Below are positions 1 through 64,000 of a stretch of 64,000 nt of DNA, in pieces. This stretch comes from Aphrophora alni (Eukaryota; Arthropoda; Insecta; Hemiptera; Aphrophoridae). How positions within the stretch are numbered: position 1 is the first letter of the stretch; every line of letters begins with the position of its first letter. Under the pieces are notes generated by a model that was given only the letters and a program-made list of their open reading frames with translations, was not told where the DNA came from and searched no databases. Location: positions 107,859,762 through 107,923,761 of the forward strand of contig OY740769.1 in NCBI GenBank assembly GCA_963513935.1, written 5' to 3'. The translations under genes were made by a program, and so were the position numbers.

Positions 1-2320
1 ACAATGCTATTTATCACAAATAATAATTGAACATTAATTTTTCATTAGTTTTCTTACAAATTGTAAGTTTATTGTCATATTGTATTCGATAAATGTAAAT
101 ATAGCTAAAGATAGTGTTGTTTATTTCACAAAAATCGGTAACTTACATTAAAATTGCATTTAAATAAAAGATTTTATGTGCATTAAAAATAAGAAATAGC
201 TTCACAATTTTATATTGTAATTATTTATCATCAAAAATGTTAACAATAAAGTATTTGTATTTAAAATATTAAAAATTATTCAGTGTATATTTTTTATGGA
301 TGTGTGCAAAAAAGGTCATTTATGAAAAATGTTAAAGTACTCGGTAGGTTTATTAGTGTTACATATATTTAAAAAAATTGTCGTTGTTAAAATAACACCT
401 AATGAAATGTTTCTTTATATTGAACACGCGATCTTAAAATATACATCATTTATTTTTCGTTATTTAAAAAAAAGAAGGTTATTTCACTTTTTGTAAAGTA
501 ATTTTAATCTTAAATAATCAGTTCAAAACATCAAGATATCTCTTTTAATGGTAATATATTTATCTTTAATTTGGTTCAATTTTTTTACAATGTACTTTTT
601 TGAAAATACAAGACTTTGATTTTGCAAAACACATTAACAATATTGTATGTCTCAAAATAAGATAACTTTAATTTTAATATTTACATGTTTATTTAAAAAT
701 ACCATGTCACGTTAGTCTGATATTCAAAATTGTAAAAAATTGTGTTTTATTGTTGTTATATCTTACATAGATAAAACAAACCGTTTACTTTTATAACTGT
801 TAACAAAAACTCCAGGTTTCTTAATATTTCTATAAATATATAAACTGTCAGTGATAAAGTTTTACACGTTTCTATCATAAGTACTTCATGTAACTTGAAG
901 ATAAATAATTACACTACACCATTATGAAGCAATTATTATTTGGAATGCAAATAAATATTTACAAAATATAAAATTTTATTTTAAAATACCGATTTTAGGT
1001 GAATAGCGGCGTTTTTGGGGGAGCTATTATTACATTTAGTAAAAATAAAATTACAAGAAACATATACTGTGTACCCTGTGTAGAGAATATTAATGACAAC
1101 CCAATATTCGATTGTTTTTTGATTCAAATAAAATTATTATTCTTGAATTGATTATTTTTATTTTTGGTTGAATGCTTGTATTTTTCTTTCTTTCATTTTT
1201 AAATTTTTTTTCTCATTTCCATCCTAATGTAAACAATTTTTATCATACGAGTAAAGCAAAACATAAGAACTCAAAATGAAGGCCCTTAAACTGTATAAAA
1301 CGTGATTAAAAAAATCCATACGCTGTATGGTTCCAATGTTATTGAAAATTAAAATATGTAAAGATAGTGTATTCGACATGCGGGTAGTTTCAGCACCACT
1401 TTTAAAAGTTGAGAAGTTAGTAAATTTACATCTAATCGAAATGAGTTAGAAACCAAAATGTAGGGAGTTTATGATTTTTAAATTTGTCAAAAACTTTTTG
1501 TAAAATTGGCAGTATTTTTAGGAAGATAATAGCTTAAAATTTATTTTTTAACCCTTTCACCGCTATCCAAACGTATTTTCTGTGAACTCTGGAAACATTG
1601 ATTTTAAAAAATGAAGTATTTAAAAAGGATAGTTTTTTTAACACTTTAATTTTTGTCTTTTTAAAAATATATTTTTACTGTATTAATCTTAGGTTAATTA
1701 AAAATACAAACAACTCAGAAAGGTGGGGTGTTATTGAAAATTCAAATTTGACTCTACTTTAAAATTGTCTTATCCATTTGAAATTCTTTATAGCCTATAA
1801 GAAGCAAGCCCAGGAAACAAAATTTTGATTATTCTTACAGTTTTCAATTAAATTAAATTATTAATAACTAAGTCTCAAAAAGTAGTTGTACCGTAAGTAG
1901 TTTATATCCCTTGATAAGTTCATAGGTATGTTTATTGATTGTCCACACGAGGAAAATTAAAAAAACATGGGGGGGGGAGGGGGCGGTACTAATTACATTT
2001 TCAAATATTTTATTTTAACGTTAAGAGAATATTTTATTTAAATACTTAGTATTTATACTATCTATTGTGTTACAATGAAACAGTAATATAATTTACTTTC
2101 AAATATAAACGTTTATTAAAGTTTGTCAAAACGTAAAATTTCATAAAAAATTAGTTGTAATTTTGTATTTCACTCTATAAATATAGACTATGATATTATA
2201 TAGTCTAGTAACATCTAAACTGTACAATAATAATTGACTTATACATCCCAACTTGCATGTATGTTCAATAAACACAAATATAGGCACTAAACTAGAGATA
2301 AAGTTAATTTTAGATATCTG
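1..2320. other. AT-rich stretch, no gene seen
   Basis: I see no supported gene here. The sequence is AT-rich with short homopolymers and a G-rich tract near 1969-1986. Stop codons are frequent in all frames and I found no repeat partner elsewhere in the window. Confidence 0.5.
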
Positions 2321-3441
2321 TTAAATCATCACATCTTCCGTAGTTTCTATTTCCATTAAGCTTTGATACAACTTTGATGACGTTTACAGTATAGACGAAA
2401 GCGGTAAGGCATTTGACGTGACAGAGGAATGTGTGCAAACTTTTCAGATTTATACAAAGTGATCGTAAATCTCAGTGCAACTGTTGAGTACAGTATATAA
2501 AACAATAGTTTAAAACACTTTGTTGAAAGTTTTCCCTGCCAGTCTCCATGGCAAAGTTTGTTTTTGAAGACTGCCTTCAGTATAGAACGGTCCACATTCT
2601 GAATACGTTATCTGATTTCCATCTTCAAATCATTAATTTTGTGGTGATTGCTCGAATATACGAAAAAAAATAACGCAAAAAACATCATTTATTGGGCCTA
2701 AATGGTTCTCGAAATTATTCTGTCCTAAAAATGTCGTCCATGATTATTATAGACATACGAGCTGTACGAATCGTATCGTTATCCTACTTAAAGTAATTGC
2801 TGAATGAACGATACAAAATATTGTCAAAGTACAATGTGAAATTGAAGGTCTCGAAATAAAATTGGGACAGACTATGTGCCTATGTGACGTTTCAACCAAA
2901 AGACTAATCTTATCAAGCAGTGGATCTTATAAGGATTGTGTGCACACTAAACCGCGTCAGTGTATTTCATGACGACATAGGTGGAAGTAAGCATCTGTCT
3001 GTATAGAAAGTGACTTCAAAATTTCCGTCCTTCACAGTCAAGTCAGTTTTAAAAATACCATCCGCACAAGACCATCCGCTTTGTAATGTCGCCAGGTTTA
3101 GATTCATACATAACTGTAAACTTATACGTATGTAGACCTAGGTTTTTCAGTATGGGCTGCTTCCATATGAGATATCGTTCAGTTGGGATCATTTTCAGGT
3201 GTACTTCTTCGGACTTTGTAGTATGCGATCTGAGAAATCACACAATTTTCCTCTACTTCAATAAAGGTAGCCTTCCAAATCTGGTAGCATCACACACAGA
3301 ATCGGTTTACCAGGATCTCTGAAGCAACTACCGCATTGCGTTAGTTAACATCGGTAGCACCTTGGTCTTTAGAAAATGTGAATTATTATTGAATATTTTG
3401 TGCTTACACCAAAACCTATGTTCCCCGTTGAATGTACGCTC
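2321..3441 (-). pseudogene. Decayed protein-coding sequence, unknown product
   Basis: Read on the minus strand, this more GC-rich block contains successive open segments of 30-63 codons with protein-like composition. They lie at about 3441-3328, 3289-3179, 3237-3049, 3137-2967, 2879-2784, 2781-2715, 2629-2510 and 2509-2321. Each ends in a stop and the next continues in another frame or after the stop. Protein-like runs include FEDGNQITYSECGPFYTEG (2629-2573) and DGIFKTDLTVKDGNFEVTF in the 3137-2967 segment. There are several cysteines and no simple repeat. Eight consecutive coding-like pieces on one strand are best explained by a single protein of roughly 350-370 residues inactivated by frameshifts and stops. 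I do not recognise the family; a transposable-element, viral or host gene origin is possible. Plus-strand 3086-3322 and minus-strand 2356-2595 also have ORFs with a Met, but they are in frames that do not continue. Product unknown; confidence is in its being former coding sequence. Confidence 0.55.
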
Positions 3442-3461
3442 TTAATAGGTAACATTATTAT
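3307..3461 (+). repeat. 155-bp perfect direct duplication, copy 1
   Basis: By eye this is identical base for base to 15463-15617. It covers the upstream end of the decayed coding sequence (minus-strand open segment 3441-3328). The sequence flanking each copy is unrelated on both sides. Confidence 0.9.
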
Positions 3462-7559
<4,098 letters not shown>

Positions 7560-7560
7560 T

Positions 7561-7634
7561 CGTTTATCTCAGTAGTTAAGGTGTTAACTACATTCACTAG
7601 TAAAACTTAGCCACTCCAGAAAAGGTTTATTCCC
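7561..7634 (+). repeat. Possible decayed tRNA-derived (SINE) head
   Basis: TTATCTCAGTAGTTAAGG resembles a tRNA D-arm/A box. About 45 nt downstream GGTTTATTCC resembles a degraded B box. No cloverleaf can be drawn with confidence, and no 3' tail or target duplication was found. It could be a SINE relic or chance. Confidence 0.25.
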
Positions 7635-10496
7635 CGAATAAAATAATTCGCTTTATTTAACTAATTTAATTCAATAAAGTTGATCGACTCCATATAGATA
7701 TTGTTTTTTGTCTGCACTTGTAACTGAGCTGGCAGTTATCTTTAAAACAGATTTATTTTATATTTTATTTGGAAATCAGCTACAAAACTGTTAGTTGTGC
7801 ATTCAGTTAATGAATAATAATAATAGTGACTTTTATCTATCAAAATTTAATGTTAAATATATTAATTTCTTTTCTCCAAAATTGTAAGTCTAAATAAAGT
7901 ACAATCTCTAGGTAATTCATAAATAGCCATGTAAGAGCCCAGTTTGATGCTATCATCGTGTAATTATTTAAAATGAATCTTAAATAATCAGTTACACTAT
8001 ATGTTATTAAAAAATAAATAAATAATAACGTCACCAATTAAAGTCACACAAAAGTAGCAACCTTTGAAAGATCATCAGCCAAATTTGATAATTAAAAAAA
8101 GTTGTTACAAATATACAATAAATATATAAAAGTACAATTCTTAAGAACAACAGAAACTAAACCGAAATTTCCATTTATTACGAATTATTTAACTGTCAAA
8201 AGGCAAAATACTAAAATTTCTTTTATATTAAAATTTCATATAACAGTTATTGTAACTTTTTTAAACTAAACAAACATTTTTCAGCAAATAAATTATCAAA
8301 ATTATAAAATTTACTACCTCCCAATTACTATAATTTTGTTGTATGAAAGATACTGACCTGAACAAATATTCCAGTCGCAAGTAAAACAAATTATGGTTTG
8401 TGAGTAAATTACAAAGTCCCAAAGGGAACCCTGCTCGCCGTCTCTTAAAGTCAATAGTAAAACGTTTTTCCTTGAGGAGAATAAATATTCCATGCATATA
8501 AATACAATATTTTGCGATGACAATTTCAATTTTAAAACTTCAAATCATATGTGGTAAATATTTATTAACTTCTTTGACATTGTTGTAGATTAATATTAAA
8601 TATTAGATTTACATATCGTATGATTATATTTAACGTTTACTTTATCATAACCATCTGACGTAATGTATTCACAGGCCGTGAGACTGAATTCTTATAGTTA
8701 TAATGGCAGAGAGTCTCTACATACCTCGTTCTATCTCTCTCTTTTCAAGTAACAACTTTACAAATCAATGACCGACACTTACTTTAGTTATCTATCCACA
8801 GTTGGTTCAGCTTCCTGTGTAGAACATTAGATTTCAACTGTCAATCTTCGACACGATAATTAATTATTCTGTACATTGTATTAAAGTAGAAACTATCAGA
8901 AATATTGACAATTTTAAGCGAATATATAAGACAGAAAAATTACGATACTTATGGGAACACCCGAGACTATGAATAAGTGTCCTTGAAACTAATTTGGCAC
9001 TTTTTATAGCACACTATATATATACATGTTTACAAATTAAACTCAACCTCGAATATTCCAGCTTAAAACATGCATATATGTTCCAGCCCTAGGAATCGAA
9101 TTTGATGAATAACATTAAAATTTGGGTACGGACATTATATAATGTATCTCGACATTTAAAAAAAATATAAGATTAAATAATCAGTTGTGTGCTTAAAATG
9201 TCATGTTTAGTTTCAACATGCAGGACAGTTATGTGTAAGCCTTTTATACATCATTAGACACATTGTTTTTCAATATGATTATCATTGAGTTCTTTGGAAG
9301 TGAAAGATTAGTTTTTAGAAGTGGCATCATAAAAAGTAAATAACAAATTCGTACCTAACGAGGCGCGAAGGGAGGTGGGAGGAATTATTATGACTAATTA
9401 TCATGTTTTTATAGAATTATATCAGCAATTGGTTAATGATTGTTGATTGTTTATTTATATTTACAATTTTAATATTACATACCAATTAAATTTTAATTGT
9501 GTTTTATTACTGTGTTTATAAAATTCAATTTTTACGCATATATTAAAAACATTTATTGGAAGATATAAAATATTATTATGGTACTTCATTTTGAAACTTA
9601 CTTTGAAATCAAATATTCTTTATTATAACTATAGTTTTGTTTGTAAAACTGTTTAAAGTTTGTAAGATATCATCCTAATTTAAATTGACTTGTTTTAGCT
9701 TTACTGTCACAGTAAAAATTCTTATAGCAATGAAAACATTTCTTAAAACTATCATGTTTGGTAAAAAACTGGATGATCATATCATATTTTATTAAATGTT
9801 AAAATTTGAAAACCAGTAAATTTAACACATTTTAAAACTAGGATATATGTCCTAGTTGTTTATGAGTACAAGAACGATTGGATTTAAAGCATATTCAACG
9901 TTTCTCTTTACTTTATATTAACCCCTTAATGGGGACGGGGGGGGGGGGTTATTTCCTCGTTATTTCAATGCTCATCCATTCCAAAATAAATTACAAAAGT
10001 TGTAAAATTAAATTATTGTAAAAGTTATGATCTTAATTACATTAAACAATTGGATAACAATATGATGGAACAAAATTTATAGTTTTACAAACTTTATTAG
10101 TTGTTTAATATTTTAATAAAAATATTGAAAAAATTTATCATTTTTACTAAAATTACAACAGTCATAAAGTTTTCTGTTTAAAAACGTCATTTTGTTTTAC
10201 TTCATAACATAATAAGAATGTTATCAATCGAAGGAACTGTATTTTATCTTAGCCTAAAACCTAATAATAAAAGTTAGTAAGTTGTACAATAAAAGTTAAT
10301 AGTCCATTGTAGAGACTAGGTAAGTTTAGTTCAATTGCAATAAGGTAAAGTAATGCAAATGTTATTTATATATTAGTTTAAATTTTTTAAATATGCATAT
10401 GAATGCTTACTTCGTATATTTTTTTATAACAACGTTCTAGATTATCTAAAACACAATTTCCTCCCTCAATTTAAATTTCAATAAAAACAGACTTGT
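7635..10496. other. AT-rich stretch, no gene seen
   Basis: No gene is supported. It contains a G12 run (9937-9948, interrupted G-rich from 9931). ORFs at 7840-8037 and 8261-8529 look random. Confidence 0.45.
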
Positions 10497-10760
10497 TGAA
10501 AGGAGAAGCTGAGAGGATGGGCTGAAGGTGAAAATAAAGAAAAACAAATAAATGAAAGTATTCAGTGATTCCATTGAACGCATAAAAATGTGATATCAAG
10601 ACATAAAGAAAGTGGATTAGTGAGTGTACGCAGAAAGTGTTGTCGGGTGTGGGAAAGGCAAGAATCTAATGTGAGATGTAGAACTAGTAACGCTTAAAGT
10701 GAATTAAACAACCTGAAGAAGCTAAAAAAATATATGGAGAACTTTCGAAAGAAAATGAGG
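10497..10760 (+). other. Candidate 5' exon (purine-rich, with donor)
   Basis: A purine-rich, less AT-rich segment ends at a good splice donor, GAG|GTGAGG, with the GT at 10760-10761. An ATG at 10734-10736 would encode MENFRKKM before the donor. In a neighbouring frame the end reads PEEAKKIYGELSKENE up to the same donor. This could be a first exon with 5' UTR, but no partner exon, promoter or homology was found, so it is a hypothesis. Confidence 0.2.
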
Positions 10761-10761
10761 T

Positions 10762-12184
10762 GAGGATTTTTTAACACTAATGTCAAGAGTGTATTGCTAT
10801 ATAGGCGTAAATAAGCTGGAAGTTAAACCAGTCGCTTTTTGATGGGAGTTGTTATTTGAAGTAACTGGATGGAGTTGGCATAAAGTGTCATTATATTAGG
10901 AATTTAATTTTGATGTAGGTTTTAAAAAGTACTGTTTTGTGTTTCTGGTAATAAATTGTGCAAGTTCCTGTTCTCCTTTTCTATACGACCGGAGCTCTGA
11001 TATTTTGAAATGTGTTAAAATATTAACAATAAATATGTTTTTGTGTGTGTTTTTTAACATAAAACATATTATTTATTAACATTGTTATGTTTATAACTAG
11101 TCCCATTGTTATATGAGTGTAAGATTTAATTTATAAAAAAATATTATTTAACAGATATTTTCATATGGTAATAATATGATTAAAAGTATTGTACCAAATT
11201 CAATAGAAAGATCTTAATTTAGATAAATGTAGTCAAGATGTGTATTGGATATGTAGGTTACAGTTCTTCCGTACAAGAATATCAAGGCGGATTTTCCTTG
11301 TTTACTTATAATAATTCTAGAAGCACAACTGACGGCTTCTCTTGGTGCATTTCTGAAGTATGTTAGTAGCAACGAAATGTTTAACAAAGTAAACTCTAAG
11401 TGGTTTCAAGTTAACATAAGTTCAGATATTACGGGGAAAGATAAACATAGTCAGGTTTATGGTACGACTTTTTTTCTATGTAGCCTAATTAAACAAGCTT
11501 AAGTGTTATATAGTATTTAATATTATTAATTAACTTAGTATAAATGCTTATCTTATCAGTTTCGTCAACAAAACCTTTTATTCTTTTTTCTAAACGTACT
11601 ACTGATTTCAGCGTTGAAATATCATTTCAGGTAAAAAGTGTTTTCAGATTTTGTCTTCATCATAAATTATAGTTTATAAATTTATATAAAAATATAAAAC
11701 ATTGTCATGAATAAATTAAAAACTCGGTCATGGATTATCGACTGTTACAAGTACACTAATCTGATCACTCGTAAATTGTTGTTTAAATTTAAATATTTGT
11801 TTTGGTTGAGATATAATTGAATATTTAATTTGAGCTACAATTATTATATTTGTCGTTAAATATGAGGTTTAGCTGTGTTTTTGACCTTATAAATTTCATA
11901 CTGTTCTAAGTTGTAGCCATTTTTATATTTGGGTAAAAATTTCATTTTTTCTATATATTGTTTTGTGAATGGTCATGCTCCAAATATTTTGTAATACTAT
12001 TTGATTTTTGTTAAGCTATTGTAAGTTTTAAGGATGTGTTGTTTGAGTATGATTTTCAAAGATCGTCCAGTCTGACTTATTCGGAATTTCGAACAAACCG
12101 TACAGGTTATTTTATAAACTCACGATATTTCATATTTATCGCCACCTTTTAGTTGTTGGAAGTTGTTTCTCTTAAGGCCTCTTT
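10762..12184. other. AT-rich stretch, no gene seen
   Basis: No ORF, repeat partner or RNA gene was identified. If the preceding segment is a real first exon, this would be intron. Confidence 0.4.
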
Positions 12185-12286
<102 letters not shown>

Positions 12287-12563
12287 ACTCTGACACACAC
12301 AAGTTGTGTGACAGTATTCAAATTTCGAAAGGAATCCACAACACACGACTCCTACTTCATATATACATGCTGTGATAAAAATAATCGCACAGTTTAAATC
12401 TTACATTCATTTTGTTAATACTTTCTGCCGATCAAATATATAACTACATTACTATAAGCTGTATCCCCATAAAAGGTTTTATGTGATAGAAATCTTTTCA
12501 AAACTTGTTAAGTTGAAGAACAAACTGCTCATAAACAAAAGAATAATTTTTTCCTTGTTATTT

Positions 12564-12807
12564 AGAGGCGAAAAACCTCCCGGTTGTCATTGAATTTAGA
12601 GAAAAAGGAAGACAAAAACATAAAGTAATTAATTATTCCTAGCAATCGAATACAATATTAAGTAAAGGAAAAGAGTTGGTTAAAGGAGACTTAGTAGAAA
12701 AAATGAAAGAGAGGGACCTAACCCAAGACTACATGGAAAACATTATAGACAGCAATATAGTTAGCTTCTCTCGGAATAAAATAATAGACAAATTTATAAT
12801 AAAATAA
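12564..12807 (+). repeat. Dispersed repeat R, copy R3, with open frame
   Basis: Matches the repeats at 42050-42620, 44690-45150 (minus), 61637-61800 and 63380-63510, sharing the block around 'CCTAACCCAAGACTACATG'. In this copy a frame stays open from about 12646 to a stop at 12807 and includes KMKERDLTQDYMENI. R2, R4 and R5 give related residues in one frame each (see findings), so the family probably derives from a coding element. No family was recognised. Confidence 0.5.
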
Positions 12808-12809
12808 TA

Positions 12810-15462
12810 TGTTTTACACATATTTTGTTATAGCATATGGTGTACTAAAAGCCATTTACATTTTTTCTCAAAAGATACCAATTTTAAAATTAAGGTTAAT
12901 ATTATGAATAAGAATTCCCCAATAAGCATGTCAAATCTGAAAAGGTTGTCATTATTATTTATTGACCAGTACTGCTGTTAGGTAGATTAAGCCAAGCACT
13001 ATTGACCATAATATCCACAGAAGCAAAGATTTACGTTATTTTCGTGTCAGATTAATGTGAGACCCCTGGTGGAGTGAATTGACTGGTTAAGTGTGATTAA
13101 TTTCACAATATTTAATTTATTAACACGATACAATGATTTGGAGCTTACGTGATTTCAAAGTGTCGTAAATATAGTATGTTTATCCTTGTGTCCTCTTTGT
13201 AATATAATCTATTTTATATGTTTAATTATACATAAATATATTTAAATACCGATATTATATTTTATGTCATTAGTAGATACTTGTAGTAGATAAATCTACT
13301 AACCTTTCCTTTAACCTGTGGTAATTATTGTTTTTAGAGAATGGCACAGTGGTGATATCTTTTATACAAGTTTAAATGGTCTAAATAAATCAAAAATAAC
13401 AAATAGTTAATTAAAAACTAGTGAATGATTTTTGTACCTAAAGGACACTTTGAAGGGTTTGAGGATAAAAACTTAATTTCTGTTATTAAAAATGGAAGAT
13501 GTTGAAAATTAAAAGCAGTATTTATATTGTAATAGTTTTAAAAAAAAAAAAAAAGATGTCTATATTTAAAGGAAACCGTTTAAAAACTCATATATCCTAG
13601 TCCTATTTAATTGTCAATATTTTATTTTTTTTAATTTCAGTTAAGAAGAAAAATTGTCTTCAATAGACAATTCATTTTGTGACGTCCAGTTTGTTTGTAA
13701 AACCAAAGTTTAAAAAACGATTTAAAAAAGTTTTAATTAGAACAGTTGAATTACAAAAACAAAAAAAAAAAAAAAATGACTAAGACATGTTTAACTAAGT
13801 TTCAAACTCATCGCAACATCTGATCGCAATATTTAATTCCGTTTCTAATAAATTGTAATCAGAAAAAAAACAGGCACACACCAAATAAAATTCTCCTGTA
13901 CTATCGTTTCTGGAATTTATTGTTTATTTGTGCCATCTGAAACTACATAACCAAATTATTGCCACTTTTCATTGAATCAGTTGTACATAGTTATTAATCT
14001 CATTTAAATCTCACTTTAAAATATGTTAAAAAATTTGAGAGGTTTAATAGGAAAATTACCTATTGAGATGATAGTAAATACTGGTGAATGATAATTATTA
14101 GTATCGAATATGAAAATTTTTAGATCATCAGCAGATCTCTATAGAGAAGTTGTTATTTCCAACTATTGGTTGATTAAACACATAATTTTTTTTTGTATCA
14201 GCGGAAGTACGCGAATACAAACAATGGTCGTAATAAATGAAGAAGTTGTTGGTTGAGCTGGAAAGATAATTTATACGAATGAACGCCTGTTTGAACTTCC
14301 ATTACTTATATTATTTATTTAACAGGAGGAGCTGTGATTGTTTGAAATGATACAATCTTTCTTTAGGAGGTTTATAATTATTATGAATTGTGTAACAATG
14401 AAATTTCAAAACAGAACTAGAGAAGAAAAAGAATATTAGCTTGCATGCACAACACGTGACACTTTACACAAAGACGCATGCAACCTGTAGATATCTAACT
14501 AAAATTCACTAAGCCCATAATTAAGGAAAAAATATTCAGATATTTTTCGTTTCGATGTAAGGCTTATTTTGGTATTTTTTAAGTTACTATCAATTTCTTG
14601 GCACATTATTCCGAGTCAAAAGCTTTTACGATTAAAAAAATTGATCGTAATTGTTTGTTCCAATTTTGAAGTATACCTTTTAAAGCAACACATATTTTCA
14701 CTGTTTGAACGAAAACTCTCAAACTGACATTTTGAGAAAGATGACGAGACTAATTCGGTTTGTTTGAGTTGGAGCTGTTAAATTATAATTTGATATAGTG
14801 GATGTTTTGTAATTGTAGTTATCCCACAATTTTTATAAATAAAATAAAAAATGGAAAAAAAACACCTGAGGATATAGTTAAATTTTAATCGCAATGAAAT
14901 TTTATTAAAACCATGGAATATGCAAGACGTCAGTCAGACACCATTACTAAAATTACGCTTTTGGAGTCAGTAACTGATATTTCCTTGTAATCTAATGTTG
15001 AAATCTCATAAATTTATCCTGACTTATAAACTGATTCTAGAAAAACAAATTAGTTTTAACTTTTTTCACCAATAATTCTAGTAGTTTTAATGAAACGTCT
15101 ATAATTATTAAAAGTCTTTCAATATACGTCAAGATCAAAGCTTGCCTAATGTCAGTAATAAATATATACCTCCTAAATGATCTTCTCAGAGATATTAGTA
15201 CTAAATGGTTTTATAACAAGCTGAAACTGATGGGTGACGCTCATGTAAATCAATTGAAAGTATATTATCACCCCAGACTATAAACAACTTTCTTTTAAAT
15301 AATAAAATATTTAATAATTGATTATTATAATAGAATTCATATATAAATTTTAAATAATTGACACTAATAAAAATATAGTTGGACTTGTTAAATAATTTAA
15401 TTTTCAAAAATTATTAAATATAACATAAATTTAAACAAAAAAAATTAAAATTATTCAATGCA
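12810..15462. other. AT-rich stretch with poly-A runs
   Basis: No gene was found. It holds A-runs at about 13541-13554 and 13761-13775. The ORF at 15201-15407 (minus) is low complexity. Confidence 0.45.
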
Positions 15463-15617
15463 TTACCAGGATCTCTGAAGCAACTACCGCATTGCGTTAG
15501 TTAACATCGGTAGCACCTTGGTCTTTAGAAAATGTGAATTATTATTGAATATTTTGTGCTTACACCAAAACCTATGTTCCCCGTTGAATGTACGCTCTTA
15601 ATAGGTAACATTATTAT
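15463..15617 (+). repeat. 155-bp perfect direct duplication, copy 2
   Basis: Identical to 3307-3461, so it carries a fragment of the decayed coding sequence found there. Its right end abuts directly an 80-bp fragment of the foldback element at 26600-27371. Confidence 0.9.
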
Positions 15618-15697
15618 TGGCTAATTTTTGGATTAACTAAAAAAATAGAACATAACTTATATTTCCATAAATCGTTCAATTAAATATAAATAAATTA
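15618..15697 (+). repeat. Fragment of the 26.6-kb foldback element
   Basis: About 80 bp matching 26706-26785 with a single visible difference (TTTTTGG versus TTTTCGG). It is joined without spacer to the 155-bp duplicate, making 15463-15697 a two-part patchwork. Confidence 0.85.
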
Positions 15698-17358
15698 ACC
15701 AATGTTAATGTCGTCATCCTTATTGGTACAAATCAATAACTGACAGTTAAACTGACAAAGTTTGTATACTAAACTTATGAAATTCTATAATTGAATTTAT
15801 AAATTTTAATTGGTCGTGTAATTTTGAATGGACAAAGTAGAGAATATTAATTGAATATTTAAAACTTTTCTACTTTTGGCTCAAATCCCTCTATTTAGTT
15901 GTCCCAGTATTTCTTTGTTTTCAACTTATTTGTACAATGACGTCTGAAAATTATTTAAATAATATACATACACAAAATTAAAGGGTTGTAACATTACTAC
16001 AACCAATTAAAAATATGATAAGTAATTTATGTGACCATCAATTAAGCGATGTATTCAGAAATCTTCCTTTATTTAATCACTCAACATAACACAACTCAAT
16101 ATAACAAGAAATAAATACTGAATTGTTTCATTCAATAAAATTTCCAGAAAATTTATTATTGAGGAAATATACTAGAGCAAAGTTTATTTACTGAAATTTT
16201 ATGTCAGGTGCTATGTGATCGATTATGAAATTTTAGAAAGTATCCTGACTTCGCAAAAAAATATGTTGCATATTTGTTTTCTCATCTGTTTGTAAGTTAG
16301 TACATTTTTTTAAATTTTTTAATAAGACACATCTGTAAAAAGTTGTATTTATTTATAAAATGATATTTTTTTTGATTAACGAAATTATCAAAAATAATGT
16401 ATACCTAATATTAAGTTAATGAATACTAAGTAAAGTACATAAAATGAAAACATATGTAGTGTGTATAGATCAATTTAATGCATATACCAAAATGTATTTA
16501 ATAAAAATAAAAAGCAACAATGATAAATAACTTTCATAGCAACCTTTAGTAGTATTGAACCTTATTATCATCAAAGAAATTAACGTCTGGATGTTTTATT
16601 CCACCGGTACTGGAGTTCGTTTGAATAAAAGTATGAATAATCCTCTAAGGAGACAACAACCAGTACGTGTGCGCTCCACCAACTGTAACTTAACTGGGTT
16701 TGTCTGGTGGTGAATTGGTAATACATAAAAACTGTGAAGTTATTCTTTCTACATTATAGTTTTTTTTTTTCATTGTTGAATCCTTGTTTTCTTAATTTCA
16801 TTTTTGCACCGTCACAAGATACCCATTTAGGTTTTATTTAGGCTCCAAGTGTATACCAACCGGTAATTTATAAAATACATCTTTCTGCTGTTCAAAGGAC
16901 TGTAAATTTGATTAAATTGAAAGCATCGCAAACAAATTTATATATTGAACCAATTAAAAAAGATATCTTCCAATAAATATAAGATAAAAAGACATATAAA
17001 AAGAAATAAATGATGTCCAAATCATTTCAAATTTAAAACAAGTAAACACAAATTTAATTTAAATATTTCGATATCAGAGTTGTCTTTTTACATTCTTTCT
17101 CGCTCCGTAAAATTGAATTTGTATTATTGTGATAAGTATTATTTTAATAAAATACTAAACCAGTTAAAATTAAATAAAATATACTGATTTTTCAACTTAG
17201 GATTTATATTTAAGTTTTGTAAATGACATAATATCGTCGTAACTACTTCTATCTAAACTTTTACTAATGTATCATTTATTGAGAAATGTCTATTTTAAAA
17301 TTCTTACTTCTTATAAAAGAGGTGTCTCCTTCTACTGTCAATACATCAAAAACTGATA
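15698..17358. other. AT-rich stretch, no gene seen
   Basis: No supported feature. A slightly more GC-rich patch at 16600-16730 has no extended open frame that I could follow. Confidence 0.4.
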
Positions 17359-17535
17359 AGAAGTTGTAAAATATTAGATACATTTTAAGCAACAAATTAT
17401 GTTTATAGGCTGCAAATTCATTCTGGAAAAAATGCTAAAAATACGGTAGAAGTTGTAAAATATTAGATACATTATGAGAAAAATATTCGTTGTGGAAAAA
17501 AATAGCTAAAAATGTAGTACTTGTCACAAGAAAAA
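17359..17535 (+). repeat. Tandem duplication, about 89-bp unit
   Basis: AGAAGTTGTAAAATATTAGA followed by TACATT occurs at 17359-17384 and again at 17448-17473. The downstream halves are also related (TGGAAAAAA...GCTAAAAAT in both). This is two diverged copies of an 89-bp unit. Confidence 0.75.
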
Positions 17536-20441
17536 AAGAAGAATATTCTCCTCTGCTCTAACAAGATCTCGTATAGTTACATAAAACATATACACAATTT
17601 AATCCCTTTTATTTCTTTGGTTACAGAATACATTATATATTTGAATCTATTTTTTTTAACTTCTACGTTATTTAAAATTTATAGTTAATAATAACTCTAT
17701 TGAATGGTTACCTATAAATTTCTCCTTTCTCACACAAAAGTAAGTAATGTGATAGGTCAAAAATTCTATGACCATTTTTTGCGGGTATATTATTCACTTT
17801 GTAGTCCCGTATGCCCAGAAAAGTCATTTTTAGAATAACTTCTGCCTGTCTGTCGTATTTTCTGTGTAGTTTTGTATAGCATAATCGCGTAGACTAATTT
17901 TAATAAAATTTAGGGATATTTTCGCCATAACTCAAGGTTTTTTTTAAATTTTGTAGATAATTCAAAAAGCATTATTATATTTTGCCATAGTAACAACTGA
18001 CATAATAAAAAAAAAACTAAATTACGATATAATCAAAATCAAGTTTAACGATTTTGATAAAATGTAGTCTTTATAGATTAAAATGTAGTGGGTGCCACTT
18101 CTCCAAAAATTCTCGTTATTAAGTTATCGATTAAAAAAATAATAATAACAATTCTACCTTGTATAAGAGATGTAATTTCTACAGATCATTTTTATCGATT
18201 TCGTTTAAATTTTAGGAAATATGAAGATAAATGACCAAAGCCTGTGTGTGAAATCGTAAGTAAAAAAACGGTTCAGAAATAATTTGGTAAAAAACTAAAA
18301 TGAACCTTGAACGACATAAAAAGATTGATATTAATCAAATAATATTTATGCTGGAGACGATTATGACACAAACGATCGGATTATAATTTTTTTTTTCAAA
18401 AATGACCCTTAATTTTCACTATATACTGACAACACTGAGCTCAGATTTTTTGTGACGTAATGTTTTGTTTGGTTTCGGGGATGGGTAAAAGTGAGATAGT
18501 TTTTACATAGTTTATTATGACAGATTTGGAAGTCAAAACAGTTGAAAATAAGTGACGTAAGTAGTACACTTATATTAAATATTTGTGATTAAAAGTTATG
18601 TTTAATATGGGTTATTATATAGAAAAAAAAAAGAAAATTATGGAGTAGCTTTATTGATAATTGAGGTTAAATAACATTTGTTTTTATTATGTGATAACCA
18701 AATTTCAATTAAATAAGTAACAAGTATTATATATAAAAACAAGAAATTCCCTAAACCAAATTGATATTATCCCTTAGGTATTTATTTAATCTTATTTTAA
18801 TCTTACACAATCAGTCATCATTCTTATAATGTACGTCTTATTTTCCTAAAAAAATTGATATAGAGCAATATATAAAATCAGCTGGTATTCATTACTAAAT
18901 TCATCGGTCTTATTGGGAGAGAGTAAAGACATTAAACCTAATCTCAGGTCGAAGAAGGTGTTTGAAACCTAAAAGTGGATAATGAAAAAAATTAATTGTA
19001 ATTTAGAAAACATTCTTCACTAAATATTGATTTTTTCAGGAAAGTGTGTATACTGATTAAAGAGAAGTACTGTATATATTTAAAAGATTTTTGCCATATG
19101 TAAAGATGTATAAAAATGTGTCAATTATAAACGTAATTTGATTTCACTAGGTTTCATAAATGTTTGTTTAAAGTTACGTAAATACTAATATTCATGGTAT
19201 ATTGTAAATCTCTCATGAGAATTTACTCAATCCAGTTCGTTTTGAAATAAAGGAAAGAAAAATATTTAGTTTGTATTGTGTATTTAAGTCGTGTAATCGA
19301 TTGTCTTGTTTCTATTACTCTACTCATTTACAGGCAGTGGTTTAAATTAGTAATGTTTCAAAATAATTTTCAAAAGTAATTGAAAATAACCAATAATTAT
19401 TATCTATAGTGGTTGGTTTAATTATAACCAATACATTTTTTTACCAATGTAATTTCTCCAAGGAAATAACCAAATTAATGTTATCGTATACAAATTATTT
19501 ATTGGAGACATAAATTTTAAGAAAATTATAGAAATTTCATCACTTCATATTAGAGCTGTCCTTGTTAAATCATTAATAATATCTCACTTTATAATCCCGT
19601 CACTGTTCGATGTCCTCAAAATTAATGTACTTGCGTTGTTATTTAAAACGTGCTGATCATATTAATTCATATAATAAACATATAATCATCCGTTAATTAG
19701 CAAAGTTCAATTTTAATTGTTGGTGCTAAATTATGCTGTAAAATGTCGTTTAATAGAATGTATTAGACTACACAATGCATGTAATTTGTGTAAGGTAGAT
19801 GTATAAAACAATGAAAGAAAGTCATATTTAGAAATGAAAAGTTATTAATTAACTATTAGAACAGGGAACGTGGGCAGCTAGATGTTGCAACTATAGCAAT
19901 GTAAACTACATTTACAGTTGGAACAGTTTGCTTGTCCAGATAATTAGGCACAAGATGGATGATTGACTTAGTAATGACTAATTAGTTAAGTTAACTATAA
20001 TTTGACTATCCGTTACCCCTCCTTGTCTTGACTCGATCAATGGGAGGAAATGGCTGCAATTATTTATGGAACATCTCAATTACATGGTTTGTAGAATTTC
20101 CCTTGCAAGTTATCTAGAAAGTTAATGTCTTATTACAGTCTAGTCAGACCAGTTTAACCGTCTTATCTATGAAGGGAACTTTATGTTTGATGGATCTTAA
20201 GAACTTTATAGACTGCAAAACAACTATTTCTATTATTTACTGTACTTTATAAATTGCTGTTTGCTTCGAAAACTGTTAACATTCTATAATCACCCCTCTA
20301 ACTTTCTCAACGACATAAAACATTTTGAAGTAAATGTCAAATGTGTGCTTACATCTTTCTAATACACACCAAACATGAAGACGGATTCAGCGTGCAGTCT
20401 TTACAACCCAAACAACTAAACAGATTTTAGTTCCACAGAAT
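17536..20441. other. AT-rich stretch, no gene seen
   Basis: No gene is supported. The last 500 bases are somewhat less AT-rich but broken by stops in all frames that I read. Confidence 0.4.
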
Positions 20442-20638
20442 AAAACTCGAACACAAGATCTCACAAAAAATACGTTTACTTAATCAAACGGGTTTCAACT
20501 ACACGGTCGTCATCCTCTGTGATACATGAACTACAATAACTAAACTATAACTATGTATCACTGAGGATGATCACTTTGTCGTTGAAACGCGGTTAATTAA
20601 GTAAAAGTAATTTTTGTGAGATCTTGTGTTCCAGTTTT
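20442..20638 (+). mobile_element. Palindromic element A with hammerhead-like arms
   Basis: Two 86-bp arms (20442-20527 and 20553-20638) are inverted copies around a 25-bp centre. The right arm reads CTGAGGA (20561-20567), T, a stem-like stretch, then GAAAC (20584-20588). The left arm (minus) reads the same with CAGAGGA, and retains GTT then TGAT after GAAACCC. Taken together the arms give a hammerhead-like layout: ATCA/TGAT closing stem I, CUGAGGA core, an interrupted stem II (GACGAC with GUAGUU), and GAAAC. A 12-bp direct repeat, GATTTTAGTTCC, flanks it at 20423-20434 and 20685-20696. It is probably a non-autonomous, Penelope-related element. Confidence 0.65.
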
Positions 20639-20948
20639 ATTTTAACTAATATTTTCTCACAAGTCAAGCAGAATATTTATTTACGATTTTAGTTCCTGAA
20701 TTTTTATACTTAATTCCCCATTAGTAGTACTAAACATCACAATGTCTAAATTTTTAATGCTGCCTTATATTAGGAATCCCCCTTTCTCGGGGCTCTACAG
20801 ATATACCAATTAAAACCGTGGTTCAATGATGAATATAATATTATTTCTATGTAATTATTTAAACAATCACAATAAGAGAACTATATATATATTAATATCG
20901 TCACAATTTTTATCTTATCTCTCCTAATCTTATATTGTATACAATCAA

Positions 20949-21195
20949 CTACAATACATCGAAATACCAGGCTCTCTCTATGTTACTCGGCAAGAATGGG
21001 TATCTTCCGAAGACCCCTCGAGAAGCGATTCTTCCTGGGATCCAAAGACCCCGTCTCCTTTTGTCCAAGAGCTTATAAAGCTCCCTCTTGTTTGTAAAGT
21101 TGAACTGCCTTTGCAATGTAAGCATTTCATCACAATTATTGTTAAACTTGTATCTTTCGCAACAGTTGGTTTCAAGCTTTAATATTATTTTTATT
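20949..21195. other. Coding-like island, orientation unresolved
   Basis: A clearly more GC-rich segment stays open in three frames. On minus, a frame of about 80 codons without an early Met ends at the stop 20949-20951 and contains ELYKLLDKRRRGLWIPGRIA and FGRYPFLPSNIERAWYFDVL. A second minus frame is the Met-started ORF 20978-21175. On plus, an open frame from about 20924 to 21180 contains GSLYVTRQEWVSSEDPSRSD. The first minus frame looks most protein-like to me. No family is recognised. It may be one exon or a relic of a mobile-element gene. Confidence 0.35.
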
Positions 21196-21896
21196 TATCT
21201 GTTTTTCAAATAAAATTATACTAATTCTAACACTTATTTATATTCAAACTTTATGTTAAATGAATTTTGTAAAAAATAACAATGTTTAAATGTTCGTCAC
21301 ATACATTCTAATAATTAGTAATACCCACAGGGCAAATATAGTAATTATGTAATGATATGTAGCTCAATGTTAAGGAAAATAAAGGTCAGAATTACAATTT
21401 TTAAACCTCTACCTGTATAATTTCAAAATTAGGAGATATAACAACATTGGGTGAGATCTGCTAAAGTGGGCCTAGTTGGTCTTAATAATCGTAACGCAAC
21501 ACACTAGGGTTGAAGTATGTTAACAAGCAGAGCCATACATAACACCAAGGGAGTGGTCTGAGATCTAATAACAATCGGAATCAACTTGTTGCAAAGTAAC
21601 AACCTGTTGATTGACGAGGACTGCATAAGAACGGGAGAGATTTCTATTTGAAGTTTAATACTTAATGAACAACATAACTGTATAATAGTTCACCAACTCA
21701 CCATCAGACAACCCAGTTAGTCTTCGCACATGTACCTGAGGTAGCTCCGTCAGTTTAATCCAATGTAAAAGTAATATTGTACGTTCAAAGATTTCATTAA
21801 ATATTGTTTTTATCTAATGTATAACAGTTTGTGTATGTTTCAAAGCATCGATAAGTATACAAATAATAAAGCAAATAAGAATTTTGTTAAAACTTT
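21196..21896. other. Mixed-composition stretch, no gene assigned
   Basis: 21440-21760 is less AT-rich. A minus-strand frame is open for about 45 codons near 21650-21510, but it has no start, splice context or recognisable motif. Confidence 0.3.
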
Positions 21897-22152
21897 GAAG
21901 AGTCTCAAAAAATATTTCATCTCACATTTCATAATAGGTCATGGTTTTCCATTACAATACTAGTTTGCATTATAAATTCAAAAGTAAAACTTCTAAATAA
22001 TTCAAATGAAAGGGTAATTATACATGTAAAGAACGTTCAGTAAACTCACATTGGGTCGATTGCTAACGTTCATTTCTCATTGAAAATGGTAACTAGCGGC
22101 TTTTAAGGGTTTGAACGTTCAGGTTGATTTACATATGTTTGGTTACACAACT
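21897..22152 (+). repeat. Repeat U, left arm of a 3.4-kb inverted pair
   Basis: About 256 bp that is inverted and similar (roughly 80-85% by eye) to 25073-25324. Both arms end internally at the same place (GGTTACACAACT) and externally at GAAGAGTCT. They share GTTTACATATG-like, ACATTGGGTCGATTGCT and CTTTTAAGGGT blocks. Confidence 0.85.
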
Positions 22153-25072
22153 TAGAAACAGTATTTCCCAATAATAAAACAATTCTCGGTTTACAATTAC
22201 TTACATACAACGATCAGATCATTGCGATCAATCCAAAAATGTATATTTAAATTGATCGTGGCATCATTTAAGCTTCACGACCATGCATACATTTTTCAAT
22301 ATTATAAATTTTTTTAAAACATATTTCAAATAATCATCTTAAATTTATTACAATTTAATTCATCCCATTTGAACAAACAACATATTTAATACACTTTACT
22401 CTAGAATTAAAAATTAGAGTTGTTAATATTTCAGTGCAACGTTTCGATATCTCTAGTAATTAGGAAAACATTTAGTTAATTTCCTGAATGTTTCTCTTTC
22501 ATCCTGATAGGTGTATTTTTGTCACATTTATAATATAACGAACATATTATGATCCTATATTGATGAAACGTTACATTGGAAATGAATGGATTTGTGATCA
22601 ACTGCCACATGGGTTGTAGATCAAAATAAGAAGATAAAAAAAATATATCAAGAACGAATATTCGGAATAATTCAATATTTTAGAGTTTGGTGTGAATATA
22701 TGTTATTGTACTTAATTATTAAAATATGGCCAATTTCCCCTAAAGCGTAGAATTACGGAATTATTTTGTGAAAATATATAATTATAATACAACTTTCATG
22801 AAACTGACAATGCTTCGATTTTGATACAATTCATAAATCTCCTATGTTTATGAAGGGTACACTTCAAAAATCCGAAAAACCTAAAATTAAGAATAAAATT
22901 TATTGGCAGATTTTTATGAACTGCAATAAATTGTTTTTTTTTTTTTTCAGAAACTTAATTCGAATTTAAAACATTTTTGATACACGGAAATGGATATACA
23001 GTAGTGTGATTTCCACAGCATTTATTTATAATATTTTGTATATATGGAGAGTTTTACAGTTGTAAGATATTGAAAAAAAAAAAAAAAAATTACGCTAATA
23101 TTGATGAAATACGGAGACAATAAAATAAAGATATTGTATATTGAACCACTCATTGATTGAGGGTTGATATGATGTAAAATCTAAATTCGGCAACATGAGT
23201 CATCATATGATTAAACAATTCTATTGCAATGTAAAATGTCACCTCTTTTGTAATTGAATGCTGTTTTGTAAAACTTAAGCTTAAAGTTTTATTAAAGGTT
23301 CAAATTGTGTTATTACTTGATAATTTAAAAATTAAGAGTGAATCTCTTACGTGATTTTATATGGAAATGACTTTAATCGTTTACTGAGAAACCAGTAAAA
23401 TAAAAACCAATAGGAATATAACATTGGCCACATAGCGTATTAAAACATATACATTAATTACTTTTAGAGTGATATATTATTTCAACTGTTGTTTGTTAAC
23501 ACACATATTATCTTAGTACCCAATGTTGTACATAAAATGTTCATTTATATATTTTATATTATGACCAATTTATTTAAAATGCCATTAACTCTCAGGTTTA
23601 TTGACGGTGATGGTCACAGTTCAATAGACGTCCTTTTCGTTATTGTCAATCCAATTTTTTTATGAGATGTGAGATTTCTTCCTGTTAATATTGATTACGA
23701 AAATAAAAAAATCAATATATCTTCATAATCAGTCGAGAAGTTTAATTTATAAATAAAAACATGTAATATTTTGTATATAATAATTTTTGCTATTGTTTCG
23801 CTGTCGGCACGAACAAAATTAGCAGTTCATATGGCGGCACAGAAAACATAATACACATAACTCTCGAATAATTATTACAATACATTATTAGAGTAGTTCA
23901 CGAGGCGGTGCACTTCGCGTCCAATTCACGTATTGCTGTACTTTCACCATAACCATTTGTAACAAGGCGTTTGATTGTGCTCAAGGAATTTTTTCTTCCT
24001 AATCACTTCAGTGGCCAAACTGATGTACATGTCATGATGTAAACAACTATTATTTCTATATGACGAGGCAAAGTATGAATTTATTTTGAAATATTTTAAT
24101 ATCCAAACGGGTTTTATTTAGTAATCTGTTAATATATTAAAATTTTCTTTTTTACTGAAAGCTAGGTATTACGTCTAACAATTTTCTATATTTCATTACT
24201 TAATTTATTAAATAATTATTATTTATGAAACAATTATTTAAACTGTTTACTTGATTTAAAGAAATTTACTTGATGTTTGGGATTTGTAGGTTATTCTTAA
24301 AACTGTAATTATTACGTAAACATTTCCCCCTGTACAAGTCGGCTGACATACTTTTATGTGAAACGGAATACTCATTTGTGAACAGACAATCTACAATCAG
24401 TTAATCTCGGATTTGATTCAATGTTTTATTATTGTTCTACAGATAACAACTACTGTGCAAAGTCTTTGTGACGTGTTTTATAATGTTGGCTATCGCTTGC
24501 GTGGGTAATCTTAGAAGACAAAAATACAGTTTATCCTTAGGCTGGTGTAGATATAACAATATTCTCTCTAAACTAGATTTATTGAAGTCATAAAATCGAA
24601 TCATTTTTTATTGGTGAAGGAATTGGAATGGAAAAGTTTCAATATAAATCGTGGGTGAATTGTAATGTCTGAAACCTTAGCTCTGTCATTTTAATAAGCT
24701 GGAATCGATAAAGGTAGTGTTCACAAATAATATGAAAAAATAAGCTCCTTACTCCGAGGTTATACGTTGCCTATTTACATAAGAAATTATTATCAATCAT
24801 TTATCATGTGTATATATATATATACTTTCATACTTCTGGCAGAAACTATCTAATTGGTGTTTCAATCTTCACTAAATATACCTATCTAAACTCTATACTA
24901 TCTAATGCAGACGAAAATCAACAAAAAAGGCATATAAGTTTTTTCTCTTTACATTTGTTTTATTTTAATAATACTCGTCAAGATAAACACAATATCAATC
25001 GTAGAATACTTATCGCAGGTTCCTCCATGTTGTTCTTTAATTATGTTAGGGCTGTCATCTAAGATGTATCTC
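22153..25072. other. Spacer between U arms; no transposase seen
   Basis: 2.9 kb of AT-rich DNA with T/A runs (about 22936-22949 and 23073-23088). The ORF at 24808-25062 begins in a short TA repeat and has no recognisable domain. 24415-24480 resembles 35848-35910 (both contain ATGTTTTATTATTGT and a similar following pattern), a short shared repeat. Confidence 0.45.
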
Positions 25073-25324
25073 AGTTGTGTAACCAAACATATGTAAATCA
25101 ACCTGAACGTTGTTACCCTTAAAAGCCACTAATTACCATTTTCAATGAGAAAATTAACGTGAGCAATCGACCCAATGTGAGTTTATTGAACTGTCTTTAA
25201 AGTATTTACCCTTTCATTTGAATTATTTAGAAGTTTTACTTTTGATTTTTAATACAAAATAGTATTGTGATGGAAACCCTGTTTTATTATAAAATTTGAG
25301 AGGAAATATTTTTAAGACTCTTCC
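25073..25324 (-). repeat. Repeat U, right arm of the inverted pair
   Basis: Inverted counterpart of 21897-22152. The pair could be the terminal inverted repeats of one element of about 3.4 kb, or two independent insertions in opposite orientation. Confidence 0.85.
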
Positions 25325-25450
25325 AAGTCGTCTAACAATGTTTAGTAAAACTATTTTTTAATCCAACTTTAAATATTTTATTTAATATTCCTGTTAAACC
25401 AAGTTAAGTGGTTTTAACTTATTCAGTTAGCTTGGATTTATTTTTATCAA

Positions 25451-25620
25451 AGCAATTAAAAATAGGAAGGATGAGACTGATGTCAAAGGGTTTTATTTCT
25501 AAGGAGAGAGAATTTGAATAACAGAAAGTTAAATTAATTTGTATTAATGACGAGTTTAGTTAGTTTCTTGTTTCATAGATTTTCGTCTTGGATTTTAATT
25601 GTTGTTAAAATATTAACATT
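25451..25620 (+). repeat. Dispersed repeat S, copy S1
   Basis: Shares ACTGATGTCAAAGGGTT, then an AGGAGAGAG block and AACAGAAAGTTAAATTAATT with three other copies: 38260-38480 (minus), 40841-41010 and 62550-62700. The match extends about 170-230 bp. No coding frame is conserved. Confidence 0.75.
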
Positions 25621-26599
25621 TAAATGATTAAAAAATATATTTCGTTTGCACTTTTTACTGGTTTACTTTATTATTAGAAGAAATAAAAACACATTAAAAT
25701 ACATCATTATGTATTTTCTTTATCCATTTTAATATCAAAATGATAGCTTAATATGACCCCGCTCTCAATATTCGTAATATACAATAAATATTAAATGATT
25801 TCAATCTAATCCAAGAAAAATTAACACATACAAATCCTAATACATGTCGAAATTTTTATAAAGTAACTCCTATCCTTTCTATACCATAAACGACTAGACT
25901 TACTGTTACTAATCACACAAGGAAGCTAAAGTGTTGAAATACGATTTTAAAAATCAAATCAAATCATTAAGTCCATAACAAGTTTCTGAAATGCTTATTT
26001 TTATATTTACTCTTTTACAAAATAATTTCTTTTTTTATAAAACTCTTGATTTTTGTATCTTTAACGAAACCCTGAGTAAATATTTGGTACTATATATATT
26101 TTTTTTTCAACTTACTTTAGATTTAAACCCAACATTCTTAAATTACACTTTTGACTTCTTAAGTAATACTACGAATGTTTGAACGACACTTATTTATACT
26201 AAATCCTTATATGTGTATTGTGGAGCGTTTTGTCTTTTGTTAATGATTTTAAAGTTAAGCGAGCAAGCATGAAATGTTTAAACGAAAATGGGATTGTGGT
26301 TTAGAAACGCGTTTTGAAACAACTTTTAAAAATGACGGACTATACAGAAATTGTTAATTTTTTTTTTATTCTGCTTTACTTCATAACCTTCCATATTTCT
26401 GTACAGAATACTTGGGTTGTCATAAATCAAATAATTTCACATATTTACGTAATCTCTAAACAACAATCAAAATGCAATGTTTCACTGATGCCTCTTGTCA
26501 TCCTCAGTTGTACACAAACTAAAATGACCAAACAATACACCATTCAATATAATTTTCCTTTATCACTGAATTCATAAATTTCCTATTCCATTAAAAAAT
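25621..26599. other. AT-rich stretch with one ribozyme-like relic
   Basis: ORFs at 25991-26182 and 26314-26577 are hydrophobic or low-complexity translations of AT-rich DNA. The second overlaps a possible hammerhead-like relic on minus at 26479-26507. Confidence 0.4.
26479..26507 (-). other. Weak hammerhead-like relic
   Basis: Minus strand: CTGAGGA, T, 16 nt, GAAAC. This is the same spacing theme and core as element A, but stem II is weak. Possibly a degraded copy. Confidence 0.25.
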
Positions 26600-27371
26600 T
26601 ATAACTTTTAAACTACATTACGTATAACTAAGCAAATTAAAACCAATTTTTCTTAAAAAATACGTAATAACTTATGAGAAATTTTGAATTATTAGAAATA
26701 TAAAATTGGCTAATTTTCGGATTAACTAAAAAAATAGAACATAACTTATATTTCCATAAATCGTTCAATTAAATATAAATAAATATATACCAAGTGTCCT
26801 AAAAGTCCCACCCCCTATTTATTTATTTTTTATTAATGGAAATAGAGAGATTTGCTTTGGGGGAAAGTTTAGATAACAAAAGAAGGAGTTTTTGAAGTAT
26901 CAACCTTTTCAACCCTTAAATGGGGTTGTTTGGGGGTAAGTTAAGAATTTTAAATAGCAACCCCTATTGAGTGATATCTCATTTTAAAGGACTTTTAAAT
27001 AAGACTAATGACTCTAAGTTCATCCTATGCAGCATAGCGTATATATGACACTTGGTATATATTTATTTATATTAGTTGAACGATTTATGAAAATATAAGT
27101 TATGTTCTATTTTTTTAGTTAATCCGAAAATTAGCCAATTTTATATTTCTAATAATTCAAAATTTCTCATAAGTTATTACGTATTTTTTAAGAAAAATTG
27201 GTTTTAATTTGCTTAGTTATACGTAATGAAGTTTAAAAGTTATGGTAAGGGTTGAAAAGGTTGATACTTCAAAAACTCCTTCTTTTGTTATCTAAACTTT
27301 CCCCAAACCAAATCTGTCTATTTACATTCATTAAAAAAAAAATAGGGGGTGGGACTTTTAGGACACTTGGT
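26600..27371 (+). mobile_element. Nested foldback (mariner-like MITE) cluster
   Basis: Arm pair 1 is 26600-26798 and 27047-27244, about 199 bp inverted with only about four differences. Arm pair 2 is 26790-26920 and 27245-27371, about 130 bp inverted, beginning CCAAGTGTCCTAAAAGTCCC. The order on plus is A, B, middle, A-inverted, B-inverted, so pair 2 brackets 26790-27371 as a 582-bp element with long terminal inverted repeats flanked by TATA. TA flanks and ends of this style are typical of Tc1/mariner-derived MITEs. The low divergence of the arms suggests recent formation or gene conversion. No transposase is present; the ORF 27269-27451 is incidental. Confidence 0.8.
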
Positions 27372-27389
27372 ATATATATATATATATAT
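27371..27389 (+). repeat. (TA)n microsatellite
   Basis: Short TA tract directly abutting the right end of the foldback element; it may have grown from the TA target site. Confidence 0.9.
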
Positions 27390-30300
27390 GAGTATATACA
27401 AAATATTTTGTGATCTTTAAAGGTACACAGTATTAAAAGATCCAATCCCATTTTGTTGACCGTATTGGAAAGTTTGGGAAGTTATAATTGGTAGCGGACT
27501 CTAGTTGAGAATACTAGCCAAACGGTGATTGGAATTCGATGTACAAAAATATTATTCGCTGAAAAAAGTCTAGCAGACTATGTCCTTCAAGACTGTTTAG
27601 CGGCGGAGATTTTAGTTTATTTTTTTATGTTATTTAAAGTTTAGTAAGTATTTTTATAGAAAAAAATTAAAATTAAACTACTAGGTTAAATTGATCATAA
27701 GTTTAAATTGAAAACCGAGATTTAAAACTATGATTATAATGAAAAATTTGAGATATTATCACTTTCTTTTACATACGTAAATATTTAAGTAGATTTAATA
27801 CTACATAAACAATGTTGTGTTTAATACAAATTTTTGGGGTTATAAAGGAGAACATGTGTTATGCACCCATAAAAAGGTATCGGTCTAGGCAATCTGTTTT
27901 TAAATCTACCCAAAGAAATACCGAAACAGGCGATACCTAGGTTGACTTAGCTTATGGAAAGTACAACAATAATATTTCATTTGCTGTGTGGAGTTTTACC
28001 ATATACGTTGATGGGGGTTAGTAAACATAATTAAATATAAATGTAATTAAAAAAATATCATGACTTAAGGTGCTAGGTAATTGGTAATTGTAAATGTCAA
28101 ATTATTGAACATGTAAACTAAAATATATATTTAGGTATTTTTAAATTGTTGATTAATCTAGATAAAACACATTGATTATTAAACAAAATTAATAAAATAT
28201 ATTAAGGGGTGTTTCATATATTAAAATATGAATGTAGCTTAGAAGTTTTGAAATCAATTTATTACGGTTTAATCAATTCTAAATTGGTTATGGGGTAGAG
28301 TGTACTACACTACTTTAAGTGGAGTGTACCCGTCATTAAAGTACATTTTATAAAACTTATGTTAAATAAAAAATAGTACATACTACAACAGTTTTATACA
28401 TATTTTAAACTTTTTACCGCTTTAATGTTTATATATTTTTTTAAATTAAGATATTTTTAAGATGAGTAGAGAGAGTAAGCATAATTTTATAACTTACGAA
28501 ATAATATAAATGTGATTGTACCCAAACCAAAATTAATTTCGTTTAAAAAAATATATTCCTATTTCGCTTCAAAGTTGTTTAAGCCATATGATAACAAAAG
28601 TTGCACAATAAAAACAAAGTTTGTAGGTTAGTAAAACATATTTTAGCTGATCAAGATGATGTTAAACTTTATTTTAGTACGATATAATAATAAATATTTA
28701 ATTTTGTATTGTTAATTTGTAGAAATTATGTATAGTTTGTGTGGTTCGTGTAAAATATTGCACTTATAATAGGAGCGTAAATTTATAGATAATGATCAGG
28801 CTTCTTTTTAATGTTGTTAATTTTTGAGTTTTTTATTTTATTATTTAAAGTTTTTAGTTTTTGTAAGTGTTGTGACCAGTCAGTGCTTTTTTACTTTTAA
28901 TGTATCGATATCAAAACTCTAAAATTATAGGATTACACATGCTTCACATGAAAAATTACCCAATTTAACAAATTAAATATCACCAACCAAAACATAGCAC
29001 ATTTTATCAAAACCCTCAGTAGATATAAATATAATTCATGTTTTGTATTTCCATATAATATAATTTGTATACTGTAATATGAACATATAGTAGAATTTAT
29101 ATTATATGTCAAGAGTTTAAAAAAGGGAAGAAAAGAGAGGAAGAAGAACTATAACTTGGGAGAAAAAATAAGTTTCTTTGGTGAAGAAGTAAAAAACGTT
29201 TAGGACATTCATTCACGACATCCAAAGAAGCAGCATCATTGTTATGGACACAGGAATATTAAGTGTTTTAAGTAATTATTTCAGTGATAAAAAAAGGGAA
29301 ACAAACCAAGTAGTTAAAACATAATATTGAAACTTAGAGCCATTGGAGACTGGAATATATAACTTTGTTTATCCCTCCATGGAATTTTTCATCATTATAA
29401 ATTCACCTATCAACCGGTTTATATCCAGTCAGAATTAACCGATAAAAATTACAACTCTCTCTAAATTCATGAAAGGTCTTAATAACTAACTCAAAACTGT
29501 GAAAAAAAAGAACTTTTATTAACTTAAGGAATATAAATGCCATTTTTGTAAAAACTACAATCATTTAAAACCATTAATTTCGTGTGATATTCATCTATCA
29601 CATCACAAACATTTCATTCTTTTTTAAGATATCCTAATTGTTTGTTTTCAGTTTTTATAGTTTTAATTTATGTTGTACACCTAAAAGTGTTGTAAAAATA
29701 GTAATCGCAAGAGTTAGAGCCTTTTGAACCTCTGAAACCCGAGATTACGAGGAAGCTATTCATTTGTATATTTTGTAAATGAATAATTCTAAAATAATAA
29801 CGTTAAATAAAATTGTTAAAACATATTATACGTTGTACAACTTATATTATAATAAGTAAAGTAACCGTATTTTACGTAAAACATGAATGTAGTGTATTGT
29901 GTTCCATTGTATTTATTATATTAGCCATTGTAGTGATTTAAATTATTAGTAAGTAGATACTCGGTGGGCTGAGGAATATTTTTCTCTTATGCAAATAATT
30001 GTTTTTTCATAGTATGTACAAATTTATTATTTTTATTTTTAATCACAATACACCTTTAAACCTCGGGATGTATTATTATTGTTCCACGTTAGATAACTCA
30101 ATACATTTGAAATTAAATGTTTCTAACCAAGTTATGTTTGAATTTGATAATATTTACATCAAATATGTAACCATCATGTAATTCAAAGGAACAATAAATT
30201 CAGATTCAAGCTAAAAAAATCTGCATCTAATAACAAAATTTTAGAAACATTTATATTATAATTATATTATTGAAATTACTGAATCTGCTTAATCTTTTCA

Positions 30301-30493
30301 GTAAAAGGAATCAATTTGCATTTGTAACTATAAGTAAGTATATGAACTAAATTAGCACAACAGGGAGCACTGTTTGTTTTCCATTTCCTCCATCACTCGT
30401 ATAAAATTAGTAATCATGACAATTAGTAACGACTTAAGAAGTGATCTTTTTGTTGTTCATCGAAACATAAATTTGTTAACAAAATTAATCAAT
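27390..30493. other. AT-rich stretch, no gene seen
   Basis: No gene or repeat partner found. The ORF at 29999-30181 is low complexity. A slightly GC-richer patch at 27470-27600 shows no extended frame. Confidence 0.4.
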
Positions 30494-30546
30494 AATAAAC
30501 TGTTTAACTTTAATATAATAGCAGATATTTCTTGTTGAAACTCCAT

Positions 30547-30668
30547 ATTCAAGGATAAAATAAAGCAAAAGCGTTGCCCGATGATGCCGCAAGGCGAAAC
30601 AATTGTAGCTCATTTATATTATTAAAATATTTGAAACTTTAAGCTTTTGCTTTATTTTATCCTTGAAT
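30547..30668 (+). mobile_element. Palindromic element B with hammerhead-like core
   Basis: Terminal inverted repeats of 26 bp (30547-30572 and 30643-30668) are perfect. Between them the plus strand reads CCGATGA (30578-30584), T, GCC-GCAA-GGC hairpin with a GNRA loop (30586-30595), GAAAC (30596-30600), AATT, then GTAGCT. This matches element C in plan and in the trailing GTAGCT. One core base departs from the consensus (CC in place of CU). A 13-bp direct repeat, AATAAACTGTTTA, occurs at 30494-30506 and 30666-30678, so the insertion may include about 40 nt to the left of the palindrome. Confidence 0.65.
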
Positions 30669-30826
30669 AAACTGTTTAGTTCATTTTATCAGTGTATGAT
30701 GTTGATATTATTTCAGAGACTGTTTGCTTTGTAATTCCACACTAAATGCCATTCATGGTTCTTGATATTGCTTTTTTCTCTAACAATACAAATAAAACAA
30801 GATATTTAAAAATATATATAATAGAA

Positions 30827-30844
30827 ATATATATATATATATAA
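30827..30844 (+). repeat. (AT)n microsatellite
   Basis: Short AT tract at the left edge of palindrome D. Confidence 0.85.
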
Positions 30845-31098
30845 ACATCCAAAGTTTTCTTTATAATTATTAGTTTTGAAATTGTTAATGTACAAGATAT
30901 TTTTAAGTCAAATATTTTTAATTTGTGATTAAATAGGAAGAAACAATAAAAAGAATTCTATCTGGTTCGTGTGTGTATATGCATATTTTTAAAGTTTCTT
31001 CCTGTTTAATAACAAATTAAAAATATTTGACTTAAAACATATCTTGTACATTAATAATTTGAAAAATTATAATTATAAAACTCTAGATGTTTTCAATT
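30842..31098 (+). mobile_element. Palindromic element D (MITE-like)
   Basis: Arms of about 100 bp (30842-30944 and 30999-31098) are inverted copies, sharing AATGTACAAGATAT, AAGTCAAATATTTTTAATTT and AGGAAGAAAC. The centre is about 54 bp. No ribozyme-like core was seen. The external ends carry ACATC...GTT-type sequence, but no clear target duplication. Confidence 0.75.
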
Positions 31099-31389
31099 AT
31101 CCATATAACTCATTTTTTACTTCATTCTTATTCAATATCAGTATCATCTTATATTTTTTAAATACCTCTGAATATTCCTATTGACTTTTAAAGTTAAATC
31201 GTTCTATAATTTTATTAAAAAAGGAACTTGGTATGTGGTATTCCACTTTTGATATGGTTCACGTTTATATAAATGTAAAATGAATTTCAATTAATCATAA
31301 CCAGAAAAGTGCCTTAGATTAAAAACTAATAAAAAGTTACAAAAAAGTGGTGAATTTTAAATATCAAAAATTGTCTGATTAAAAAAGTG

Positions 31390-31710
31390 AATTCAATATA
31401 TTTTGTATTTAGCTTACTTAGTCTAAATAAAATAAACCTTACTGGAATGCTATTTAGCTACGTCTGCAAAGAGACATCATCAGGCTTCGCACGTGTCACA
31501 ATTAATTATAAAATTACATACAATAAATACACGAACATTTAAAAACAATACATGTTATATATAGGGCAGCCTGATGATGCCTCTTTACAGACGAAACTGA
31601 CGTAGCTAAATTACATTCCATTAAGAATGATTTTAGACATATGAAAAACAAGTAAAATATTTTTGACATTTTTGATTTTAATAAAGTAAACACAAAATAT
31701 ATTGGTTATA
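31390..31710 (+). mobile_element. Palindromic element C with hammerhead-like arms
   Basis: Inner arms 31438-31486 and 31568-31625 are inverted copies; weaker inverted similarity extends to about 31390 and 31710. The right arm reads AGC, CTGATGA (31571-31577), T, a stem region, GAAAC (31593-31597), TGAC, GTA, GCT. AGC/GCT can close stem I, and AC/GU around a four-base loop can form stem III, as in a hammerhead. The left arm (minus) keeps a perfect GTCT/AGAC stem II but has lost nine bases containing GAAAC between two GTC copies. Confidence 0.7.
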
Positions 31711-33032
31711 AACAATAAAGAGGCTGGAAACAAAAAGAATTATAACGAAGTTTTACTTGGTGTCTGATATTAAATACAAAATCGTTACTTTCAAGGCTCA
31801 TGAAAGACATTCATCTAAGTTAACCTAAACTGAATTTAAATAATTTGAATAACTTGAAATTGTTATGTTACCCTACCTGAAACAAATACCCTATATAAAT
31901 TGTAAATTTGTATATGTAACCATATTTTCCACTTAAACACAAAAGAGCTTAGTAGGCTAATCATATTATAAAAATTACATGTTAAATTAGAGAACAATCT
32001 AGTCATTGCCAGCAAACTGTAGTGACTAGCGAGGGAAGGGGCTATTAAGTAAAATATAATGAACATATGAAGTATTTTATTTGAGAGGAAGTTAGGTAAT
32101 TATTGTAGAAATGGGTTTGTTTAGCTCTAAACATTCGCCATAACAGCTCATAATAACCCAATCTGAAAAGGACACTGCTACCTTTTTATATATTATTAAC
32201 ATCTAGTTTATGTTATAAAATAACATAACTCTTCCTTTTATCTTGTCTTGTAGATGCTTAAAAATATTACATTTTTAAATATATGTGATGTGGTCAAATG
32301 AAATCCATTCATAATTTTTCCTCGCAATTTTAGTTGACTCATGATTTTTACATAAATATGCTCTTTAAATTCTAAAAGAAAAAATATCAGAAGTGTAATA
32401 GCTGATGAACGAAAAGTCCATTTATCGGACTAAGTGTGTCAACACTTCATAAATAGATGAGCATAGAGAAAACAATAGAAACGAAAAGAAAAAAAACTAA
32501 ATTTTGTTGTTACTAAAAAGGCAAATTTATTTTGATAATATATTGTAATAAAGGTCCTTTTGCTGGGTTTATGATGTTTGTAATGTAACAACATCGATTA
32601 TTATTTTTCGTGAATTGTAATCTAAAATAAAGAACCATTAAGAATCCATTTCAAAAATACGAGTTTTTAATAAATATAGAATTCACTGATCTTATTTAGT
32701 TTCATTTATAATTTTGTTGGAAATAGAATAACCGACCTTATTTTGTCAGTTCAGTTCTATAATATTCCATTTTCTCGTATGTCGTCTTCTTTAGTCTAAC
32801 AAGCAGTGGCTTTAAGCAAAATTTTATAATAAAGAGTTATTTTGATACAAATAGTTATACTACAATTTATGATAAATAACGAAACAAAAATACAATAGTT
32901 CAGGTGACGCAAGTTACAAGAACTACAACTTTCGTACACAAATAATTGGAGATAACATTTGATTATTGTTTTAATTATACTTTCTGCATAAGGAGGATCT
33001 TTCTATCCTCACGTGTCACGATTCACAATTCA

Positions 33033-33034
<2 letters not shown>
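31711..33034. other. AT-rich stretch, no gene seen
   Basis: No supported feature; the ORF at 31863-32066 (minus) lacks any recognisable motif. Confidence 0.4.

Positions 33035-33065
<31 letters not shown>
33035..33065 (+). repeat. (TA)n microsatellite
   Basis: About 31 bp of alternating TA. Confidence 0.95.
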
Positions 33066-33068
<3 letters not shown>

Positions 33069-34661
33069 AATACTTTTATATCAGATTAGGCTTATTAAAA
33101 GTAGCAGTGCTAAAGTGGATGACGCTAAACATGTTATATTCATTGCCGTTTTGTAATATAATTCACGCTATATTTAAACCGTTGTTATCGCAAAACCTCC
33201 ATTATTAGTGATTCGATTTGTGATTTTAAATAAATCCAACTTTGATACTTTATGTATATTTAGTTCAATTCTACTAAACCTTACTTAGATATATCGGCGA
33301 TGATTACCCACTATGTCTAATGACAGCTGAAATGTGTAATGTGTCATAAAGTTTTTGTCGACGCCATTATCGCCTGTGATATAATAATAAAGTATACAAT
33401 CAATTGCAAGTATTAACAGAACAATCGGCACGAGATTAAATACTTGAAGGTTGTTTAGAAACTAAAGTTATTTATTTAACATGAATCATTACACCACTTC
33501 AAAGGATTAGTAAATAAACTCACCTCAGGGGATTTCTCTTTCTTTTCTGATCATAGTTATTTATTTTTAAAATAACCCATACGTATCAAATTTCTTGTAA
33601 CTTTCGCAACATAATTTATGAAAAAAAAAAAAAAAAAAAAAAAAAAACCCAAACTTAAATCAGTATTTCTTTAATTGGTTAATTTTATAAAACTATTATT
33701 TAGGTTCTGAATTCATATTTTTTATTTTCATTTTCAAATAAAAATGTATACCTAAAATTATACAATAAAGTCGAAAATATATACGTAATCCCTGAATGTC
33801 TGAGTGAACAAAAATTATAGTAAATGAGTTTTTGTTTGTTATAAAAAAAGAAGATTTATTTTATATTTCAATTACCCTTATTACTTTATTGTATACCAAT
33901 CTTTTATATTTAAACTTACTCTCTATTTTTTATAAAACCAACAGATAAAAGTTTATATTTACAAACTTTATTAATTAATCATACACAATATTGAATTAAC
34001 AAATTATTTGAGATCTCTTTCTCCTTTCTCCTCAGGATTTCTATCGGTTAAGTTTTTTACAATATATATATTATGTATGTATGTATGTTAGTCCTTTTAG
34101 AAATTTTAAAATTATATTATAATAATTAAAAAAACATTGTATTTCTTCAAAAGTATAATCCATATTTTTAGTCTTATTTATTTTTACTTCCTTAATGAAT
34201 ATTTAAACTAGGGTACTTAACATTTCAGTTCACGTCCATCCTCAACACGTACAATAACCAGCAAATATTCTGTCTTCTAACAATTATCAATTCTTTATGG
34301 ATAAATTATATTATTTCTAGTTTCATCGCAAAAATGTAAAATTAATTCTTTTCTGAGAGCCCAAACAAAAACGTAGTACTAAGTATCAGAGCAAAAATAA
34401 GAATGCTTTTTTTTATTGTTATAACATTCTGCATTCCAAATTGTATTTCGTCTTCCTCCTCTCAGAAATATGTTACAATGTCTACCTAGTTATAAACTAT
34501 ATATATATTTTCCACCGCCTATAGAAAAAGCAATGGAACTAATGTGATTCTAAAGCATTATAGTTTTCACGAATTTCTTCATAAAATAATTTTTAATTAA
34601 ATCCTTTTTTATATATAAAAGAAAGGTGAGTTTGCTAGAAAACAAAACAAAGTTTGCAATT
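33066..34661. other. AT-rich stretch with A27 run
   Basis: Contains a 27-base A-run at 33621-33647 and (TATG)4 near 34071-34087. The A-run is not preceded by a recognisable retroelement. No gene found. Confidence 0.5.
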
Positions 34662-35346
34662 GGTGTGTTCGGTAGATTTGTATGTTTGGTAGATTGGCGT
34701 ATTCCGTAGATTGATGAGTTTGGTAGATTGGTGTGTTAGGTTTATTGGTGTGTTCGGCAGACTGGTGTGTTCGGTAGACTTGTGTTTTCGTAGACTGGTG
34801 TGTTCGGTAGATTGTTGTGATCGGCAGATTGGTGTGTTTGGTAGATTGGCGTGTTCGGTAGAATGGTGTGTTCGTTAGACTCGTGTTTTCATAGACTGGT
34901 GTGTTCGGTGATCGGTATATTGGTGTGTTCGGTAGACTGGTGTGTTCGGTAGACTTGTGTTTTCGTAGACTGGTGTATTCGGTAGATTGTTGTGATCGGC
35001 AGATTGGTGTTTTGGTAGATTGGTGTGTTCGGTATATTGGTGTGTTCGGTAGACTGGTGTGTTCGGTAGACTCGTGTTTTCGTAGACTGGTTTGTTCGGT
35101 ATTCGGCAGATTGGTGTGTTTGGTAGATTGGTGTGTTCGGTAGATTGGTGTGTTCGTTAGATTGGTGTGTTCGGTAGACTGGTGTGTTCGGTAGACCGGT
35201 GTGATCGTATACTGGAGTGTTCGGTAGATTGGTGTGTTCGGTAGACTGGTGTGTTCGGTAGACTGGTGTATTCGGTAGGCTGGTGTGTTCGTATACTGGT
35301 GTGTTCGGTAGATTACTGTGTTCGGTAGATTGGTGTGTTCGGTCGA
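34662..35346 (+). repeat. 17-bp minisatellite with higher-order structure
   Basis: About 40 copies of a 17-bp unit close to TGTGTTCGGTAGATTGG. Because 17 is not a multiple of three, an uninterrupted array reads as a 17-residue repeat (VYRTHQSTEHTNLPNTP on minus), which explains the 168-codon ORF at 34889-35395 and a plus-strand ORF. Variant units are ordered: ACTTGTGTTTTCG occurs at 34778 and 34953, and the related ACTCGTGTTTTC at 34879 and 35070. This implies a higher-order period of about 175-191 bp. Strand composition is strongly skewed (G+T on plus). Confidence 0.95.
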
Positions 35347-35441
35347 TGGGCATAAGAAAAATTGAGTGCCGTTTATTTAACAAATTTGTGTTCACAATTT
35401 AGTGTTGCTGTTTCTTTATTTTAAAGTAAAACTATTTGTTT

Positions 35442-35447
<6 letters not shown>

Positions 35448-35497
<50 letters not shown>
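35448..35497 (+). repeat. (AT)25 microsatellite
   Basis: 50 bp of perfect AT dinucleotide, 100 bp beyond the minisatellite. Confidence 0.97.
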
Positions 35498-35498
<1 letters not shown>

Positions 35499-35819
35499 GG
35501 CTGATACAAAATTAAAAAGACAAAACGAAACTTTCCTGTGAAGAAAAGTTATTTAAACTTATTGGTACTGTAGACGTTGTTAAAACAACGAAATTGTATA
35601 TAATTTCATTAAAACTAAATCATTTGGCATATTACTAAACCAAATGTATAAATAGTAAATTGCGTTTAAAAGTTCTGTTTTTGGAGGATAAGTTGCAGAA
35701 GATTTGGTACCTATTGAATAATGTAACGATCCCATTATTATTATTAAAACATCCTTGAATGTAAGTTTACTTGATTACATTGTGAAGCGGAATGACTTTT
35801 TTAAACTTCCAAACAGTTA

Positions 35820-36035
35820 ATGTCGTTTGAAGTGTTCCTACTCGGGATTGATAGAATGTTTTATTATTGTACTTTGGACGACAACGACTGGGAGTATCTT
35901 TGTGGCGTATTCAATAATTTAGCAGCCATTAGGCAGACTGGGCAATCATCACCGATATATCCGAGAACATTCGTGGACTTGGCTGGATTTGAACTGAATG
36001 TATCTTTGTTTTATTTTAAACAAACTTATGTTTAA
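35820..36035 (+). other. ORF of 71 codons, doubtful
   Basis: A Met-started ORF in a slightly GC-richer patch (MSFEVFLLGIDRMFYYCTLD at its start). Part of it, 35848-35910, resembles 24415-24480, where the frame is not kept. It is therefore more likely a repeat relic than a gene. No family recognised. Confidence 0.2.
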
Positions 36036-36419
36036 CATCACACCGTTATTTTGTTTGTTTCTATGAATACTTAGTAACTGTAAATTTAATTGGAATGTTA
36101 TATGTAATTAGCTAAGTAATTCCTACACCACTCGCGTATTTTTTTTACTATAGTCCCGATTTTAATAATTGTGCATTTTAAACAGTGTTACTTCTAGATT
36201 TGCCAACAATTGTTCATTTTCCTTGGAATCACTAATTTTTAAATAAATTTATCATTTAAATATCATACCTGTTATGGATAAGTAATATGTGTATATTTTG
36301 AAACAGGTATTTTAAATTTTGAAATATGTTTAATTTCGTTTTGTAAGAGAATTTATAAACATCTGTGCTTTACATTATCTATAGGTTAACTTATATACTT
36401 TATAAGTACGGATTCACGA

Positions 36420-36775
36420 AGTGTTGTGATTGGTTGTTTAAATTTCGCAAATATAAAAAGTTTATGATACTTATTGTTAATGTGAGACAATTGGGTCTGA
36501 ATGTATCTCGCAAAAGTTATAGAATTAACTCTACATACTGTATAGCGCTCAATATATTTGTGATTTATTGCTTAAATTGCAATAGTTAACGATTTATGCG
36601 GTTTATTGTTAATTTGTGACGATTGGGCCTGATTTGTTTTATTTCGCAAAAGTAAACGAGTTAACTGTTACACGCCCTGTATAGCGCTTACTTTATTTGT
36701 GATTTATTTCTTACACCTCGCAAAAGTTAACAGTTTAATATAGCTTATTATTAATGTGTGACAACTGCGGGGGAG
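36420..36775 (+). repeat. Degenerate tandem array, 132-141 bp unit
   Basis: The pattern TTTATG...TTATTGTTAAT..GTGA(C)..TTGGG..TGA..T..TCGCAAAAGT..A(C)G..TTAACT...TATAGCGCT..TTTGTGATTTATT recurs. Units start near 36461, 36593 and 36734, with a partial unit before the first. That is roughly 2.5 diverged copies. The ORF 36365-36589 runs across it and is incidental. Confidence 0.75.
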
Positions 36776-36819
36776 CTTAAATATTTAGATATTCTATGTT
36801 TTAGTCAGTATAAAATAAA

Positions 36820-36882
36820 ATGCCGGCTTCAGGATGTCCACGGAAAAAAAGTGAACATTGGTCGATGAACAAACGCCAATAA
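36820..36882 (+). other. Possible 20-codon small ORF
   Basis: ATG at 36820 opens MPASGCPRKKSEHWSMNKRQ and then a stop, in a locally GC-richer patch after the tandem array. The purine context (AAAATG) would allow initiation, but there is no conservation evidence. It is listed only because its composition differs from the surroundings. Confidence 0.12.
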
Positions 36883-38259
36883 CAGAAATCGAAGGTTATG
36901 GAATCGTGAAACTTACAAATTCAACATTATGATGTCAACATGAGCTTCAGAACTCGACATTATATTAAAATTGCATTTAATAATAACAATCCATATTTCG
37001 ACGAAGTTGATATTACTGAAGAATGTAGATATTGTAGTGGTTAGAACGAAACAAAAATCTATTATTCTTAACTTTTAAAATTTCTGAACTGGAAATGAAT
37101 AGTCTTATATAATTATTTAAACATTACAAGCAAAATTTTATATTTAGAAATTACGACGTATTCTTATAAAAGATAGCTTATAGAAGAATTTCTATGTAAC
37201 TGGTAGTTTATTTGTGATTTAAATTATCTGGCTAATCAGGTGAATGTTTATAAACTTCATGTTTTTAACAAAGCTATTTTATTGAGTAGACTGTCTCAAT
37301 TTTCAATATTTTGAGATATCTTAAAAACTAGAAAGTTTGGTGTTTTAAACTAAATTATTAGAATTTAAAGAAAGATCGGTTTCTCATTTGTTTAAATGTA
37401 ACGTAAACAACAACACACAGTTATCAGTAAACATAGTTATTATAGTATTTAAATTGTTATTATATTATTGATTCTTAAATTTTAAATTAATCTGTTCTAA
37501 CTATGTGTTTATTAAATTTAATGTTTTTGAGTTTGTGATCATCTGAATATATTATCCTAGGTCTTTAAAGCATCGTGTTTTAAAATACATCTGATTAAAG
37601 ATTAAATAATTTAGGATATTTTTAATTATAGATTAATTAAATATGTAAGATTTGTTTAATTATTGAAAATAATAAGTACCTTATAAATAATTCTTTTCCA
37701 AAAAAGTTTAAAATATCCTGCGTCGTTGAAACACGTATAGAATATACAAGTCTAAGTTTTATTTTCAGAATATCTTAATATAGGTACGGCTATATTTTCA
37801 GTAGAAATAAATATAAAAGTGAATGTTAGTGACGCATATTCAAGGTCTCAATAACCATGAAAATATTGGATTTTATATAAAAATTGCAATAAATAGAATT
37901 TTGTTTACGTATTCCCCTTAAAGAAAAAAAATATAAAGAAAATTCTGTCTTAATACATTTTCCCCCAATCTTTTTAAAGAGAATTTTTGTTTGCTTAGTT
38001 TTTGAAACTAAAGTTACAAACCTGGAAACTTTTTATACTTATGGTATCCCTGGTAGACATTAGTGAAAACAACATATGATAATCGGTCTAGCATTGTGAT
38101 GAAAAGAAGATAGAAGTTTATTTATTTCCTAACTTTTATGATGACATGCATATATTAATACACTGAATAATAATAATATAATTATAATAAGGTTGAACAT
38201 TGTGAATAATGAAGAATCTTATTATTTTTTTATTCGATGTAATGTAATAACCTAGTTCA
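36883..38259. other. AT-rich stretch, no gene seen
   Basis: No supported feature. Confidence 0.4.
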
Positions 38260-38480
38260 TAAGATAAAGAAAATATTGATTTTAGTCATGGAAATGTTAA
38301 TAATTTTATAACAACAATAATAATAATCCCACAAACGAATCCATGACAACAGAAACCGAACTAAAATTGTCAATAATGCAAATTAATTTAACTTTCTGTT
38401 ATTTAAATGTATAAAAACTCTTTTCTTAGAACCCTTTGACATCAGTTTCAGCCGTCGTAGTTTTAATTAACTTGATGCAA
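38260..38480 (-). repeat. Dispersed repeat S, copy S2
   Basis: Minus-strand copy of the S family. It contains GACGGCTGAAACTGATGTCA followed by AAGGGTT, and AACAGAAAGTTAAATTAATT. It extends through TTCTGTTGTCATGGATTCG to an AATTATTAACATTT end shared with S4. Confidence 0.75.
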
Positions 38481-40840
38481 ACTAAATCCGAACACTTTAT
38501 TCCAAGCTGAGTGAATGCATTTCATAAAAATATAAGAGAATTTTTTATTAATAATCAGTATTGTAAATCGCTTATATTATAATATAATAATTGAAACTAA
38601 TAATAGTAATTACTAGGATTTATTATTACGGTAAATTATTCAGATTTTTAATTTAGAGAAGTGTGTTATGTAAATTTATTGTATAGCATTTATAATAAAG
38701 AATAGCAGCTAATGAAGTCAAGTATACCTTTTGTTTACTATTAACATTACTTTAAAAGAAAAAAAAACAACTACATATGAATATGTTAAATATTAGTAGT
38801 TAAATTGAGCTGATATAAGTGATAATGTTTCCTTAAAATTTGAAATAACTATCCTTAATGCGTTTTTAACTTGAAGTAAAAACAAAGGAGGATAATTCTG
38901 CTAATGTTGTCATTATAGCACAGGAAACCCAACACCCACGGCTTAATAATACGTTTACTGCCTGATTATAGTGGTGTTAGGCCTAAGTCAAGAGTAAGAT
39001 GACAAAATATGTTTTTAGAAAAGTGGGCTTGTTGGAAACTTGAATTAGTATGTTCATACAATGTATATGAATTTGTGAGCTGCGACAATCACTTCAAAGA
39101 AACACTCAGGACACAAATTATACATCACAAAAGGCTCCAAAACATCCGCAAAATATCTAACGTAACATATCTTCCTCTTTTCTAACATTATGTGAGAAAT
39201 GAAGAGTCCCAAATATTTGTCTCTCGAAGGTTTAATGAAAATCATAGTTCTCTATATGTCGTTAGTTTATATATTCTTATTTTTAATTTCACAAAATATT
39301 ACACTGAATACATTAAGATAGAGATGAAATTTGATCGACTTATTTCTGAAATCAAAATATGTATGCTTTTTTTAACCTTTTAATTTTCCCCTTCTTATCA
39401 GAAAATGGTTTTAATCTATTTCTCTCTTTTTAATAATTTTCTCTCTTTCTAATAAACTATGATCTTCTAGATATAATATTTAAAATTGACGATTATTGTA
39501 TAATACATTAAACTTGAAAACGGACCACGTATATTCTATGTGCAATATTTATCTGGTATTTTTTTGTGAAATATATTACTATTGTAATGGAAGTTATTAT
39601 GAAAATATTCATAACAAATAATTGAGTGTTTATTATGATTCAGTGAACAATAAACAATCCGTTAAAGCTGTTCAGCATACTGACACACCACAAAAGGAAG
39701 GAATGTATTTCCCTTTCAGATTAAATACAAAATATTTTGTGAGTATTCACTTAAAACCATAAAATTTTAGTTAAACCACAACAAAGATTATAGAATATTC
39801 TTTTGAAAGAAGATAGATAAGTATGTATATGAAAAAGCAATATATTTCGCAAAAGATCTTTCCTCACAAAACCTCCTTTCCAAATCATTCGTTGATGTAA
39901 ATTAAAAATCAAATCAAACCCAACACAAGTCCTAGGCATTACATTTTACCTCAACTTTTCTCATGTAAAAACTACCGATCCGCACGCATTGCTTTATAGA
40001 AGAAATGTATCTGACATTAGATCTCCACAATATATTTGAAAGAATTTGACAATCAAAGCATTCAAATGTTTTTGGTATGTCAATGCATAATGACTAATTT
40101 TTTTATATTTTGATTTAATATATCACGCATCACTTCAAGAAATGTCACAGATATACTTTCAATACTCATGACAATAAATAAAACCAAATTGATTTTTTGT
40201 CTTTAAAAAAATTGTAAATATAAAAACAGCGATAGTCTTTTCTTTTCCATTACCTCAAATATTTTCGAAAAAAAATAATATTATTTTTAATTTTTAAGAG
40301 TATATTTGAATTAAAAATGGATAACCCAGGATATTTAGGCGTAATACCTAAACATATTGTCCAGAGTATTGAAATATTACACGTATTTATATTTAGATAA
40401 CATCCGATTTTCAAAAGCATTCTATCAAATATTTTAAAAATTATAAAATTTTCAACGTTTAAAAAAAAAATTAAAATACCCTCTAAAACTTCAAAAATAT
40501 TTATTTCAATTTATTTATTCATAACTGAGTAAGAGAAAGTAAAAAAAATCCTTCAATTTCAATTTGACCAAAATTATACAATTAGCCCCGAAAGCAAACT
40601 TAAATTTGTGAATACCAAACTGTATAATAATTGCACATCATTTTTGGTAAAATGGTTTTAAGTATGATTCCACAAACAAAAACATTAAACAGGTGAAAAC
40701 AGGCTAATACAAAAGAGACTGAAAGTAGCTATAAAGTAGCTTTATAAGAAATAGATTTAATTGGCAAGACATTTCCCTCTAAAATAAATGTGAATAAATT
40801 ATTAAAATTATAACGTCCAAATAATTACTATTATTTGCTT
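38481..40840. other. AT-rich stretch, no gene seen
   Basis: ORFs at 39054-39245, 39192-39383 and 39751-39939 have no recognisable motif and overlap on opposite strands. No repeat partner found. Confidence 0.4.
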
Positions 40841-41010
40841 CAATAATAGGACGGCTGAAACTAATGTGAAATTTTATTTTCTAATGAGAGAGTTTTGTAT
40901 ACAATTCAATAATAGAACGTTTTGCATTTTATTGACAATTTTTATTCGATTATTGTTGTCATAGATTTGTTTCTATGATTATTAATTAATTATTGTTATT
41001 ATTATTAACA
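40841..41010 (+). repeat. Dispersed repeat S, copy S4
   Basis: AGGACGGCTGAAACTAATGT and the downstream TTATTGACAATTTTTATTCG, ATTGTTGTCATAGATTTGTT and ATTAACATTT blocks match S2 and S3. Confidence 0.7.
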
Positions 41011-42049
41011 TTTCTACTATGAAAAACTACATTTTACTTACCTTGTGTACTGGATTATTGTATTAGAATTATAAATAGAAATAATTTTTTAAATCATAAA
41101 GCAAAATTTTAATATTTTATTATCTGGATTTTCCATGTTATTGCATACAATTAAAATTTTGTGATAAATCTTGATATTTTATATTTTCAGTGATATATCA
41201 GATCAAACGAACACACACATATTACAGGCTGTCTTGGCAAATTAAATGTCTACTAGTATCCTCTCTACACCCCGAATTGTTGGACCTAGTTTCACTTGTT
41301 TTCATAATTCTCTATCAGGGGTAGTATGAGTTAGGTTAAGCAGTTCCTCTGTACCAACTTTCCGCTAAAAATAAATACATAAATAAAACACACTTTTTAA
41401 AAATATTTTAATATAAACGTACACTTTTCCATATTTATTAAGACCCTGAATAAATATTTGACATTAATTTCAAAGAATAAATAGATATCCTCTTGTGTTC
41501 AGAAACTAACTTTACACTTTTTAATTTTAGATAAAAAAGGTAATTCAAGACGCATATAACTTATTTATAAATAAACTTCTGCCTCATTGAAAATATTATA
41601 CACTCACTTGTTTGTAAACTGCATGCAATTAATTATTTTGTTTCATACACCACGTTGTATGGTTGTCTACTCTAAATTGGAACAATAACGATTCTGTGTT
41701 TATTTATTTGCAATAGTGTAGCCTACTATAGATTTGGATTAATTTAAAACATCAAACTCCTACTTTTTCTAGACAAGATGAAATGAATATGAGATAATGA
41801 GTCGAGATCTGGCTGTATTAGAGAAATATGAAATTTTCAAACCTGATCAGCTAAATAAAAGGCTGATTTCAGTTAAGGAAATAAACTATCCTTCAGTTCG
41901 AAATTATTGTTAACAAAAATATTTATATAAGAATATATAACGATATATATAACTTTTCATTATATAACATATTTATAATAACATTATATAACATATTTAT
42001 ATAACAATTTCTAAAATTATACGATAATATACCTAATGTTTAAATCAAT
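41011..42049. other. AT-rich stretch, no gene seen
   Basis: No supported feature. Confidence 0.4.
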
Positions 42050-42620
42050 GGTAAATATTGTATGTAACTTTAAAATTATCTATTATTCATTGAAACCAAC
42101 AACGTTTCACTAATGTGTATTAACTAATTGTTTAATATATTATTTTCGATTAAAGGCGTAAAACTTCTCGGTTATTATCACATCATTAAAAAAGGTAAAA
42201 CAAAATGAAGACCCCCTTTTTCTCTAATACTCTGATAACATCAGAATCGAAAGAGAATAAAATAAACCAAATAGTGAAGATAAAAGGGAAGGGTCTACCT
42301 CAATACTACATGAAAAAGTTTGTAAATCTTACTATAAAAGTTACTATATTGAGCTTCTAAGTGTGCTAATTGTTTTATGTAATCTTTATTGGGTTGCGTA
42401 TGCAAAAAATGTTATTTTTTTTCATACTTAAGGTTAAGATATAGGTTTTAGGCTACTATATTCTTGTTCACTAGGTTCCAAATGACAAAATAACACCAAA
42501 AAAATTGTTTTTGAAAATTTCATGATTTTTCACTATTTTCAGTGGTGAAATATGAATTTTTTTCATGAAAACAGAAATTTTAAAATGATTGTGGGGATTC
42601 TATACATAATCATGTTCAAA
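42050..42620 (+). repeat. Dispersed repeat R, copy R2
   Basis: Collinear with the minus-strand copy R1 (45150 down to 44690). Shared blocks are GAAACCAACAA, TTAACTAATTGTTTAAT, CTTCTCGGTTAT.ATCACATCAT, GAAGACCCCC, TACTACATGAAAAA, GTGTGCTAATTGTTTTATGT and TTCTATACAT near the end. A frame across about 42222-42360 stays open and includes IVKIKGKGLPQYYMKKFVN, similar to the R3 frame. Confidence 0.8.
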
Positions 42621-43499
42621 AAGTATATATATTACATTGTATATATTTCATAACTAACACACAATGTAACAAATTTTAATAATAATGTAAGTTTGAAGAT
42701 TCTACACGTTAATAAGTATAAAGAGTTTGATTCGTTGAAAATTAAATTATCAGTTTCAAAATACTCTACTTTAGTATCAAATAAAGAGATGCCTGAAAAC
42801 CCCCTCCCCATCTTACCCCGTCTGACCAACTATCTGCTTAGTAACTTGTTGCTATTCTTTCTCATTTATGCTGCTTAGCTGTATGCTATAATATAGGTGC
42901 TCTGCATAATAAACAAACAGATTTCTTCATTTACTATTTGGTTCTACCATATAACTACGGTGATAAGTTATAATTAAATGTATTATTTAGATTCTTCAGT
43001 TTATTTTTATATAATCACGAAAGTTAGATTATAATAAATGTTTTAGATAAAGTATGTTTACTGAATATTCCTAATGCAAGCTTGATGTTTGTACTAGATA
43101 TCAAAAATCAAATTGCATTCGTAATTGAAAGTAAATACGACTTCAATATTGACTAAATTTGCATATCATGTTGCAATGTTTGTTCATCATTTTCTTTCTC
43201 ACTCAGTTAAATATTTTGCCGATAAAGGACAATTAATACTTGACAATTTTGTTGCTTATAGAAACATTAATTTTTTATGAAATTAAATGATAAACCAGAA
43301 TTTATTTAAATTTCTCGAAATGGCGTATTATCAATATATTATGAGTTGCTTTGAAAAATTACCCACTAAAGTAATTTGTGCCTTTATATTAATTATTTTT
43401 ATTTTATATTATTGGGAATAAAACCAATGTATTCAAAAAAGTTGTTGACGTCTTTATAATATAATTAAAATTATATTATACGTCAAGTGACCTCTTTTT
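42621..43499. other. AT-rich stretch, no gene seen
   Basis: ORFs 42632-42829 and 42693-42878 overlap antisense and are unlikely to be genes. At 43458-43483 there is a short perfect AT palindrome at the presumed 3' end of the Penelope-like element. Confidence 0.4.
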
Positions 43500-43549
43500 T
43501 GTGTTGGTGACGCGTTTCGGGACTTTTATCCCATCTTCAGATACAACAT
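43500..43549 (-). ncRNA. Hammerhead-like motif in Penelope-like 3' region
   Basis: Minus strand, 5' to 3': TGTTG (43548-43544), CTGAAGA (43540-43534), T, GGGA-loop-TCCC stem II (43532-43519), GAAAC (43518-43514), GC, GTC, then CAACA (43506-43502), which pairs with TGTTG to make stem I. This has the core bases of a hammerhead (C-U-G-A-N-G-A, G-A-A-A) and a GUC cleavage triplet. One extra U lies between the core and stem II. Hammerheads are known from Penelope-like elements, which supports the call. Activity is not shown by the sequence alone. Confidence 0.55.
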
Positions 43550-44165
43550 AAATATATTGCTCAACCGAGGTTTTCAAGCACTAAAATTATTTACACAAAA
43601 CACATATCACATTAAAAGTACGTTTAGGTGTACACCTTCTGGTTACCGGACGGCAACTGACAGTCTGTTACCTCGCGCACTCGGACCTGTTCTTACCGCG
43701 GGCTTCTTGAATTCTTATCGCCGTGTCGTACAAGGTATTTTGAGCCGAAATTTAGTTGGTCGTACAATAATCGATGTTTGCCATTTGCATCTCTTGATTT
43801 TAACGCCTTATAAATCTCTTACTCCTCGACTGCATTCATATATCTACCTTTAGAACATATTTTTTAATTAGTTTCAGGTTATTTTGTAGGTTTCGTGTAA
43901 CCATTTTCCTTGTCTATTAGATGGCGTGCAAAACTCGATTTGTTAACTGAAATTGTTCTTTTTGGCAAGTGTTCTTTAAATCGAGCCTTAAACTATCTCT
44001 CCGTTTGGCCTATGTATACCTTTTCACAATCATTACATGTCAGTCTAGACACGTCAGTTTGGTTTTCTAAGAGTCTAGAGTTTTTGGGGGAGAATAAGTT
44101 GTTTAATGGTTTTGTTAGTTCGGAAGGTTACTATTCTGTTGAGTTTATAATAGGTAGAAGATGAC
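43500..44165 (-). pseudogene. Penelope-like element, GIY-YIG part and 3' end
   Basis: Translating the minus strand gives RLTCNDCEKVYIGQTER, then after a stop FKARFKEHLPKR and FARHLIDKENGYT. This is the GIY-YIG endonuclease domain that follows the reverse transcriptase in Penelope-like retroelements (Y-I-G-Q-T followed by R-F-K-E-H). Upstream is a relic like YKLNRIVTFRTNKTIKQL, the linker after the RT. Downstream frames keep EIYKA and LLYDQLNFGS in shifted frames, then the 3' region with the hammerhead-like motif. Several stops and frameshifts make it inactive. The plus-strand ORFs 43557-43853 and 43910-44164 are antisense shadows. Confidence 0.85.
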
Positions 44166-44204
44166 ATATTTATAATTTTTAACGGAACTATTAGACAAAT
44201 GGAA

Positions 44205-44690
44205 CATTAAAAAAACTACATTAATGCAATAAAATCAAAAATACAGTTCACTTCTGAAATTGAAAAGAATAACAGTATAAATTTTCTAGACATAACAGTC
44301 ACAAAACAACAAAACAAATTTCATAATAAGATATTCAGAAAGCCTACCACAACCGACATCACTATACATTCTGACTCCCACCATCCACTACTTCAAAAAA
44401 TGGCAGCCTCTAACAGCCTGATCAACAGGTTAATGACAGTAGCAATGGAGCCTTGTGATTATCAAGAAGAGCTGAATACGATCAGATATATCGCCATAAG
44501 AAACGATTACAGAAGCTCCGTATTAACAAACTTCTCTTAAAACACAAAGTTAGATCTGAATCGCGTCCCAAAGAGAAAACTTAACCTGCCTATGTATCAA
44601 TTGATTATGGCAGCATCCTACAATCAATAGTCATTTCTACATACCATAAACTCAACATAATTGTAACCTTCCGAACTACTATACATGATA
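44205..44690 (+). pseudogene. Penelope-like reverse transcriptase, C-terminal part
   Basis: The plus strand is open from about 44208 to a stop at 44538-44540. It encodes the thumb-region pattern of Penelope-like RT: KNNSINFLDITVTKQQNKFH, IFRKPTTTDITIHSDSHHP and NSLINRLMTVAMEP. After the stop a second frame gives STYHKLNIIVTFRTT, the same linker that begins the minus-strand GIY-YIG piece. The fingers and palm with the catalytic aspartates are absent, so this is a truncated fragment. It lies head to head with the GIY-YIG piece, as if the 5' part of one insertion was inverted. Confidence 0.88.
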
Positions 44691-45404
44691 ATGTATAGAA
44701 TCACTGCATCCATTTTAAAATTTCTGTTATCATGAAAAAATGTTTATATTTACCATCGCACTATTAATTAAACTTTATATTCAATAAAACATTTCTGAAA
44801 CCCAATAAAGATTACATAAAACAATTAGCACACATTTCTATGGTCATTATAGTAACTACTGGGTGACAATCCCAAGAGACCTAGCTGGATTTACAAAATT
44901 TTTCATGTAGTATTTAGTTAGACCCCCCCCCACCTCTTATCTTAGCTATCTGTTATTTCTTGTTTTCTTCCAATTCTGGTGTTATCGGAGTAATAGAGAA
45001 CTAGGAGGAGGGGGGGTCTTCATTATGTTTTTCCTTTTTCTATGATGTGATGATAACCGAGAAGTTGTTTGCCTCTAACCAAGAAAAATGAATTAAACAA
45101 TTAGTTAATAAACATTGTTGGTTTCTATGGATATAAAGTTTACATGTTTCTTTAAAGTTTGGCACACAGTCTTATGATAAAACAAACCTAATATTACTCT
45201 TCTGTCTGGGTCGTTTTCGAGAAGTGTGATTCTTGTAAAACTTCATTTTATGTTTTTAATGATTCTGTGAACTGCATATTAAACACACACCGGTGTTTAT
45301 TTTAAATTTTCTAATTTAATTTGGTTTAATTTGAGATTTTAGCTACGCAACACAATCTTCCATATATCCAAGTCATATTGTCTACTGTATTTGTTCACTA
45401 AATA
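44690..45404 (-). repeat. Dispersed repeat R/E, copy R1
   Basis: The minus strand from 45404 to 44690 carries, in order, the E block (shared inverted with 46504-46722) and the R block (shared with 42050-42620, R2). It includes a C9 run (44923-44931) and a G7 run. Its far end touches the inverted RT fragment of the Penelope-like element. Confidence 0.8.
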
Positions 45405-46503
45405 AATAGGTGGATCATATAATATATACATTCAAATTTCTTAAGATTTTAAAGTCTTTTAAATACAATCACACATCTAAATATATTAAATAGTACAACC
45501 ACGACATCTGCTGACAGTAATTATCACTCTAAACATATTTATATATTAGTAGAATTATATTAATACTTAGGATGGTTAATTGTATATATTATTGTGTGTA
45601 AGGTATGACATTATAACATTCCCAAATAGTGTTTACCGATTATGGTAAGAATATTCGATTTTTATTTTGGAAGTATCTTTCTACAAACAAAGATATTCAA
45701 TTATTAAACACAAATTTGGAGATGTCTTTTTAAATTGTTTTTATGAGATTGTTTCAGTAAATAGAATTGAAAACTCAGAAAAACTATATTAAGCTGATCT
45801 AACAACTGATTTCCACGCAAATTTTATTATTTCCAACAACAAAATCATACAACTACCGGGCTGACTAAGTTTTAGAGTGTTGAAATATAACCTTTCAATG
45901 AACTTGACATACAATAACGTTTAAAACATATTGTGATCATGTCAAGTCGTAATTTATTACACCAACTGAATACTGTTACTAAGCTTTCTCACATAGTTTA
46001 GGTTCATTCAAATCAAATAATACTGTAAGGAGTAACGCTAATGCACAATATATGATCCTACAGTTTTGCATGAACGTATTCTGTTTGACTTTTTCGATCA
46101 CAGTTGTTTTTAAATCAATTCAGTTAAAATGTTGTGAATAGATACAAAAGTATACCACAGAATGTCAAGTAAATATATTGCATACAATCAAAATTGCGGC
46201 TATTTAAAATAAAACGCGATTTTTCGGCTGTTGGATTATCTTACTTTCATTAAAAGATGCTATATTTCTTATAGTGCATTGTTGAGTAGTTTTAAAGTTA
46301 TACTTTATAAAACAGATTTTTATTCAACTGTTAACCTGTTATTGTCGTTTTAATCATGGCTTTATCAATAGAGCATAAACTAACGTATTGTTCATAGCCA
46401 GTTACATTTAATATAGAACTTGAAATAAGATGACAATTCCAAGCTATAAATCCAAATATTAAACATCCATTACACAAAGTGGAAAACACCAGTACTTAAA
46501 ACT
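45405..46503. other. AT-rich spacer between E copies
   Basis: No gene; lies between the inverted copies of the E repeat. Confidence 0.45.
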
Positions 46504-46722
46504 ATTTAGTGAACAAATACAGTAGACAATATGACTTGGATATATGGAAGATTGTGTTGCGTAGCTAAAATCTCAAATTAAACCAAATTATATTAGAAAA
46601 ATTAAAATAAACACCGGCGTGTGTTTAATATGCCGTTCACTGAATCATAAAACATAAAACATAAAACATAAAATGAATTTTTGCAGGTATTACATTTCTC
46701 GAAAACGACCCAGACAGAAGAG
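46504..46722 (+). repeat. Repeat E, inverted partner of 45198-45404
   Basis: Matches the reverse complement of 45198-45404 at about 90% by eye. Shared blocks are ACAGTAGACAATATGACTTG, TTGTGTTGCGTAGCTAAAAT and TCGAAAACGACCCAGACAGA. Between them is a small (ACATAAA)n expansion (46648-46672). Similarity resumes at about 46938-46990 (TAATATTAGGTTTGTTT..., GTGTGCCA) after about 215 bp absent from the other copy. Confidence 0.85.
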
Positions 46723-46937
46723 GGGACTTTTAAATGAAAAACAAACAAAAAATTCTATCACTTTTTTTTTAGTGTTGTCGAGAGTGTTTCGACAATTACG
46801 GCATTCATGAGAGAGTTGAACACAGACTAAGAACAAATGATAGAAAACAAACAAATTAAACAAATTTTTAATTAAAGTATTGGTAATTTTAGTTGGATTA
46901 GTTGATGGTAACTGTACAAAAGAAATAACGAAAAGGA
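46723..46937. other. 215-bp segment absent from the other E copy
   Basis: Interrupts the match between the two E copies; either an insertion here or a deletion at 45190. The 113-codon minus ORF 46690-47031 spans the junctions, so it is unlikely to be a gene. Confidence 0.5.
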
Positions 46938-47347
46938 TAGTAATATTAGGTTTGTTTAATATTATAAGACCATATAATCTGTGTGCCATATTATTCATTA
47001 TCAACAAAGTTCTTACATAAACAGAACTCAAAACAATTGTTACGAAGTAAAGTAGATTTTACAATTTCGTTTTTTTCTTTAGTTGGGTTCTTTTTCATCT
47101 CAACAAAGCTCCTGGTTAGAATTAGTTTTTAACAGCTCCTGAAGTTTTTACTGTGTGTATCTAAGGATGAAATAATTGATTTAGATTATCTGCTTTAGTT
47201 ACCACGAGGTTATTATCTGGTAACTTTTCCTAAAATCCTTAATTACTACATTTTCTTTATTAATAAACTTAGGATAAAATAAAACAGAAAATTAGGGTTT
47301 TTTTTAAGTCATTAAAGATTACGACACTGACCCTGATTGGTATTGTC

Positions 47348-47615
47348 GAATTGTGGTTTCCTTTGAGTCAACCTTTTACTGGAAAGGCTTGGTGGTAAGT
47401 TGACACAATTTTAATTATTATAATGTAACCAACCCTAATGTAATTGAACAAAACAACTTCAAGGTAAGAGTATTACTGTATGGGGAGCAGTACCAGTTAA
47501 TGGAGTTTTACGAACATTATGAATGTAGTTAGGTACCATGATCCCACACTTCACAGTTCCAAAAATAGAGTCATGCATCTCCCAGCAATATTAATCTTGT
47601 GAAACATTTGTTGAA
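47348..47615 (+). repeat. Repeat X, copy 1
   Basis: Direct, diverged duplicate of 49356-49630. Shared blocks are AACCTTTTACTG, AATTTTAATTA.TATAATGT, ACCAGTTAATG, TCCACACTTCACAGTTCC-like and AATAGAGTCATGCATCT. Confidence 0.75.
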
Positions 47616-48689
47616 CCCTGAACTTGGTGGTCGACGGATTGGAAAGGGACGTGAATGTATGGACTGGCCGCTTAGATTGTTGACCTAATCGTTAGTTTCT
47701 TCTTTTACTTAATAGAACGAGTTTATTCTTACACCATCAATACAATTGAGGAACTAAAGACAATAATTGAAATAATATTATCAAGATCCCACAACACGTT
47801 TTCTGCTTTGAAGCTTTCAGTGCATAGTGGAAAATATTTTCCAATTTGAATAGTGCTCATTGTTCTTCTTTGATTGGTTATTGTTTCCTTTATTATTAAC
47901 TTAAAAGTGAATACAATTATTATAATATCTGATATAATACATATTATGTAGTTATAAAAAGAAGATAATATTAGACCTGTCTTTTATTGTAAAGAACCGC
48001 CATTTTTTGTTTGTTTTTTGTTCAAAATATTTACTTGAATATTCTGTGGTATACTTTAATACCTGTCTACATTATCTATGTAAAACGTTTAACCGAAATT
48101 TGTTTACAAAGGACTGTCCTACGACAAGTAAAGTATTGGAATATCTCCAGAAGACGCACTGTACGTACATTGTCAGAAAGTGACTGCATCAGAAACTTAT
48201 AAATCATCTAATTTTTTTTCCAGTAGCATTATTCTTTTTTCACCAAATGAAAGTGTAGAGTATTGTATTTAGATATTTATTATTTTTATCAACTAACGAA
48301 TAACACATTCTATGATCTGTGTCAAATAGAGTAATTATTACAAAAAAGGACCCCGTTAATAAACAATCCAAATTTATTCTTACAATCGTTGTTACCACCT
48401 GAATTAGTAGGAACAACAATCTGTTGATCCATTGGAAACAGTTCATTCAAATACGGTTTCCTTGTTTATGACACTTTCTCGTTACATTTCAGTGCATAGA
48501 CAATGTTCCTATGGAAGACTAAGAACGTGATATTAGCTGTTACACTTACAGTTCATTTTTATTGGATTGTTATTTGGATTTAATGGTTCGTTTCTACTTT
48601 CAACTAAACCAGTGATTATACACATATTCTATCAAATCCACATGTGTGTAAAAGGATAAATTCTTTCTAAATATAACTAAAAAATTTAA
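47616..48689. other. AT-rich stretch, no gene seen
   Basis: ORFs 48011-48202 and 48240-48446 have no recognisable motif. A short block near 48427-48510 resembles 58804-58920 (GATCCATT.GAAAC, TTTCTCGT.ACA.TTCAGTGCA), perhaps another old repeat. Confidence 0.4.
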
Positions 48690-49213
48690 TAATGCACCAT
48701 CAATGTTCGTCATGGTAATCAATTAATGATCGGGTTTGATCTAATGCCAGAATCTCAGCTCTAATATGTGTCGTAGATGTGAGTCTTACAACATTATTGC
48801 TACTCACTACGCTGGACATTACGTAGGCTGGAGTGGCAGGTTTGGTTGAGCCTAGCAGGAGAGATGAAGAATAAATCAGGCCCGGCTTGGATCTGGTGCG
48901 AATAAGTTGCGAATGGTTGTTGATGGCCTTTAGAAAGACAAATAATATAGAGCTCGACGATCTGTACAAGTCAGATTCTGGGTCGGGTATGGCGGGTATG
49001 TTCAAATGCCGGGGAGAGGTCCACTACGCCGATGGAGGAGTCGTCACTCTCGTTGGATGGAGCGCTGGTCTCGGTGTTAGTAGTCTTTGGCTGGGTGGGG
49101 ACCATGCTGTTCTGTCGACCAACTTCTTTGCGGCCTTCCTTGCGAGCGATTACTCGGCCTTTAGTCATCAGAAGAATTTGATACAGGAAAGTGAGGTGAG
49201 AATGTCGGTTCCC

Positions 49214-49215
<2 letters not shown>
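48690..49215. other. GC-rich island with coding-like frames
   Basis: Around 50% GC over part of its length, far above its surroundings, ending at a (TA)n tract. Long frames are open on both strands: plus 48887-49381, minus 48971-49294 and minus 48700-49005. Minus segments such as GRVIARKEGRKEVGRQNSMV and DPESDLYRSSSSILFVFLKA look more like protein than the plus frame, but they are in different frames. Likely an old coding or mobile-element fragment; product and strand not resolved. Confidence 0.35.

Positions 49216-49287
<72 letters not shown>
49216..49287 (+). repeat. (AT)36 microsatellite
   Basis: 72 bp of perfect alternating AT, responsible for the poly-IY run in ORFs on both strands. Confidence 0.98.
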
Positions 49288-49290
<3 letters not shown>

Positions 49291-49355
49291 TCACCGGGCG
49301 TTACCCAAATTTACCTTTCCTGGCGGAATCAACTTGATGATATCTGACTGTCATC

Positions 49356-49630
49356 TACAGATTGTGTTTTCTGTTGAGTAAACATTTTACTGTAATCGCT
49401 CAATTTTAATTAGTATAATGTTACCAACCCTCATTAAATTGATGAATCAAACTGAAAAATAAAACCATTACTGTATAGAAAACATTACCAGTTAATGTAG
49501 TATTATCCTTCTACAATTTTACGAACACTATGCATGCAATTAGGTTAGGTTAAGTTTGATTCCACACTTCACAGTTCCAGAAATAGAGTCATGCATCTTT
49601 CAGCAATACCAATCTTGTGAAACTGTTGTT
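49356..49630 (+). repeat. Repeat X, copy 2
   Basis: Diverged direct duplicate of 47348-47615, 2 kb away. It is followed by a less AT-rich stretch (49630-49790) with no followable frame. Confidence 0.75.
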
Positions 49631-51179
49631 GACGGCTCCATACGGAGTTTTATGTGTGTTTTGCCTTAAGCTTACCCATGCAGCGTAGTGTGTATACCGC
49701 GGAATTTGAGGCGTGTTTGTTGTATGTGTTTGACATTATTGGAGTCATAGACTCGTCCTTAGCGGACCTCGTAACTGTTCAAATATCAAATTGTTTCAGA
49801 TCATTTTAAGGTTCAACATTTAATTACTTTCTAAAATAAGAATTATAATAAACAGAAAGTTAGAGTTTGAACTATATATGGAAAATAAAAAGGGGAAAAT
49901 GTCCACTTAAAAGTATTGTACTAAAAGTTGAAAGTTTAGTAAAAAATTCTGTAATACTAAGAGTCTTGACTCTGTTTAATATTTAAATAAGTTATGTTAA
50001 CTTTCACAGCTGTGTCATCTCTTCCATGATTATGTACAGATGATGACAATGACTGATGACATTTAAAAAAAATTTAATTGAAATTTCCTACTTACAATGA
50101 TGATCTAGCCTCCTCCCAAATAAACTATACACTACTTAATTTGTTCACAAAAATTACTTTAACAATTGTGTAAACTGTTGTATACTAATTTCGTCCATAG
50201 AATCGACAATTAATGACAGTTGTCTGTGTACTCTATGATTAGTCTTACAAATTCTGCTGTAAACGCTAATTCGTACATCAATGAAATTGGATATAACTGT
50301 ATTAATTGTTAGAAATGTACTTTGTACAATTAGTTTCGTTAAATTTTCAAAAGATATTTGGTAGTCTACCTTGCAGGTTCATGCCACTGTGCAAATAAAT
50401 GTACGAACGAATCAACTTAATTACCCTCAAATTATTCCTTGAGTGAATATTTTATACTTTTTAATTTTAACGATATAAAAAAAAATAAATGTCAGACAAC
50501 TATTGTGGGTAAAAACTTTCTGTGTACATAGATTTTTTATTATTTATTTTATTAATAGAGTTTTTTCCTTTATATACAACTCTTTCCTTTTTTTATACAG
50601 CAAATTATACTTGAAGGATACGTGTAAGAAGAGAGTGGATCAATCCTGGGGTTGATTATATCTTCATATATATGTATATACAGTTCTCTTCTGTATTTAT
50701 GTTTTCTGTTTAAAAAATATATTATACAAATCATAATATATATTTTAGTAGAATAATATTTGATAATAATAATAATATATATTTTATTTTCCTTTTATAC
50801 TTTTGATGACATTGCGGAAATTTGATCTTCCAATGTTTATACTTGCACTTCCAACAAATAAAACTGTACAAAATAAATAATTTGTCACTTTGCTTGCTTA
50901 AAGAAGTCATAACCAAAAGTATATATGTCATGTCATGAAATTTGTAATTAATACAGATATAATCATTGTCCCCAAAACAATTTATTTTAAATTAATTTTC
51001 AACTTAAGAGACAGATTATTTATTACCTTTTTGAGTTGTTAGAATTTTTTTTTGAGTTGTTTACAATCAGAATCTTGTTCGCTGTGTTTATATATTAGCA
51101 AATGCAAATGTAAACTCATTAACCACTTTTTATCCCTCAAGAATAGTAACTATTACTCGAGGGAATTTTTTTTCCATAA
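49631..51179. other. AT-rich stretch, no gene seen
   Basis: No supported gene; the ORF 50731-50931 (minus) is low complexity. Confidence 0.4.
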
Positions 51180-51950
51180 TATTGTCAATATTAAAAATAA
51201 TTACATATGCCAAATTTGAAAAACATATCTGCAACCTAATCAACTAAAATGAAACTCATAAGAGTAATTTTGTATTTTAATTTTAGTAGATTAAATAAAA
51301 TATTATTTCCAATGAAATTATGTTTCATAGAACCTCATAAACGCTAACTGCATCAACAAATTATTTGAATTTTTCTTTTTCTTCTTCTTCTTTTGCATTT
51401 TTGGAACAAAACAATTATAAATTGAAAATATTAACTGATGTGGAACAATGCATACGTAGTAATTTATTTATCATGAAAAATAATAATAGTAAAGAAGATA
51501 TATTATTTGATAATGATTTAGACTAAAAGAATTGTAAGTTTTTTTAAAAATAAGTTATGTACCATCTAAGAGTTTTAAAGGTTTAGTTGTTATTTTCTTT
51601 ACACTTTTATAATATTAGCTAAGTCAATTTTCCTAAAACAAAATTATTATTTTACAGAATATATTATTTTTTTGTTTTTACAATTTAAAAATTGTTACAT
51701 TATGTATTATTTTCAAGTTATAAGGAGTAAATGGATGAACAATGTTTTATAATATATTTTGGACACTAACATATTTTGTTCTTTTTATTGTTAATCAGTA
51801 ATGAACTGTTTTACAATATATATTCCACAATTTATTATGCTTTATCAATCAATAAATAGTGGACTAATGCAGTTTAAAATACATTGACATATTGAACCAC
51901 AATAACCATAATGAATTGTATTTATTCTTGTCTGTATTGTAATGTACTGA
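51180..51950 (+). repeat. Repeat W, copy 1 (diverged)
   Basis: Collinear short matches to 60640-61480: CTG.AACCTAATCAACTAAAA, CTGATGTGGAACAAT, ATTTAT.ATGAAAA.TAATAAT and TGTATTG.AATGTA.TG near the end. An old duplication of about 800 bp. Confidence 0.5.
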
Positions 51951-54900
51951 GAACAATAACATAACTATTTATTTAAAAAACTAGAGTTTTAAAATGCATA
52001 ATTTCAATTTATACTTTTTTTTTAAACACTAACCAAATCCTTACATTTACGGTCTTTTTAACTGAAATTGCGGGGTTAACCATGCTAATAATCTATTTTG
52101 TTAAAATTAATTTTCATATTTTGCAAAAACAAATTCAATATTAAATTCTGTACCTTAAAAACGTTTCCCAGTTCCTAGTGATGACTGAGAACGATAACTT
52201 GATTTACAAATATAAATTCCTTTAAACGAATTTGCTGATAATTTATCCAACAATTATCAAAATTTGTCACGAACATACCAAAGAATTCTACTTGTACTAT
52301 TTAAGAAAAACCCTAGAATTTGCTCGTTTTTCCAAATTATAAACTCCAACCAATTATATTTTTGTCCTTAATTATAATTAAACTGAAAGTTTTACAGTTT
52401 AGCAAAGTATTTGTTACTAATTTGCTTAAAACCTATTTTCGTTAGTTCTCAAGATTTTTCCCCTTTAAATAGATTATAAATTATTGAACTAAATACAAAT
52501 GTTATAGGTATAATTTTTGAAGAACTATATTGAGACTCTACTCCTTATATCATTATAATCTCGTCAACATTTATGACGTCATAAGCATTGTGTTCCCAGC
52601 GGTTTAATGATGGCAATATTGTTTGAATTCTCCCTCCCTTGGTAAATACTTGTGGTTAAGCAAACGCATTAAGGGAAATTGTTTCAAAATTGAATCAAAT
52701 ATTTAACAATACGTTAATTTTACAAGAAGATAAACTTAACGCCTGTTTGTATATACATATTATTTTTTTGTGAAATTAACTTTTAAAATAGTAACAATCC
52801 TAATTACATACTTCAAAATGTTTATCTTTGCATTATAAATTTATGAAAAAGTCTATCATTTCCATTTCAGATTACAATAAATCTCCCTGACACTATTATG
52901 TAGGCCTAATATTATTATGGAATTCAAATAATTTATTTGGCACTTTAAGTACCACACATAAGTCTGACAAATGTATTCCTAATCTTGAATTCGAAAGTCT
53001 TGAGCTTCTATCATACATTGTTGCAATCTTCGTGTAATATATTACTTATTGTAGATTTATCCGAAAATTCTTTTCCCGAAATTAATCAATATTAATCTCA
53101 CGTTACATATTTTAAGTAATTTCAAATTCAAATATGTTATTTTAAGTACAATCACAGAAACCAATTTATAAAATGTTAAGGTTTTTTTTTAACATTTATA
53201 TTTGAAAGCCAGATTACAAAGAAGAAGGAAATGTAAAGTAATACATTTCAAAATTACTTAACAATTTTAAAGAATTAGAATTTAAAAGAATTATTTTTGG
53301 AGAATTATCTAGAAAATAAGAAGAAAAAAATATGTTCTTTGAAATTATATCAATCATTTCATTTCATTGATTTAAATATTTTAATAATATAAATTCAAAT
53401 ATAACTATACATTACCAACATGATGAAACTGGACCTTCCTGCTTTATAACTGCACTGCATTGTAATAGAATATTATTCTCCCGACATTATTTTTTCTCAC
53501 TCCCTGTAAAAGTACATAGATACAGTTTTAATGTTCATGTTGAAGTCCTGATGTGGCTTTGATCTACTGTCGTTTGAAATAATAAGCATTTGTCACGTAA
53601 TTGTCCCCTTACTAACTAATTTGCAGTTTTTAATAATTACGTTTTAACATATACTATGTTCGTTATTTCTTGTAAACGAAATATTTCCTCAAAAATAATG
53701 AACTGTTTAGTATTATGAAGATTTATGTTTTTTTCAGAAGAACTCTAAGACTAATTCGACCAATTTGATAATATATTTGTGGCGCATTGTTCCCACCCTG
53801 AATATTACAAATAATTTGATTGAGTCATTATCAAGAATATATTTAACATTCTATCATTACTATTATATGAAAAAATGCATTATATATTTTCCTTAGTAAA
53901 ATTCACAGTTAACAGTGTAAAAAATGATTCTTGCAATATCACACAGGTCGGAGATGTGTCACCAAATTAAAGAATTCCAGTTTTTCTATAAATACCCCAT
54001 TACCAGTTTCACACAATATCCGAAAATTGCCGGCAGTATAAAAAATAATACTAGTTTTAAAATATTTACGATCATATAAACAGAAGTTCATTTTTATATA
54101 TATTAATCAACCTTACAGTATGTATTTTAAATTAATTGTATTATGTATGGTATATTTTTATATAAAAATTGAAAACATAAAGAGGTAAATTGTTATCTTT
54201 AATTCATATTAAGTCAATTTATCAGGAATCTAAATAACAGATTATCAGTACGTCAAACTTCCAATAATCACTCAAATTTCTACAAATATTATATATACAG
54301 CAGATTGAATAACACGAAAATAGGTTTAAAAGATGGCAGACTATACATTATATTGTTAATTTTTAAATCATCTAAGACTGAACAGCTTTATTTTTAAGAA
54401 TTTAATCTATACAATCATGTATCAAAAATTGATCACAATGTATTGTTCAAATCTTAATTTAATTTTTGTTGTCATTGGGGTTTTTAAAACTAGTAATAAC
54501 ACTTCACTTTATTTTCATAATAGTCACTTGTTAGGCTGAGGTGGAATAAACTGGTGACTAAATTGAAAGCATGTTTTCAATTTAAACACATGTATAAACC
54601 TTAAATACAGTTTAATAAGACAATAAAAACAGTTTTTTAAGACAAATTACAATATATACTAGTTTTTTTATTCATCATTTTTTTTTTCTTATTCATGACT
54701 TATGACTCAATAAATGTTAAATAGTTAAACAATCAAAGATTTCAAAAATTCACGTAAAGCATTCAAAACAAAATAAAATTAGTTTCTAGTGTTTAAATAC
54801 ATTCATTCAAGCCTTTATAATATTTATTATTATTCTTAACTTTATATCATCTTCTAAAACTGCAATAAATTTTGTTGTAAACCATTACATTTTAAATGAG

Positions 54901-56728
54901 TTAGTAGAAATCATTATAATATTATGTTTAAGTTTTCTTAAATTTTGACTTTCCCAACGCCCTTTACAACGATCTTTATTCCACTAAAACCAGAAATAGT
55001 GATAAATTAGAAGTAGTTATGAGTTTTTAGTAAAACTTTTTAAATATTGCTAAATAAAAAAAAACCTTATTGAGGGAAAACACAGAATGAAAATAGATAC
55101 CCAAGAAAGTATAAAAAAGATCTTTTGGCAAGATCTTTCCTCAAATATAACAATGTGATTAATTGACTGTAATGATAATGCCCTACTAATCGTTATTTCA
55201 GTATTTCGTGAATAATTTTCCAATTAATATATCAATATATATTATTGTTTTTTAAATGATTTTCTTTTTCATGAAACTCGTACAATCAACTAATTCGGGT
55301 TTAGCACTGTCAAGTAAATTAAAAATATTGTATATATGGGCAGTTAGTTGGTGTTCCTTATATACCTGCTTTTTCGCTAAAAGGAAGTACAGAAGTAAAA
55401 TATAACTACATTTTTCCATTTTTATTAAAATCCTAAAGAAATATTTCACAAGCAATTTTTCTTTGTCCATTTCTAATGAAAAATAAAGGGACATAATAAT
55501 TAATCCTTAAATTACAATTTTTTCTCTTTAATAATTCTCCATAGTTTTCAACAATGGAGGGATATTTTAAGTTTTGTATAATACAGTTATTTTAAAAATA
55601 CTTCGTTTTGTCAATAAATTAACTGAACTAAACAATTTATTTGATCTCTGAACAACAGATTATGTTACAATATCATATTTAAACAACTTAAATATCATTC
55701 TCAGTTCACAAACTCTATTAGTTTAATTTCATAATTAATTTAGAAACGATTAATTTATAAGTGTCCGTATCTATAGAAACATTCAAAATTTTCAGTTACA
55801 TGCAATTAAATGTTTTGATTTAAACACTATTCTCATTACGTTAAATAATTGTTTGTGGTTGTTTTGTCTACATTTAAAAAATGACAGGTCAATCGCCATT
55901 ATGACATTGCTACATTACAAAATTCATTTTTGTTGGCTTTTTGGAGAATGGATTATATAATATTAATATTATCAATTATTATAATACATAGCATTTTGAT
56001 TTAGGTTAATCTTGTATGTTGTAGACAAATTACCAAGAAATTGTGTTTTTAGTTTGTTTTTTGATAACTTGGTTGTTCATTCACCTACAGGAAAAATCAA
56101 TTTGTTTTCTTGACAAGAGTGAAATCTTTTCTTTCAATTAAAACCCCTTCAATTGAAACCTTACATTCAACTGAAACTTTAAATATTAAAGTATTAGTAT
56201 ATAAATACTACTCCCGGCCAACCTACTGAACTAGGTAATGGGACTAAAGTACCACTACTAAGTAACTTGTTCTTTTTGTTTGTCTGATTTAGATGAAACT
56301 TAGATCAGCTCGGCACAAATAAATATAAATGAGATTGTGGTAAAAAGTGCACATATAAAAGTGATATTATTTTGAGAATAAAAAATATAAAAACACTTTT
56401 ACAAAGCTTACCTGTCTGAAGGAAAATTCGTAGATGGAGCTTTTGAAAAAAAAAAAGTGTATTGCTAATCAACAAATTTGAGGAACTAAGTACAACTGTA
56501 ATTAAAAAATATACGACAAATTTAAAATAGATAAAGATAATCTTTTGGACGTCTAAAAGAAAATAATTATTGAGTTATTTTTTAATATAATTGAATATTT
56601 GTCTCAAGCTACTAATATTAATTACACTATAAAATATCACAATACCTAACTAACACACTGTAAACAGACAGTTTTTAAAGTGATGTAAGGAATCCTTGTG
56701 TGTGGCTACTTCCTATATACTGTTTTTT
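51951..56728. other. AT-rich stretch, no gene seen
   Basis: 4.8 kb with no recognisable gene. The ORF 55252-55494 (minus) is low complexity. A TGACGTCA octamer occurs near 52573 without other regulatory context. Confidence 0.4.
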
Positions 56729-56733
56729 TATTA

Positions 56734-56766
<33 letters not shown>
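56729..56766 (+). repeat. (ATT)n microsatellite
   Basis: About 12 trinucleotide units with one interruption. Confidence 0.95.
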
Positions 56767-59700
56767 CCTGGACTAGTAATACAGATTGGTTAACAAATTC
56801 ACTGAAAGTTATTTGGTTGATTTTTGTTTAGTTTTCGTATTTTGGAATGAATTATCCACCTTGCACTAATCATAATTGAAACTACACACAATTATTTGTT
56901 TAAGACATTGAGACTAGTCAGCATATTTGAGTTTTTCTCTCTGAATAGCTATACTAGATTAACCAAGATTGCCAGAAGCATAAAGCTAATTTTAGATTTG
57001 CACTTGTCCCTCTAACGATAACCCTGAAGTTCAGAACATGTTACAAATTATCAGAGAAAGAATTCTTTTACATAGTTCTGTGTTTTCATTGTAAATGGTT
57101 TTTGTTGTTGGTAACCTTAATTTAGAGGCCTACTTTGTATTAAAACTTAATTCAAAAATAGTATTACAAGGCACTAATTTTAATTTTTATCAATTTTTCT
57201 CCACATTTGATAAAAAAAGCGTTGTTTTTTTCTGTTTTAGACATCCCAATTAAAATGATGGTTTTACACGACTGATATTATAATTTAAAATTTTGTAGTT
57301 ATTCCCTCAAAGATCCCGTTTTGGGGTTAAGGAAAAGTTTCTCTCTATAAAAGATATTATCAACTATAGTTATAATCATTTTTTAAAACATTCTTCTATT
57401 TATCACCTTAGAGTAGTTTTGGTACACCAGATATATGAAAAGTAAAATGTATTCCGTATATAATACTGTATACGATAGTGACTTTAATTCCTTCAAAAAC
57501 AACCAAAACATGAAAATACTTTGATACCTCTCGTTTCACTCAGAATGATTACGGTGGTTTAAATGTTAGCTCTAAACACTAAGTTTACACTTAAAGGTAT
57601 AAGTTACTTTTGTAACCAAATACAGGTATTCGGTTAACAGTTATATTTTCTCAAGTAACTGTGTTTATTACAAGAAGGTTATTAATTACAATGGTTTCAG
57701 AGAAGAGTGTAGTAAACACACATCACTTAAAGTTCATTACTTTAGATTGTCATTTAGAAAATTTAAAATTATTATTATTTTCCATTACGTTATACATATA
57801 TAAAGATTTGCCATTAAACATTATTAAACTAGTGATGTAATTACAAAATCGTTATTGTATTGTGTAATTAAATAAATTACTTGTATAAAATTTACTTAAA
57901 TTTAAATCTGAAGATTATAATATATAATTTTATAAATCAATTTCTTAAAATTAACGACTACATACACATTTACAATTGGATATTTGCTGTCAGCTGTAAT
58001 CACTGGTAAACACTGAACGTAATCATAAGTTTGTGGTTTTATTTAATACCGGCAACACCCATATAATTTCATTTCATCTTAAGTATAAGATAGTTTTTAC
58101 ATCGATATTTTATTATGTTGATAGATTATTATCAAATATATTTATTTATTTAAAACCTCCATTACAATTTTTAAACAACAACGTAAACTACTATAAATAA
58201 TAAATAAATCATAAAATAAATATGTGGTTTCTATTAGCTCAACACTAGGAATCGAAAAACGAAAAAACATTTAATTGAACTAATTCAGCAACTTATTTAC
58301 CAACAAAACGACGTTAAATTACATCATGTTCACTAGTTGTTCATGCAGAGTCTTAGCCGAAAAATGTAATATCCCAGAGATCTTAACATAAAACGTTATA
58401 TTAAATCATAAAAAATAAATATTTATTGCACGTAAAATGATATTTTAGAACCATTAAATATTTCTACACAGTAAAATTACTATAACTTAAATTGTACAAA
58501 CTATATCACTCAAAAATAATTTTAGAATCAGGGGGTTTAAAAACCACACTATACAAATCTTAAACGTCAACTTCAGATTTATTACTGATATTTATTTTTG
58601 AAACCAATATTCTTTTTTCACTCAATGAGTAATATAAGAAAACTTAGATTTTTATAATATTTATAAACGATTAAATAAGACATCAGTTGAAAATAGTGTA
58701 ATTAATTATTGTTATACATTATCTCATTAATAATCAATCCCGAACTATTCAAACTGTCTCTGGTACCACAGGAACATACAGGAAACAGGAACAGTACTGT
58801 GTAGATCCATTTGAAACCAAGTTTATTACAACACTGTTATGTAGATTAAGGTTACTTTAGATATTAGTTCTAGAGGATCGAGTTTCTCGTCACACTTCAG
58901 TGCACAGATGTACTTGTCACCTAAGATGACAATGGATAAATCATATTCGATTGTCGTCATAATTCAATGACTTGTTTCATCTTAGTACCTTTAGTAAGTT
59001 CAGTCCACAAATCAGTACGGGAAATCAAGTTGAAGAGACGTAGTGAAATATATTACAAACAATACTTCCCTCATTGTCAACAATATGTTAATAATTTTTA
59101 ACGGATTTCAGCTTTTACCGACTAAAAACATTAAAATTTAAAAAGTATATATTATTTTTTCTTCATAAATTATTGTATAGCCCAATTTTCGTTTGATTTT
59201 ATGGAATATAAATTCTAACTAGTTATTCATTTTTAGCTAATTTCGACTATGAATGAAGCATATATATTAGTCAAGTTGACACATATGATAATAAATGGCG
59301 GGGGGGGGGGATAAATTAATTCATAAGTGGAATTGAGTCTGAATTAAATTCAAAGACTCTTTATCTCCTAAAGCATCATTTGATCATTCAGGTAATTGAT
59401 TTATATTCAATATACTCATTGTGGGCTTCACATTTCAAAATAATAAATCTAATTATAAATTACTAATTTTATTGTTTAGATTATTAATCATATTTTAGAT
59501 AGATTAAACATTATTTTAACTAAGAAAAATCAGTTTATTTTAGGTACAAATTAGTTTTATGTTTCCAAGGATACACAATATTGCTGTTTAATTACATTTC
59601 ATTACAATAAACACATTTAACTTCACGAAAATTGAATTATAAATTCTGTATCCTAATAAAATACAAAATTATAAATAGACTTTTAATTAACGTAGTTTAT

Positions 59701-60639
59701 AACAATTTATTTACACTGATAACAGTTTCAAATATCTGAACACTCTATAATAAGGGAGTTAAGGGAAATCATTTTTATTTGTTTGTCAAGTGATACAATT
59801 AATTCGATGTGTCTCCTCCCCCCTCCCTCTCCCATAAGCATAATTTTGTAATATAACAACATGTTTGATAGTTTGTTAAGAATTATGATTTTCCTTCTTT
59901 TTTTTACAATGACACATTTTATGACCCCATTCATATAATATACGATTAAATGTAGTGATGGAGTTTATTGACTATATATAGTTTCATTTATAATTACTGA
60001 TAAAGAGTAACGGATAATAATTTTGACAAAATAAAATATAAATAATAAACTCTTGTTCAAATAATAAAATATAATTTCGTTTTCTGATTTACATTCGTTA
60101 TCAGAAAATAAATTAAATTTTAATATTTGAAGTGTCGTAGATAACTTATTGTGTGCACTATAATATTTGTATTTAACATATAATCTTTGGATAAGGAACT
60201 CATTTCATGTTACGTGTGACCACATGTTACTGTACCTTTATGTGATTAACATAATATCAGACTACACTTATATAGTGGTTGATGTCATGATTATATATCG
60301 GAATTTATAATAAAACCATTAATAGTATTTGATATATTAAATCCTTTACTAAAATAAAACCCACTCCTTTATTAGTTCAAGAGATTTGATTGTATGACAG
60401 TAATAAATCCAACTTTAATAGAATTTATTTACATTCAGTTTAAATCTAATCCGCCTACAATAGAACTTGAGTAGATTGGCAATGATTGATGCCCACTCTC
60501 GCTAATAGCTGCTAAATTATGCGTTACACAAACTTTACTACAAAATATGAACTACTAGGAGGTTGTTCAGATAATGTAGTTGTTTTTTTACAAATTATTA
60601 TTTCGCTTCAAAAATTAGTAAGCAAACTATTCTTCAATG
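56767..60639. other. AT-rich stretch with a G11 run
   Basis: A G11 run lies at 59300-59310. No gene found; the ORF 59728-59934 (minus) contains a G-rich low-complexity patch. Confidence 0.4.
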
Positions 60640-61480
60640 GCAATTTACTTTCATAATTATGGAAACATTACCAATAGTCAAGAAATTTGAAATTAAATTC
60701 TGTAACCTAATCAACTAAAACAAAATCCTAAAATGTAATGATGTAGTTTTTCATCTGGTTAAGTATTTTCATAATTTTTTGTATTAAATTATTTTTAATA
60801 GGCTATTATTGTTCCTCATCAACACCAACACTGTCAGTAATTCTTCTTTATCTTGTTTTCGTCGTTTTCTTCTATTACATCTTTTACGCGTTTAAGAAAT
60901 ATTAATATGTGTAAGGCCATCCTGATGTGGAACAATATAGAGAGAAATGAATTTATTATGAAAAGTAATAATAATAATAATAATAACAAAATATTCCTCA
61001 TTAGATTTAAACTAGAAAGACGTTTCAAAATTCAATGATGCACACGTTTTGAGTTTCTTAGGTTTAATGTTAATTTTCCGTATTTTTCAAAAGGTGTTAG
61101 CTAGGAATGTATAGGAAACGTGTTACAACTTTCTACAACAAGAAATATATAAATGGTAATAATATTGTAAGTAGGTAGATAATTATTATTGCCGCTTATA
61201 CTTTCTGAAAAACTGTATACCTGAGAAAAGTGTACGATTTCCAGGAATAAATACTCATATTTTAAATATACTAATAATTTAATTACGTATTTATAGAGAA
61301 TGGATATCCATTGTGCATTATTGACCTACGAGGGATCATATGAAATACTTTGCGATTGTATTGAACCTTATTAGGAATAGAATTCCAATAAATACTCCAC
61401 TTTAGCAGAGAATCATTATATTTCTTAGAGTTTTGTATTTTAGATATTGTTCTGTATCGCAATGTATTGTAAAATAAATG
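60640..61480 (+). repeat. Repeat W, copy 2 (diverged)
   Basis: Partner of 51180-51950. Contains an (AAT)n tract at 60967-60987, matching a shorter one in copy 1. Confidence 0.5.
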
Positions 61481-61636
61481 TAATAGAATATTATATTTAT
61501 GAATTGTATGCTATTAAATAAACGGTTTTAAACAACGCTTCTATTTTTATTTTTGTTAACACCTTACAGAGATAAAACTGATGACTATTGTTGGTATGGA
61601 GGGGAAAACATAGCAGTTATCATTGTCTTTAAAAAA

Positions 61637-61800
61637 ACATTAATTAGAGAATTAGAGACCCTCAGTCCTTGATTACACTAATAGTGTTATGATCGGAAGA
61701 TAACAAGAGTTGGTCAAAAGAACCGGATAAGAAAGATAAAAGATACGGATTTAATCCAAGACTAGGTGAAGAAAGATATAGCACCAACTAGGTGCCTCCA
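61637..61800 (+). repeat. Dispersed repeat R, copy R4
   Basis: Contains GATCGGAAGATAACAAGAG followed by AGATAAAAGATACGG and TAATCCAAGACTAGGTGAA. One frame reads RIRKIKDTDLIQD, matching the R3 peptide KMKERDLTQD. Confidence 0.6.
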
Positions 61801-62549
61801 ATTTACCAAACCCGTACACATTATTATATAAGTGAGTCTTCGAGAGTCAAATCTTTTTAAATATATACATAGACATTACAAACTGAATTGACTACAAAAT
61901 GGTCCCAAAATAGGTTAAATATTTAATCACATTTCACCATATATTGCAGTGTAAAATTAATTATATGTTGCACATATTTATGTGAAAACAACATTAGATT
62001 TGAAGACTGTATTTGAAGTAGATACCCTTCTAATCTTTAAAAAATATTTAATGTGATTAAATACTTCATAAGACCTCCTATAACTACATTCATCAAGTCT
62101 TCACTGAGTAAAGGCTAATAAAAAATCCTCACTGGTAGTTTTCATGGATTTTTAGATTTTCTTTCCCTCTTCCGCTATCAAAAATAACATTAGCTTTATA
62201 GAAATTTAAAAAAATATCAATTGGAAGTAGTTTTTATTTTTCTGTCAACATATTTTAAAATGTTTAATATTTTCACCAAAAACGTTTTACACAAAATCAC
62301 ATACACAACAAAACATAAATTTCAAAAATTGTTATTCGTCGGAAGAAATAAAAAAGGACGTATTGTTGTCAGGACACTTTACTCTAAAATGAACATGTGA
62401 TTAACTCTCATTTGAAATGCCCTGGCAATTATTTTATTTAAAAATATTTTTAATTTTATATATTGAATAATAAACAAAACAAATATTCTCTTATTTTTAT
62501 AATGAAATTAATCGAGAGAGTTTGGTATTGTACAGATTTACGTTGAATT
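61801..62549. other. AT-rich stretch, no gene seen
   Basis: No supported feature. Confidence 0.4.
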
Positions 62550-62700
62550 TGGATCAAGTTAATTAAAAACAGGACGGCTGACATCGATGTCAAAGGGTCT
62601 GATGTCTATGAGGAGGGATTTTTATACAACTGAAATATTGAAAGTTAAATTGACATTTTCAGTGCTTTTCCTGTTGTTCTAGATTTTTTGAGTGATTATG
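62550..62700 (+). repeat. Dispersed repeat S, copy S3
   Basis: Contains CAAGTTAATTAAAAACAGGA, CGGCTGACATCGATGTCAAA followed by GGGT, then a GAGGAG block and GAAAGTTAAATTGACA. It ends just before the SINE. Confidence 0.75.
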
Positions 62701-62731
62701 TGTTATTATTAATTACACTTGTTACACTATT

Positions 62732-63024
62732 AGATTCCTTGCTGGTCTAGTGTTTAGCGATCTAGCTTCACGAGTGAGAGGTACTGAATCCCGTACATTG
62801 AACCTCTTGAAGGGGAGGTTTCAACCCCCGTGAGGGGTCAAACGTTTATGGAATTGACCCAGCTTCCTGAGGAAAATTGGGAAGCTACAATCTGTAGTCT
62901 GGTTGCGATTGTTAGAACAACGTCGACGGGAATTTTGATGTGTTAACCACATACTACCATAGTAAAAAGCCGTCCAGGGGGCCAAAGTCCTTTACGGGAT
63001 GATAGCCCACGGATTAAAAAAAAA
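62732..63024 (+). mobile_element. tRNA-derived SINE
   Basis: The head TGGTCTAGTGTTTAGCGAT (62743-62761) is close to the D-arm/A box of a tRNA-Glu-like gene. GGTACTGAATCC (62780-62791) is a degraded B box at the right distance. A GC-richer body follows, then a tail with AAAGTCCTTTACGGGATGAT and a terminal A/T run near 63015-63030. Length of about 290 bp fits a SINE. No clear target duplication was found, and no other copy is in the window. Confidence 0.7.
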
Positions 63025-63379
63025 ATTTTTTTATACTATTAAAACCATACTTTTCCTTATTTTATGTATTAAATTGTCTTATTATATAAATTATACATTT
63101 CATTGTTATTCATTTTTTAAATTAATATGCAATGAAAAATAGAAGCACTTCATGATCACAAACTTTTCAACATAATGATAAGAACTTTAAAAGAAATCTT
63201 TAATATTTTTTAATTTCAATCCTATCGAACACCAAATGATGACACACAAATATCAGCACAATCGATCATTTTGTCTCTTCAGATGGACTGACTGAACAGA
63301 ATTTCCACATGCTCATACTAATTTTTTGTTTGTTTCATTGTTGTATAAAAGGAAAAATAAAGAATAGACCATAAAATAA
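63025..63379. other. AT-rich stretch, no gene seen
   Basis: No supported feature. Confidence 0.4.
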
Positions 63380-63510
63380 AGACTCCCTTCTCTTTGAGTA
63401 ATCTAATAGCATCAGGGTCGGAAGAAAACAAGGGATAGTAAAGGGAAACCAGATATAAAAAATCAAAGAGAGCAATATAACCAAAAACTACATGATAAAA
63501 AGATGTAGAT
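63380..63510 (+). repeat. Dispersed repeat R, copy R5
   Basis: AAAGACTCCCTTCTC, then AATCTAATAGCATCAGGGTC, GGAAGAAAACAAGGGATAGT and AAAACTACATGATAAAAAG. One frame reads KQGIVKGNQI, stop, KIKESNITKNYM, in register with the R3 and R4 peptides. Confidence 0.65.
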
Positions 63511-64000
63511 GTATTTAAAAATCTCTCTTGATAGCCACAATTTCGTTCTTAAACACTGAACAAACTAAAAAATCTTCCAAATTAACTTTATAGAAAAAAT
63601 CAAGTCTCTTAATGAAACCTACATTTAAAAAATTATATTACTCAATAATTCGATTTGTTATAAATTTTATAGTACAGTATACTTAGTAAAAATAAGTATA
63701 TTTTATATCTTATATTTGAGTTTAAGAGGATTACACATTATAATTAATTAATGCATTAGTTGCTTTGCACAAAATTAATGTATTTAGCAAACGTAATCCA
63801 ATGTTTTAATGGTGAACTAAAAGCACACCCGTTGATCACGCAAATGACGTATAGCGTATATTTAAAATCAAGGATATAGTTTCAAAATTTACCTTCATTT
63901 AAAGTTTTAAAGTAATATGATTTTCTACCAATATTACACTTTTTTAATGCAGATGGACTTCCACCACTATGTTTGTATTAGCTGTTGATCATTTGGTGTT
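63511..64000. other. AT-rich stretch, no gene seen
   Basis: No supported feature to the window end. Confidence 0.4.

What the first reader, a model, noticed from the sequence alone, without database searches (positions are those of the whole stretch)
20442..43549. One hammerhead-like fold recurs in a Penelope-like element and three palindromic elements
Seen: four loci share CUGANGA, one extra U, a stem II of 3-6 pairs, then GAAAC. They are 43549-43500 (minus), 20553-20638 with its inverted arm, 30578-30610 and 31568-31607. Stem II sequences differ but pair: GGGA/UCCC, GCC/GGC with GCAA loop, GUCU/AGAC, and interrupted GACGAC/GUAGUU. After GAAAC come 2-4 bases then GUC, GUU or GUA, and the next bases pair with those before CUGA: UGUUG/CAACA after a small internal loop, AUCA/UGAU, AGC/GCU. 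Known: hammerheads occur in Penelope-like elements. Inference: the palindromes are ribozyme-bearing non-autonomous relatives. The extra U between the core and stem II is shared by all and differs from the textbook core, and could mark a distinct variant or reduce activity.
Basis: partly seen in the sequence, partly recalled or inferred. Interest (0 to 1): 0.85.

Follow-up and report, generated by a model that had tools for sequence, protein, structure and literature searches.

The report
Penelope retrotransposon ribozymes in mirrored fragments
The four folds are relics of a small self-cutting RNA carried at the ends of Penelope-type jumping genes, whose signature occurs tens of thousands of times in this genome, and the mirror-image pieces look like two such ends inserted head to head.

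Summary
The motif is real; the ribozyme reading is borne out genome-wide more than by these four copies. Genome-wide (1.70 Gb) CTGANGATG..GAAAC has 40,952 matches against 399 for the reversed pattern. Listed copies covary in stem II (37 of 60 distinct inserts fully paired, shuffle maximum 19); stem I pairs beyond shuffles and stem III is self-complementary in 20 of 31 combinations, as in hammerheads that act as dimers. They lie in pseudo-LTRs of intact Penelope-like elements (17 of 20 junctions). One motif occurs beside a PLE ORF and in head-to-head palindromes elsewhere; 17 of 20 close pairs face outward. Window copy 43540(-) follows a decayed PLE endonuclease. The extra base sits between A9 and stem II but may be U, G, A or C, and its AUG is not the ORF start here. 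Minimal PLE hammerheads and inverted pLTRs are known; whether this insertion is in print I could not check. Activity is untested.

The parts
43500..43549 (-). hammerhead-like motif of a PLE pLTR: core CTGAAGA, one inserted U, stem II GGGAU/GUCCC, GAAAC, self-complementary stem III word ACGCGU, cleavage triplet GUC, stem I UGUUG/CAACA
43705..44127 (-). decayed endonuclease part of a Penelope-like ORF, upstream of the motif on the same strand
   Evidence: tblastn of 240 PLE proteins, best E 2.6e-21; read with its stops
44082..44600 (+). decayed Penelope-like reverse transcriptase part, inverted relative to the endonuclease part; the two pieces share a 58-nt 86% overlap
   Evidence: tblastn best E 2.5e-36; overlap; Pfam alone did not name it
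20439..20527 (-). left arm of palindrome P1 with a motif (CAGAGGA core) at 20519-20492
20553..20641 (+). right arm of palindrome P1 with a motif (CTGAGGA core) at 20561-20588; 77 of 89 positions match the left arm; motifs face outward
30546..30572 (-). left arm of palindrome P2 (no motif)
30578..30610 (+). P2 motif, CCGATGA core, stem II GCC/GGC, self-complementary ACAAUUGU, GUA; the same motif incl. CCGATGA at L034:6813(-)
30643..30669 (+). right arm of palindrome P2, downstream of the motif
31428..31486 (-). left arm of palindrome P3; motif remnant 31483-31454 with stem II GUCU/AGAC but without GAAAC
31568..31635 (+). right arm of palindrome P3; motif 31571-31607 with GAAAC and GUA but a mismatched stem II

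Best explanation
The recurring fold is the minimal type I hammerhead of Penelope-like elements (PLEs). It lies near the 3' end of the pseudo-LTR, in the four intact families seen with C3 106-153 nt before the ORF's ATG. Its stem III is only the self-complementary word A15.1..U16.1 (ACGCGU, ACAGCUGU, ACAUGU, AUUGCAAU, ...), too short to fold alone but able to pair with a second copy, so two motifs from tandem pLTRs should form a double hammerhead that cuts the multi-copy transcript into units. New copies are made by target-primed reverse transcription that starts a little downstream of the motif, so truncated insertions keep mainly the motif and its tail. Two such ends joined head to head give the palindromes; reverse transcription from both target strands or self-priming are the candidate routes. 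The window holds one decayed, 5'-inverted PLE copy with its 3' pLTR motif (43.5-44.6 kb) and three decayed palindromes. Shown: motif, covariation, PLE location, head-to-head bias, motifs shared between PLEs and palindromes. Inferred: dimer cleavage in this species, the insertion route, and that P1-P3 belong to PLE families like those traced.
For: 40,952 matches against 399 for the reversed pattern. Stem II all-4-paired 37 of 60 distinct inserts, shuffle mean 8.7, maximum 19, with C-G, U-A, A-U and G-C all present at pair 3. Stem I 58 of 80 cells paired, shuffle mean 38.4, maximum 54. Stem III word palindromic in 20 of 31 distinct combinations. Open PLE frames, mostly 829-846 aa, in tandem and head to head; motif in 17 of 20 pLTR/ORF junctions, four families. 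Motif CTGATGATGGTATATGTTATACCGAAACAGCTGT 190 nt after a frame-broken PLE ORF in L045, alone in L046, and in palindromes L052 and L055. 10 of 28 motifs had an inverted partner of 54-163 nt, in all ten upstream; 17 of 20 neighbour pairs within 500 nt are minus-then-plus. L052 and L055 share 33 nt (94%) just outside the left arm, and L034 a shorter word of it (partly by eye), like the optional tail of one inverted pLTR. Published: PAc PLE hammerhead, cutting and extension of both strands, internal RT start (PMC11167929, section 3); head-to-head inverted pLTRs with an optional tail on one (PMC3846280, passages); PLE hammerheads and dimer cleavage (PMC7761336 passages; PMC6466107 passages).
Against: No clear target-site duplication at the 11 palindromes examined (best exact repeats 5-6 nt). 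P1, P2 and P3 share no stretch of 60 nt or more with the window's PLE pLTR, and their own families were not traced to a PLE ORF. The palindrome-arm covariance model did not recover 43540 significantly. Pfam did not name the window's RT piece (only DUF5485, E 0.14). 3 of 20 junctions lacked the four family motifs. 11 of 31 combinations have a non-palindromic stem III word. No cleavage data; the PAc hammerhead did not cut without its protein and was not needed for insertion in vitro (PMC11167929).
Confidence: 0.87

Rival explanations
1. The palindromes are an independent class of foldback DNA elements (MITEs) that captured a hammerhead; the PLE link holds only for 43540.
For: A fourth palindrome in the window (30782-31158) carries no hammerhead, so foldback elements of other kinds exist here; no clear target-site duplication at 11 palindromes; P1-P3 do not resemble the window's PLE pLTR.
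Against: Elsewhere in the genome one motif is shared by a PLE and palindromes; a second is next to a PLE ORF on the opposite strand (L038) and in a palindrome (L051). Motifs face outward in 17 of 20 close pairs, as in PLE inverted pLTRs.
Confidence: 0.1
2. The extra U exists because A9-U-G is the start codon of the PLE ORF, as in the lizard element PAc.
For: [quoted passage not shown] in the window the distance from A9 to the cut is also 26 nt (counted by hand).
Against: In the four families with a motif at the junction the AUG opens only 3-12 codons and the ORF starts 106-153 nt after C3; abundant motifs carry G, A or C in place of U.
Confidence: 0.04
3. The motif is a conserved protein- or DNA-binding palindrome of the pLTR and not a ribozyme.
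For: No activity has been measured here; Rfam found no hammerhead in the window.
Against: The constant letters are those of the hammerhead core, the variable stems covary, and the core pair C3-G8 also occurs as U3-A8 in an intact PLE family and in a pattern with 17,019 matches against 2,385 for its reverse, a change recorded in natural hammerheads (PMC3088659, section 8).
Confidence: 0.05

Closest known systems
Minimal type I hammerheads of Penelope-like elements (Cervera and de la Pena 2014; Lunse et al. 2017: only titles and citing passages seen, papers not held)
   Same: Small type I hammerhead with almost no stem III, in PLE pLTRs, with thousands of dispersed genomic copies, thought to cut as dimers (PMC7761336; PMC6466107)
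   Different: Here the well-paired strings of both listings have exactly one inserted base between A9 and stem II; I could not read whether the published consensus has it
PAc, Poseidon-type PLE of Anolis carolinensis (PMC11167929)
   Same: Hammerhead at the pLTR/ORF junction; reverse transcription starts inside the RNA downstream of it
   Different: In PAc the ORF starts at the motif's stem II; here the ORF starts 106-153 nt after C3
Inverted, head-to-head pLTRs of Penelope elements in Adineta vaga (PMC3846280)
   Same: Outward-facing pLTR pairs with an optional tail on one side
   Different: The pairs measured here have no ORF between them and no clear target-site duplication
Non-LTR retrozymes of animals (PMC7229834)
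   Same: Type I hammerheads with weak stem III, dimer cleavage in some, many genomic copies (passages)
   Different: Retrozymes are short tandem repeats without ORF; here solo or palindromic copies and ORF-bearing PLEs

Membership tests
Hammerhead ribozyme | CUGANGA ... GAAA core with U16.1 and H17 | tested here: met
   Window 43540; 40,952 genome matches to the U form. Window copies 30578 and 20519 deviate at U4
Hammerhead ribozyme | Stem II between A9 and G12, supported by covariation | tested here: met
   displaced from A9 by one inserted base,
Hammerhead ribozyme | Stem I pairing across the cut | tested here: met
   in the 20 combinations with a palindromic stem III word; broken in P1's right arm
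Hammerhead ribozyme | Match to an Rfam hammerhead model | tested here: not met
   Window only; minimal dimer forms lack most of stem III, so the models may not fit them (inference). The genome-wide RF00163 search did not complete
Hammerhead ribozyme | Self-cleavage after position 17 | not testable with these tools
   Needs in vitro transcription
Dimer (double) hammerhead | Palindromic stem III segment and tandem motif copies | tested here: met
   20 of 31 combinations; tandem PLEs with the motif in the spacer
Penelope-like element | Telomerase-like RT plus GIY-YIG endonuclease in one ORF | tested here: met
   Genome ORFs match PLE protein P0227 over residues 2-813 of 829; P0233, which carries Pfam RT and GIY-YIG domains, matches the L045 copy and, in two inverted pieces, the window. 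No domain scan was run on the genome's ORFs themselves
Penelope-like element | Pseudo-LTRs in tandem or inverted arrangement | tested here: met
   Tandem spacers of about 310-360 nt and head-to-head copies; for P1-P3 themselves only the layout is met
Penelope-like element | Target-site duplication | tested here: inconclusive
   None clear at 11 palindromes; not always present in PLEs (PMC3846280, passage)

The most novel reading that the evidence does not exclude
A PLE-specific hammerhead architecture in which a single unpaired base between A9 and stem II is obligatory but free in identity, and in which this linker and the intermolecular stem III evolved together as a ribozyme that works only as a dimer; with C3-G8 and U3-A8 core types both occurring more than 10,000 times by pattern count in one genome, it would be a natural mutational scan of a dimeric ribozyme.
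Probability: 0.35. Interest if true: 0.72.

Novelty: new member of a known kind. Interest (0 to 1): 0.52.

Why it matters
[quoted passage not shown] This genome offers open-frame tandem PLEs of several families and tens of thousands of pattern matches, so stem use, core swaps and the linker base can be compared within one species. It also gives a simple reading of dispersed hammerhead palindromes: truncated PLE ends joined head to head. If the linker base is general in PLE hammerheads, search models should include it.

Tried and rejected
Rfam at gathering and E<=10 found no hammerhead in the window. A pattern scan of viral contigs gave 9 hits in three sequence groups, in phage-type DNA, taken as chance; one of bacterial genomes gave 2 hits, not examined further. 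PLE protein scans of viral contigs gave no usable PLE (none; 11 loci at 23-31% identity, not followed). A covariance model from four palindrome arms found those arms and P3's left arm, but 43540 only at E 8.7. Reading the inserted U as the ORF start codon was rejected. A protein search with the window's RT piece found nothing, and Pfam gave only DUF5485 at E 0.14 for it. No clear target-site duplications. The single-change controls for the C3-G8 pair (CTGANAATG and TTGANGATG) did not complete, so I do not claim covariation of that pair from counts.

Rows dropped before counts: from the 100 places listed, 16 of 17 copies of one tandem array, and all 17 for the orientation count (83 kept); from the 100 listed, only 64 with a recognisable stem II were kept, by eye, for the orientation count. 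In one search the matches of a motif to itself are trivial and were ignored; short downstream inverted matches of 22-32 nt were seen at three motifs and not counted as partners; my notes say 29 hits there, the printout has 28. The listings cover only the first 4-8 Mb of contig C1.
Full report
Observation. In 200 dinucleotide shuffles of the window the strict form averages 0.025 (2 observed) and the relaxed form 0.045 (4 observed: 43540, 30578 and both arms at 20.5 kb), and no shuffle reaches either; 31571 fails the stem II test. Details need correcting. Locus 30578 has CCGAUGA. Only 43540(-) has core, stem II, GAAAC, GUC and stem I on one strand. Rfam does not recognise any of them. The window lies in a 1.70-Gb genome, contig C4.

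Genome-wide test. The pattern CTGANGATG-N4-20-GAAAC occurs 20,278 + 20,674 times, its reversed control 191 + 208 times. The tool lists only the first 100 places. Of the 66 distinct strings copied from them (a 17-fold tandem array counted once), 60 are long enough to test: 37 pair at the first four positions of stem II, against a shuffle mean of 8.7 and maximum of 19 in 2000 shuffles; pair 3 occurs as C-G, U-A, A-U and G-C. Pair 1 is partly fixed by the G in the pattern. The register is sharp: stem II starts after exactly one inserted base; the registers with none or two give 0 fully paired of 62 and of 55.

The inserted base. CTGANGAV-N5-21-GAAAC gives 22,420 matches against 6,611 control. Of 58 distinct strings copied from the 100 listed, 17 have stem II of at least 4 pairs, and all 17 again have one inserted base: A 7, G 7, C 3. 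In 267,809 fetched bases, perfect cores with stem II of at least 5 pairs split into 26 with inserted U, 3 with G, and 1 without insertion, the last with GAAAU and no GUH close by and probably chance (most of these regions were chosen by the U pattern). So the insertion is fixed in place and number, not in identity. A published statement allows one or two inserted bases between CUGAnGA and the adjacent stems in known hammerhead alignments (PMC10085705, passage).

Not a start codon here. [quoted passage not shown] I tested this on 20 pLTR/ORF junctions of PLEs with open frames. Seventeen carry one of four family motifs; reading from the motif's AUG meets a stop after 3-12 codons, and the ORF's ATG comes 106-153 nt after C3. 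Three junctions lack these motifs.

Stem III and stem I. Of 31 distinct combinations with stem II of at least 4 pairs and a 6- or 8-nt A..U segment, 20 have a perfectly self-complementary segment: ACGCGU 8, ACAGCUGU 6, ACAUGU 3, ACCGGU, AUUGCAAU and ACCGCGGU one each; 11 do not. In these 20, stem I pairs 1-4 are formed in 58 of 80 cells (shuffle mean 38.4, maximum 54, 0 of 5000 reach it). A palindromic stem III with tandem motifs is what the literature gives for double hammerheads, PLEs included (PMC6466107, passages; PMC7761336, passages).

Core pair. One open-frame family (L062, L064, L074, L075) has UUGACAA, that is C3 to U and G8 to A. TTGANAATG..GAAAC has 17,019 matches against 2,385 control, with paired stems such as GGCU..AGCC visible in the list. 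U3-A8 is recorded in natural hammerheads (PMC3088659, section 8). The single-change controls did not complete.

Penelope link. tblastn of 240 PLE proteins places an endonuclease piece at 43705-44127(-) (E 2.6e-21) and an RT piece at 44082-44600(+) (E 2.5e-36) in the window; a Pfam scan of the RT piece alone gave only DUF5485 at E 0.14. The endonuclease piece is upstream of 43540(-) on the same strand, followed by about 150 nt without that frame and the motif: a 3' pLTR end. The RT piece is inverted, with a 58-nt 86% overlap at the joint, like a 5' inversion. Elsewhere open frames, mostly of 829-846 aa, stand in tandem with spacers of about 310-360 nt and head to head (55 scored of 22,181 candidates).

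Palindromes. In 194 kb fetched from C1, 10 of 28 motifs have an inverted partner of 54-163 nt within 1 kb, in all ten upstream; only short inverted matches of 22-32 nt were seen downstream. Among 147 listed motifs kept, 20 neighbour pairs lie within 500 nt: 17 minus-plus, 2 plus-minus, 1 plus-plus. The motif CTGATGATGGTATATGTTATACCGAAACAGCTGT follows a frame-broken PLE ORF by 190 nt in L045, is alone in L046 and forms palindromes in L052 and L055; another motif is beside a PLE ORF of the opposite strand in L038 and in a palindrome in L051. Arms end 64-104 nt after C3 in the 11 palindromes measured, with no clear target-site duplication. L052 and L055 share 33 nt (94%) just beyond the left arm; L034 has a 12-nt word of it there, seen by eye. 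Similar features are described for Penelope inverted pLTRs (PMC3846280, passages). The P2 motif, including its CCGATGA core, recurs in L034. I did not trace P1, P2 or P3 themselves to a PLE ORF.

Mechanism and limits. The best reading is dimer hammerheads of tandem pLTRs, truncated insertions that keep motif and tail, and head-to-head joining of two such ends. A palindrome transcript would hold the motif and its complement and should rather form a long hairpin, so these copies are probably poor ribozymes (inference). No cleavage was measured; PAc's hammerhead cut only with its protein and was not needed for insertion in vitro (PMC11167929, section 3).

Novelty. The papers found by searches and opened in part describe PLE hammerheads, dimers and inverted pLTRs. 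The two primary papers are not held, so I cannot say whether the one-base insertion is in print.

Noticed in passing
window 30782-31158: A fourth palindrome (arms 30782-30952 and 30986-31158) in which no hammerhead motif was found.
   Followed up: no
window 11859-12179 (-): Another decayed PLE piece (E 7e-9); no CTGANGA core in 11.2-12.3 kb on that strand. A weak PLE match also at 46861-47013 (-).
   Followed up: partly
window 42112-42615 and 44683-45116: An inverted repeat flanks the decayed PLE on both sides; nature unknown.
   Followed up: no
L061, L062, L063 and window about 43490-43470 (-): Downstream of the motif several PLE families share a GTCAC/ATCAC..GACG word followed by GGTAAT.. 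and a possible short intron before the ORF (sequences, by eye); a similar word is in the window. Might be an RT start or a splice site.
   Followed up: no
G000:C1:4056068-4057343: A tandem array (mostly 75-nt steps) matches the motif pattern 17 times but its insert does not pair as stem II; not counted as a ribozyme.
   Followed up: no
window 34609-35398 (-): Long repetitive open frames of tandem repeat units (STEHTNLPNTPIYRT-like).
   Followed up: no
window 31460-31594: Weak MIR172 match on both strands (E about 0.01, below the family's cut-off), probably due to the palindrome.
   Followed up: partly
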